Part shown: piece by piece, positions 1 through 64,000 of the stretch
How the letters are laid out: each line of letters opens with the position of its first letter
Position numbering within the stretch: the first letter of the stretch is position 1
NCBI GenBank assembly: GCA_022496805.1
Contig: CM040104.1
Coordinates: 4,687,650 to 4,751,649, forward strand
Direction: 5' to 3'
From: Pohlia nutans
Lineage: Eukaryota > Streptophyta > Bryopsida > Bryales > Mniaceae
DNA length: 64,000 bases
Program-made: the position numbers and the translations under genes
The notes under the pieces: model-generated
The model's database searches: none
Told to the model about the DNA's origin: nothing
Seen by the model: the letters and a program-made list of their open reading frames with translations, nothing else

Positions 1-545
1 TCTCCAAACACTCCAAAGTACCCCTTCTCATAAAAAGACAAATGTTTTTTGATCTATGACCATTTTGACCAATCCAACCGTAGGATATTTCAAGCAACTT
101 GAATTTATTACAACGTACAAATTTTCAACCGTTCAGGGTTCTTCAATAGTAAGATTATAAGCTTCAAAGTTGGTTGCACCTTTTTTTTTGGCATGCTGCC
201 TATATTTGAAACTTTCTGAAAATGCCGAAAATGCAAAGTTTAGTCTCAAATTTGGTAAAATGAATTTGGCAATTGTGTGCATGAGGGTGTTAGCTCATTG
301 TCTGCAAGAATTCAGATGCATAACTCATTGTATGAAAAATTTCAGGAGCTGCCCGCAGTTAGGTTTTTCACCTTTGTATGATTGTATCTTTTGATTTATA
401 CATCACCTACGTACGCAAATTACTATCCCATCTTCGTTACAAAGAGTAGAATCACCACAAAAAATCTCAAGAATTGAGGTTCAATACTCATTCCATAATG
501 AGCTGACCGAACTTAGAAAATCAGCCTTGGTCCTTGAGGGGTTAA
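1..545. mobile_element. TTAA-flanked element, right part (left end off window)
   Basis: The right end reads CCTTGGTCCTTGAGGGG followed by TTAA (542-545). Internal sequence near 85-165 resembles the interior of the elements at 13988 and 39820. No left end is in the window. Confidence 0.45.
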
Positions 546-879
546 TCAATGTTGTAGATAGAGGCTCTCGAAGACATCAATAACATGATTTGAGAGGTAA
601 GTTCATGATGATAGTGACATGAGGTAGCATGCCATGTTTATTATAAAGTTGCCATATGTCACTGGAACACTACATCCATTTTTTTCTTACAAAGACACTA
701 TATCTTCCTAAAATTTACCATCACTAAGCCACGTGTCTAGTTTATTGCTTATATATCATATGTTACAAATATATACTTTAAAAAAAATTAATCATATTTT
801 TACATGATGGTAGTATAGACGGTAAATTGAACAACAATATTATGTTGTCTCATGGCCAAATCAACAATTCTTCTTACTG

Positions 880-1118
880 ACCTCATGACCAAACCCACAT
901 TAGACCTCATGTTTTTATAGCACTTTTGAGTAAGTCCTATGTGGACGCCCTTTTGTTTAAATTTATTTGTTGATTGACCAACACATACAATGTTCTTCAC
1001 TGATTCATGTGATAGAAAACTTGGTCCTATATAAATTATTGATTTTTCACAATACGATCAATTGAATTTGACATTTTAAAATAAAACCATGAATCTTTGG
1101 TCTTTTAGAGGTTTATTA
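880..1118. mobile_element. Degenerate TTAA element, family A
   Basis: The interior matches family A (GTAGGTCC.TGTGGAC, then AACACATGCAATGTTCTTCA, then TTTTTCACAATATGAT-like blocks). The right end near 1098-1118 is a decayed TTGGTCTTTTAGAGGTTTA. The left end is eroded. Confidence 0.55.
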
Positions 1119-1373
1119 CATTATTAAGTCTAGACTTTCTACTCCTAGTAAAGTTTCCAAGATTATCTCCGATGCTCTTGAATACTCTTAGATGCTCTTT
1201 TCTTCACATCTTAAGTAATTTTTCCTTGTTTGATTTTAACTAAATTCCCTCATACAATGCCAAATGTCCTCTCTCACCATAGTTTCAAGAAAAAGTTACT
1301 CTATCTGTAAAATTCAATCCAAGCAGTAGGGGATTTGGAACCCTACTATTATAAAATGTTATGCATAACATTG

Positions 1374-1611
1374 TTAACCTCTAAAGGACCAAGAATCCCA
1401 AATTGGGCCTCATTTTTTTTAGCGATTTTGAGTAGGTCTTTTGTGGACTTTCCTCTCATTAAAATTTCTTTGTTTCTTTACCAACACATAAAATGTTCTT
1501 CACTGATTTTGATGATATAAAATTTGGTTTCATGTGAATTCTATTTTTTACAATGTGATCAATAGAATTTTTCATTTGAAAACCATGAATCCTTGGTCCT
1601 TTAGGGGTTGA
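1374..1611. mobile_element. TTAA element, family A (about 240 bp)
   Basis: The left end TTAA (1374-1377) is followed by CCTCTAAAGGACCAAGA. The right end CCTTGGTCCTTTAGGGG is followed by TTGA (1608-1611), one change from TTAA. The terminal inverted repeats and interior are shared with the other family A copies. Confidence 0.8.
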
Positions 1612-2003
1612 CCCAAGACTTTGTACCCCTACTAAAGTTTCCAAGATTCTCTCCGATGCTCTTCAATGCTCTTGGATGCTCTTTGTTTTCGCATCTTAAG
1701 TTTATCTTACTTGCTTGACTCCTACAAAATTCCCTCATAGAATGGCAAGTGTCATCTTTCACTCTAGTTTCAAGGAAAATTACTGTATTAGTAAAAGATC
1801 AACCAAGCAGTAGACGATGCGGTACCCTACTGCTAAAGAATGTTATGGTAAGCCTCAAAATTTTCCATACATCAAGAACCTCAAGGCATGTGAATATGGT
1901 GCCATGATGGTGCATTGAAATGCAATTAAGATAATTTGGTGCCAACCTCTATACCAACCTAGTATGGATAAAATGACACTAAAATGACTTGTATGCGGCC
2001 TTT

Positions 2004-2634
2004 CATCAAGAATTTAGGACCCCACGGATTTTTAACGATTTCTATGCGACATCCGATATTTCATGAGTTTGTACATTTTTCGCACGGATTCTGCACGGAT
2101 TTCGCGCTAATTCCGCACGGATTCTGCACTGTGTAAAATAATGGAAAGAGTGAATGTAGAAGTTGTGCGGATTCAGTGCAGAATTAGCGCGAAGTCCGTG
2201 TAGAATCCGAGCAAAAAAATGAACAAACCTCGGGGGGGTCAGTGTGTTAAAAAGTTAAGGATATAGGTGCGAACAACAACTATTTTATAGGGGGGTATTA
2301 CTTGTTTTTTTGGTTTTTTTTTCACATGCTATCATTATGTAATTTTCTACTTTGGGTTCATTGAAAAGGGGCTTGCATTACTTATAATTCCAAATTACCC
2401 ATTATTCCTTACCCTATAGTACTTTAAAGATGTCCAGTGCCATTTTTGATACCCTATATTACCTCTAAGTCCATTTATAATTTTTTGTTCCCATGTTTTT
2501 AAAATACCCTATCATTTGTTCGCACGTATATTGCTACTCCAACATATCACTACACCCCCCGAGGAACAAACCCATAAAATATCGGATGTCGCACGGAAAT
2601 CGTTAAAAATCAGTGAGGTCCTAAATTCCTGATG
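2004..2634. mobile_element. Inverted-repeat element with about 58-bp terminal repeats
   Basis: The left end (2004-2062, starting CATCAAGAATTTAGGACC) and right end (2576-2634, reverse complement CATCAGGAATTTAGGACC) are inverted repeats with few mismatches. Inside is a second inverted pair (about 2080-2128 and 2165-2211) rich in GCACGGATTCTGCAC. The middle is AT-rich with no coding content. Confidence 0.75.
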
Positions 2635-2680
2635 TTGGTGTAAAATGGCACCAAAATAGTCTGGCCCAACTTTTCTGATG

Positions 2681-3554
2681 TACAGAGACGGACAAAACTG
2701 AATATCAATTTGAAACTTTTCCATTCAAACAACCATACCATGAGCATCAATGGGCAAAGTCCAAAAGTGAATATACAAAAGTTGTAGTGTGCGACATATA
2801 ACACATTACTACAGAAGTTTGAAGAAAAACTCAATTGTGATTTGAAAGAAAATGGATTTCAAAGTTAGCCATGTCTAAAACTCGGTTTTGTGCGATATAA
2901 TTCGAAACTACTTTAAATTTTGTCAATTTTTTCTTAGAGCTTCAAAAAAACTTTTTGTGCCTTGGCATGTTGGTATACATCATTTAAGATTGTTGTACAC
3001 AAAAATTGAAGGAAGTTGATATTTATAGAATTTAAAATATTCACAATTTGACAAACATGCAAATGATGTTGGTTCTCACGATCTTGAATTATTTTTTGGA
3101 ATTGAGAGCATGAGAGAATTGAGAGCATTGAATTCCAAAAAATAATTCAAATATCGTGAGAACCAACATCATTTGCTTGTTTGTCAAATTGTGAATATTT
3201 TAAATTCTATAAATATCAACTTCCTTCAATTTTTGTGTACAACAATCTTAAATGATGTATACCAACATGCCAAGGCACAAAAAGTTTTTTTGAAGCTCTA
3301 AGAAAAAATTGACAAAATTTAAAGTAGTTTCGAATTATATCGCACAAAACCGAGTTTTAGACATGGCTAACTTTGAAATCCATTTTCTTTCAAATCACAA
3401 TTGAGTTTTTCTTCAAACTTTTGTAGTAATGTGTTATATGTCGCACACTACAACTTTTGTATATTCACTTTTGGACTTTGCCCATTGATGCTCATGGTAT
3501 GGTTGTTTGAATGGAAAAGTTTCAAATTGATACTCAGTTTTGTCCGTCACTGTA
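2681..3554. repeat. Long near-perfect hairpin, about 423-bp arms with a 27-bp loop
   Basis: The arms 2681-3103 and 3131-3554 are reverse complements with only isolated differences (for example GAGACGG against GTGACGG at the outer edge). The spacer 3104-3130 contains two GAGAGCAT words. Minus-strand reading frames here (2610-2834, 2934-3128) are mirrored by-products of the palindrome. The structure ends about 350 bp upstream of the start codon of the gene at 3903. Confidence 0.9.
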
Positions 3555-3902
3555 TGTCTTAAAAGAAATTATTAATTTAAAAAATAAATTGCACGTGACT
3601 GTTTACCATATACTTTCAAGCTACAGTGATCCAAGGAAACAGCCGAGCATGGTGGAGATCGCGGGCTGAACCCAATCAACCCACAAATGGCCTTCTCGCA
3701 AATGCCAAGTTACAGATCTCTTCCCGTTAGTAGCCACTGAATCATCAGAAAAACATCACTCTCCTTCCAGTGAAAATCATTATTAGGGTTCGAAATCATC
3801 AGATCAAGCTGCTGTGAATTCCTCGCTAGTGTTTTTCAAGTCTTTTTTTGTGGGTACTGTGATCATTTTTAGGTCGAAGCCTTCAGAATTCTGTGGTTTG
3901 CT

Positions 3903-6900
3903 ATGGCGAACACGATGGCAACACTACTACTGTTCACCATTCTAGGGTTTGCAGGGTTATGGCAGCAAGCGTCAGCTGAAGGTAAGCTTAATTCGTGATT
4001 TCTTAATCTGGTGAGGGTTTGTAGCACATCTAGTTTTTCTTACACGAGATTTAGGTAGCAACAGAAAAGGTGATGGAGGATACTATTCAAATATGATTAT
4101 AGGGAGATGTATAGATTTGGAGCACAAGAGCCAAACCTGCTGATGTTTATCAAATGTTTATACAATTTTAAAGCGTGAGGTTGCAACTCAAAGAAGAGAT
4201 GAGTTTAGGGTTTAGGGTTTGTAGCAGATCTAGTTCTTCTTACACGAGATTTAGGGAGCAACAGAAAAGGTGATGGAGGATACTATTCGAATATGATTTA
4301 TAGGGAGATGTATAGGTTTTGGAGTACAAGAGCTGATATCAAATGTTTATACATTTTGAAAGCGGGAGGTTGGAACTCCATGTGCTAATTGAAACGGTAT
4401 TGGAAGAGATGAGTTTAGGGTTTTAAGGTTCTGATGGTATGTATGTTTTGCAGGGTGTTTCTGGATCAGCCGATGTCAAAACCTGTGGATGGGGGGTTGC
4501 GGGAATGGCTATGTGCCCGTGGAAACCTCGAATGACTGTCAGGGCCTTTGTGCCATGCCTCAGTATCCCACTTGCCGTCCCTTCTTCACACGCTTCCAGT
4601 GTTGCAGTGAAGGTACGTCTGGTTTCCGTTCCTCCCCTGTCTTTTATGAGTCCCATGGCGATTCTCGTTAACCCCTAAAGGACCAAGAAACCCAAATTGG
4701 GCCTCGAGTATGTCCTTTTTGTTCGATTTTTAAAATTTTAATCCACACATGATTTTCACTGATTCACATGCAATGTTCTTTACTGATTTCGGTGATGTAA
4801 AATTTGGTTCCATCTGAACTATATTTTTCATAATATGATCGATTGAATTTCTCATTTTAGAACCATGAATCCTTGGTCCTTTAGGGTTTACGCAATTTAA
4901 CCAATATGTACGATCACTTTGGGTACTGCAGTAGCTAAACTCTCTTGAGATCAGATTTTTTTCACCGTATGGATTTCTTATGCCATCTCAAAGTGGGAGG
5001 TTTTAGATCACTAAGGTAGACTGCCCTTGAACAAGGTGCTGTCCTTGAATTTTTTGAAAATTGAATCAGGACCGTGTTTGGCTGATAGACAGATAAGATT
5101 CATAAATAATTTTTTTATTTAGATGAATTCTAGAAGTGGAAAAGATAGTCATATCTTACTTGTCATATAGGTGGTGTTTTTTTCTAACTGAAAAAGTATC
5201 ATGAATTACATCCTAGATGTCTCAATCTCAATTCTGTCCACTTGTAGAAACCTCTTATTGGATCACAAATGATCAGATTTAGGTTCCTTGGGTGGTGGTT
5301 GTCGAAGGCACCTACAATACGAGAGTGGGGGCTGGGCGGTTATGGGATAGTCTATCTTATAAGTAGAAGTAGAAAACCCCATTCTCATTCAAAGATCAAT
5401 GGCCATAGACATGTAGCCAAGTCATATGCTTAGAAGAGAAGTCAAAGCCAATCAAGTGTATTAGAAGGCTAATCATGTGTATTAGAAGAGATGAGTAATA
5501 GGGATTAGTATACATCAATAAACTTAGGAAGGGTCATCTTGATGTCAAAATGACATCAAAATGACATTTGCCATGGTGATGTAGGGATTAGTGCCATTTT
5601 GATGTCATTTTGATGTCATTTTGATGTCAATTTGATGTAACCTTCACATCCATGTGGTATAGGTCATTCTAATGTAAGGTTAATACGTATCATCTTTATG
5701 TTAAGTTTACATCATTTTGACTTGGGGCATGTTAAGTTTGCATCATTTTGACATCAAAATGGCACTAATCCCTATATCACCTTGTCATATGTCATTTTGA
5801 TGACCCTTTCTAAGTTTACTGATGTAGGAGATGGAATAACAGTTTTAGTAACCTCTACTTTAATTCTTTTTTCTCTAGACCAGTGTAGTGTATGTTTCAG
5901 CTTATTCTTAATTCTTGTTTCTCTAGAATGGGATAGACTAGACTAGTGGAGTGTAAGTTTCAGCTTTGAAGGACAAGTCATTATTCTTTTGGAATATCTT
6001 TCTTTGGTATCAGCTTCTTGTTGCTCTTTCCAACGTAAGGAGCTTTGATTGTGAAGCAGGCAAGGCAAGAGAAAGTACCAGCTGCAGCCGGTGTCCGAAC
6101 AAAGCAGAGTTAGGAGATGAATGGATTTGCTGTAGTGACTGCTCCGAGCCTGTTATCACTGATGCGAAGCGCAAGACCGGCTACTGTCAGACTGATGCTT
6201 ACCTCAGTTTCCAGCCAAAACCCCGCGGTGAGAATAACCTTTTTTATTACATGTAATAGAACAGTTCATAACATTCAGTAGCATGCACTGTCTCTGCCTT
6301 GGCTCTACAGTAGATGATGTGGAATATTCCACGCCCAACAATACTTCATCAGTACCTAAGTGGACAAGTGAAGGCTCAAGGTGATGAGCAAAGTGCATGA
6401 AGGAAAGGCAATGGGCATGAAGGCTACTGAATGTTATGTTGGCGTAACAAGTAACAGTTGATGTTGTTCGAAGTAGTAGCCCTAAACCCTTGAAGAAGTA
6501 ACAGTCAGTTGATGTCTGCAAATTCATTGAATTTCAAATTTCATCCCTGTTCTCTTGACACAAGCACTGAGAGATTAGGTGGCCAGTTCTTAGTGAACTC
6601 CCAATACAAATTTCATGGTCTCTTGAGAAATTTGGTTTCAATGAGTTCATTGGAAATGCTAAGTGGAGGAGTTTGATTTTCAACGAGTTTGCTAAAATTA
6701 ACTCATGCAAATTTCATCATTCTTTGTTGCAATGCTTGTTTCAATGAGTTCATTGAAACGCCAAGTGGAGGAGTTTGATTTTCAATGAAATCAACTGTGA
6801 CTCCTCCTAATGCATCATCGATGCTGGTATTGTAATGGTGGGTTCTGTATTGTATCATTGTTGCTGTTTAATAAGATTACCAATACGGCTGTACAACAGA

Positions 6901-8810
6901 GTTGTTCAAATGGAACGCTGGAGCTTGGAAGAGTTGCCAGGGTAACTGCAGAAAAGCCTCACGATCAAGGGAAGTGAAGTGCCTTCGCTATTTGGAGAAT
7001 GCTCCTCAGCTTCGTTCAGTTGTGAATGATGATAAATGTTTGGCTTCTAGCAAGGTACTTTTTCTTCATGCACTTGTTTATGAACACACATACGGTACAT
7101 GCTTGCCCACTTCATACCTGAGGCACCTTAACCCTTTGATGCGTACATATAATGGACGACCAACAGATTGTAACCTTTCTCTTGACTACATCCTGTACAG
7201 TTTTTCATCCATCCAAACTTTCCTTGGTTCTTGTGCTAGTTCACTTACCATTTGTACGGTATGGATCTTCAAGATAAGATATTGTAATTTTTTTTTAAAT
7301 GACAAAATTGGTTTATGTTAAGTTTCATTCTTAGTTCAAAAAGTGAGACCTTAACAATGATTTTCCAAAATAAGTAGAATCAAAGCATGGAAATCATACC
7401 ATCTCATACCATCTCATAGTGCAAATTCATTATAAATCTTTTTAATAAAAATTTGTTAACTTCGGATTTTAAAGTGAATTTCAAAAGAAAACTAATTAAT
7501 TAAAGAATATGATAAATTCAACCATACAGATCTACAGATTGAGATTTACAACTTTTCTTTATATAGCAACTCCATTTTTGTGATTCATTAAACATTTTAT
7601 AACACATCTTTGAAATCGGTGGTGGATCTGGACGTTCTAAGGTAACCCCTAAAGGACCAAGGATTCACAGTTTTAAAATGAAAAATTTAATTGATCATAT
7701 TGTGAAAAAAATACAATTTAGATTGGACCAAATTTTATATCACCAAAATCAGTGAAGAACATTGCATATGTTGGTCACAAAAATAAAAAAATAAAACAAT
7801 AGGAAGTCCATATAGGAACTGCTCAAAACTGCTAAATAAAACATGAGATCAAATTCATTCTTCTTGGTCCTTTAGGGGTTAAGATATTTATGGTTGTAGA
7901 CCAACAAGCAGTGCCTACTTTTTTAACCCCTAAACGTCCCAGCATCCAAAAAGTGGGTCACGAACATATTCAAAGCCTTGTAACTTTCTCATACAATCTC
8001 GAATGACTTTCATCCAAGTCACCACTGCAAGCCTATTAAATTCTCTACCAATTAAAGTAAACCTCTTGTAATGGAGAGACGTTGATAATATTGGAGAGGC
8101 CTGCAAATGCAAGTATGGCAAATTTGTTGGGTAAATTTTATGCTTGCAATGGTCCTCTCATGTACACCTCATATACATTTGAGCCATGCTAATATCTATT
8201 TTTGAGGCTCGCATCTACTTGTGTTCAAAGGATCGGTCCGTTTAGGGGTTAAGGTACTAGCATCTACTTGTGTTCAAAGGATCGGTACGTTTAGGGGTTA
8301 AGGTAGTTGAGCTTCCAGCTCTTAATATGTGGTGCTTTTTAGGGAGAATCTGACCAGAAAAAGAAGCACAGCTAACAAGAGGGGTTAAGGTAGTTGAGCT
8401 TCCAGCTCTTAATATGTGGTACTTTTTAGGGAGAATCTGACCAGAAAAAGAAGCACAGCTAACAAGAGATTTTTCTTTTTTTGTGATTCTCAGCCTCCAA
8501 GTCAAGAGCGCTGCACTCCTCAACGTTGCTTGAACGGGAGTGCCAAGCGTAAAGGGTTGCCAGTCTGGGCAATAGTGTTGATTAGCGTGACTGGTGTTGC
8601 TGCTACTGGAGGGCTGGCTTTTCTGGGTCTCATAATCTACAAAAGGTAATGTACATTTATGACACTTGATCATGTTTATGGCAATGTTTGCATTCCCATG
8701 GGTTTTTCTGACCAGATGCTGACTGTTGTGTTCGTCTGTTTCGGATGATGTGCAGGCGAACTGACGACTGCAATCATGGGTTTGTGTATGTCATGCTGGA
8801 TAACTATTGA
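3903..8810 (+). CDS. Cys-rich single-pass membrane protein with ADAMTS-type thrombospondin-1 repeat (6 exons, 255 aa)
   Basis: Exons joined in phase with GT-AG borders: 3903-3981, 4454-4612, 6060-6227, 6900-7054, 8494-8645, 8756-8810 (stop TGA 8808-8810). The total is 768 bp, giving 255 aa. Residues 1-25 are a signal peptide (MANTMATLLLFTILGF...). Residues 27-135 form a Cys-rich region with several CC and CxxC pairs, such as FQCCSEG and WICCSDC. Residues 136-200 resemble an ADAMTS-type TSP1 repeat: WNAGAWKSC..C, then R-S-R-E-V-K-C, later C-L-A-S-S-K-P and C-T-P-Q-R-C. Residues about 210-235 are a hydrophobic membrane span ending in YKRR, followed by a short tail of about 19 aa. This implies a type I topology with a disulphide-rich extracellular part. 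TSP1 repeats bind ligands or matrix glycans in animals; the plant role is unknown. Introns 2-4 are full of transposons. The exon 3 acceptor was chosen because it is the only nearby AG that keeps frame with exon 2 and continues into the Cys-rich sequence. Confidence 0.8.
4668..4891. mobile_element. TTAA element, family A, in intron 2 of the TSP1 gene
   Basis: TTAA (4668-4671) plus CCCCTAAAGGACCAAGAA at the left; CCTTGGTCCTTTAGGG plus TTTAC at the right. It lies 55 bp downstream of the exon 2 splice donor. Confidence 0.85.
5511..5826. mobile_element. Foldback MITE with TACATCA ends, intron 2 of the TSP1 gene
   Basis: Inverted repeats of about 93 bp (5511-5605 and 5736-5826) start TACATCARTAAACTTAG. 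The interior holds tandem ATTTTGATGTC words (5592-5640), so the whole unit can fold into one hairpin. Confidence 0.75.
6267..6438. mobile_element. 172-bp MITE with CATAACATTCAGTAGC ends, intron 3 of the TSP1 gene
   Basis: The ends CATAACATTCAGTAGC and its inverse GCTACTGAATGTTATG bound the unit. A second, inverted and diverged copy is at about 24243-24410 inside a family A element. The minus-strand frame 6204-6527 is a shadow of this repeat. Confidence 0.75.
7128..7645. mobile_element. TTAA element, family E, intron 4 of the TSP1 gene
   Basis: The left end is TTAA (7128-7131) plus CCCTTTGATGCG. The right end GGACGTTCTAAG is decayed, with GTAA at 7642-7645. The interior is shared with 41569-41994, including a TTCATYRAACATTTTATAA block. 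Confidence 0.65.
7642..7882. mobile_element. TTAA element, family A (reverse orientation)
   Basis: Left end GTAA plus CCCCTAAAGGACCAAGGA; right end TTGGTCCTTTAGGGG plus TTAA (7879-7882). It abuts the family E copy, sharing the target tetranucleotide. Confidence 0.85.
7923..8252. mobile_element. TTAA element with CCCCTAAACG ends, intron 4 of the TSP1 gene
   Basis: TTAA (7923-7926) plus CCCCTAAACGTCCC at the left; GGTCCGTTTAGGGG plus TTAA (8249-8252) at the right. Its right end is copied twice more by the adjacent tandem duplications. Confidence 0.8.
8211..8466 (+). repeat. Two adjacent recent tandem duplications at a transposon end
   Basis: Segment A, about 45 bp and containing the element right end, occurs at 8211-8256 and again at 8260-8305, with one C/A difference. 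Segment B, 87 bp, occurs at 8293-8379 and 8380-8466, with one G/A difference. B also starts at the AGGGGTTAAGG terminus. The block ends 27 bp before exon 5 of the TSP1 gene. Confidence 0.85.
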
Positions 8811-9573
8811 TTGTGCTGGCAACAAGAACCATCTTTCCAGTACTGCTCTGTACTTTACAGTTGCGTTTTCATATTATCGCCTGCTTTGTGTGCGCTTAGC
8901 AATAGACTCGCTGAGGAGGTCTGACTAGGTCTAGTTGTGTATAGTTTGGTTTGATCCATTGTCCTACAGATTGTGGGATTCTTATTACAGTCTACCCTCC
9001 ATAATATGACAATATTATTGTTTCAAGTAATATACATATGACAAGTCATTTTTGTGACTACCCTACGTCATGGTCAGTTTCGACATTAATTAATTACTTT
9101 TTGTCCAAAAGTGCCACATGTCATCTTGTGATTGGTTTATGGGTGACGTGGACCTCTCAAAATATGATGTGGAAATTAGATTTCGACACAATACTGTCTG
9201 AATTTGACCCTCACATACGGTACTGCATGGTTGCCATTTTTGAAGTTAGGGCTTCTCAAACATGTCATAATAAAGAGGGACAATTGTTGCCTATAGTCAC
9301 CAACTAGAGCATTTGTGTGAGAAATTACTTGTCTTGTTGCTCTCAATTTGCTTGTTGAAAGTACAGTCTACCCTCCACAATATGATGATATTATTGTTTC
9401 AAGCAATACACGTGACAAGTCATTTTTGTGACTAATCTATGCATGTCACCTTGAAGTTGAGGCTTCATTCTGAACACGTCATAATAGAGACGGAAAACTC
9501 TAAGCCACTGGCTTTGATCCTACTTCCTATTTCTACTGGAGAAACACAGTTACCTAGTATCTGGAAACTTGTA
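8811..9573. other. 3' flank of the TSP1 gene, no gene seen
   Basis: AT-rich sequence with a diverged direct repeat: CAGTCTACCCTCCA-AATATGA at about 8990 and again at about 9364. No coding signal. Confidence 0.5.
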
Positions 9574-10343
9574 CTTCCTTCGTCCCACAAAAAGACCTTG
9601 TTTTCATCGAAATCCATGGATTAACCCCTAAAGGACTATAAGGCCCTCATGTGGCTTTTAGAACTAGAAAGTGAGGAAATTCAAGTTCTTGGGCTTTGAA
9701 TTGTTGGATGAGCAACAAAATGACCTTGGCCGTATTTGAGAGCTGACTCTGTAGGTACTTCCTAATTGGAAATTCAGGAAGTGCGATTTTTGGTGATTTT
9801 TTTGAGTTGCAAAGAGGCTATCTAGGTGTCACTTCAGACCCTCATATCTTCCTCCTCACACATCCAAATTACGTGAATTTTTTTGCACAAGTTTAAAATG
9901 ATGATCTCTACGCACAGTAAAAATTTCAGAAATTTTGGAGCAGTTTTGCACAATCGATTTCAGCATATGTACAAAATACTTCGAATGAGTTCTATCAATC
10001 TTCTCAATGGTGGCATTTTCTCAAAAATTGTGCGATTTTGTCGATCCTTTTTTCATACAAAAGCTACATAAGTCTTCTTTAATTTCAACAGCGCCGATCG
10101 TTAAAATTACCCCACACCAATGAGGAATTGAACTTGTACAAGAGCTAGTCAAGAAAACAAAATAGCCAAGTTCAACAACATATTAGGGTTAAGTTGCCAG
10201 CATTGTTTGCAATATCGTGAAGCACCTGTCAAGTGCGTGCGAAACTTAATTGCTGGCGGTGAATGAGTACAATTGAAAACCATAGTTTAATTTTGGGACA
10301 TAATTTAAGATGATATCATGGTCTTTTCGTAGGACGGAGGGAG
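9574..10343. mobile_element. Stowaway-like MITE interrupted by a TTAA element
   Basis: The left end CTTCCTTCGTCCCACAAAA follows TA and the right end GGACGGAGGGAG precedes TA, as in Stowaway/Tc1-mariner MITEs. Relatives without the insert are at 17078 and 53701. The insert occupies 9621-10192. Confidence 0.8.
9621..10192. mobile_element. TTAA element, family B (about 570 bp), nested in a Stowaway-like MITE
   Basis: TTAA (9621-9624) plus CCCCTAAAGGACTATAAGG at the left; a shortened ATTAGGG plus TTAA (10189-10192) at the right. The interior matches 11688-12271 and 12268-13641. Confidence 0.85.
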
Positions 10344-10849
10344 TATAGGATTACATGTGGCCTGATTACATGTGGCCCATTTTCAGATCCCCATTGCAGA
10401 AGAAGAGGCATCTTTTAAAACGTTCGTATTTTTAACATGTGCTTCAAAACTGGAATTTGACAAATTCATTTTTTTTCATTTTTCAACAATCATTTTGGTG
10501 ATTTCATTCTAATTGGACACTTCAAGCTAATCAAATTCAATCTCAGAGTTCGTTTTGTGACAACTGTACCAATTTACCAGTGTCACTTTTTTTAACAACT
10601 TTTTTACCATACTTTAGGATTGCCATTCTCATGAAATTTAACCCTGATAGTCTTATTTTAGTCCTTTTCAATTTGTATTTTTTCTTACTTGGTCATTTTG
10701 CAATTCTGTCCACTTTAATTTTTGTTACCCTAGAACGCACTGGATGAGCATGTAGCAACAGTTGCACAATGGTGGGAGTGTCAATTGATTTAGTGTGGAA
10801 ATCTCAAGGACATCTATGCATTAGAAAACTATAAGCAAACAAAGATGTA

Positions 10850-11205
10850 AGAACAAGGGTTTTGTTAAAAGTGCAATTCAATATGTGAAAGTGCACATGA
10901 ACAATTTTTTGGAAATTTATAAATTTCATTGAAAATATGATCGTTTTATAATTATCCTAGTAAGAAAAATATCATCATGAGGGGTGTGGCCTGTGCCTCA
11001 CCCCTTAAGATAGGCAAAATATTGTTATAAGGGGTGTGGCATGTGCCTCACCCCTTAAGATTTATCAAAATATATCTGAAAAGACTCTAGCCATAGTACA
11101 ATATTATTGCTTATACATACCAAAATTTGTGATTAAAATATTCAAAAATAATCCCAAAAAATAGTGCACATTTCAATAGGCACTTTTAACGAAACCCTTG
11201 TTTAA
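10850..11205. mobile_element. Foldback element with internal tandem hairpins
   Basis: Ends AACAAGGGTTTTGTTAAAAG and its inverse (about 11180-11203). Inside, 10977-11065, a unit of about 57 bp is repeated twice. Each unit is itself an imperfect palindrome built on AAGGGGTGTGGC and GCCTCACCCCTT. Confidence 0.7.
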
Positions 11206-11687
11206 GGTGATTTTATTTCTTTCAAGTGAAGATTTCAAATTTGACTACCATAACAGAGTTATCCGTAAAGTCGAGCAAAAAATTTCAAGAAAGACAAGGC
11301 AAAACTGGTTTTTTAGCTTGAAAGGCGGCGAAAATGAGTTTTGGTCCTTTTTCGACCAATCAGTTGTTAGAGAGATTCAAACCTTGAACCTCCCGAATGC
11401 AAGAGTAGGTCCCCCAAACCTAACTTGAGTTCCTATGGAGGAATCTCCACGTACCCCGTCACCAACCTCATGCTCCCCCAAGGGAAGGAGCTTCGTGGCT
11501 TGTGTGACTGGGCGTCAGAAAATTCTATATCAAGATTGAAAACACCCTATGGCAAACATGTTACCTGGTTTCCACTTTATGAATAACTCTAATAATTATA
11601 GTGAATTATTTCCAAAACAAAATTGTAAGTGTGAATACTTTTTGACACAAGTATACACATCTGCATGGTTGGGATGTCATAACATTT
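11206..11687. other. Unassigned stretch, no gene supported
   Basis: A 76-codon frame (11198-11428) has ordinary codon composition but no recognisable motif. A somewhat GC-richer segment, 11400-11520, could be a remnant of a larger repeat. I cannot assign it. Confidence 0.4.
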
Positions 11688-12271
11688 TTAACCCCTAAAG
11701 GACCGGGGGGGGGGTTTAGCTTAGCTCTTGTTTTCTTGACTAGCTCTTATAACAAGCTCAATTCCTCGTTGGTGTGGGTTAATTTTGACGATCGGCACCG
11801 TTGAATTTAAAGAAGACTTACGTAGCTTTTGTATGAAAAAAGGATCAACAAAATCGCAATTTTTTTGAGAAAATGCCACCGTTGAGAAGATTGACGGAAC
11901 TCATTCGGGGTATTTTGTACATATGCTGAAATCGGATTGATCAAAAGTGCTCCAAAAATTCTGAAATTTCTACCATGCATAATTATCATCATTTTGAGCA
12001 TGTGCAAAAAATTTCACATAATATGGAGGTGTGAGGAGGAAGATATGAGGGTCTCAAGTGACACCCAAATAGCCTCCTTGCAGCTCAAAAAAATCACAAA
12101 AAATCGCACACTTCATGAAATTTCGATCAAGAAGTACCCACGGATTCAGCTCTCAAAAAGAACTAGGGTCTCTTTGTTGCTCACCTTACAATTCACGCCC
12201 CAACAACTCGAATTTCCTCACTTTCTAGTTCCAGAAGCCGCGTGGTGGCCTCGTGGTCCTTTAGGGGTTAA
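11688..12271. mobile_element. TTAA element, family B, complete (584 bp)
   Basis: TTAA (11688-11691) plus CCCCTAAAGGACC at the left; GTGGTCCTTTAGGGG plus TTAA (12268-12271) at the right. A G run follows the left TIR. It is inverted relative to the copies at 9621 and 12268. Confidence 0.9.
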
Positions 12272-13641
12272 CTTCTAAAGGACCATAAGGCCCCTACACG
12301 GCTTCTGGAATTAGAAAGTGAGGAAATTCGAGTTTTTGGGCATTGAATTGTAGGATGAACAACAAAGAGACCTTGGCTCTTTTTGGAAGCTAAATCTGTA
12401 GGCACTTCTTGACTGGAAATTCATGAAGTGTGCGATTTTTGGTGATTTTTTTGAGTTGCAAAGAGGCTATCTAGGCGTCACTTCAGGCCCTCATATCTTC
12501 TTCCTTACACCTCAAAATTAAGTGATTTTTTTTCACATGTTTAAAATGATGCTATCTACACATAGTAAAAATTTCAAAAATTTTAGAGCACTTTTGAACA
12601 ATCCGATTTCAGCATATGTACAAAATACCCCAAACAAGTTCCATCAATCTTCTCAACGGTGGCATTTTCTCAAAAATTGTTTGATTTATGTTGATCCTTT
12701 TTTTATACATAAGCTACATAAGTCTTTTTTAACCCTTTAGTGCCTAGGGTGGTTCTGGAGAAACCAGTCTTTTGGGTGATATATTTTTTAAACTTTCTCT
12801 CTTGAAATTAGGAATGCTATCAATAGTATTCAACCGTATCAATATAAGCATAGCTTAATGAAACAAGTTTTGGTTAAATCTTGGTCAGATCAGACCGTTG
12901 GATTGAAAGATTATAGTATGTCTTTGAACCGTATAATGCACACTCCAAAATGAGATTTTGAGGGGTGTGTGACTTCAAAGTTAAATAGAATTTTGGTTAA
13001 ATTTTCAAGAATGAAAGTGAAGCAGTTCAGCAATGACCTATGTCAACACCTCTCCATTGCAATCTTTCATGTCAAGAACTGACTCACACATAATTATTGT
13101 GAATTTTATAAGTGAGAGTGACTTATCTATGTACGGTTTAAGACAAAATTTATACGTTAAAATAAGAAAGGATTTGGTACATTGATCAAGATCGGAATAC
13201 ATACATTGATGGAACATAACCAAGAGAACACAATCCAAAAATAAATACAAGATAACAAACTTTCAAATACAAGAAATACCGCATAGTACATGTGTTGTAT
13301 TTGTAAGTATTTGCTGTATTTTGAGGTATTTGCAGTATTTTGGTGTTTTGAACATAGGTATTTGGATATCTAAGAAAGTCAAATTTCAAAATTTCTTTTT
13401 GCATCATCTGCATAATCAAAAGTTACACTTCTGAACTTCAAACACCGAACTAAGATAGTTCACAGATTTTACAGCATTTCATTTTTCGATGATCTAGTGA
13501 CCACTTACTGGTTACCTAGGCACTAAAGGGTTAATTTCAATAGTGCCAATCGTCAAAATTACCCCATATCAATGAGGAAGTGAGCTTGTTGCAAAAAAAA
13601 CACGAGCTATTGTCAACACCTCCCAGTCCTTTAAGGGTTAA
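12268..13641. mobile_element. TTAA element, family B, interrupted by a family C element
   Basis: TTAA (12268-12271) plus CTTCTAAAGGACCATAAGG at the left; CAGTCCTTTAAGGG plus TTAA (13638-13641) at the right. The interior continues across the insert 12729-13534 exactly as in the intact copies. It shares its left TTAA with the preceding element. Confidence 0.88.
12729..13534. mobile_element. TTAA element, family C (806 bp), nested
   Basis: TTAA (12729-12732) plus CCCTTTAGTGCCTAGGG at the left; CCTAGGCACTAAAGGG plus TTAA (13531-13534) at the right. The interior is shared, inverted, with 15044-15853. CCCTTTAGTGCC resembles ends known from animal piggyBac elements. Confidence 0.9.
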
Positions 13642-13987
13642 GCACCTTTGATTCATACCCTTTTTATCGCCCATTTACCCAAAAGAATCAGTCTTGATTT
13701 TGGAATCAAAGCATGTTAAGCTTAAGCCACGTAGGATAAACCTACTTTTTATTTTTATTTTATTGTTTTCCCATCCAAAGATGTCAAGATCAAGGCCAAT
13801 TCTTTTGGGTGACTGCGCTAGAGAAAGGGTGCCCTCTCTAGCATGCTTAAGAATGTTATGGCTAGGAATTTCAGTAGAAATAAGTGAAAAAACTTGACTA
13901 AATTATCCATTTTGACATTTTTTTTCTAACCTAACACCATATTAAATGTTTGACGTGATCTGTCTAATTAGACAAGTGTCAAATATG

Positions 13988-14592
13988 TTAACCCCTAACG
14001 GACCAAGTGTCCTGACAAGTACATTTCAATGTTTGGGTAGGTTCCCATGGTTTGATTTTGATTTTGATTTGATTTTGATTTTGATTTTGATTTTGATTTT
14101 ATTTTTTTGTAAAATAAATTATGTGAATTTGGTATATCAATAAAAAAAAATGGGGATTTGATTTTTTTTATTTCAAATTTTTAAGCAGAAGTTATGGAAC
14201 AAAAGGGGTTTTTTGGGGGAGAATAAGCAGTGCAGGCAGGGCTCAAAATAAACCTCAAAAATTATTATTTTTCAACTCTAACTGTAGGATCTTGTTTTAG
14301 ATTACCAAGAGAGTGCATGGTAAAATTTTCATAGAATTTGACCATACAGATTGCAAGATTATAGCGTTTGAAGTGAAAAGATGAAATTGCAGTCTTTTTT
14401 GATATTTTATGACTGTCTTTGAAGACATGGAAAAAATTGTTTAAATTGGTCAAAAAAATTCTTAAATTTTATTAAAATTTTTAATTTGGTATTCCTATCA
14501 AGAGCAAAAAGAAAGATTCACAAGAAAATGAATAGAAAGAGGTGAAAATGATGCTCAAAAAAAGGAAAAACCCACAGTCTTTTAGGAGTTAA
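13988..14592. mobile_element. TTAA element, family G (605 bp), nested in a dispersed repeat
   Basis: TTAA (13988-13991) plus CCCCTAACGGACCAAG at the left; GTCTTTTAGGAG plus TTAA (14589-14592) at the right. It contains a (GATTTT)n run at 14053-14100. The flanking host repeat is uninterrupted at about 50455-50655. Confidence 0.8.
14053..14100 (+). repeat. GATTTT microsatellite
   Basis: About eight copies of GATTTT with one shortened unit, inside the family G element. Confidence 0.9.
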
Positions 14593-15043
14593 ACAACTTG
14601 GATTAAATATTCTCATATATTCAAGAATAATTTGCGTATATTCTAAGATTGTGCTTATCTGATAGACGGAGAGGTCTATTGTACGTCTTTAACATCATGT
14701 TCGATACTTTGTCTAGTGGTCAAGTAAGGCAACCTTTAGTCGTTTAGGGATTAAAGATATTGATTTTGATCTGGAAAAATTCCAAAATGCCTTTAATATA
14801 TTTTGGTAAAAACAAAACCAATATGTTTAATCCCTAAACAGATCACATTAATTATATTTTACCAAAATATATTTAAGCCAGTTTTTACCAATATTAAATA
14901 TATTGGTTTTAAATTGAGGCTTCAATCTAACTTACTAGACAAATAAATTCATGAACAGATGAATGAACCCATGCACAACATTGAATGAGCATATGATGAT
15001 ATGCATTGAATTGAAATGAGTGTATGCTTTAAATGAAATGAAC

Positions 15044-15853
15044 TTAACCCTTTAGTGCCCAGCTGACCACATTATGGTCACTACAACGTCCGAAATGCAA
15101 ATAGCAGAGAATCCGTGAAGAATTGGAACTTCAGTTTTGAAGTTCAGATTTGCCCATATACATTACACACCTTCCAGAAAAAGAAATTTTCAATTTGGAA
15201 TTGTACAACTATCAAAATACCTATCAACAGAACGCAAAATACTGCAAATACTTGAAAATAAAGTAAATACTTACAAATACAACACATGTATTATGCAATA
15301 TTTCTTGTGTTTGCAAGTTTGTTATCTTGCTTTATTTTTTTGGATTGTGTTCTCTTCTTCATCTTCCATTGGTGTGTGTAATCCGATCTTGACTAATGTA
15401 CCCACTCCTGTTAATTTTCAACGTATAAAATTTTGTCCTAAACCGTATATGGATAAGTCACTTTCACTTATAAAATTCACAATAATTATGTGTGAGTCTA
15501 TTCTTGATATGAAAGATTGCAAGGGAGAGGTGTTGACATAGGGCATAGCTGAACTTCTTTCCTTCCATTTTTGAAAATTTAACCCAAATTCTATTTAACT
15601 TTGAAGTCACACACCCCCCAAAATCTCATTTTTGAGCGTGTATTATACAGTTCAAATACATACTATAATTTTCCAATCCCACCATTGGATGATTCTCAAA
15701 TTTTAATAAAATGTGTGCTCTCCAGTTGAGAATAGAATTGTACGGCTACTTCCTAATTTAATCCATTCTATTTCTGGTAATCTCAATCACAGTAGAAAAA
15801 TCCACTGAAATCCAGTGCTCCCAGCTACAGTACCCTGGGCACTAAAGGGTTAA
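15044..15853. mobile_element. TTAA element, family C (810 bp)
   Basis: TTAA (15044-15047) plus CCCTTTAGTGCCCAGC at the left; CTGGGCACTAAAGGG plus TTAA (15850-15853) at the right. The 134-codon frame 15137-15541 lies in its non-coding interior and is not conserved as a protein in the sister copy. Confidence 0.9.
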
Positions 15854-16568
15854 CCCCTAAACGCCTGGGAGGCCAAAATCATGCTTATGAATGTAACTCA
15901 CTATTCAATTCCAACTCTTGCATGCATGATTTTCATCCAATTTTTTTGTGAAGGAATTTTCTTGGTCATGCTACCCCTTCAAGTTAAATTCAGATCATTC
16001 AAGCTATTTTTTTATTTTTACATAGGATCCCAACTACAAAAAGAGTCGTAAAAATGGTTCACCGTGTAGTGTATTTTGGATTCTTTTGCTTTATTTCTTA
16101 AACTAAATTTAGGCCATGAAAATGAATTCTATTGCATTTGACTTGAACTAAAAAAATGAAGCTTGCTAATTCACTTTGAATTTTTGAAAAACTCTAAAAA
16201 TTGAGTGTTTTATTGCAATTACAAGTTCGGTGGGTATTACCATGGTGTAGCAAAAAAAAAAATTTAGATACACAGTTGATTTTCATTTACTAAACTTTTC
16301 TTCATTGTGATTTACACCTCTGGTAACAAAATCGGAATTTTTGAGTACATTTTTTAATTGATATGAGTTTTCTTTACAATCACTTCAAAAAATCATAGTA
16401 ATTTCAAATTTTCACCAAAACTTATGAAAGAATCATGATTTTTAGTAGACACGTGGTTTCATCTACTAAAAATATAAAGTTGAATTCTTGTATTATTTTT
16501 AGTGGCAAAATTGAGTGTGACACGTAAGGCATGATTCCATGGTCATAGGCCCGACCGTTAGGGGTTAA
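15850..16568. mobile_element. TTAA element, family H (719 bp), abutting family C
   Basis: The left TTAA (15850-15853) is the right TTAA of the previous element and is followed by CCCCTAAACGCCTGGG. The right end CCGACCGTTAGGGG is followed by TTAA (16565-16568). The interior is AT-rich with no open frame of note. Confidence 0.85.
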
Positions 16569-17077
16569 CCTTAGAAAATCAATACTTTCTTTTAAAATCT
16601 TGTTGTCTAAAAGTACATGAAAGCAGAGTATACCAAACCAATATTACTTATTACCAAACTTATTACCAAACTTATTACCAAACTTTATAAAGTCATGTTA
16701 CACACATCACAAGTCATTTTGAGCTTCCATAAGGTGCAGACACCCTAAACTGCTACTTTTTGCTACGAAGCACAGTTACTACTATTAAATTCATCAAAAC
16801 TACGCACCCCCGCTAGTAAAAGAAAGAGGATCTTCAACGTACTAAAGAATGTATCATTTCAATATTATAATTATGCAAAAGCTATGAAGGGCAAAAGTCA
16901 TTTTTGATAAATGTTTTAAAATTGTTTCTTCAAGAGTGGTAAATATTGATTAAGGAGACGTACATTGGGTGAAGACGGCACTTTTGGGTCGCTAGCGCTT
17001 TTAGGTGACATCACCTTAATTAATGTGGTCAACACTACATCATACAAAAAATACAAGAGTTAGGTGGAGAGAAAAGA

Positions 17078-17383
17078 CTCCGTCCCACAAAAGACCATGA
17101 TATTGATTTAAATTTTGTCCCAAATTAAAACCATGATTTCCAAAATTTTATACTCATTCACCGCCGGCAAATAAGTTTTGTTTGCGCTTGACAAGTGCTT
17201 CAAGGCATTGTAAACAATGTTGGCAACTTAATCTATAGATTTTGATCGTACCGATCATGGATTTTGATCGTACCCATCATGGATTTTGATCGTACCCATC
17301 ATGGATTTTGATCATGTTGATCATGGATTATTGTCAGGGATTTTGATCATGTATACACTTTTTGGCAGTCAAAATACTCCCTC
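17078..17383. mobile_element. Stowaway-like MITE with a 22-bp minisatellite
   Basis: CTCCGTCCCACAAAAGACC at the left, with blocks in the order seen at 53701. A run of four 22-bp units (17238-17325, GATTTTGATCGTACCCATCATG type) lies inside. Further Stowaway-like sequence (AATACTCCCTC) continues to about 17450, where a TTAA element begins. Confidence 0.65.
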
Positions 17384-17450
17384 TATACTCACTTAATTCA
17401 TCAATTTGCATCACAGTCAACATACTCCCTCTCTAATCACGAGATTAAAC

Positions 17451-18466
17451 TTAACCCCTAAGTGACCAAACAAACGTCTTATGATTGTTGCCCTTTTTTC
17501 CCGGGGAAGTCACTGTCAAGAATTTAGATAACTATGAGAGAACAAATATAGGGTGTCTTTTATTCATTTGAGATAAAAAATTATAAATTTATAGAAGTAA
17601 TATAGGGTGTTTTAAAACCAAATTGAGAATATTCTAGAAATATTCCTAGAATATATGGAATATACCCTAAATATACTAGAAATAGTAGAATATTCCAATT
17701 ATTTCATGGCCCCCCATTAAATACTCTTTGTACGCTCATATGTACCCAAAATTTACACTAAGTGACTTCCCCGAGCCTTTTTTAACAGGTTTTCTAAGAT
17801 GAAAAAATATATCTTTATAAAAAAATAAAAAATATTTATAAATAGGAAATCAAGTCTATTTTCCAACAAATTTGAATCATGTCAATCTGAATTAAACTCC
17901 ACCGAGGAGAATGTTTTAGAGACAAACACCTCAACATTGTTCTAGTGTTATAAAACTTACTATTTTGGGAAAGTATGATGTTCTCTCCTTTCGAAATTCT
18001 ATGGGAATGTAGCTTCATGCATGCGTGATCCAATTAGAAAGGGGATGATTTGTGAAAATTTTATGCCTCATTTCATGTTGTAATGATTCACCAAAAATTT
18101 CAAAGATTTTAGTCTAAATGTGTTCTTGAAAAAATAAACTCATAAATAAAGCAACCAAAAGATCTCCCAAAATCACTACACTTAGAGTATTACATTTCAT
18201 CCCATCACACCAAATTTCGTACATAGATTGTCAATATCTTATTCATAGTTGAATTACAAAATAATTTTAAATGTCAAGTTTCAAATTTTATACAAAAATA
18301 TTGGTGATAGGAATCGTAGATCTAACCAGATGGATATAATCTAAAATCTATAATGGACAACTTTGATTCATACATCAAGTTCAAAATATCCCTTTTAGTT
18401 GCATTTTATGATGTATTTTTGCTAAACTGCCGAATTTGGAAAGGGGTGAGGACATTTAGGGGTTAA
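17451..18466. mobile_element. TTAA element (about 1 kb), probably family D with a nested MITE
   Basis: TTAA (17451-17454) plus CCCCTAAGTGACC at the left; GAGGACATTTAGGGG plus TTAA (18463-18466) at the right. The right 650 bp match the family D interior in reverse. About 17500-17776 looks like an insertion bounded by CGGGGAAGTCACT and AGTGACTTCCCCG. Confidence 0.75.
17500..17776. mobile_element. MITE with CGGGGAAGTCACT ends
   Basis: The inverted ends CGGGGAAGTCACT (17502-17514) and AGTGACTTCCCCG (about 17760-17773) match elements at 23741-24005 and 31382-31722. Confidence 0.6.
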
Positions 18467-19453
18467 TTTTTTGATGTTTTAGCATTCCCCGATTGAATAC
18501 AAGTAAGAACGTTCTTATTTGCAATCAGACCCAGATTTATTCTTCTTCCTTTTTACTCTTTTCGATGGAAGGCTACCATCCCCGTAGTTAGCTTGAACAC
18601 ACTTTTGACAAAATAAATTATTTTTGGGAGAATTAATTTTTGGCACTTCAAATTAGGATTTTTAAAACTTCATAACTTTCATCCCATTTCAACAATTTTA
18701 CAACCGTTTGAATAAAAAATTCATACTTTTGGATTAATGAATCAATTTTATACTTTCAAACAACCGTAATTTATAATTTCTCAAAACATTCAACATCCTC
18801 CTTTATCTGTTAATTTATGTTGGAAGTGGCCACAATGTAAATTTGGAAAAGGACAGCAATTCTACATGTGTACTTTCAAAGTGCCATATTGTAAATGTGT
18901 CCCCATTTTGTACTTGAGTACTTGGGTCACTTTGTGTATTTTAAAGTACCACCTCGATTTCTTGTAATCAATTTTGAGCACCCTATGTTAATGTAGTTCA
19001 ATTATAATTATTACCTTCAAGATTTTGTTTAGAACCTAATATTATTTGTTCGCATATCAACATGGAATATTCGAAAGCATCCCCCTAGTAACATATATTA
19101 CATGCTTTTCGATGAAATTTTATATGCTTAATGTATGTATGATTTTACAATGTGATTCTAATTAATATCCTCTTTGAGCATGCACATAATGCCAACGTCA
19201 TGCGTACAGTTCAAAAGTAAGGTACTGTACCCTAAATAGTGCAATTAGGTTGCCCCTCACTAATTTCTCAACATTCAACACTATATAAATATTTATTGTT
19301 ATTGTACAAGAATGCACTACTTTTGAATTAGATATCATTGCACTTGAGACTCATGAACCTCCCTGTGTACAAATGGGAATATCTGTTGACTTTCTTGTGA
19401 TCGAATAACTTTCTTTGGGTTGGCAACCTAAATTTTCAAGCAACCCAATTGCA
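18467..19453. other. Gene-poor spacer 3' of the PI-PLC gene
   Basis: AT-rich sequence with no inverted-repeat element ends that I could pair and no coding signal. It holds the 3' flank of the minus-strand PI-PLC X gene. Confidence 0.45.
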
Positions 19454-22400
19454 CTATTTAGTGTAGTGAACTAATCTTGCAAGGTAAAAATTTAAAAAAT
19501 GGTTGCGTACTGAGCAGCTTTGTGTAACGTCTTGACAGCCGCACTGCATTTCGCCATTCAAGAAATCGAGGGCATGAAATGCTCCGCCTCCAGTACTTCT
19601 CTGCAAGGAATCCAAAACATAAACCCTAATTGCAGCGCAGCCGGCCACCAACAAATTAAATGTACGACAATCGTAATAAGTAAAATTGGAGCGCTTCGTT
19701 CAAGGCCTGGCTTCAGAAGTTCAGAACCCAAAGGCCAAGGTTCCAGTGAGATTTGACACCGAGCTCTTGGTCTTTGAGCCTCATCAACAGACAGCGAGTA
19801 CACTCACCGCATCCAAAGCTCATTCAAGTACTCACATGATCTGCAGCTAATCTAACTCCAAGATTCGCAATCATGCACCTTGTTGGGAAATTTTATTTTT
19901 TTACGTTACGCACAAAGGGAAGTAAATGGCACAATGGTCAAATTCATGCATTTTATTTTCATTTTGTTATCCTCTAAAGGACCAAGAAGCCCGACTTGGG
20001 CTTAGTTTCGAGTAGGTTTTATGTGAAGTTCTTTTTGTTCAAATCTCTCTCTATTTCATCCAACACATGCAATATTCTTCATTGATTCCGATGATATAAA
20101 ATTTGGTCCAATTTGAATTATATTTTTCACAATATGATTGATTGAATTTGTCGTTTTAAAATTATGAATACTTGGTCCTTCAGGGGTTATTCATGGCTTG
20201 TTTCCAAAATTGTGATACCCTAGCACTAGTAGAAAAGGTGACGATGCCAAGGGAGGTGCCCATGAAAGTGTTATGGGCATGTCTGGAATTGGGTAGCACT
20301 TGCCTGGGCACCTCCCTGGGTAGTGCCACCTTTTTTTTTTTTTACGAGTATAGTGCCTTAAAACTCTGAGAATTGTAGCAATGTTTTAGACGGTATACCA
20401 AGCCATTGCCACCATGTTTCTAATTTTGTCCTCGTGTTTTGGTGGTATACATTCCAAACCAAAAATATCTACCGTCATCTGTACATGAAGACAGAATTGA
20501 AAACATGGTGGTAATAGGTTGGTTTACAGAAAGCATGCACCCTACACTTTCATATAGGAAACTAATCCTGTTGGAATTTGGAGCAATAAAAAACATCACA
20601 ATGTTGCTTGGACTAAATGGGCTTGTGTATAGTTCAATCAAATTACAACTGATATTGTGTCATTTTAAGAAATATAAGGTTCACCAACTTTTGACACAAG
20701 AGAAAATAATTGTTGTAACATTCTTTGTCAGACTTAAAATATTTCTTGCTTAAAATAACAGTGGCAAATATACTTCAATTTGCAACTTTACCTCAATTTT
20801 ACCAATGAAAGGGAGCTTGAAAGATAGATTGACATGTACTCCCTCTATTTCAAAATAAAAAGCATCTTTGAGAACTGGAAGGAGTGTTCTCATGGGCTTT
20901 ATATTTCAAAACATTGGGAGTATCATATTTTACGTTTATGTGAGTTGACCGAAAACAAGCAGCTCGCCTTGCTGAGTCAATGCGGAGTCCACCACCCAAT
21001 ATTATCAATTTCTAACAATGCTTATTCATGAATAGTCACTTGTCCCTTCATGAATAATCTATTAGGCTTGGGGGAACTTGTGGGAACTCTCCATTAGCAT
21101 TGCGGAGGTCACTCCCATGAGTGGTGTAAGGCCTTGCTTTAAATTATTCTCCAACTCACCTTAGACTAGTTTTGCAATCTTTTTGAACTAAAACAAGTCT
21201 AAGGTGAGTATGAGGTGAGTTTCCACTTTGAGGCACTTTGTTCTGTTAACTCTATTACCCTATGTATGTCAAATTTTAAAAATGACATAGTCCTTTTAGC
21301 AAAGAATGTTATGCATCATACCTTGTAGAAATCCACCGCAATGTAGTTGGACCACCGGTTGCCAGAGGCAGCATAACAAGTACTCAACATGGTGAAGAGC
21401 CCCGCGGAGTTATCGCGGCATGCAGTGACGGGGTTTGGGTTGGTAGGGAAGTAGTTTTGTACAATCAAAGCCCGGCTCGTGTCTGACAACACTGGCGATC
21501 CTCCTCGTCTCACACATGAACCATTGCGCATTCCATCATCGCCATCTATTGTCAAAGTGCAAGTTATTGGTCTAAAAAATAGAGGCAATTTTAATTTTTA
21601 ATTTAAAAATAAGGCAATTTAATTCCAATTCTATTCTAAATAGGGACAAGTATTTTGAAGACAAGATTTTGGGACTTAGTATCACGTGTGGCTATAACAT
21701 TCAATAACAATTCTAAGATTTTACTCTTTGCTACGACTGTGAGGAAATCTTCTATCACCTATGAACTTGTCCATGACCTGAGTAGGAAATTTCATATGAC
21801 CTACGACCTCATGCATAAAAAATCCCTATAATTATGTATAACTCCCTATATCAACCTTCCAATATGACTCTAACTCTTCATTATTCTTGCATAGATCAAA
21901 GAAAAAAAGAATAAGAAAAACTCTTTTAGGAATATAAGCACTCTTGTACCTAAAGAGCATGGTGATTTAGAATTAATTCAAACAATCATCCAAACGCATC
22001 CAACTTTGGATGATTTTTTCAATCAAATATTCAAATTGGATGAATTTGGAATTTTTATCATATGAATTAACTCTAGATTAATTTTGGAATGTGCATCGTA
22101 TTTAAAGTAAATCGGATTTGGGAGTTGCCAGTCCAACCCACAACGTACGGTAGTTAGAATGTGTGACAAGTGTACAAAATACTGTAATCTGCTAGCAGCT
22201 CCGGCACCCCTAGAGTGCCATGTCATCTTTCGGGTGGTTGCAAGCTACGGTCACCCAAACTTTTTGTCGCGGCATGCAAATTTGTGCACTTACCCAATCT
22301 TTGGAAAATCATCAATAAATATTGGAATGGAATTTTGTGACGAAACAAATTGCATTGTTTCTAGAATTCTAAAGTTAAGATGTCTACCACAATAAAGTTT

Positions 22401-25400
22401 GCAAATTTTCAATCTTTCTATCCAAATTAAGCATTTCTACTTAGATTTGGTAGCGTGTCGCTTGTCAAAAGTGCACCTATTTTATGGGAAATACTAGAAG
22501 GGGGTCAAAATTGAACTTCAAAAATTTATAGCAACATACCACAAGTGTGTACAAAGGTACCATATTTTATTTTTTTGGGTACTATGCTTACTTATTTTTT
22601 AATTAATTGTTTGGTGATGTTTTTGTTTTTTAAGATTTTCGTGCAGTTAAAACTTTTTCTGGGATTTTTTTTTTTGGAAATGAAATAATGGTTCAATTTC
22701 AGAGGTGGGATATGAAATGCATTTTTCATAAAACCTAGCTAAGGATGTTATGTAAAAAAGGCTCTAATTACCGCTACTCGGTAAAAAACAGAAAAGGCTA
22801 TTGAGTAATGCCCAAAGACTTGAAATTAACTTAACAATTGCTAAAGTGAAAGTATTAGCATAAACCCTATTTGGGATGGTGAAATTTTTGATCTAATTGA
22901 AAGTTGAGAGGTGCGCATTACTACGCTAGTGCACGAGCTGCATGGCCTTTAGCTGCACAAGCTGCACTCCCCACTTGGTAGACCGTAGCTTGCAATCACC
23001 CTTTCTCACCATCCACGTCCTCTTTTTCTTGTGTGACAACCAACAAGAAAGCGACACGTGGCACTGTCTAAAAAAGTTGAATTAATTTGTGCCAGAACTG
23101 CTACCAGCTTACGGTATTCTAGCCCCTAAAAGATCAAGAAGACCAAATTGGGCCTCATATTTTTTTAGCAATTTTAAGTAGGTTCTATATGGACTTCTTT
23201 TTGTTCAATTTTTTTTTTTGTTTCTTGACCATCATATGCATTATTCTTCACTGAATCGAGTCTCATCTAAATTATATATTTCATATTATGATTAATTGAA
23301 TTTGTCATTTTAAAACCATGAATCCTTGGTCTTTAAAATGTCAAAATAAAAGAGAGGTTTGAGGTGTACATTGATTCTCGGTTGTGTAGCGCCATTGAAA
23401 TGCCACGCCCTCGGTGGACTCTTTGGTGGAGTTTTGTGTGAAGACGAGCAATCGGTTGTTGCGTTGGATCATTTGGCCCAGCGTTGGCCAGGGTTTGCCG
23501 TACGAGGGCATCATGCCCACCGGCATCCAGTACTTCATCAGGCCGGCAGCCGTGAAGAGCTTGGTGATGCCATTTTGCGAGTACACGTAGTCTTCGATGA
23601 AGATGGTGATCACTTCCGTGGGATTTGCGTCCAAGAATGTCTTGATCACTGCCAGTGTCTGGATTGCTGGCCTCTGCACCAAATTGGGCAAATTATTAGT
23701 TCAAATTTTCATTTTGTTTGAATGTTATTCGTAATTGAAAGCTCGGGGGAGTCACTTCCAAAAAACTTACAATCGGCATGCAAAAAAATACAAAGTGCAA
23801 AAAAATCTTTGAAGGTAATTTTTTATAAATGAATTACATTAATATAGGATGCTCAAAATTGATTACAAGAATTAAAATGAGAATCGTCTTTCAATTATAC
23901 TAATTATAGTAAGAATTACTTTTATTTTTTAAGGTACCTTTAAATACTCTGTTATTGCAAGTGGTACCTAAAAAATACATAGAGTGACTTTTTTGAGATT
24001 GAAAGCGAACATCAATTTAGGTTATTTGCACACCATATGAATAAGTTATGAATTTCCAAATTGCGTACTATACATCAACACCAGGTTTGATGCTTAGATG
24101 GTGAACGTGCTCGTAATGGATATCTTTGTTCTGCCCCGGTAAGATTTAGCTAAGGACAATTCCAGAAAGTGGTGATCATGGGTGCATTGGTCTTATTGTC
24201 AAATAATGTGAGGATTATCCCTAAAAGACCCAGATTTCATGACCATAACATTTAGTAGCCTTCATGCCCACTACCTTTCCATCATGTACTCTATTTATCA
24301 CCTTGAGCCTCCATCTATCCACTTAGCTACTGATGAAGTATTGTTTGGATGTAGAAAATTCCACACCATCTACTGTAGAACGAAGAGATGAACAATGCAT
24401 GCTAATGAATTAATTGATCATGTTGTAAAAATATCATTTAGACAAGTTTAATTTTATATCATCAAAATCAATGTAGGACATTGTGTGTGTTTGGCAATAT
24501 ATTTTTATTTTATTTTTTTGGAAGAAAAGAAAGTCCCACTCAAAAGTGGTAAATATTCAAGAGACCCAACTTGGACTTCTTGGTTCTTTAGAGGAGTAAC
24601 ATCACATGATAGATTGTTCATTAAATCTTTTTTCTATTTTGTTTGTTCCAATGCAAATCTACTACTATAAAAATAGCCACTTGGTCATCCATGTGCATAA
24701 GCACTAAGTAGTGAATTTTATTCTTTTCACTCATGACCAAGAGGATTATGCTAAATAGGAGGTCCTATGGGAGAATGAACTCACCACAAGCATGGCTACA
24801 TACTCCATCTCTCCCACAGAGACCGCTATTTAGTATGTTTTAAAAAAAATAAAAATAAAATAATCTGTTTCTAGTAGTTGTTGCTCATAGTTGAGTCACT
24901 TACAAATGCGGTGAAATCAAAGCACGTGCCTTGGAATGAATGGCAGAGCCAGATATCATTTCGGAAATCGTACATGTCTAACATCAGTCCACGCACTCCA
25001 TTCTGCACTTACTAACACCCACATTAGAAGAAATTCCTCTACCATAGTACCATACCATAATTCCAAATTAAAAAAAATTAAAAAAAATTAAAAAAAAAAA
25101 AAAAAACACTGAAAATTATGAGAACAGAAGAAAAATAATAATTAAAAATATATAAAAAACAATAGCGATATTTTGCTATTTCTAAGTTTCTTTGGGCCAT
25201 TTCGGGCTATTTTAGGCCATTTTTAATCATTTTATTTCTCAAAAACAAAAATCAAGAAATTCATTTTTTGAGGAACGAACCTTATTTTTCAAAAAACATT
25301 AAATATTCATTTGCAGGGTGGCAACCCTACTATGGTACTACAATATATACACTCGATTCTCTCTAATAACATGCAATTTCCTTGTATGACATACCCGGCT

Positions 25401-28102
25401 GTCAAGGTTGGCATGTGATGCCAAATAATGTAATATTTTGCCCAAATGCTGTAGATATTCTTTAAGATTTTATGAATGTTCTTAAAGATTCTCTTTCTCA
25501 CTATAGAAAATAGATTTTTTTTGAAAAAAATAATTTCCAAAAGATTTGGACTCCTCTTTTTACAATTATGTTTTGCCAACCCTCACAGCCGAGTACGGTA
25601 TCCTCAAAACCTGTCAAGTTGTGTACACATTTAATTGAACAACTCCCATATGTCAAATTGTGAACATACATGAGAAACTAAATAAAAAGCTAACTTAATT
25701 AAAGCCCACTTTTCCCTCCATGCACTGTCATTAGAAAGGGTTGAGTGTAGCTACACTACTTTTTGCTAATAGTGCCATCCACACTAACTATTTACTTGAG
25801 GCTATAACTTTTTACACAACATTAAAATATTTTTATCAAGAGAAAAGATATTGAAACTATACATGTAGGAGGAACTCTGTAAACCTAGTTGGTAAAAATA
25901 TTCATGTTGAGTAAAAAGTTATAGCCTTTTTAAATCAATTAGTGTAGGTGGCACTATTAGCAAAAAAGTAGTGTAGTACTTCGGAGTTTGCACAAGTGAT
26001 GTACGCATATTGGCCAGAGGATTCTTGAATGTAGCCCGGTGCTAGATTTGAGATACCCGAGTAGTAATATATGCATGATTGACTTACGTTGAGTTGATCC
26101 AGTACACTGTCTTCTTGGTTGAAGAAGGTGATGATTGGCACCCCTGCTTGTGGAACAGATCCAAAAATGGCGAACGAATTGTGAGTTGTCAGCCATGCAT
26201 ATTTGTTGAACGGCAGCAACGTATTCTGCATCCTCACCATTGTTTCCATTTCATCACATTAACCCCTAAAGGACCAAAGATTCATGGTTTTAAAATGACA
26301 AATTTAAATGATCATATTGTGAAAAACATAATTCAAATGGGACCAAATTTTACGTCTCTGGAATTAATGAAGAACATTGCATGTGTTGGTAAAAAAAACA
26401 AATAAATTTGAACAAAAGGAAGTCTACATAAGACCTACTCAAAACTAGTAAAAAATACATGCAGCCCTCTTGGGGCCTTATGGTCCTTTAGGGGTTAATT
26501 AGGGTCAAAGTTCTAGACTTGTTCAAAGTTCTTAATTACAGAGGAACTCTATAAATAGAGTCACAATTTGTTCTAATACCACAATTACTGTGAGAATACT
26601 GAATTACTGTGACTCACAGTAATGGCAATAATCATTGTAGTGAATTCTTTATTCATGGTGATCTTAAGACTACAGCTATTCTTGTTCTCCTTTTCAAAGT
26701 GTTGATTTTAGGTGTACCCAAATTGAACCTAGATTCTTATGTTCAGTCCACGTACATTTTAGACAACAATTTATACAAGTCGCATTTTGGATAAGGGTTG
26801 AAATTAGGTGGTATATTAGCATTTGAAAATTGTGAGGTTCACCTTGGGAAATGCGGAGGTTGGAGTGGATGTTTGACGAGTGCACTTGGGGAAAAACTCA
26901 CTTGCGCCTGCCGCGGGGCATGCAAAGCAATACAACCCTGAAGAGCATGAATCATCTGAAGAGCAAGGACTTCGGAGTTCTCCTTGGCCTTCCAATATAT
27001 TACCCACAGTGGTATCCTGGACCCAAAAAATAAAATTCCAAAATCAATCCAACCGTAGAGTTATCCTTTAACCCCTAATTGACCAAGGATTCATAGTTTT
27101 AAATTGAAAAATTCAATTGATCATATTGTGAAAAATATAATTCAGATAGGACCAGATTTAATATTACTGGAATCGGTGAAGAACATTGCATGTGTCAATC
27201 AAAAATCAAATATTTTTTAATAAAAGGAAGTCTACATAGGACCTATCTAAAACTGCTAAAAAAACATGAGGCCCAATTTGGGCTTCTTGGTCCTTTAGGG
27301 GTTAATTCATAATATTGTGAATCTAAATATTTCCTCCTCTTTTTTTTCGTGACACAGGGTCAATAATCTCACTTCCTTTGCCCTTTTCTACTATTCATTC
27401 CTTTGCATTGGAGCGATGAATTAGATAACCTTTTACAACCTCGAGGATATTATGAGAAGGTTATTAGACATAATACTAAATTTTGATGTACTTTTGGTTA
27501 ATCTAAAACCTCCCATTCAATGAAAAATAAATCCTTTTATAACCCACCTACCAAAACAGTGCATAGTTGCCTCAAAATCACAACTTGACATTAGAAGGTG
27601 CTAGAGTGCAAGCTTGATTTTGAGACACGGTTTCAATAGTAGAAACACCACCCACGTAGACTAGCCTGAAGACCTACGAGAAGACTCCACATGACAAACT
27701 AGATTAGTTATGGGTTTTTTGGGGCATGCTTCACTAGTCTACACAAGCAGTAGTGTTTACATGTATTGGCATCCTGTAATCCATATGCACAGCTACTAGA
27801 CTTTCACCAAAAAAAACTACCCTTCTACATGCAAATTGAAATTCCGAGATTGTGCAACTGACGGAAGCCACGTCCTCACTCCAAAACTCATTGCAAAAGC
27901 TCGCGTTAAAACTGGCACTCTGACACCCCTGTTATGCCCTACAGAAAGAATACCTCTAATGTCCACTGCCACAACGAATCTAGAAATCACTTAAATCCCA
28001 TGTCTTAATTTGAAACCCTACACTCACCTCAAGGCTGTGAGCTTGTTCGTTGAGGATGAGGAGCATCACCACGACCGGCAACATTGCTCTTCCCCTCACC
28101 AT
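19454..28102 (-). CDS. Secreted PI-PLC X-domain-containing protein (7 exons, 386 aa)
   Basis: Minus-strand exons in transcript order: 28028-28102, 26843-27016, 26088-26225, 24904-25002, 23370-23673, 21322-21545, 19454-19600. All have GT-AG borders and compatible phases, totalling 1161 bp. Residues 1-23 are a signal peptide (MVRGRAMLPVVVMLLIL...). An EGF-like Cys-rich stretch follows (SPCSSDDSCSSGLYCFACP). The PI-PLC X domain begins with FNKYAWLTTHNSF, where the first catalytic His is about residue 98. It continues with NGVRGLMLDMYDF and WLCHSFQG, where the second His is about residue 150. Exon 5 carries the barrel segment with TLAVIKTFLDANPTEVITIF. The last exon encodes a family-typical GGGAFHALDFLNG and CGC motif. 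The family is the plant secreted PLC-like phosphodiesterase group (Arabidopsis At5g67130 type), probably extracellular or GPI-linked. It lacks the Y, C2 and EF-hand parts of true plant PI-PLCs. The C-terminus ends shortly after the Cys motif. Introns of 0.6-1.8 kb each hold one or more MITEs. Confidence 0.9.
19967..20190. mobile_element. Family A element flanked by TTAT, intron 6 of the PI-PLC gene
   Basis: CCTCTAAAGGACCAAGA at the left and TTGGTCCTTCAGGGG at the right. TTAT appears in direct orientation on both sides (19967-19970 and 20187-20190) instead of TTAA. Confidence 0.8.
20224..20355. mobile_element. Short CACTA-like foldback, intron 6 of the PI-PLC gene
   Basis: It begins CACTAGTAGAAAAGGTG and ends GAGTATAGTG. 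The middle folds on GGGAGGTGCCCA against TGGGCACCTCCC, followed by a T run. The same start occurs at 50737 and 51712. Confidence 0.6.
23119..23336. mobile_element. Degenerate family A element next to PI-PLC exon 5
   Basis: CCCCTAAAAGATCAAGAA and AATTGGGCCTCAT at the left; CCATGAATCCTTGGTCTTTA at the right. The TTAA sites are decayed. Its right end is about 34 bp from the splice donor of exon 5. Confidence 0.65.
23741..24005. mobile_element. MITE with CTCGGGGGAGTCACT ends, intron 4 of the PI-PLC gene
   Basis: CTCGGGGGAGTCACT at the left and AGTGACTTTTTTGAG at the right. Same family as 17500-17776 and 31382-31722. Confidence 0.6.
24215..24599. mobile_element. Family A element split by a 172-bp-type MITE, intron 4 of the PI-PLC gene
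   Basis: TTAT plus CCCTAAAAGACCCAG at the left; TTGGTTCTTTAGAGG plus GTAA at the right. Family A interior resumes at about 24411 with AATTAATTGATCATGTTGT. The insert, about 24243-24410, is an inverted copy of 6267-6438. Confidence 0.7.
25040..25345. mobile_element. MITE of the TACCGTAGTACCATAG family, intron 3 of the PI-PLC gene
   Basis: TACCATAGTACCATA at the left and CTATGGTACTACAATA at the right. The interior GAGGAACGAACCTTATTTTT block is shared with copies at 37215, 45636, 53776 and 56603. A poly-A-like run follows the left end. Confidence 0.75.
25389..25600. mobile_element. MITE of the TACTCGGC-TTGGCA family, intron 3 of the PI-PLC gene
   Basis: ATACCCGGCTGTCAAGGTTG at the left and CAGCCGAGTACGGTA at the right. 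The same interior blocks (AGATTTGGACTYCTCTTT) occur in the element at 36997. Confidence 0.6.
25747..25979. mobile_element. MITE with about 60-bp inverted ends, intron 3 of the PI-PLC gene
   Basis: The left CTACACTACTTTTTGCTAAT and right ATTAGCAAAAAAGTAGTGTA ends continue as inverted repeats through GTGCCAYCYACACTAA to GGCTATAAC. Confidence 0.75.
26259..26498. mobile_element. TTAA element, family A, intron 2 of the PI-PLC gene
   Basis: TTAA (26259-26262) plus CCCCTAAAGGACCAAAG at the left; TATGGTCCTTTAGGGG plus TTAA (26495-26498) at the right. It begins 33 bp upstream of exon 3 on the coding strand. Confidence 0.9.
27068..27305. mobile_element. TTAA element, family A, intron 1 of the PI-PLC gene
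   Basis: TTAA (27068-27071) plus CCCCTAATTGACCAAGGA at the left; CTTGGTCCTTTAGGGG plus TTAA (27302-27305) at the right. It begins about 50 bp from the exon 2 acceptor. Confidence 0.9.
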
Positions 28103-28257
28103 TTTGGAAAATCAATGATATCCTATCAACACAACTGAATTGTGATCAAAATACTACAAAAATAATAATAAATAATAGGTTCCACACATTGAGGAATGTA
28201 CGTTGAAAGAAAATGTGGTTGAACTTGCTACTGACCAATCACAACATACACTATCAT

Positions 28258-28372
28258 TTTCTCAGCAATACTTATCATATTTGTCTGGTGGGCACTCGCT
28301 CATTGTCATTACAAACAAACACTTTATTCACGTCAGCTTCGAAAGAGGACCAAAATTTCTATCTATCTATAT
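28258..28372. repeat. Dispersed ~105-bp repeat with 3' stem-loop (copy 1)
   Basis: It contains TGTCTGGTGGGCACT, CACTTTATTCACG, an imperfect GCTTCGAAAGAGG hairpin and a TCTATCTATCTAT tail. It lies just upstream of the PI-PLC start codon. Confidence 0.65.
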
Positions 28373-29521
28373 GTTGAACATTAATCAACTAGTCAGCTAA
28401 GAGATGATGAACAACTGGAGAGATAAGAGATATAAACAAGTTTAATGTTAAAGACTCGTATTGCCACTTCCACATACACATTCGACGAAGTTCGAAACCG
28501 GCCCGACTATGAGAGGACAAAGGCGTCACCAGGATTTGATCGTTTGCCTCCTGACTCGCGAGCGCGTGCTCAAGCTCATTGATGGTTTCTAGTATATTGT
28601 TTTTGGCATGGTGTTCGATTCCAGACTATGAAGCTGACAGCATTTATTTAGCCTGTGGGACCAACTAAGGTTGTTTGCCTTTGTGGTAATGTGACGGATA
28701 TGCCTTCATTGTATTCCAAGGATATGCCTCCATTTCCACTCTTAGCGCATGTCATACGTATGTGGCTTTAGCTTGAAGGTATCTGTATGCCATCTGTACT
28801 CCATTCATATTTGTATGTTAAAATATTTCTGTACTGTGCAAAATAGACAAACAACTCATGGTGGGTGTGAACCAAGAGTTAAATGTAAGCTTCATGGCCC
28901 ATTGACACCAGTCATCCAACGCGAATGCGGCAAAGAATCTACGTTTGTCAAGTAAGTTTTTGGTAGCTACATTGTGCTCCTGTACAAAAAAATTAAAAAA
29001 TTAACCTGACACATGCTCCAATGCATTTTGGGTGCCGCAAGAAATTTGCGCTCTACCAACGTACATGCGTTGGCCATAAGCAGGAAGAGACAAGGTTCTG
29101 ATACCGCAAGAAATTGTATATTATTTTTGAAATTTACCTTATAGCATTCCAGGAACGTAACGCAAGTATTGGAGCTTCTTGGTGTGAATAGACCATCATG
29201 CTAGGCTAAGAGTATCTCTACCAGCAAGTTTGAATTGCATTTTGAAGGTTATCCTAAAATTGAGACCTCACCATGTAATTCTCTACCAACGTCACTCAAT
29301 TAGACTTTGAAAATAGTAAGTAAGCCACTCACAAGTCATAAAGCACTCGGAAAGATTTCTATTGTGAATATATGCTCCTTCTACAACGGAATCTCCCCAT
29401 AGCTTGTCGATGCAATACGCACTGGTGGAATGCACCGCTAGATCAGAATATGTAGATTCCACACCGGTGGAATGTACAGATAGAATTTTTTTCGTGGAAG
29501 AAATATTTTCCAAGCTTTATG
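28373..29521. other. Upstream region of the PI-PLC gene, no second gene seen
   Basis: Mixed sequence. 28480-28620 is GC-richer and could contain leader or promoter sequence of an unseen transcript, but no frame shows a known motif. Confidence 0.35.
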
Positions 29522-29637
29522 TAGGGGAAGCCCTCTCGAGTTGAGGGTCTCTGCATCTTCAGGCACTACCTCGGGCTAACGCCCTCGGCCTAGTGCCCTT
29601 AAATGCAGGAAACCCCTCCCCTCAAGGCCTTCCCCTA
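29522..29637. repeat. 116-bp GC-rich foldback
   Basis: The two halves are imperfect inverted repeats, starting TAGGGGAAGSCCT and including TGCAT and GGCACTA blocks in matching order. The flanks are TA on both sides. Confidence 0.65.
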
Positions 29638-29874
29638 TACACCGCGCATGAATTGTACAATCATAATGTGTAATTAAGAAGAGAAGATACACTAGCTTGA
29701 GTTGTTTCGAGGGCCTTGAATTGGGTTGTTGTATTTAGTGTCTCCCTCCAAATAAATTGTTGACCAACCCATGCACATTCATTTTTTTAGACTCAGAGAG
29801 TTATCTAGAGTGTTGAAATAAATCAATGTTCTTATATTTGATACAGTAGTCATTCGTAATGATCAACATATAAT

Positions 29875-30134
29875 AATTATAAAAAAGAAGTCCAAATCCA
29901 TAGGAATTTTTTTTCAAAAAATATATTTTTTGTATGGTGAAAGAGAGGATCTTGAAGAATATTCATAGAATTTGGCATTTGTTGAAAAGACATTTAAAAA
30001 AAATTATATACATATATACACACATATATACATATACGTACATACATACATACATACATATACATATATATATATATGTGTGTGTGTGTGCGAGAATTTG
30101 GTATAACCAGCTAACACTGACGATCGGGTACCGT
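29875..30134. mobile_element. MITE remnant with microsatellite expansion
   Basis: The interior AGTCCAAATCC and the right end CGATCGGGTACCGTA resemble the TACTCGGC family. A TATACA/TACATA microsatellite occupies about 30006-30090. Confidence 0.5.
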
Positions 30135-30464
30135 AACTTCAACTATGGTTTGAGGCCAATATGTATAAAAGACTTGTTCTTTTGAAAATCCTCACCTATG
30201 ACTAATTAAAGGGCAATGATTATTTTGGAAATCTTCCCCTACATTAGAATGGGTGTGTGAGAGATCATAGATAGGGGTCGTAAGAGCGTTATTGTGATTG
30301 CAATAATCATGATCACTTGAACAATTTTAAGATTCTTCCTGATGATCTCTTGCACATTCATTTAAGTAATGCTATGCCAAATTAAAGGACCATGATAAAA
30401 GAGCGTAGTAATGTTGTTTCTACAAAGTGATCTAGATACACAATTCCCTTTTAAAATTGTTTAA

Positions 30465-30465
<1 letters not shown>

Positions 30466-30502
<37 letters not shown>
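30466..30502. repeat. AT dinucleotide microsatellite
   Basis: About 18 uninterrupted AT units. Confidence 0.95.
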
Positions 30503-30506
<4 letters not shown>

Positions 30507-30968
30507 AAAACGGCAATCATTCTAAATTCCAAAAAAGACTTAGTTGAATTAATCCCTCATTTCCCAAAAACTAAGCGTATATTTTAAAACTATGCATTTC
30601 TTTAAAACTTTCAACACTGTTTTTGAAAAAATATATTCATTTTCTATCCCAACTTATATAAAAATTGATAATATCTTAAAAACGTTGGTAGAAGGTTCTT
30701 TAGTATATTTCACAAATATTTCAACTTTATATTAATGGCTCGAATGGTTTTGAATAATCTAATTTTTCTTTTCAACAAAATATAATTTCTAACATTTTTC
30801 AATTTCTTTTATTTTAAATCCTATATTAGACATTTCGGTGTTTTCATGGTAAGGTATAGTCTTGGCCTTGAAATACAATGATTACACTTGTACCATAAAT
30901 GTGGTAAAAAGTGAGTTTGAAAAGTCTTTAATTAAACATGGATCCCTAATTAAACCTTACTTCTTATA

Positions 30969-31248
30969 TACCGTACCAGGAAGGCAGGGTCGGCACTTTT
31001 GTGTCAAATGATTAATAAAAGTTCAAAAAGTGGAGGTCGGCACTTTCAAAAACAATTATTAAAAATTTGGCTATTAATAACTAACATTGAATTTTACTAG
31101 CGGCTAAACGTTTTCTTTTGTTTTTTGTCTACAATTTTTGTTGACTTCATTTTTGTTGATTTCGACAAAATACTTGATAAATTTATTTATTTTTTCGGCA
31201 TTTTTTTGGGGAATTATTTTCTGCCGACCCTGCCTTCCTGGTACGGTA
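30969..31248. mobile_element. 280-bp MITE with TACCGTACCAGG ends (copy 1)
   Basis: The ends TACCGTACCAGGAAGGCAGG and its exact inverse are followed inward by GTCGGCA. The interior ACTTTCAAAAACAATTATTA and TTGTTGATTTCGACAAAATA blocks are shared, inverted, with 47476-47807. Confidence 0.85.
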
Positions 31249-31381
31249 GCTAAGACATTTCTTGAAATGAAAATTTCAAAACAAGTTCATTTTTGAAGCT
31301 TTACAATGAATTACAATATCATAGTTAAAAATTTGTATGCAATAAAAGTAAGTTCTTTTTACATTTCAATGAAAGAAGGTA

Positions 31382-31722
31382 TATATACTCGGGGGGTTCA
31401 CTAGCAAATTTTTTAGAAACAACGTGCGATAAAAAATAGGGTCTAATATATTCATTGTGGATAAATTTTGCAAAATATGTACATGTAATATAGGGGGTTT
31501 TGTAATCGTAAAAATGGATTACATGTAAAATACCATCACAAAAAATTCTCCCAAAAAATTATAACTACTATAGGGTACATTAAAATACAAGAATTTACAT
31601 TTATTTTGAAAAATACCATACCTTATAATCTTTTCCAGCAAGGTAAATAGCCCCCCAATAAATAGGTCCAGAACGCACGTGTATGCAAAACATAAGAGGG
31701 AGTGAACCCCCCGAGTATATAT
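31382..31722. mobile_element. MITE with ACTCGGGGGGTTCACT ends
   Basis: Perfect inverted ends TATACTCGGGGGGTTCACT, about 19 bp. The interior is AT-rich. Related to 17500-17776 and 23741-24005. Confidence 0.8.
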
Positions 31723-32204
31723 ACACACACACACAACTAGATAAGGGATTTCAAGTTTTAAATTTGCCATGTCACATGAGTTTACCACTCAAAACGCCCT
31801 TCCTGTATTCTAGCCTATTTTTATTTTTTCAAGAATATAATTTTTATTTTTTAGAAACATGATTCTAAAATCATCATGGTTTAAATATGAGGATAAGAGA
31901 CAAAAAATTAATCCATGAAATAGTGTTTTTATCATTGAAAATCACCACATATTCGAAATACACCACATTGTATTTCACGCAAAATCCTCCAATTCAACTC
32001 ATTTAATCTGAAAGTAGTGGCTGAAAAAATAAATAAATGCATCCAATCTAGAAATACATAACTCTGAAATTTCAGGTCCCCATAGTATATACATTTTTTT
32101 CTACAAAAACCCAAAGTCCACAAAATATCAAAATTCGACACTTGTGACAGCATTTTACACCATACCCTTTCTTGAAAACGTCCATTTATAATATGTGTGT
32201 ATTT

Positions 32205-32312
32205 ATCGTACCAATGTTCCTTTGCCCGGTGGGCATTGGCTCATTGTCATGACGAACAGACACTATATTCACGCCGGCCTCGCAAGAGGACCGGAGTTTC
32301 TATTGTGTATTT
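32205..32312. repeat. Dispersed ~105-bp repeat with 3' stem-loop (copy 2)
   Basis: GTTCCTTTGCCCGGTGGGCA, CACGCCGGCCTCGCAAGAGG, then TTTCTATTG. It matches the copies at 28258, 43512 and 55791. Confidence 0.7.
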
Positions 32313-34649
32313 ATCATTTTTTAATTTTGTGTATTTTTATATTGGATTAAATATAAATCTCTATATTTTTTACAAGATTCATAAGTTAAATGTAAAAAAA
32401 CATTTAACATGACCGTTTCTTTTGATTAGTGTTCTAATTTATAGGTTAATATATCTAGTAAATCTAAACCATTTCCATGGGTTGCATTCAATTAAAGGTT
32501 AAAAAATAGTCTCTAATTGTTTAAAGGGTTATACTAATTATAATATAAAGTTGCAAAACTTGCCTAGTTTACCCTTAGACTTCTAAGTTAAATAAAATTT
32601 TACATTTAGATTTAAAAACCAATTCATTAAATCAACATTTGATCAATTCCTTTATGTAGTTACGTTTTTGGATTCTTTTAAACAAGGACTGTAAAAGAGT
32701 TTCATGCACTACAACAAATTATAATAATTAAGTAGTTCATTTAGATGAAATATATGAAGTTAAAATCAGGTATACAATAACACAAGTTTTTACTAGTTTG
32801 GGAAAAATAATATCCTCTACATTACATATCGTCTTACTCTTATGTGATAAAAAAAAGAAGTCAATTATTCTTTCTTCAAAAGATAAAATTTTGGAATTTC
32901 ATATAAATGAAACAAATAACCTATTCATCCAATGATGTTTTCTATAAAGGATGGACTATTGCAATATTTTAGTGTCCACTCAAAACAATTTTATAAACAA
33001 CTAATGATTTTAGATATGGTTCTTTTACTATTGGATAATTGTGTTAAATATCACATTTTTGAATTCAAAGTACACTCTTCTTTTACTAGCTAAGAGTGAT
33101 TGAGACAAGGTCTTTATATAAACACTAGAGCAATCTTTGATGATGAATTCACATTGAATTTCAAAAATTACACAATATCCACATCAAACTCATTTTGGTT
33201 TTAGATTGTATATCAAGAAATCTTTGAACCTTTATAACTACTGCATAAAATTTCTAAATATGGCATAATTAGTAGTGTTAGAATCTCCTTATACTTACTA
33301 ACAAGAATTATAATACTCCCTCCTCACATGTTACTTGGCATTTTTGAATTTTTTTGGCTCTCAAATTAAATAACACCAATCTGCAAAAGTTCGTAGCACA
33401 AAAATTGCTTGAAATTAAAAGATCAACCTAAGCTCATTGAAATCCTCTCAAGATACACTCAAAGATAGAGTGTTTTTTAGTTCATTTGATGAAAAAATGA
33501 GCAAGACTATTGAGGATCAAAGTTTGCTTCCTTGAGGGCACGATGATTTTAACCCTCAATATTTTGACCCTCAATATCTTCTACGCTTTTTCACCAAATA
33601 AAAATTAAAAAAAACATTCTATCGTATAGTACTTCTTGGGAGGATTTCAAAGAGCTTAGATTCATATTCTAAATCCAAGTTGTTTGTGCGCTATGATAAT
33701 TACAATCAACTAATATTATCAACAATTTAATTATTTTTAAATAGTTGCAATCACCAATATAGCCATCCTCTGGACGGAGAAATTAAATAAATTAATAAAT
33801 AAAAATCCTAAAATTCATTATTGTAGAATCCTTTCTCCGAAAATCAGTCCCCAGAAAAGTTCTTGCTTCAAAATGAGTTTTGCTAAAATCCCTTCTCCTG
33901 AAAAAAATACTACTTTAAAATGACTAGTTTGATCTGAAAGCAATCTTGACTTCCGCAACAGGTTGACTGAACAATGCGTGAGTTAGATGACTTGACTGAC
34001 CATGTGTTGATGCTGACCTTGAAGTAACTTACATGAGAGCTCACAAGAGATGACTTAGCTTCTTCACTATGAAACTCAATCATCCCTTATTGAAGCAAAA
34101 CAATTCAAATTGTATCACTACAAGGAGAAGGCTTCGCTTTTCACTCGGTAGGTGAGTCAAATGGTACCACTTTGCACTCACTGCCCAGGCGTTCAAGACT
34201 TGGTGAGTGCGATTCGTCACGTGAAACAAGTGTGTACAGTGAACTCTAACAATGTTTTGAGTGAGAAGCGATGCCTTTGCTAGTAGTGTATGATCATGGC
34301 TTTCTTTACCAACCTCCGAAAGGAGGCGCACCAAAGGTAAACTTTGCTATCCATGTCCTAGGTAGATGAACTACCTCCACAAGTAAAAGTTCATTCCCCA
34401 TTTCGAAGGAACAATGAACAGTGGCTAAATATTATGCTTGTATTTATGTCTTCTTGTGACCAAAACCACTCATCAGCACTGACATAGCCCATGTGCCTGA
34501 CGCGGTTTCATTCCCTTTTCATTTATAGTAAGTGAAAAATGACACATTTCCTACTAGTGGCTCCAATGGACTCTTTATTTACGATGGTCTTTGAAGTGGT
34601 CATCGTTTTGATTATGATGGTTTTCAAGTTCAAACATCACCCAAGCTTC
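32313..34649. other. AT-rich spacer, no gene seen
   Basis: Long AT-rich stretch with short open frames only. The part 34320-34620 shares blocks such as CACAAGAAGAC (inverted) and CTTTATTYACGATGRTC with 37900-38130, so it is repeat-derived. Confidence 0.45.
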
Positions 34650-35035
34650 ACCATTATTTAGGGGTTGTCACACCTTTTCTTCAGATTGAAACTTCTCTAA
34701 AGATTGAGGAGGTCTAGAGAGAAAAGAGAAGCCAATAGGAGCCCTTCTCCATGAAGAAGGTGTGACTCCCCTTTTCAGTCCCCTGGAGAATGAAGAATGA
34801 AATTTAAATACGTGAGCAAATTACGAAGTTGGAACACAAAAAGGAGAAGCAAATCGGTGAAAACCTCGCAGGAGAATCCATTCTTCACGCCCATTCTTCA
34901 CCCTTGGAGGAGAAGAAAGAAACTTCTCAACCTTCAGAGGATGGACCATCCGCAATTCAAGGAGAGAGTGCCACATCCTCATTCTCTAAAGATTGAGAAT
35001 GGGGAGAAGATGGTGTGACAACCCCTGATTATTTT
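34650..35035. mobile_element. MITE with GGGGTTGTCACACC ends
   Basis: AGGGGTTGTCACACCTTTTC at the left and GATGGTGTGACAACCCC at the right are inverted repeats. The interior is rich in GAGAAG/CTTCTC words. The 73-codon frame inside is composition-driven. Confidence 0.65.
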
Positions 35036-35935
35036 GGATTTGAACATAATTTCACAATCTCAAAAGTACACAAAAGACCAAAATCATAGAAAGATCACTA
35101 CTCAAAACCTCATCACATTTCACCCCCTAAAATGGGGAAAAGACAAGAAACTTTTGTCACGTGACCAACACCACTCAACAAAGCCATTGATAGTCCCGTT
35201 TTAGCCAATTGTGACGCCCTTCTACTGCTTTATGTGGTGAAAAGCGTCACTATGTTCTACTAGTGGATTGAAACCTCAAAAAAATCAAATGATGGGAATC
35301 ATATGAAGTGCAAAATGTCAAAAGTATACAAAGCTCAAAAGATGGAACTCGTATGAAGTGCAAAATCTCAAAAGCATTCAAAGAACAACTGAACCGACTC
35401 GACTCGGATAGATAAGAATTCTTGATTTGTTGTGGGAATATTCATAGCATTGGAACGAGTCATGTAGCAATAATGGGTAGTCACGTGTAGAGGAAGGAAT
35501 GTGGCGTATAAGATGCCCACACATCCATCACCTGCCTACCAGACAACAATAAAAACGTACCCTCCAGATGAATGTGAACTGGCCAAGTTGTCTGTGTAAA
35601 GACGTGAGTTTGATGTTGATGCTCATCAAGTATGGAATACCTTTTTCGGCAATTAAAAAGAGCTCAGAAATTCCAAAATTTCATGCCCATTACAAGTATT
35701 TATAGGCCTCAAAAAGAGTGGTGAAACTGCCATGCAAATAAAATTAAAAATAAATAATTAAATTAAAAATAAAATCTGACGCAACGGAGTTTCGGCCACG
35801 TTATATTTGGATTTTTTAATTTTTAATTTTTAATCTTTTTGCATGGCAGTTTGGCTGAACTCGCAGTCCTTGGGAGGCCTAAAATTTCTTCTAATGCTCT
35901 AAGTTTTAGTTTTCCAAGATTTCATGTTTTAAGTT
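35036..35935. other. Spacer with minor repeats
   Basis: It contains an inverted pair AAACTGCCATGCAAA and TTTGCATGGCAGTTT (about 35724-35855) around an AT-rich core, and a short direct repeat CATATGAAGTGCAAAATSTC near 35300-35360. No coding signal. Confidence 0.45.
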
Positions 35936-36166
35936 TTAACCCTACACGTCCCATGGGGATAGTAGATACGTTGTTGTATAATTAGCATTTGCTACCAACA
36001 AGAAGCTCTAAACTAGGATCTCGTTAGCTCACTAGAACCATATTGATCTAAATTCCAACTTCTTTGTTGAACTCAAACCTATTAAAGGGGTGGATTCATT
36101 CCAAATACAAGAAAATTACACCTTATTCTACTTGTCTCAAAGGCATTTTCAGACGTTTAGGGGTAA
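35936..36166. mobile_element. TTAA element (231 bp) in a tandem-repeat host
   Basis: TTAA (35936-35939) plus CCCTACACGTCCC at the left; CAGACGTTTAGGGG plus TAAA at the right. The flanking sequence on both sides is a minisatellite of about 32 bp containing TCATGTTYTAAGTTTTAG. Confidence 0.65.
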
Positions 36167-36996
36167 ATGTTCCAAGAGTTCATGCTTTGAGTTTTAGTGT
36201 TTTAAGATATCATGTTCTAAGTTTTAGTGCTCTGAATATTCTTTTTGCAAATTCTTCTCAGATTTAAAAGGTGAGTTTGTAGTTCTCCAAGTTTTTATGG
36301 TACAAATTCTCAAGATTTAGAGGTCTAAGATTTGTTGGTCAGCTTGGAATGGCATCTCAAGTTTGCATGGTCAATGATCAACTTCATTTTTATGAAAAGG
36401 ACACAATTACTGTACCATTTGGACAACTAAAATTTTACAACTGATTTTTTTTTAATTCCAAAAGGAAATACATGGTCAATTGCAACCTTGTGTGTTTTGA
36501 CAAAATTCTCTTAAAACACACTACATTAAGATATGATAACCACTTAAGAGCATATAGGGAGATTTTTGTGAAATTCGGTCTTGGGTACATTATTTTTTAT
36601 CTTGAGGCAATTGGAAAGGTTGATCAAAGACCTTGGAGACATATGAGCAACAAAACATGTCACACTTTGTGCTCAATAATCACATGTCACCCTAATTTTA
36701 TACTGAAAAAGACGCTGAATATTTTTTTATACACTTTTTTTTTTTTAAATAAAATTTTACAACATTATTTTAGTCAATTTTTCAGACTTGCAAGCACACT
36801 TAATGACTCAATTTTTGACCCCCTCAAATTTGGAAATTACTCTAAGCCACAGGTTCAAGCCTCCAGCTTACTATGTGTTCCAAAAAATAAAATAAAATTG
36901 TAAATCTCTTGAACAAAAAAGTTAACTCTTGAAAATCTCTTGAACTCCATATGTATGACCACTGTATATTTGCTCACGCAATCCATATTGAGTACG

Positions 36997-37193
36997 TACT
37001 CGGCCGTTTAGATCGGCAAGGCATGTCAAATAAATAGTTTTTTTTTGGAAAATTGCTTTTCAACAAATACCAAATTTTGTGAATTGTGTTTTTCACCATA
37101 CAAAATTGATTTTTTTGAAAATTTAACTTCGTAGAGATTTGGGCTTCTCTTTTAATAATTATTTTTTGTTGATCCTAACGACCGACTACAATA
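36997..37193. mobile_element. MITE of the TACTCGGCCGTT family
   Basis: TACTCGGCCGTTTAGATCGG at the left and CTAACGACCGACTACAATA at the right. The interior resembles 25389-25600. Confidence 0.65.
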
Positions 37194-37224
37194 TTGAAAC
37201 ATAGAAATGTATTCAATTACTTTG

Positions 37225-37501
37225 TATACCATAGTACCATAGCTCGGTCACCACCCCACAAACAAATATTTAATATTTTTTTGAAAAACAAGGTTCATTT
37301 CTATAAAAAAAATTGATTTTCGTTTTTGAGCAAAAAATGATTTAAATGACTCAAAATGGCCCAAAATAGCTTAGAAATAGCAAAATATAGCTAAAAATAA
37401 TTGAATCTATTTTTGTTTTTTAGTCCTCATAATTTCCGATTTTTTATGAAATTTGTTTTTTGAATTATTTTTTGGTGACCCAGCTATGATACTACGGTAC
37501 T
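37225..37501. mobile_element. MITE of the TACCGTAGTACCATAG family, complete
   Basis: TACCATAGTACCATAGCTC at the left and CCAGCTATGATACTACGGTA at the right, with the interior GGTTCATTTCT, GCCCAAAATAGCTTAG and CATAATTTCCGA blocks in standard order. Confidence 0.85.
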
Positions 37502-38410
37502 CAAGTACAAGGGGTGGTCTCAAAGATGTTGCAAAAATACATGGCCAAAGTAGAACTTCATGTTGCAACAAAGAATGCCAGAGTCAAGTTAAAAACGACA
37601 TCATTGTCACAGTGAAATTTGAAAATTTGAACCACTAGTATTTACCTCGAAGGTCATCTCATCATGTACAAGAGAAAGTACTGGCAAGGCCCGGGACTGG
37701 ACGTTCCAAAGGGAAACAGATTTGAAGTCGATGGTATGCGGTCGGAGTCCGTGATGAAGGCCATTGTGATGTCACTTCAACTCTATGATCACCGCACTGG
37801 TCATCTACCCATCTTGTTGTCATACCCCCGGCCTCACGGGAGGCCCGGATGTTTGTACATGAGAAAGATACATTGGTCAGATATTTGAAGGCACTAGCGG
37901 GAAATGTGTTGTTTTTGTGAAACTGCGCCAGGGACATGGGCTGTGTCAGTGCTGGTGAGTGGATTTGGTCACAAGAAGACAGAAATATGAGCATAATATT
38001 CAGCCATTGTTCATTGTTCACACGAGATGAGGAATGAAAAATGACGGGTCTTCTACTAGTGAGGTGATTTTGAGGCTTAAATAGTCAAACTACCCCCAAC
38101 AAACTCTTTATTCACGATGATCTTTGGAGCATGGTTTTAGTTATTATTATTATTATGAAGGTGGTTTTATAAACTTCTCATCTTGTAGGGTATCCATCAA
38201 TGTAAATAGACCATCTTCAAGGTGTTGTGAGGCTTTGGTTGGTTATGATTGAGGATACACAATTATCTAAGGAACATGTCAATTGTATGACTCAACGAAT
38301 GTAAAAAGGACACCAAATGTAAACCTCGCTATCCATGTCCTTGAGGCATGGGTAGACGGACTACTTCCAAGAGACTCCTTATTCAAGATGGTCTTCAACC
38401 TAGAATTACC

Positions 38411-38442
38411 GTATTATTATTATTATTATTATGCAGAATGTT
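38411..38442. repeat. ATT trinucleotide microsatellite
   Basis: Seven ATT/TTA units; a shorter run lies at 38140-38156. Confidence 0.9.
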
Positions 38443-38945
38443 GTATGATTGCATTGTGTACATTATATCACAATACATACTGGTAGTTTCTTAAGGTAGG
38501 TGTGCTGAATTCCGCGCAGGTCCCATTGTCGACCCCTACATTTCGGGGCTGGGTCCTTAAAACCGCCCGGCCAAGTTTGAAAAAGCACCCAAGAAGCACT
38601 CTAAAAATTGCTCTTTTCTTGGTCCAATTCGCAACAATAAGTGCACGATTTTGAGAATCCAACCTGTGGTTAAAGCACAAACCCTATGCGCGAGTAATGG
38701 CCAGTCTACGCTTTTAGACTTAGAAATTCACAAAAAATTGTAGACATATTCAAAAAAATGTATTTTTTTTGGAATGCCTTTGCACAAGGTTTGCGGAGCA
38801 TCCAAAAATAATAAACTTTTTCTTTCATAGACCTAACCATGCAAACCTGAAATTTGGACGGAAATATGAACATCTACCTTACATGTAAGCTACTTTGGAT
38901 AAGTGAATTGGTATTGCAATTTGATTTACTGATGAATGAGGACCT

Positions 38946-39094
38946 CACTACTAGAAAATTCAACTAATCTGTTGATTCGGTCGCGTTGACCGGGACACTT
39001 TCTGTTGATTTGAACAAAAAATTGACCAAATCAACAGAAAATTGTCCCGGTCAACGCGACCGAATCAACAGATTAGTTGGATTTTCTAGTAGTG
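38946..39094. mobile_element. 149-bp CACTA-type foldback MITE with CCT target duplication
   Basis: It begins CACTACTAGAAAATTCAAC and ends with the inverse ...CTAGTAGTG. The flanking trinucleotide CCT is duplicated (38943-38945 and 39095-39097), as expected for CACTA elements. The two arms of about 70 bp are almost perfectly complementary. Confidence 0.88.
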
Positions 39095-39819
39095 CCTGTT
39101 TACAGCAGTGTTTTAATTAGTATTGTTGTTTTGGATAACAAATTAGTAAAGGTACTATTTAATTATTTTTTATTTTAATTTTTTTAAATCAAGACCAGCA
39201 GGTATTTTTGTACTTTGGTATGTGGATGCACCTCACTGATATTGCATTGGTATATAAATTGGTGTCAATGTGAGTATGACTAGATTCTTCAACCAATATA
39301 TACACGTTGGTTTGGTTTTGAATACTTGTATGTATGTGTATATATACAAATACTAGCAAACACCCTGTTGCAATGCACCAACATTGCATTGGGGACATGG
39401 GAATCAATTGCGAACACAAAAGGAACGTGGGAACTTTAGGAACATAAAAAGAACTTGGGAACATTAGAAATTTTAAACATGATGAGAACATTAGGGAACG
39501 CAAGGGAACATGAAGGGTACGCTAGGGAATGTCATACGAAGCTTTGGGGAACATCATGGGAACTGTGGAGAATGATTTGAGAACACGATGAAAAATTGAA
39601 TGAAAGGCATGGATGTGAAATGTAAATGATTTTGTGACACGGTATCGTGACGGATACCAAGTAGGGTAGTGACATGGTATCGTGACGATGTGTACTTAAT
39701 ATAAGAGATTAGGGCAATTTAGTGATATCAGTACAACAATGGTTACACTTATAAAAACAAGTCAAGGAACAAAATAAAATTTCACGCCAACATAGGTATT
39801 TAGAATGAATGGCAAAACG

Positions 39820-40085
39820 TTAATACCTAAAGGACCGGAGGTGCTTTTGCTCCAAAAACAGACCAAAATCTTCATTTCTAGTGCAGTGAGCCAAAAACAT
39901 AAAAATAACAAATAAATCCATATTTAACTATAGGATCTTGTACAAAACTAGTATTGAAACACGTAGTAAGAATTTCAGCAACTTTGACCATATAGATTGC
40001 AAGATATCGGCGTTTGAAGTAAAGAAAAACGTTTTTCTTTTTTTTTCTTTTTTTGCGCCTTGTCAAAGTTTGTCTGCAAACTTTG
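39820..40085. mobile_element. TTAA element, family G, right end not found
   Basis: TTAA (39820-39823) plus TACCTAAAGGACC at the left. The interior (ACTATAGGATCTTGT, GACCATATAGATTGCAAGAT) matches the family G element at 13988. The right end is eroded, so the end coordinate is approximate. Confidence 0.5.
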
Positions 40086-40584
40086 AATTCTTTTAATTTA
40101 AAATCTTTTCACCATGGACTTTGATGGTTTAGTCATCTATATTGGTTAATTGAGTTGAGAATTTAGAAATTAAACTTTTAAAAAATCAACTTTATTTTCA
40201 TTCCTTAAAAAATTGTTAAGTAGAAGCAAGTAAAAAATGAAATAAAACAAACTAAATCATTAATGGTTTTAACATGGAATCGAGACACATCAATCCTAAC
40301 AATGAGAATATTGTAGCAAGCAATCTAAACCCTATGAATAATGAATATTGAGATTAAAAAAATCTTATAAAATACTTTTCCAAGAAGAGGCCCTAATTGT
40401 TGGTAAAACAAGATTCTTCATAATTTTCACATCACTTACTATTCAAATGGAACAAAGCAAATTTTCGATGTATATATAATCATAATCTAAGGAATATGAT
40501 TTTTTTTAAATTATTTAGGATTTTAATGTTTTTCTTATAACTGCCTTGTGTCAACAAAATTGTGCTCAGGAAATAACTTTTGTT

Positions 40585-40856
40585 ATATAAGGTAGAGGGC
40601 TCCAAAACCAACAGGGTTCTAATTCCAAGAGAATCTAGACACAATAATCATCCTAGAATCTAGGTAGACCATAGAATAGACCTAGATCATCCTAGAATCT
40701 AGGTAGAATCTAGGTAGACCATAGATAGTTTATTATTTTAGTCAACATCCATAAGAGCTCTATGATATGCCTAGATTTGTGTTCTAAAATAAATGCATGG
40801 TCTAGATTCTCTTGGAATTAGAACCCTGTTGGTTCTGGAGCCCTCTACCTTATATA
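40585..40856. mobile_element. MITE with AAGGTAGAGGGCTCC ends
   Basis: Inverted ends of about 55 bp (AAGGTAGAGGGCTCCARAAC) differ at about one position. The interior carries repeated CATCCTAGAATCTAGGTAGA words near 40645-40720. Confidence 0.8.
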
Positions 40857-41568
40857 TATTCCCACAAAGTTTGTTCATTCCTCCATGTTCAAAACAAATT
40901 ACATTGAAGTTTGACAACATAGGTACACTCAAAACTTCTTAAATTTGAACACCTCAAGTCTCAACTTTTTCACAATGACATAGTTTGAATGTATGACAAG
41001 TGCGCTACACTCAATGATAGTGCCACAAATGTGTAGGATATTCTAAAATGTTGTTTTACAGAGATTCATTATTACAAAGTTTGAGTGCACCTTTCAATTG
41101 TTTGTGGTTCCAACAAACAATCGTCCTTAACCCTTATCGTGTTTTATTTTTTTGGATTGTGTTCTCTTGTTCGTGTTCCATTAGTGTATGTATTCCAATC
41201 TTGATCAATGTACCAACTCCTCTCATATTTTAAGGTATAAATTTTTGTCCTAAACCATATATGGATAAGTCACTATCACTTATAAAATTCACAATAATTC
41301 TTGTGTGAGTCCATTCTTGACAAGAATGATTGCAACGGAGAGATGTTGACATAGGTCATTGTTGAACCTCTTCACTTTCATTTTTGAAAATTTAACCCAA
41401 ATTCTATTTAACTTTAAAGTCACACACCCTCCAATATCTCATTTTTGAGTGTGTATTATACGGTTCAAAGACATAATTTAATCTTCCAATCCAACCATCC
41501 AATCTTGTAAACAAATTCTTGTCTATGATTCCAAGAGTACTTTCAAAATAATCATGAGACAAGACCAT

Positions 41569-41994
41569 TTAACCCTTTAACACACCTCCATCCACATAGT
41601 AGACAATGAACAAATTCAGATTATTCTCATGACTACATACATGAACAATTTTCATCCATCCAAATTTCTCTTGGTTCTTATGCTAGTTGACTATCATTTG
41701 TACAATACGGATCTCATACCATCTCATAATGCATGTTATTCCAAATTCATTACAAAAATAAAAATAAAAATAAAAATTGTTAATTTGGGATTTTTAATTG
41801 AATTTCAAAAGAAATACTTTAAATTTTAATAAAATTTTATTAATAAAACTTATAATAAATCCAACTATACATATGCAATCTTCACATTGACATTTAAAAC
41901 TTAGCTTTGTACATCAATTCCATTTTTGTTATTCATCGAACATTTTATAATGCATCTTCAAAATCAATCTTGAATCGGGACGTTAAAGGGTTAT
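41569..41994. mobile_element. TTAA element, family E (426 bp)
   Basis: TTAA (41569-41572) plus CCCTTTAACACACC at the left; GGGACGTTAAAGGG plus TTAT (41991-41994) at the right. The interior is shared with 7128-7645. Confidence 0.75.
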
Positions 41995-42274
41995 CAAAAT
42001 TTATTTTTATAGTTATATTGATATAATTTGGAAATTATTGTCAAGTTCAAATTTTGTATTGGGGCTTCTCAATACAAATATTACCAAGATAGATAGATAT
42101 AAATTTTTGAGGTCATCGTGAATTAGCACAAATAAAGTGTTTCTTCAACCCGCCCATGAGTCAGTGCCCACCGAACATAGAGCCATTGGTAAAAGTCTAC
42201 TCCCCCCCCCTTTCATACGTAGATACTCTCAAGTATTAGCAATCATAGGTGTTACTTTTTAACTTTATTAGTTT

Positions 42275-43137
42275 TTAAACCCTAATTGCCCAACAGTCCA
42301 TATTCTGGATGATGTACAAAAATCTCAAAATAACATGATTGGGCAAAATCTCAAGGAATTATGCATAGTCAAATTTTACTTGATTTCAGGATATACAATT
42401 TTTTGACGTGTATGTCTCACTTAATATTGACTACTTTAATCCCTAAAGATCCTCACATATTTTTTAAAAGTCAAAGCACTACAATTTGCATACTAGAAAA
42501 AGAACAATGTATGATTCATAATTTTTCATAGACACTCATCAACATTATGGTCGTACGACAAAAATTTCAACATAAATGGAAGATATTTTAAATATTTACA
42601 AATTTTATCATGTAAAAAAAATACAAATTCAAAATAACTAAATTTTGTAAAATTTAATATCTAAGTTATACTTAAGGTAGATAATTGTTATGTTTCCAAG
42701 TAGTTAAAAAATGAAAGTGAAGAAATTAAAAGAGACGCATAATTGGAGCATCCTTAGAAAACCCTTTGTATTTCGGACACTCAAATTTCAGATTTCTTGA
42801 CGGTGTAAAATTTTCAAACGAAGTTTATTCTCCAATTCCAACCGTCAAAAAAAATGTATCATAACTTAACTTAAACATTTAATAAAAACACCAAATCCAA
42901 CAAAGCTAAAACACTTGATTTTTTGGGCCGTTGACCAAAATCCATTCAAAAACCATCCAAAAAATGAGTAGTTGGACGTTTAGGGGTTAAGAAACAAACA
43001 GCTCCAATACATGGCTTGGGAAATTTTGGAGTGGATGGTTTATTTTATTTTTTGCTAAAAACATCATTTTGCACTAAAAATGCAAATTTTTGATCCATCA
43101 CAACCCTAGGAGGGCCACTTGGTCCTTTAAGGGTTAA
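42275..43137. mobile_element. TTAA element, family I, interrupted by another TTAA element
   Basis: TTAA plus ACCCTAATTGCCC at the left; CTTGGTCCTTTAAGGG plus TTAA (43134-43137) at the right. Its two halves are collinear with the intact copy at 44781-45339. Confidence 0.8.
42436..42990. mobile_element. TTAA element (555 bp) nested in family I
   Basis: TTAA (42436-42439) plus TCCCTAAAGATCC at the left; GTTGGACGTTTAGGGG plus TTAA (42987-42990) at the right. Confidence 0.85.
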
Positions 43138-43511
43138 GCAAACCAACGAATCATAGGCTGAAGAGTGTGGTAATATTATACTCATGTGTTCTTTAACGTT
43201 GTGAGTCAATGTTCCTTGAATATACACCAAACAATTTTTTTCTGGCAAATTTTTGCCATAATCTTACCTGATTTTAGGAGTGACTACTTTCATGTACACT
43301 AGAAAAAAATGGGCAAAAAGTCTAAATTTCCAATATTTGAATGAAAGAGCCTGATAATAAATAGTTCTTTGGATGAAAATATATACATGGATGATTCTAT
43401 CCATTTTTCCCTACTTGGTTATATTCTAAGTACGTGTGGCTCTACCAATGAAAAAATTAAAAAAAAAAATTGGCTGATACACACTAGGGTAAGTAATATG
43501 TACACCTTTGT

Positions 43512-43620
43512 TCCAACGGCCCTTTGTCTGGTGGGCACTTAATCATTGACATTACAAACAGACACTTTGTTCACGCTGCCCTCGAAAGAGGCCCGAGTTT
43601 CTATCTATCTATGTACACCT
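43512..43620. repeat. Dispersed ~105-bp repeat with 3' stem-loop (copy 3)
   Basis: GTTCCAACGGCCCTTTGTCT, GGTGGGCACT, CCTCGAAAGAGG stem-loop, then TTTCTATCTATCTATGTA. The tail word TCTATCTATGTACACCTAAA is repeated once more directly after it. Confidence 0.75.
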
Positions 43621-44283
43621 AAAATATCTATCTATGTACACCTAAAATACATGCAAAAATACATTAATTTTGTTCCTATTTTCCAGTAATACAATGTCCA
43701 TGTGTCAGCTCCTCCTCCCCCTCCTCTTGCCGGCTCACGGCGTGTTTAGAACTTAATTTGCACTCTTTCAGTACCCAAGAATATATAAGCCAATGCATTG
43801 ACTAAATTAAAATATGGAAATACTTGGAAATAGGGCCTTCAACTGAAAGGGCCAGTTTGATGCCCCATAAACTAGTCAAGAATTCATGGAGCTTGGGGCC
43901 ATTGAATATTTAGCTTTCTCCTCTCACAGCAACAGCTTGTTTAATAATACTGTTGCAAATGTTATTTTAATTGTGGAGATGCTTACGTGTCATTATTTTA
44001 TAGGCGTTTGCAAAGTAACCTCATCCATCCTCAATTCTTAGAGATTCTATGATCATCATTCTCAAGGGATTTTGATTCCTAACGTAAGGTTCTCTAGCCC
44101 TTGTGAGCTGTACCCTGGAATAAGAATCGTTGCACAAGAATTGCTATAGCCGATTCTAGAATATTGAACATGCCATGTCATTGTTTGGAGGGTTGGAAGT
44201 CCACAGAGCCCCGCCTCAAGAATCACATGTTTTAATTTTTTATCTCTCATGCAGTGTGAGCAAAAGGTGAACGTTGGCAAGGG

Positions 44284-44784
44284 CTAAAGAACCTTATGAA
44301 ATGCCCACATCCCTCTTCAGATTTGGAGAATTGCAAAGATGCGTTATAAAATGTGACTAAGAGGGATATTTTTAACTAGATGTATAAATAAAGTTGTACA
44401 TTATGAATTTTAGATTCTATCTATATGGTTAGATCTATGATTGCTATCACCAATGTTTTTGTATAAAATTTGAAACTTACAATTCAAAATTCTTTTATAA
44501 TTCGATTACAAAGAAAATATCAATAATTTGTGGATGAAATTTATTGTGATGGGTTGAAATGTAATACTTTACGTGTAATGATTTTTTGAGATTTTCAGGT
44601 TTGCTTAATTTTTGAGTTGACTTCTTCAAGAGCACTTTTGAACTATTTTGAACTAAGTTATTGGCATTTTTTGGTGAATCACTGCAATATGAAATATGTA
44701 AAAAATCCACATTGCAAAAAGTGCATGACGGATGAAATATGTACATCATCCAAAAAAATGAACGTTTGGACAATTACAGGTTAA
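44284..44784. mobile_element. TTAA element, family D (about 500 bp), decayed left end
   Basis: The interior has AAGAGGGATATTT, ATTTTAGATTCTATC and GGTTAGATCTATGATTGCTA. The right side GAACGTTTGGACAATTACAGG precedes TTAA (44781-44784), shared with the next element. The left end is eroded. Confidence 0.65.
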
Positions 44785-45339
44785 ACCTTAAACGTCCAGG
44801 TTTTTCCCTCATTTCTTATCACCATTCACAACTTTTTTTTCATTCTTTTACCATTCTAGTGTACACCAAAATGAAGCAAAATATGTAATTTGTTGCCTTA
44901 ATTGATAAATTAACAAAAAAGAAATGCATTGCTACAAAGTAAGTCATCAAAAAGTGCTCATGAGACCATTTTTTGGTTTTGGTTCAATTTGGATGATTGG
45001 ATGAATCTAAAAATTTAAAGTTTAAAAAGTAAACCAAGAATTGCTCATTCAACTCATTTTGAAAGATTTTTTTTTTTAAACTAAAAAAAAATGGACAAGA
45101 CCTCATGGAATTATGCATCGTCAAAGTTTAGTTGACTCGAGGATATGCAATTTTTTTGATGTGTGTATGTCACTTAATACTAATTGATTTTAAGAAATAA
45201 ACAACTTCAATAGATGGATTGGGAAATTTGGAAGGAGGTGATATTTTACTCTTTGCTACAATCATTATTTTGGAGCTCAAAATATCATTTTTTAAACCCA
45301 ATTAGCACTAAGAGGGCCACTTAGGCATTTAAGAGTTAA
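44781..45339. mobile_element. TTAA element, family I, uninterrupted (559 bp)
   Basis: TTAA (44781-44784) plus ACCTTAAACGTCCAGG at the left; CTTAGGCATTTAAGAG plus TTAA (45336-45339) at the right. It serves as the empty-site reference for 42275-43137. Confidence 0.8.
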
Positions 45340-45635
45340 GATAGACATACCTATTGCCACCCAACATTGAATTCCACATTCATGTACTAGTAGTGTACAT
45401 TGTAGAACATAAATGTATACCATTATTTGATTCTACTTATTTTGAAAAATCATGTTAAGGTCTCACTTTTTGAACTAAGAATGAAACTTGACATAAACCA
45501 ATTGTGTTCTTTTTCAAAAAATCACAATATTTGATTTCTAAGATCTTAGTTCAAAATAGTTCAAAATATGTACAGGATGTAGTGTTGAGAAAAGCTGCAA
45601 TATGTTCGTCGTCGATTTATATGAACGCATGCGTT

Positions 45636-46124
45636 GAAATGGTTAATCATCTTTTGCTCAAAAACAAAAACTAAGAAATTCATTTTTTTGAGGAACGAAC
45701 CTTATTTTTCAAAAAATATTAACCCTTAAACGTCAAGGTAAGCCCCATGGGCTTAGTAAAAAGAGAATAATGAAGAAAAAAGTGGATTTTCTCAACCAAA
45801 TCAAGCGAGGATTGGTGCGTTGGAAAGCTACTGAAAAAACGATCTAGATTCCAAATTTGCGCCTCATTTGAAAGATTGTGGAATCGTTGGTAAGCAATCA
45901 AAGTTATCAAATTGAACAAGTTTTGAGGTTGGGGCAGCTGAGGTTCAGCAGTTCAGCAGTGCTACAGTGCTGCCCAGCAGAGCCATTTTTACATTTTTTA
46001 TTTATTTATTTATTTTCCTCCAAAAATTTAGATGCCTTGCGGGCTGCCCCGCCCAGGCCCTCTTGACGTTTAAGGGTTAAGTATTTGTTCGTGGGGTGGC
46101 GACCCAGCTATGGTACTACGGTAG
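45636..46124. mobile_element. TACCGTAGTACCATAG-family MITE, 5'-truncated, interrupted by a TTAA element
   Basis: GAGGAACGAACCTTATTTTT at 45690, then the insert 45719-46080, then GTATTTGTTCGTGGGGTGGC and CCAGCTATGGTACTACGGTA at the right end. Confidence 0.8.
45719..46080. mobile_element. TTAA element (362 bp) nested in another MITE
   Basis: TTAA (45719-45722) plus CCCTTAAACGTCAAGG at the left; CTCTTGACGTTTAAGGG plus TTAA (46077-46080) at the right. The interior contains CAGCAGTTCAGCAGTGC and a TTTA run; it is a different family from A to I. Confidence 0.9.
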
Positions 46125-46477
46125 AGTGGGGAAATTTTGAACATATGGTTGATGATTTCGAGTGTACTTACAGTTGCCAATGCAGACAAGACAACAGGAC
46201 AACAGCGAGAATGGACGTATGAGCGAGAAGGACGGTGTGCAAGTGATGTTGTTTGTGGTATACCGTACTTCTGGTATCACATGTGTTGGAATATGACATC
46301 CCAACTGCCCTCTCTGTACAAAAGTTTCTTTCGTGCTTTACTTACCCGAACTTTCACCAACCGCTACACTTTTCCACGCAATTGGTGTGGGCCAAACTAA
46401 TTATAATAAGAAATAAAATCCTATTCTTGTGTTTAGTTATGAGATTGAATTAAAAGTATTATTTAAAACAAAATGGA

Positions 46478-47058
46478 TTAATCCCTGAGCGTCCTCACCC
46501 CTGTTTAGATTGGGCAGTTTTGTAAAAATGCAACTAAGAGGGATATTTTGAACTTGATGTACGAATAAAAGTTGTACGTAATGAATTTTAGATTTTATCC
46601 ATACAGTTAGATCTGCAATTGCTATCACCAATATTTTTTTATTAAAATTTGAAACTTAAAATTCAAAATTATTTTGTAATTTGATTACGAATAGGATATT
46701 GAGATTTTGTGGATGAAATTTGTTGTGATGGGTTGAAATGTAATAATCTGAGTGTAGTGCTTTTTGGAGTTTTTTTGGGGTTGCTTAATTTTATGAGTTT
46801 ATTTTTTCAAGAGCACTATTAGACTAAAATCTTCGAATTTTTTGGTGAAACACTGCAACATGAAATGAGGCATAAAAGTTTCACAAATCGTCCCCTTTTT
46901 AATTGGATCACACATGCGTGAAGCTAACTTCCATAAAAAATTCGGTAAAAAATCCACCATTCCAAAAAGTGCATGACTGATGAGAAAACGGAGTTTGCTT
47001 TTGTACATCAAGCAAAAAAATGCTTGGTTGGGTAGTTAGGGGCCCGGTTAGGGGTTAA
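46478..47058. mobile_element. TTAA element, family D (581 bp)
   Basis: TTAA (46478-46481) plus TCCCTGAGCGTCCTCACC at the left; GGCCCGGTTAGGGG plus TTAA (47055-47058) at the right. The interior is shared with 44284, 49166, 55662 and, reversed, with 17820-18466. Confidence 0.85.
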
Positions 47059-47475
47059 TGTAAAATCATATATGATTCAGTTCTTATTACGTTATAAATT
47101 ATAAATTATAAATAAAGAGTTACAAAACATCATGTAATTTTCAATAGGGAGTGTCAAACCTCTTTTTCAAAATACTCCCACCATCCCATTATAGATGATG
47201 TTTTTTTTTTAAATCAAAAAACTAAGTAAACTAGAATGATTTCATCGAATCTCTAAATACAATAAGTTTTTATTTCAAAATAATTGTTTGTCGAAGCAGT
47301 ATCATATTGTTTCGATAATATATGTGGCATGTGGTAACATGGTGATAATCAATCAAGAGATTATTGTGCACTTTAGGTTTGACACCCTCTAATGTAGTCC
47401 AAACTCAATGCATTGAAAGGTGTATACTACTTAGGCCCGGTAAGGTGTCCCATGCTAGCTATGTATGTATTTGTA

Positions 47476-47807
47476 TACCGTACGTGGAAGGCAGGGTCGG
47501 CAGAAAATAATTCCCCAAAAAAATGCCGAAAATAAAATAAAAAATATTAAGTATTTTGTCGAAATCAACAAAAATAAAGTTGACAAAAAGCCGAAAAAGA
47601 ATACAATAAAAACATAACACTCAACGAAAATCGTAGACAAAAATTTAAAAAAATAAAAAAAATAAAATTAGTTGCCATAATTTTTTTAATGTTTGCTATT
47701 AATAGCCAATTTCTTAATAATTACTTTTGAAAGTGCCGACCTCCACTGTTTCAACTTTTATTAATTATTCGACATGAAAGTGCCGACCCTGCCTTCCACG
47801 TACGGTA
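47476..47807. mobile_element. MITE with TACCGTACGTGG ends (copy 2)
   Basis: Ends TACCGTACGTGGAAGGCAGG and its exact inverse, flanked by TA. The interior is inverted relative to 30969-31248. Confidence 0.85.
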
Positions 47808-48018
47808 TAAGATATAATTTATAGAAGTCATTTAACGTTATGAAATTCTTTGGAAGGACCCATGATAAAAAAAAACCAGTAGTGGGCGTGCATGACATCT
47901 TCTGCATGAAATAAACACATCCTGAACAATGTTCTACAATGCACTATACTTCCAGATCAAACATTCGTTTATTTATATTTATTTATATAAGATAGACGCC
48001 CAACTCTGGAAAATACAT

Positions 48019-48566
48019 TTAACCCTTTAACGTCCCAATTCAACATTGTTTTCAAAGATGTGCTATAAAATGTTTGATGAAACCCTAAAATGGAGTAAAT
48101 GTACAAAGAAAACTTGTAAATGTCAATGTGAAGATCACATCTGTACAGTTGGATGCATCATATTTTTTATGAATTTTTTTAAATTTAATTTTGAAAGGTT
48201 TTCTCTTGAAATTCAATTAAAAATCCCAAATCAACACAAAAAAAATTCAAAAAATTGTTATGAAATTGGAATAACATGCCCTACGAGATGGTATGGTTTC
48301 CATTATTTGATTCTACCTATTTTGGAAAATCATGTTTGAGGTCTCACTTTTTAAACTAAGAATGAAACTTGACATAAACCGATTGTGCTATTTTTCTAAA
48401 AATCATAATAACCTATTTTGAAGATCCAAACCGTTCAAAGAATAGTCAACTTGCACAAGAACCACGAGTAATTTTGGTGGATGAAAAATGTCCAATCTGG
48501 ATGAGATCCGAACAGCTTCAATCTGTTCGTCGTCCAATACAGGACGATGGCGCGCTAAAGGGTTAA
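48019..48566. mobile_element. TTAA element, family E-like (548 bp)
   Basis: TTAA (48019-48022) plus CCCTTTAACGTCCC at the left; GATGGCGCGCTAAAGGG plus TTAA (48563-48566) at the right. The 97-codon frame 48046-48339 is interior sequence with no motif. Confidence 0.85.
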
Positions 48567-49165
48567 TCCCACATCTAACCAAGCATTGACAACTTGAAGA
48601 CAATACTTAGAGCAAATTATGATTGCTTTTTTTATTTTATTTTTCCAACTATGTTGAATTCATGAGCCCTCTCTCAAATTCCTGGTATCATATTCAGCAC
48701 GGGATTCAGCATGTGACTGTATGTGTACGCACCAAAGTCACGAGTATGCCATTGAGATCAAATGTCCGGCTACTGTAGTGTACAATACTGTACATTTACT
48801 GTACATCTACTATATTGTACATCCTTTATATTTTTTCTTGTTTTACACAAGTGGTTTATCCTTTGCAAAGCTGAACAAAATACAGTAGGTGATGGGCAAG
48901 GTCATGCCCAATAATTAATATTTTTCTCAAAAAATAAGGTTCAGAAGATGGAATATTTCATAAATATTCTATTTTCATAAAAAAGTTGGAACAAATAGAT
49001 TCTCAAAAAATTGACATTTAATTTTAGAAGTAATTATATTGATCCTCCACCTCTGGTAATATTGGTGGAAACAAGTTCCATTGTTGTGATTGGCAAAGAA
49101 GAGCTACATTAGGACTATTGATGCTAGAGTTTATACAATGAGCCTCACTTATGTGTACAATTTGA

Positions 49166-49741
49166 TTAACCCCTAAACGTCCTCATCACTGTCCAAATTC
49201 ACTAGTGTTGTAAAAATGCATTATAAAATGCAACTAAGAGGGATATTTTGAACTATGTGAATAAAAGTTGTGCATAATTATGAATATGAAATTCTATCCA
49301 TACGGTTAGATTTGTGATTGCTATCGCCAATATTTTTGTATAAAATTTGAAACTTGAAATTCAAAATTATTTTTTAATTCATTTACGAATAAGATATTGA
49401 CAATTTGTGAATGACAAATGTTGTGATGGGTTGAAATGTAATACTCTATGTGTAGTGATTTTTGGAGATTTTTTGGTTGTTTAATTTTATGAGTTTATTT
49501 TTTCAAGATCTCATATAGACTAAAATCTTCAAATTATTTGTTGAATCACTGTAACATGAAATGATGCATGATGTTTTTACAAATCATCCCCTTTTAAATC
49601 AGATTAGACATGCATGAAGCTAACTTCCTATAAAATCTACCATAAAAATTTCACGGTACAAAAAAATCACCACGGATGAAAAAACCGTAAGTGATTATGT
49701 ACATCAAGCGTATTCTGTTTGGTTGGGCAGATATTGGTTAA
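49166..49741. mobile_element. TTAA element, family D (576 bp)
   Basis: TTAA (49166-49169) plus CCCCTAAACGTCC at the left; a decayed GGGCAGATATTGG plus TTAA (49738-49741) at the right. Confidence 0.8.
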
Positions 49742-51200
49742 GCATGCACGCAAGGACAAACAATTTTTGAGAAACAATTGTTACAATAGAGTTTTCAATT
49801 TGTTGTCTTTTGTACGAGAATTTTGAAATTTCAAAGCAATTAAACAGCTCAAATTTGCATGCATTGAAAGTATGTCATGCAATGGCTAAACAAATCATGA
49901 ATAACAACTATCAGTCAATACCTCCTTCACGTCTATAGCACGCTTAGGAAGGTCCATGTTTGTGATCACTTTTCATAATTTAACTTACTTTGTCATTGTA
50001 TCGTAGTTTATATAAAAAATAAATAAAAAATAAAATAAAAACATAGTTGAAAGGTTATGCTAATCAAGAATGTAGAGGGTCATTTTTTATGAAGTAGAAT
50101 TAAATTAGTGTCTTCGAAAAAGAAGAACTCTTATCTCTTTTGGAAGTTAGTGTGAATTACGAGTTCATTTCTTGAAGACACATATTACCTTAAACAGTAC
50201 AAGCATCACAAACTTTACAAACATTCAGGAAGTGTTGTGGGACCTCATTCTTGATCACAGTTGTCTGGCGTGGCAACGCACCCAAAAGCTCAAGGAACTC
50301 ATTTATTTTCCAAACACCAACAATTTTTAGCAGATGTAGCATAAGAGAATGAGACGCAATTATGATCCTCTTTTAAAAAACACGCATTGAAGCCTTTTGC
50401 CATGATTCTTGAACACGACTAGGGCCTTGAGAGCCATAGCAGCCCAAGGTTGTCATGTTTGACATTTTTTTCCAATTTGACGCCGTATTAAATGTCGGAC
50501 ATTAAGTGTCAAATATATCAAACAACTTGAATGAAATATTCTAGAATATTCAATGAATATTCTAAAAATATGAATGTCTAACAAACGAGGAGCTGAAGTA
50601 GATTTCTATGAATGCGTGTTCAACACTTTGTCTAAGGGTATAGTAAAACAACCTTGCAGCACCCTGCCATGTCGAGCCTCATTTATGGCGGTCACCTTGA
50701 AAATTTGCTTCACACTAGCTTCATGTTACTTGCTTTCACACTAGTAGAAAAGGTGGCACTGCCGAGAGATGCCCAAACAAATGGTGCCCAATTCCACACA
50801 TGCATAGCCCATTAGAAAGATTTTGAGGCCTCCAAAAGGTTGTGATTTGAACCAACACCTTCATGCACAGAAATGAATATAAAAAGAAAGAATTTTCTTG
50901 GGATATATATATATATATATATAATATTATTAAACATTTTAATTAATTTTTTATAATTAAACCATAATTAAGTTATTATTTTTCAAAATAATTATTAAAA
51001 AACATTTAAAAATAATAAATCCAGATATGACATGGGCAAATTTTAATCACATAGGATCCGGTTTTTTTAATTGTTTTTAAAAAAATTATTCAAAATTTTT
51101 TAATAGTTTTTTAATTTTTCAATAATTTTTTTGCATGGCATCTTCGGCCAAACTCACAGCCCTTTTGTAATTTGATGTCTACTATAAATGTTATCACTCA
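49742..51200. other. Gene-free repeats
   Basis: About 50455-50655 is a copy of the host repeat that flanks the family G insertion at 13988. A CACTAGTAGAAAAGGTGGCA start is at 50737 without a matching end. An AT run lies near 50908-50925. Confidence 0.5.
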
Positions 51201-51555
51201 GGGCCGCTTTACACTTAGGAATCGGGCCCGTCGTTCTTGGGCCCAAAGCAACAAAAAAAATCAGCCTTAGGTCTGGCCTCAAGCACTCAATAGAATAAAA
51301 TTACGGTTTTTAATGAAATTTGCGCTCGGGCCCAAAGCCAAAGTTTGGGATTTTCATATTTAGTGGACCCAATGAAATGAGTTAGGACTGTGTAAGAGCT
51401 TCTCGGTTTTAATGTAAAAAATGTTTTGGTTGCATTGGGCTTGACTCCTACTGTAAAGGGGTTGGGCTCAAAGAAGGGCTTTCAACCAACGAGAAGCGAG
51501 GATTTTAGCCCATTTGCACACCAGTTTGGACTTAATTCCTAGTGTAAAGCGGCCC
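51201..51555. mobile_element. Harbinger/Tourist-like MITE with GGGCCGCTTTACACT ends
   Basis: GGGCCGCTTTACACTTAGGAA at the left and ATTCCTAGTGTAAAGCGGCCC at the right. The right flank is TTA and the left flank TCA, close to the 3-bp TWA target of the PIF/Harbinger group. Confidence 0.75.
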
Positions 51556-53700
51556 TTATTGGACCACGACTTTTCAATCATCAAAAAGATTGATTTTTTG
51601 GAAACCAACTATACCAAAGTCCTATTTGTAACACATTTGAATTTTGCTTAACCCATAAGAGCATTCACAACCCTCCGCACCACAAACACATGGCACTAGA
51701 GGCTGCCATGACACTAGTAGAAAAAAATGGCATTCCCCAAAGAAATGCCCATGCAAAATCATTCCAATGACCGCACATGCAATACTCAAGTATTTCCCCA
51801 CGAGAATGTAGAAACTTACATTGTCTCAAATTTTGAAAGATTGTAGTATGTAAAGTGAGATTCGCCTTGAAAAAATCACACTTAAAAATGTTTTGTACAA
51901 TAACTTTTGTTGCACATCAAACACATTGGGTATGATTTTTTATGGAAATTTACTCAGAACTCTTCACCACACGGCGTGCGGTGATTGGACGATACCTTAT
52001 ATTTCTATTAGAATTGTGTGGTAAAAGTGTGCGGTCATTGGCATGTCTACTATGATTAAAAGTGTGCAGTCATTGGAACTGTGTGGTCATTGGCACGTCT
52101 ACCATGTATCAAATCACATATTATTCAAGAAGGAATCTCAGCCAATGCAAATATTTTGTGCTAATTTTAGCCAAGTGGCTACCAAAAAAAATTGATGCTA
52201 ATTTTTACTCATATTTGAAGAAATTAGCCACTACTTTTTAGCCAAATGGCTTTTCCCAATATGATGAAATCAGCCAATTTTATATTATTTAGAGTAATTT
52301 GCCACAAATGTATTAAGGAATCTTAAATATTTCGCCAAAATTAGCTATGAAATCTTCACATCTATGGCAATTTTGCTAAAGAGGCTAAAATTCCTCACCT
52401 TCACTGGAACCGTTGAAACTTGTAAATTCTCCTGAGGCATTGAAAACAGTTTGGCGGCAAAAGTGAATTTGAAGTACTCACTAGGTCAAAATGTTAATTG
52501 GGTGTTTATTGTAGAGATTCTGTAGGATCTCCTCTTTGGATTTGTCACTGTACAAAGTTGACCCTCTTGTAAAGTGGTAAATGATCTGTACAGTGGACCC
52601 AAAAAACATTTTTATAAAATTTTAAATTCGGTTTTTAATTGAAAAATGTTTTTTCTACATACTTTGGTGTAAGTATTGTAGTTCAAAAGTTCTTGAAAGT
52701 AAAAATCATTAAAAATTTAAAGAGAGTGATGTTAGAACATTATATTCTTTACTAAATGTAGTAGTACGTGGATTCAGGATGAAGATAATTTTGATTTTTA
52801 TCCACCTACATGAAAATAATAAAAATTACAAGTTTATTATAATTTCTGTTTATATGTTTATCTAAAGTGACTATTACGATCTTTTTATTTATTTATTTAT
52901 CAGAATTTTGATTTATTGCATTGCAAATAAGAGATTGTTGCCTGACTTTTGTAACAATTGATTTCCTAAACCATATTGATTTTAGTTCAAGTAAATAATC
53001 AATTATATTTTGAGACAAAAAAACAAAACAAATAAAATAAAATCTTGAAATACTCAAAAGGCCATGTACACAGGAAATTAATGCAGTTTTGATACTAAAA
53101 AAGAATTGCTCTGGTATAAATTTTGGTCGTTTTTTTTTAATATTGATTATTTACATAAATGTAATGAAAATTATAGAATTTTTTATTTTATTTTCATGAA
53201 TAATCTTATGATTTTTAATTAGGAATAGTGACAAGAAATTCACTCGCAAATTGCAGGCAATGTAGAAGATCCAAAGGCAAAACAATCCACATCCTTGTTT
53301 CTAAAGGACCAGAGCTACTAACGCCACTTACCGGTATTGTGTCTTGTACTTACAACACTAACTCATAGATATTCTAAGATATATATATGAATTTCTGTGA
53401 CGCATTAATACAAAAAGTCCATAACATTTTAGTTAAAATCAATATAACTTGGTTTACACTATTTTCATACTATTTCAAATAATATAAATGTCATTCAAGT
53501 TAGTGTGAGGGTAAATCACACGATTTAAACCCTCACACTAATTAAAACAAATCACATAGTTTTATTTAGTACTCAAATGTAAACATCTCCACGTTGAAAA
53601 GAGATTCTTTCAAACCAAATTTAACTTATTTGTGATTTCCCTAAATTTCTAAAAATATAGATTGTATCGACTTTGAAGTATAATTGATCTTTGAGTACTA
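51556..53700. other. AT-rich spacer, no gene seen
   Basis: It holds a CACTAGTAGAAAAAAATGGC start at 51712 and a small cluster of GTGTGCGGTCATTGG words at 51970-52105. A 42-bp palindrome (TTAGTGTGAGGGT and inverse) is at 53500-53541. No coding signal. Confidence 0.5.
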
Positions 53701-54319
53701 CTCCCTCCGTCCCGCAAAAGACCTTGTTTTCACTAAAATTCATGAATTAAGCTTAATACATGATTACAAAGGGAGCACCGTAGTACTATAGCTGGGCGCC
53801 AAAATGTATTTAAAAAAATAAAAAACGTAAAAAAAAAAAAATTATGAGGACCAAAAAACATAAATAGAATAAATTAGTTTTAGCTACATTTTTCTATTTC
53901 TAACCACTTTGGGCCATTTTGGACCATTTAAAAAAATTGCTCAAAAACAAAAACCAAGAAATTCATTTTCTAAGGAATAAACCTTATTTTTTAAAATTAT
54001 TAAATATTTGTTGATGGGGTGGCGACTCAGCTATGGTACTATGGTATGTTGTTTGTGATCTATATCCATGGATTAAGTGTGTACAAAGGGAGTATTTTGA
54101 TTGCCAGAAAGTGTATACATGACCAAAATCCATGACAATAACCCGCATGATCAACATGACTATGGATTAAGGTGCCACATTGTTTACAATGCCATGAAGC
54201 AGTTGTCAAGCAGGCGCGAAACTTAATTGCCAACTGTGAATGAGTATAGTTTTAAATCATGGATTTGTTTTGGAACAAAATTAAAGTCGATATCATGGTT
54301 TTTTGTGGGATGGAGGGAG
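53701..54319. mobile_element. Stowaway-like MITE interrupted by a second MITE
   Basis: TA plus CTCCCTCCGTCCCGCAAAAG at the left; GGGATGGAGGGAG at the right. It contains the site GGATTAAGGTGCCACATTG, uninterrupted here but split by a TTAA element in the copy at 9574. Confidence 0.8.
53776..54046. mobile_element. TACCGTAGTACCATAG-family MITE nested in Stowaway-like MITE
   Basis: CACCGTAGTACTATAGCTGGG at the left and CTATGGTACTATGGTA at the right with the standard interior blocks. Confidence 0.8.
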
Positions 54320-54804
54320 GAAGTTTTATGGGAACACTTGTAATCAAATTACGGTGAAACATTGTGTAGTACCCTTGGCAACTACAGTAGCCTACATATC
54401 AGATTCATGGAAGATTGCAGCCAAGTAAAGAGTACTATGCCCTCTATAACATGATAGAATGCATGAGATATCAGCACAAGCTCTTAATTGTTGTTTTGGC
54501 GGGAAATTTGGAAATGCATATTTTAATGATAATCAAAAGTCTGGGACTTCAAATTAGACAGCATTTAACATTTGCACACATGAGATTAGCTGCTGAAAGG
54601 ACAAAAGAATGGAACCTCTCATCAAGAGGGTTGTGATCATGGCTTATTTGAATTGTTATACAAGGACGTTGAAAAATAAATAAATTTTGTTGCAACCAAC
54701 CCCCCGCCCCCCTTTTCGCCTTGTTTAATGGTAAACATAATTAGCAATGAAAATAATGTTTTACTACAATGATAGAGAAAAATCCATAACTTTGTTCATA
54801 CTTA

Positions 54805-55167
54805 GGGCCGCTTCACACTATGGCTGTCCAAGTCGAGAGGCCGTGGGATTGAGTGGCCAAACTTTGTTGAGAGTCCAAATAAATCTACTGAAAATAGGCA
54901 ATAAAATATAGTTTTCATTTTTTATAAAAAGAAATCGACGGCCTCTCGACCATAGTTTGGGTTTCCATTCCCGTCTGACCCAAACTTCCTTTCGAGAGGC
55001 CGTCACCTTGGTCAAAAAGTGTTGCCATGTAAGCATTTTGGAGGGCGATGGCCTTTGGACTTTGGCCTCTAGTGTGAAGGGTCGAGAGGCCGAACTCTTG
55101 GTTTTTTGCAATCCGATTGGTAGAAATTGACGGCCTCTCGACCTTCGGCCATAGTGTGAAGCAGCCC
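54805..55167. mobile_element. Harbinger/Tourist-like MITE with GGGCCGCTTCACACTA ends and GAGAGGCCG array
   Basis: GGGCCGCTTCACACTA at the left and TAGTGTGAAGCAGCCC at the right, flanked by TTA on both sides (54802-54804 and 55168-55170). The interior has five CGAGAGGCCG words, three forward and two inverted. The minus-strand 139-codon frame here is repeat shadow. Confidence 0.85.
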
Positions 55168-55661
55168 TTAATGTATATACATCCAAAATGGACCGTGCCT
55201 CAAAAGTGACCCCTACAATTGGACCCAAAAGCAACACTAAAACTTAGATATTGATTGTACAAGATGTACAGATGCATAACATAGGAGCTTTTGAGAGCCT
55301 AGGGTTAATTTTTTTAATTTTTAATTTTCAATTTTTTGTGAAACAAGAGGATGAAACCCCATTGAATTAATGAAGGTCGTAAACATTGAAAGCCAGAGAA
55401 GACAAGCCTCCCTGGCGAGAATATTTAGATTTTCAGACAACAATCATGAATTTAAAACTACAACCAGACTAGAAAGGCCTAGTAGAACTGGCTAGGATTC
55501 AGACAAGCCAAATGCCATGTAATTGTGTCCTCAATCCAAAGACCTGAGTTTTAAATCACAAGGTATCAAACCTCGCCAACCTAGGGTCAAATTTGGGCAC
55601 ACCTATAAACAATATTTTGAAAAATTCACAACATATTTATATGGTGTTCAAATAGTGCATA

Positions 55662-56330
55662 CTAACCCCTAAATGCCCCGCTAAATGCCTACAACCTTAT
55701 TCAGATTTGGAGAATTGCAAAGATGCATTATAAAATGCAAATAAGAGGGATATTTTGAAATCGATGTATGAATAAAAGTTGTAATTTATGTTCCAATGGC
55801 CCTTTGTCTGGTGGGTACTAGGTCATTAACATTACGAACAAACACTTTATTCACGCCGGCCTTGAAAGAGGCTAGAGTTTCTATCTATCTATACATTATG
55901 AGTTTTAGATTCTATCCATACGGTTAGATCTATAATTGCTATCACTAATATTTTGTATAAAATTTGAAACTCAAAATTCAAAATTCTTTTGTAATTTGAT
56001 TACAAATAAGATATTGACAATCTGTGAATGAAATTTGTTGTAATGTAATACTCTAAGCGTGGTGATTTTTTGAAGATTTTTTGGCTGCTTAATTTTATGA
56101 GTTGACTTTTTCAAGAGCACTTTTGAACTATTTTGAACTAAGGCTTTAATTTTTTTTGGTGAATCACTGCAACATGAAATGAAGCATAAAAAGTTTACAA
56201 ATCACCCCCTTTCTAAGCGATTCACACAAGCATGAAGCTAGCCTCCCATATAATCTATAGTAAAAAATCCACAATACAAAAAGTGCACGATGGATAAGTA
56301 AACGTGTCAATAAGACCCAACAAAAATAAT
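55662..56330. mobile_element. TTAA element, family D, carrying a dispersed-repeat insertion
   Basis: CTAA plus CCCCTAAATGCCCCG at the left. The interior is as in the other family D copies, interrupted at 55791-55893. The right end is not clear, so the end coordinate is approximate. Confidence 0.6.
55791..55893. repeat. Dispersed ~105-bp repeat with 3' stem-loop (copy 4), inserted in family D
   Basis: GTTCCAATGGCCCTTTGTCT, CACGCCGGCCTTGAAAGAGG, TTTCTATCTATCTATA. The family D sequence AAAGTTGTA..CATTATGA is continuous on either side, as in the uninterrupted copy at 44393. Confidence 0.8.
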
Positions 56331-56602
56331 TTTGGTTTAGTAGTCTCAGTTGCGACAAGTGATTTCTTTTTATGCTATTTGTAGCCAATTTGCTACACTT
56401 GAAATTTGGTGGCCAATTTTCATAAAGGATTTTTGAAAACAGGGAAGAAAAATAGCCAAATACTAAGAAAATATTAAGGTCTATAGCCAGAATTTGCCCA
56501 AAATATTACCTAGATATCAACATGTTATCACCAAGTATCACCCCAATATCACATGAGTATTGAAAAAAAACCTAGCTACAAGGAAAATCACTAGTTGCGA
56601 CT

Positions 56603-56858
56603 GCCATAGTACCATATCTGGGTCGCCACCCCAAGAACAAGTATTTAATACTTTTTGAAAAATAAGGTTCATTCCTCAAAAAATGAATTCCTTGGTTTTT
56701 TTTTTGAGCAAAAAAATGATTAAAATTGACCCAAAATAGCTTAGAAGTAGCAAAACATAGCTAAAAATAATTTATTCCATTTTATTTTCTTATCCTCATA
56801 ATTTCCGATTTTTATTTTTTGAATTATTTTTTGGCGACCCAGCTATGGTACTACTGTA
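56603..56858. mobile_element. TACCGTAGTACCATAG-family MITE, complete
   Basis: GCCATAGTACCATATCTGGG at the left and CCAGCTATGGTACTACTGTA at the right. Same orientation as 37225-37501. Confidence 0.85.
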
Positions 56859-58019
56859 GTGGCAATTATGGGTGCACATACCTTACAATAAGAAGCTTCT
56901 TCCCATGTGTTTCGTAGTTCTCAGCCAGGTCCATTGTCAGTTCAAATAAGCAAGCATTCACAGCGCATGATGTGATCGTGTTCATACTTACAGTAAATTG
57001 TGTCAATAATTATACATGGTAAGTTATCATGGCCACCCGTCAATACTAGTTGAACAAACCTTCACGGCGGTAAGTTAATACCTTGAACTATGAGCCGACA
57101 AGCAGTTACCTCTCTTTATGGACGCCACGTTATGAAAGTTCTGGTAACTATCAGGTTCTTTAATGGTTATTCCTGACAAGAAAATGACATGGAAGAGCAG
57201 TCGATTGCAAGCGCCCAAATTGAATTCAATTTATGACCAATCTCACATCCCATGATTGTTTTCAATAGAGAACCGTCCTCTGTTTTGTGAATGCTGAAAG
57301 TGCCAATCTGGGCCTGAGTCAGTTGCTATTCATAAGTCATTATATGTGTGTAGAGGAGAGACGAATACATCTGTGAATGACAGAATACAGTTGCTCCATG
57401 TTCCATGACTTCAAGCCAAAACTACATGATTCGAACAATAATAAAAACAACACATTTTTGTACATAGTGATTCGCTCCGTCTTAACAGAAGTTGCATCTG
57501 TACTGTCCACCATAATTGATTCCTCCCTATTATTTGGGGAGTTATTTCATTGGATCTTATAATTCATGTAAAGTATTGTAGCTTGCAAACAAACTTTCAT
57601 GTTAAAAAATTGTATCCATGAGTGACGTAAATTTGAGCTATAGAATTCCATAGAACCTGCAATAATCATGAAGGAGTTTGCTTCGTACTGTAGGTAAATA
57701 TGGATTACTTTCAATTGACAATAAAATAAAGTTTCTAAAGTATTTATGTGCCATTTTCTTATAGACAGGGGTAATTCTTAAGTATTATTCTAATATTTTA
57801 TATGTGATAACATTTGGAGCAAATTGAACATTTCCAGTCAACATGGGTTAAATTCTCCCCTAAATCAGGAAAGAACATAAATCCACCTTGAATGCACTGA
57901 AACTTCATTCATTGACCCAGGAGCGGGAATTTATGTTCAAATCAACAAATTACAGTAAGTGCAAAAATACTGGTAGGAGCCGAAAGCACACTTACTTGTC
58001 AACAAATGACTAAATTAAT
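56859..58019. other. Upstream region of the LONGIFOLIA-like gene, no gene seen
   Basis: No paired inverted repeats and no credible open frame. It is the last MITE-free stretch before the GC-rich leader and probably holds distal promoter sequence. Confidence 0.4.
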
Positions 58020-60625
58020 CTCCATAGCCTCAGCCTTGATTGCCGCGGCGGGCGGGCCGGGTCCGAAACCGGGTCGGGCCGGGCCGGGTGGTCAGAGAAA
58101 GGCCCGGGAATTCTACCCGCCGGTGATGGCGCCCACGGTCTCGGCTCGGCGCTTGGAACAACGCACACGAGGCCGAGCTCGACGCAAATTGTTCTGCTTC
58201 GGATTGTTTCGATTTTTTTTTTGCTTTTGTTGTTGACGAACATTGGAATGCGTGCTCAAGGCCACAGGGATTTGCTGAAAGGTCTTTTTCGGAGTGAATA
58301 TGCTCCCGCCACGAAGAAGTTAGATTGTTTTTCATCATTTAAGGGGAGAATGTGCTTGGAGCATTGACGTTTCAACGGAGTATGCTACAGGAAAAATAAT
58401 AAACTCGATCTTGCGATGAGTAGCGTTGGAAGGTGTGCGAGTTCCGGTTTTCTTGGTGGTAATGGAGGAGCTCACTGTTGTTATTTTTGAAGCGCTTAGG
58501 TGCATTTTGATGGAAAGAAATCTGGACGAACAGAGGTTTTGAGTTTCTGATGAAGAGGATGCCAGCATTGATCTTCTTGCGGACACGACGTTGATAGCAG
58601 ATTAGTGTGCGTTTCGGACCGAAAGAAGTGTTATCTGTTGCGCAACAGCTATTGGCAGGGAATGCGCACTAGATAGTCGAGGCGACGGGTGGACAATCGA
58701 GCGGGAGAAGGGATTTTAGTTTTTATAAAGAATCTGGTCCAGAGCATTGGTGCAGTTGTTCGGTGGCCACGGGTTTGGAGCTTCCAATTAGTTGAAGACG
58801 TTTCAATTGAGTGTCCGCTTGCCTTCGACGTACTGGTTTTCAAAATCTGGAAGAGTAGAAGTTTGTAGCCCGACACGTTCCAGTGTGCGTTTCGGACCTC
58901 GTTCAGGTGCCAAAGAAATGTTCTCTGTGAAGTCGTGGATCCAATCTTGAGTATCTACAGTCTTTGTCACCCTGAACATTGGCCGAGAATGTGCACTGGA
59001 CAGTGTCGAGGCGACGAGTGGACAATCGAGCGGGAAAAGGATTTGTGTTTTTGAAGAATCTGATCACGAACATTGGTGTAGTTTTTCGGTGGCTGCGGGT
59101 TTGGAGCGTTTTAATTGAGCGCCCGCGTACAGGTTGCCGAAATCTTTTGTTTACAAGAAATTCGCCACTCTAATCTAACGTTGCTGGTAAAAGTTGGTAC
59201 TGCTACTCGCTCTTCTTGCGTGGAGAGCTAACTTAATGTATTTTCGCTGGTATGCCACCTGATGAAGTCCGCTACATGTGAAGCTTCATCGTCCTGGTGA
59301 AATCTGCAGTCGTCGGGGTAGTGCCTGACCTTGAAGCAGAATCTGCATAGATTCTTTGAATTGGATACTTTTGAAGCAGTTTCGTCATTTGTAGATTCCA
59401 TCATCGTAGCCTAAGCGATTTCACGGCCGCTTGGGGAAGTAATGCAGTGGACGAGGAGATACGTCTTTCATTGCAGGTAAATCATTATATTGATTCTTTT
59501 CCGTTACTTGGTCTGGGAATCGATCGCCAGTTGAGTAAATCCTCAGTATCAGGGAATAGGTTGGTTCGTTTTACAGGACTAGCGGGATCATAGCAGTGTA
59601 AGTCTCAGCGTATATTTCTGGCTTTCTGAATTGCTTCATTCTTTGGAGGATCCGGATTATGCTCTCCAGCTTGTGACGCTCTGCAAGGGAGTGTTAATGC
59701 TGTCATTTATTTATGTATTTTCACAGTGTTGTTAGTTTTGAGTTGCTGATGAATGAGTCTAAATGTTTTGGTGTCCAGGCTGCTATTGGGGGCCTACATT
59801 GTGTTTCTTTGATAAGGGACCATCCGGGCAGCATATACCGTATTACAGGTAGTCGGGGCTTTCTGAAAACTCTTGTGAAAGACAGATCGTAGACTTTGAT
59901 AATAGAGTTACGGCTTGGCGTATTTCCTAGCACTCCGCTCTTCTCTTTGGTCTTTCTTTCTCTACGGTCTGTTCTTTAAAACCTGTCGGCATTTTCATAC
60001 CCATGCTGTTGTCGCGTGTATCGAAAGTGAGCTTGGTTAACGATCCTTAGAGTGCCACGAGGTTGATCTCATATCTACAGTACTAGACGAAGCGATTGTA
60101 GCAACCCCTGAATGCTGACTGGCTCAGTACTACTACTCTAGCAATTTCCTTTAAGGGGTGTACGTTTCTGTATGAAGGTTAGGAGAAATTCACACCAGCG
60201 ATCACACATCTTTTTGTCCTCGATTAATGTATACTTGCCAGTTACATTAGACGTTAGTGTTCCTGTTTTTGTTTCACCCTTTTAAAAATCCCTATGGAAA
60301 TCTTAGAAATATAATATTTATCAGCATAGTTTCTATTCCACATTGCCCGGACGAAGCTACCTGAATTCAAATCCAGTCATTTAAATCTGATGCAAGCTTG
60401 TTTGAGTGTGACTCTGCTTTCTCTAGCACATTTGATATCTGATTATTAGCCTGTATGGCAGGTCGGAGCGGATGTTTGATTCTCTGCTGTGGGTGACGTT
60501 GGATAGAGGCAGACGAGAATGCAGCTGGAACTTAAATTTGTAGTGCCGCTTGCACTCCATAACGGCCTCGAATTCAACGCTATTCAAAGTGCCTCCTGGG
60601 TTGATGTATCTGGAGTGAAGTTCAC
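58020..60625 (+). promoter_or_regulatory. Probable promoter and 5' leader of the LONGIFOLIA-like gene
   Basis: This stretch is clearly more GC-rich than the preceding 30 kb and is free of the TTAA and other MITEs that crowd the rest of the window. Its left edge (58040-58100) is a GC-rich block of GGGCCGG and CGGGCC runs. Overlapping open frames here on both strands (for example 58006-58338) have no recognisable protein content and are base-composition artefacts. Several GCAG/GT pairs, such as near 59475, could be leader introns, but I could not fix a transcription start. Confidence 0.5.
58607..59150 (+). repeat. Degenerate direct duplication in the LONGIFOLIA-like leader
   Basis: Two related segments, about 58607-58860 and 58885-59150, share GTGCGTTTCGGACC (58607 and 58885), GGACAATCGAGCGGGA (near 58691 and 59020), GGTTTGGAGC and ATTGGTG blocks in the same order. 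The spacing between blocks differs, so the duplication is old and carries indels. It lies in non-coding leader sequence upstream of the first coding exon. Confidence 0.65.
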
Positions 60626-63600
60626 ATGACAGGACTGTTTCAAATTTTTGACCGATACAGGGCTTTGAGCAGAAGTAAGAGTGTCCCGAAGAAAGTGACT
60701 GCAGCTAACCATGGTAAGAGGCGGATTTTCGATCTGCAACATTTAGCTTCTGAATTTGTATGATCTGTGAAAATGGTTTGTATCGTTGCAGTTTTAGTTT
60801 TTCAGGGGATTGTCAACTTTGTTAATGATTTTGACCTGTGAATGATGTTTTTCAGGGCAATCGTTATCAGGTGCCGAGCGCGATCCAAGTTGTATCAACT
60901 TCGCGTATCACATGGTATGGTTCTTACGAACCTTTCTCATGGAACGTAATCTACACGACTTGAGAAGTCCGTCGACTTGCGCTAGGCTGTTGCATTATAA
61001 TGTATTATTTGAGGTGATTCATCATGCATGTGGTGACCTCTTGTGTGTGAGCTCTCTCACGTGATGTTACAAAGAGATTTTCTATTTGAACGAGCTTGAG
61101 TCATTATCAATGAAATGATTGGATGTTTCGTCTGGCATGGCAGTTCCAAGATGAGTCAGCGCGCAGGAGAGCCACTTTGGCAGGCCAAGAGCATCTACCT
61201 AAGTTGGAAGCCACTCGAGAACCTCGAAGATCATCCATTGACAACAGTGAGGTTATGGCTGCTAAAGCTCCGGCAACCGCTCATAGGAACCAATCTACAG
61301 TGGAAGCGAAGCCCCAGCCACCCCGCACTTCTTTAGATTCTAGACCAAAACCGCAGCTTTCATTTTACTTTAAGGAAGATGGCCCAATTGATGATTATTC
61401 AGCATCGTCTACTAAGGACAATCTACATTTGTCTGGACAAGACGATCTGGGCGAGGATGAGGAGTATAAAGAATTTAGCGTGTTTACTGGAAGTCCTAAT
61501 GGATGGCTCGAAGGCAGAGAGGGTTCTACACCCCGATTGACAGTAGAACTGAAAGATGGTCCTCAATTAACTAGGAGAGATGACCAGCGTTTGCTCATTG
61601 ACGGGTATAGACTTTCTGGCCTTGAAGATCCTCAGAATGAGCATCCTCCCATTCACCCTGGATTCAAAAGATCACCTAATGCCACAGATTTCAAGGACTT
61701 GCGGAAAACGCAGAGAGATTGGGAACAGATTTCTGTTGGTGGTAGAGAGTCACCTGGTCCTCCATTTGATGGTAGTTCAGTTCCATCAAAACTCACAGTA
61801 GATGGAGCCCCCGCCTCGCGTCAATCTCCAGGTACCCCTCGTCGGTTTGTTGATGATAAAGCAACACATCGACAGGGTCCTGGGTACAACCGGTTTGCTC
61901 ATTATGTCCAGAGGTCCTTGGAGGCATCTTCACCCCACTCGCTTAGGAGAGACAACTTATGGGCTGCTTCACCTGGGAGAACATTTGATGGCGCATGGGA
62001 GAATGATATGGAGGGTTCCAGGTGGAAGGCGTCAAGTGTGGTTGCTAAACTGATGGGCCTCGACGATCTGCCGAATTTTGATGTGGTGAGTGCTTCTTCA
62101 GGAATGTCTCCAATGAGACAGTCCCCCTCGCTTCAAAGAGGGGCTTTCTATATGCAATCCGATGAATCGCCTTGTCGAGACGATGACGATTCTTATCAGG
62201 TTTTCGGCACTGATGAGGTTGTAACTCCTCTACGGAAGGATACTTCTGGGAAGTTTGTGTCTGGCGTCCCCTTGGTCCTGTCAGGGCGGCAGCAAGCTAC
62301 TTCAGTATCAACTCCGCCTAGGTTACAATTCGGATCTCCTATCTCATCTGATACCAAGGGCCAACATACTCCTGCTTCTCCAAAGCATTTATCTGTATCA
62401 CCAAGGCACCACATGAATGAGAGTATGCCTCAACTGTTCAAGCATCCAGTTGAGCAAAAAGCTTCCAGTGAAGGACAATTGTATAGCGACATGGACCAGC
62501 GTTTGCAGCAGCTAGGTCTTAAGAACTCTATTCAGGAGCGTAAAACTTTGAAGCAAATTTTAGAAGCCATGCATCTAAAAGGTCTTTTACAGCCCCCCCG
62601 CCACATGGACCCTGAGTGGAAGCGCAATCTTCCAAGACAGGGTTCAAATGGTGCTGTCGCCAAATCTTTATTTGATAACAGAAAGGATCGTTCTTCACCT
62701 TACGGGGTTGATTCCTCCAAGGAAGACGGTTTTGGTCTGGACTACAAAGATATTCCCATGTACATATCTGCTCAAAAGGCCAAAAGTTCGGCAGAAGGTG
62801 GTTATAAAACTGACGGTAGCCAGTCATCCTTAAGAGGCAGGAGTGGTGAGGCCTCGATAGTCGTGATGAAGCCTCTGAACACGAAATCCGCCTCAAAGCT
62901 CGGACTTGCGAAACCTTCTCTAGAACCAGCTGTAGAGAAGGAACTTGAGACTGTTATTGAACGTAAGGCAAATGCATCCAAAATATACTCAACATCAGCC
63001 GCTGCTATCCTTGAGATGGATAGTAGTGTCTCTATGAATACCAGGTGCTTTACTGCTTCTAACACCGTTATGAAAGGGATTGTGTTATCTTCTCAGATTT
63101 TAGAAACCTCAGATGTTTTCACCGTCATTGAGGCACTGTCTTATTCCTGTAGTTTTGAAGTTATTTCTTTATCTGTCACTGCTGAGTTTTTTAGACAATA
63201 TGAAGCACATGTTTTGGTCTAGGTGTCGCAATGTTCTTTGATATCGTTTTGATGGTTGATTTCTAGTCTCCTATTTAGAGGAAATTGGACAAGCAATAGC
63301 ATTGCTTATTACACTCGGAAGTGCTTCTCATCAGAGGTTTATAATTTGCTTTTGTTATCGATGATTCTTTTTTTGGTCATTCTAGACAGTGATACTCAGG
63401 GCAAATTACCAGGTGGTTGGAGACGTTATATTGAGTAATATTTTCATTTTTTCTACAGGACCTCCTCTGGAAGTGAGGCGTCTAATGTTTCCAATAAATT
63501 AAGACCGAGGTCTAGATCAGTGGACTCAAAGGGGCAGGACTCTTTGGAGGAGATTCCCATTTCTGTGAGGCAACGGAGGGAACGTATTGCTGCTCGAACT

Positions 63601-64000
63601 GCGAAAGCCAAAATCGAAGGTGGAGATATTCAGCGGCGAGACAGTCCTAAGTCCTCAAGATCTTTATCTCCTGTAGGGAAGAGGTCTGCTAAGTCGAGTC
63701 CTCCAGCTCGAAGTGCATTCGGCTCTAGTGTAAGTCAAACTGGCGATGCAAAGCCTCGCTTGAAGCCTTCAGTGGATAAGAAGGATATCAAAAGTGCCAC
63801 CCAAGTTACAAAGAAAGGCAAATCTAATCCGGAAATGTCGAAAGATAGAACAGCAAGCCAGTTAGAGGCCTCAAAGGTATCCAGTCGCAACAGATTAGAC
63901 TCAAAATTGGTTGCTGGCCATGTCGAGAAGACTGCAGCAATAGAGCCTTGGAGCGAGGCTAAGGGTGCATCAGATATTGCAGGAGGTCCTAATTCGAGGA
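60626..64000 (+). CDS. LONGIFOLIA/TRM-like protein, 5' part (runs off the window)
   Basis: Exons in phase: 60626-60713 (start ATG 60626), 60856-60914, 61144-63044 and 63459 to beyond 64000. The protein starts MTGLFQIFDRYR, matching the N-terminal FLQIFDR motif of LONGIFOLIA/TON1-recruiting-motif (TRM) proteins. SSVVAKLMGLDDLP near residue 346 is the hallmark TRM motif 2. LKQILEAMHLKGLL near residue 518 is another conserved helix. Between them the chain is low-complexity and Ser/Pro/Arg-rich, as usual for the family. Family members recruit the TON1-TRM-PP2A complex to cortical microtubules and control cell elongation and organ shape. The open frame in exon 3 runs on to 63222, but the family sequence resumes after a 414-bp intron (63045-63458) with RTSSGSEASN..RPRSRSVDSKG, so splicing is preferred. 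The C-terminal part (usually DUF4378) lies outside the window. The start is set at 60626 rather than the internal ATG at 61123, because the upstream exons add the conserved N-terminus. Confidence 0.88.

Follow-up and report, generated by a model that had tools for sequence, protein, structure and literature searches.

Positions 1–56,330 of the window, which is the whole 64,000-nucleotide stretch of DNA that was analysed, contain 23 short elements for which both ends are resolved (Table 1). They range from 216 to 1366 bp, the longest (Dc) containing a nested element, and their typical ends are CCCCTAAAGGACC, CCCTTTAGTGCC and CCCCTAAACGTCC. Together they occupy 11,072 bp, or 19.7% of bases 1–56,330, and the "large part of non-genic DNA" that an earlier note on this sequence ascribed to them is thereby measured as about one fifth of that interval. 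TTAA lies on both sides of 17 of the 23 elements and a perfect TTAA pair is missing in six: four have a one-base change on one flank, A4 has TTAT/TTAT, and A7 has neither. TIR identity spans 6–13 of 13 positions, with several elements degenerate (6–9 of 13), and CC stands at the left tip in 19/23 and at the right tip in 19/23. Partial copies included, 54 ends were found, which form 27 similarity clusters; an estimate of about 30 elements in the earlier note is fair on that wider count, but exceeds the number with both ends resolved.

Families A, B, C and D have at least two copies each, alignable at about 78–85%, and further interior types are apparently represented by D2, E1, E2, G, H and J. 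The proposal that seven or more unrelated interiors are present is likely to hold, although only some pairs were compared and the G and H pairs are weak: G1/G2 share 69% and H1/H2 63% identity, too little for a one-family call from that alignment. An Rfam search of the window gave no match, nor did a 30-base family A end pattern in viral_contigs, a non-plant collection that may lack the source genome and in which such a result is little informative. Some copies abut through one shared TTAA (Db/Dc, B2/E1, and H2 with the family C end at 44780), and these pairs unite different or inverted elements. C1 seems, from reading by eye, to contain another inverted-repeat element.

Table 1. Elements and junctions in the window, with flanking tetranucleotides (left/right) and TIR matches.
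Feature	Position	Strand	Flanks	TIR	Remarks
A1, family A MITE, 230 bp	1378..1607	+	TTAA/TTGA	12/13	palindromic LE-type end at left
A2, family A MITE	4672..4887	+	TTAA/TTAC	12/13	intronic in gene model read by eye
A3, family A MITE	7646..7878	-	GTAA/TTAA	13/13	palindrome lost from LE-type end
E2 MITE	7927..8248	+	TTAA/TTAA	11/13	tandem duplicate after right end, to 8297
Da, family D element	9625..10188	+	TTAA/TTAA	6/13	right TIR degenerate; B1 empty site at 10079
Db, family D element, inverted	11692..12267	-	TTAA/TTAA	13/13	85% identity to Da; B1 empty site at 11808
Db-Dc junction	12268-12271				one TTAA common to both elements
Dc, family D element split by B1	12272..13637	+	TTAA/TTAA	9/13	minus B1, 85% identity to Da
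B1, family B MITE, 798 bp	12733..13530	-	TTAA/TTAA	13/13	nested in Dc at TTAA; two empty sites
J1 element	13992..14588	.	TTAA/TTAA	9/13	short related site near 50516 = TCAA
B2, family B MITE, 802 bp	15048..15849	+	TTAA/TTAA	13/13	left end GACCA-CATTA-TGGTC, axis 25
B2-E1 junction					elements adjoin via one common TTAA
E1 element, 711 bp	15854..16564	.	TTAA/TTAA	9/13
C1, probable family C element	17455..18462	.	TTAA/TTAA	11/13	tentative pairing of ends
A4, family A MITE	19971..20186	+	TTAT/TTAT	11/13
A7, decayed family A copy	23123..23340	+	unmatched	8/13
A5, family A MITE	26263..26494	-	TTAA/TTAA	13/13
A6, family A MITE	27072..27301	-	TTAA/TTAA	11/13	right-end palindrome GCCCA-AAT-TGGGC
G1 element	41573..41990	+	TTAA/TTAT	10/13
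H1 element	42440..42986	.	TTAA/TTAA	10/13	in sequence related to H2 interior; empty site 45190 within H2
H2 element	44785..45335	-	TTAA/TTAA	8/13	adjoins family C end at 44780, one common TTAA
D2 MITE, 354 bp	45723..46076	+	TTAA/TTAA	13/13	four empty sites; left palindrome AAGCCC-CAT-GGGCTT, axis 25
C2, family C element	46482..47054	.	TTAA/TTAA	8/13
G2 element	48023..48562	-	TTAA/TTAA	10/13	right-end palindrome CGTCC-TGTATT-GGACG, axis 24.5
C4, family C element	49170..49737	.	TTAA/TTAA	7/13	right TIR degenerate; 82% identity to C2

Association of these ends with TTAA is far above expectation. TTAACCC occurs 23 times against 5.1 expected from dinucleotides and GGGTTAA 22 times against 4.9; TTAA alone is not enriched (517 seen, 694 expected). 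A motif, CCCYTWARNGNCC, was built from the window's own ends with TTAA left outside it. TTAA directly precedes 42 of the 104 sites that resemble this motif (at least 11/13 matches), compared with a mean of 0.35 among 47.95 such sites in 20 Markov-simulated windows, which bears out the earlier description of CCC-type ends flanked by TTAA.

TTAA was duplicated on insertion of B1, D2 and H1. These elements lie in repeats, other copies of which serve as empty sites; the window holds seven uninterrupted copies of the three target repeats, and each has a single TTAA at the junction, so that the tetranucleotide named in the earlier note is confirmed within the window. The empty-site test covered 26 candidate end pairs, in some of which one end was tried with more than one partner. 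Not counted as empty sites were the spanning hits of A1, B2, G1, J1 and K, which were weak, short or one-sided, one 25-base B1 hit, and, for N and O, self-matches as well as weak hits; the short site related to J1 reads TCAA, at odds with TTAA. A target site duplication (TSD) of four bases is also evident from the 48 NTAA-flanked motif sites, 42 of which have TTAA, and from the TTAT/TTAT flanks of A4. Plant Tourist MITEs of the PIF/Harbinger superfamily have a TAA or TTA TSD according to a review, and such a 3-bp duplication could be misread as TTAA through an extra base. This explanation is hardly credible here: the fourth base is fixed both in the NTAA-flanked sites and at all seven empty sites, four-base TTAA stands on both sides of most resolved elements, and CCC..GGG termini are symmetrical only with a four-base TSD. 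No A+T preference was found in the target flanks of TTAA/TTAA elements (13 of 18 elements), with a value of 0.681 against 0.695 for all TTAA.

Further inward, the ends as a set show an imperfect palindrome whose centre lies at bp 25, counted from the tip. Averaged over the 27 end clusters, palindromy at this axis is 0.428, the highest of 144 axes (0 of 2000 permutations). Across 45 ends, bp 25.0 likewise ranks first of 144, at 0.441 compared with a mean of 0.265 (SD 0.032), and it still ranks first after removal of five family A LE ends. Control sets have no peak at axis 25, which ranks 25/144 in 38 motif sites that lack TTAA and 17/144 in 838 TTAA sites that lack the motif; these controls exclude any site lying within 60 bp of a TTAA end or agreeing with TTAA at three of its four bases. 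Some of the palindromes had been spotted by eye before the test. Individual ends vary: at axis 25 each of the two J1 ends scores 0/6 and those of C2 score 2/6 and 0/6, and axis 24.5 is better than 25 for G2 and J1. When the axis was left free, the longest perfect hairpin in bp 14–45 did not separate ends from random windows, and only the fixed-axis test did so. The case for the palindrome is tempered by this result: the individual palindromes are short and imperfect, and what the ends have in common is its position. No clear second axis resembling the piggyBac right-end repeat was found; the next axes in the cluster average, 56.5 and 51.5, score 0.326 and 0.325, about 2 SD above the mean. The palindrome bound by the CRD dimer of piggyBac spans bp 17–33 with its centre at about bp 25 (PMC7351741), and the piggyBat palindrome spans bp 19–30 with its axis at 24.5, the right end being without one (PMC11707139). 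A subterminal palindrome near bp 25 is not a formal criterion of membership; its presence in these ends as a set points to piggyBac.

Other features of the ends agree with this assignment. MITEs of the piggyBac/TTAA superfamily are defined by TIRs of 12–19 bp that start with CC[C/T]T (PMC2872659). Read strictly, this rule holds for CCCT-like ends alone, as CCCC ends carry C at the fourth base. The TIR of the coral piggyBac AmiPB1 is CCCTTTCCCGTCC (PMC2872659), and the G2 left end, CCCTTTAACGTCC, matches it at 11/13 positions. CC..GG termini and a 4-bp TSD are common to piggyBac and IS1380 (PMC10045372). The elements combine three piggyBac features, namely a TTAA TSD, CC[C/T]T-type TIRs and the bp-25 palindrome, and the piggyBac reading offered earlier gains support, the palindrome being new relative to that note. 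Kolobok, the other well-known superfamily that duplicates TTAA, is disfavoured as the mover and very improbable. Its T2-type MITEs share the TTAA TSD found here, and there are reports of it from plants broadly defined, namely a chlorophyte and rhodophytes (PMC9587614), but its termini are 5'-RR..YY-3' (PMC9587614); the tips here are mostly CC..GG and RR occurs at 0 of 46. The palindrome also has a documented counterpart in piggyBac (PMC7351741), the side on which it was compared.

Searches for the enzyme within the window agree with the earlier statement that no transposase lies there: tblastn of two transposase pieces gave a best hit of only E 2.8, and Pfam on 13 stretches of the window matched no transposase family. 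The enzyme behind the elements is consequently unproven, which gives some room to a third or undescribed TTAA superfamily, either Sola3, whose TSD is TTAA, or a new one, with ends that resemble those of piggyBac by convergence. Sola is tabulated in Ceratopteris. Such convergence is nevertheless improbable, since CC..GG termini with a 4-bp TSD are given as features of piggyBac/IS1380 (PMC10045372) and the palindrome lies on the axis known from piggyBac. The elements are too short for a full transposase and their end signals match piggyBac, which makes it likely that piggyBac-type enzymes moved them. We conclude that they are very probably piggyBac-type MITEs, likely cut and pasted by piggyBac-superfamily transposases, DDD enzymes of the DDE_Tnp_1_7 type (PF13843), that are predicted elsewhere in the genome.

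By analogy with piggyBac, the core domain of a transposase dimer would hold the tip and first ~16 bp of an end, and its two C-terminal zinc domains (CRD), acting as a pair, would bind the bp-25 palindrome at one of the ends, a one-sided contact that would produce the LE/RE asymmetry known from piggyBac. Excision of the flanking TTAA would pass through a TTAA hairpin, after which the element would join a new TTAA; insertion into TTAAs already bordering other copies probably gave rise to abutting pairs and nesting. The palindrome sequence differs by family and its axis is constant, so that several transposase lineages with differing CRD specificity likely drove the families. That several piggyBac transposase lineages have radiated in this plant genome, each with its own CRD specificity, and that the family palindromes on their invariant bp-25 axis record those specificities, is a tentative proposal that we hold with somewhat less than even confidence.

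PiggyBac had been named before, both as occurring in plants and among plant MITE superfamilies, so the families described here are new but of a kind already known, with an informative signature in their ends. Two papers mention piggyBac from plants in passing, a review lists PiggyBac as one of seven angiosperm MITE superfamilies, and a Ceratopteris paper tabulates 1230 PiggyBac copies covering 122,417 bp. In the accessible text of these reviews and annotations, plant PiggyBac appears as a category name or with a small count, and neither ends nor families are given; the main text of a MITE survey of 207 plant genomes contains neither "piggyBac" nor "TTAA". None of the matches listed, from a search mostly outside the subscription literature, describes a land plant genome in which TTAA/piggyBac MITEs dominate. 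The view that such elements are not described as a dominant MITE class in land plants is narrowed accordingly: piggyBac had been named in plants, and dominance is absent from those matches. The prominence of piggyBac-type MITEs seen here holds for this window alone.

With about one fifth of a likely plant locus made up of piggyBac-type MITEs, it follows that elements of the TTAA kind can reach prominence in plant genomes, and annotation pipelines that lack a category for them may miss them. Through the bp-25 palindrome, superfamily membership can be tested even where no transposase is available. The palindrome also predicts where the C-terminal domain of the enzyme would bind, so that orphan MITE ends become candidate binding sites open to testing. 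If the lineage radiation is true, the palindrome would be a readable key that pairs a MITE family with its transposase, and the way would be open to plant-derived piggyBac tools.

T. ni piggyBac has a CCC-type tip. The elements here resemble it and Myotis piggyBat in TTAA duplication, CCC-type tips, a short TIR and a palindrome near bp 25 at one end; unlike these, they are short with no transposase gene seen, have family-specific palindrome sequences, lie in a likely plant host, and have no clear right-end internal repeat. The CMITEs of the coral Acropora, which belong to the piggyBac/TTAA MITE superfamily, are alike in short size, TTAA TSD, CC[C/T]T TIRs and occurrence as several families (PMC2872659), the sequence comparison covering one TIR, whereas the host here is plant-like and the abutting pairs are of different or inverted elements. 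These abutting copies recall the tandem arrays reported for coral CMITEs (PMC2872659).

The window (64,000 bases, 35.4% GC, no N) contains TTAACCC 23 times versus 5.1 expected and GGGTTAA 22 times versus 4.9 expected; plain TTAA is below expectation (517 versus 694). The 13-base end motif CCCYTWARNGNCC, scanned on both strands at a threshold of at least 11/13, has 104 sites, a count that is partly circular because the motif was derived from ends already seen. TTAA lies outside the motif and immediately precedes 42/104 sites. Mean values for 20 Markov-simulated windows are 47.95 motif sites and 0.35 with TTAA. The fourth flanking base is fixed, with TTAA in 42 of 48 NTAA flanks of motif sites, which disfavours a PIF/Harbinger origin with a 3-bp target site duplication (TSD). 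Fifty-four ends were detected: 45 have TTAA and match the motif at 10 or more of 13 bases, and nine have one TTAA base changed and match at 12 or more. Their pairing gives 23 elements with both ends resolved. These are 216–1366 bp long and total 11,072 bp, or 19.7% of bases 1–56,330; their terminal inverted repeats (TIRs) agree at between 6 and all 13 of the 13 bases compared. TTAA occurs on each side of 17/23 elements, four (A1, A2, A3 and G1) have a single-base change in one flank, and A7 has TTAA at neither. A4, a family A copy, has TTAT at both flanks, which may stem from an uncommon insertion at a site other than TTAA or from parallel mutation. In each of three abutting end pairs, the two ends share a single TTAA. 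Mean identity among family A copies is 79.8%, B1 and B2 are 78% identical, C2 and C4 82%, and Da is 85% identical to Db and Dc; with this much divergence, families A to D seem unlikely to be very recent bursts. Alignments of G1/G2 (69%) and H1/H2 (63%) are too weak for calling families.

Positions of features within the window
Feature	Position	Remarks
B1 empty site	10020-10137	joined-flank match
B1 empty site	11864-11751	minus strand; joined-flank match
D2 empty sites	56705-56601; 25240-25341; 53942-54046; 37328-37227	joined-flank match
H1 empty site	45128-45229	joined-flank match
D2 target repeat family	25240-25341; 37227-37328; 53942-54046; 56601-56868	inverted ends TGGCGACCCAGCTATGGTACTACGGTA
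A4	19971-20186	
Abutting end pairs	12267/12272; 15849/15854; 44780/44785	
VARLMGL/DUF761-motif protein	61114-63219	
Thrombospondin type 1 domain exon	6875-7318	PF19030, E 1.9e-5
SINE-like repeat, ~100 bp	28281-28375; 32218-32310; 43520-43610; 55793-55892	GGCCCTTTGTCTGGTGGGCAC...GAGTTTCTATCTATCTAT
ACCGTAC...GGAAGGCAGGGTCGGCA element	30962-31255	TIR 34 bp (94%)
ACCGTAC...GGAAGGCAGGGTCGGCA element	47474-47809	TIR 29 bp (100%)
Very large palindrome	2670-3565	428-bp arms, 97%; 40-base spacer
Hairpin element	38946-39094	begins CACTACTAGAAAA; 56-bp arms, 96%

Flanks of 26 candidate pairs were joined with one TTAA kept and searched against the window. Junction-spanning matches of at least 100 bp to insertion-free repeat copies were found for three elements (B1, D2 and H1). 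All seven empty copies have one TTAA in alignment and the filled copies read TTAA, element, TTAA, which bears out, within the window, the claim of the earlier note that TTAA is the duplicated tetranucleotide. B1 is nested in Dc, whose sister copies Da and Db contain the B1 empty sites; that of H1 falls within H2. A shorter match for J1 (56 bp), with TCAA at the site, was left out of the count. The D2 target is itself a repeat family.

PiggyBac/TTAA MITEs are described with CC[C/T]T ends and a TTAA TSD (PMC2872659, in excerpt). Tips starting with CC occur at 19/23 left and 19/23 right ends. Kolobok is disfavoured: its termini are RR..YY (PMC9587614, in excerpt), and 0/46 tips start with two purines. 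Judged from sequence, published end criteria favour piggyBac over Kolobok for these elements, with CC at most tips and two purines at none; the piggyBac reading of TTAA plus CCC-type ends in the earlier note is supported. Excerpted text of PMC10045372 gives 4-bp TSDs and CC..GG termini as common to piggyBac and IS1380. The TIR of the coral element AmiPB1, CCCTTTCCCGTCC (PMC2872659, same excerpt), has 11/13 bases in common with the G2 left end. No transposase was seen in the window with two query pieces and Pfam scans of 13 window stretches, and a transposase for these elements is predicted. The 23 elements are too short to encode a full transposase, which has ~580 aa in bee elements (PMC10140906, in part).

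Gene models with introns containing A2, A3 and E2 are by-eye readings. The VARLMGL/DUF761-motif protein encoded in the window has relatives in the protein collection, the nearest at 74% identity; such proteins are known as plant proteins, so the host is likely a plant. The thrombospondin type 1 domain, which is unusual for seed plants, belongs to a gene with apparent introns. The SINE-like repeat, recognized by eye, has a TCTA tail in most copies, and the copy at 55793 seemingly lies within a family C element. The two ACCGTAC elements have similar TIRs, the hairpin element has a CACTA-like appearance, and the very large palindrome lies outside the TTAA element set.

Short palindromes of differing sequence at one position were noticed by eye while reading the ends (A6, GCCCA-AAT-TGGGC; B2, GACCA-CATTA-TGGTC; D2, AAGCCC-CAT-GGGCTT; end at 42279, TCCA-TATTC-TGGA). 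An all-axis scan of 45 ends has its maximum 25.0 bp from the tip, where 0.441 of arm positions are complementary (rank 1; 144-axis mean 0.265, SD 0.032). With five family A palindrome-bearing (LE) ends removed, axis 25 gives 0.425 and again ranks first; the best axis is unchanged with four other arm ranges. Averaging across 27 similarity clusters, used to limit shared ancestry, gives 0.428 versus 0.267, and 0/2000 column permutations are as high. Controls are flat, with axis 25 ranking 25th of the 144 axes for 38 motif sites without TTAA and 17th for 838 TTAA sites without the motif. Looking for the longest hairpin at the ends with the axis left free did not set them apart from random windows. 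Axis-25 matches differ by at least 2/6 between the two ends in 12/18 elements, a count with no null computed (of six, B2 has 5 and 1, B1 1 and 4, D2 6 and 3, and A6 3 and 5); J1 has 0 and 0, and C2 2 and 0. The best G2 end is centred on axis 24.5, and the A3 LE-type end has lost its palindrome.

Two papers report piggyBac from plants (PMC10813416 and PMC10140906, both in part). PiggyBac is also one of seven angiosperm MITE superfamilies in a review (PMC10004981, in excerpt), is named among plant superfamilies (PMC10794571, in excerpt), and has 1230 copies (122,417 bp) in a Ceratopteris table (PMC6890710, in part). The main text, as excerpted, of a MITE survey of 207 plant genomes contains neither ‘piggyBac’ nor ‘TTAA’ (PMC12550479). 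Among the papers listed in our literature search, read in excerpt, none was seen to present TTAA MITEs as a dominant land-plant class. The earlier suggestion that piggyBac and Kolobok are undescribed as dominant land-plant MITEs is weaker than stated, since the kind is already known; new within the literature searched are these families, how densely they occur at this locus, and the axis-25 signature in what is likely a plant host.

Among the axes scanned, nothing clearly corresponds to the second internal repeat found at the right end of piggyBac (axes 56.5 and 51.5, which score next, lie ~2 SD over the axis mean in the 27-cluster scan), and the piggyBat right end likewise has no such palindrome (PMC11707139, in excerpt). 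The axis-25 palindromes are putative binding sites for the C-terminal zinc domain (CRD) of predicted transposases, and the MITE families may answer to several CRD specificities. A CRD dimer of piggyBac occupies a palindrome spanning bp 17-33, with its centre at bp 25 (PMC7351741, in excerpt). The corresponding piggyBat palindrome lies at bp 19-30 (PMC11707139, same excerpt). Given these piggyBac and piggyBat positions and the palindromy peak at axis 25, the MITE ends, taken as a set, keep the palindrome spacing of piggyBac, with palindrome sequences that differ among ends.
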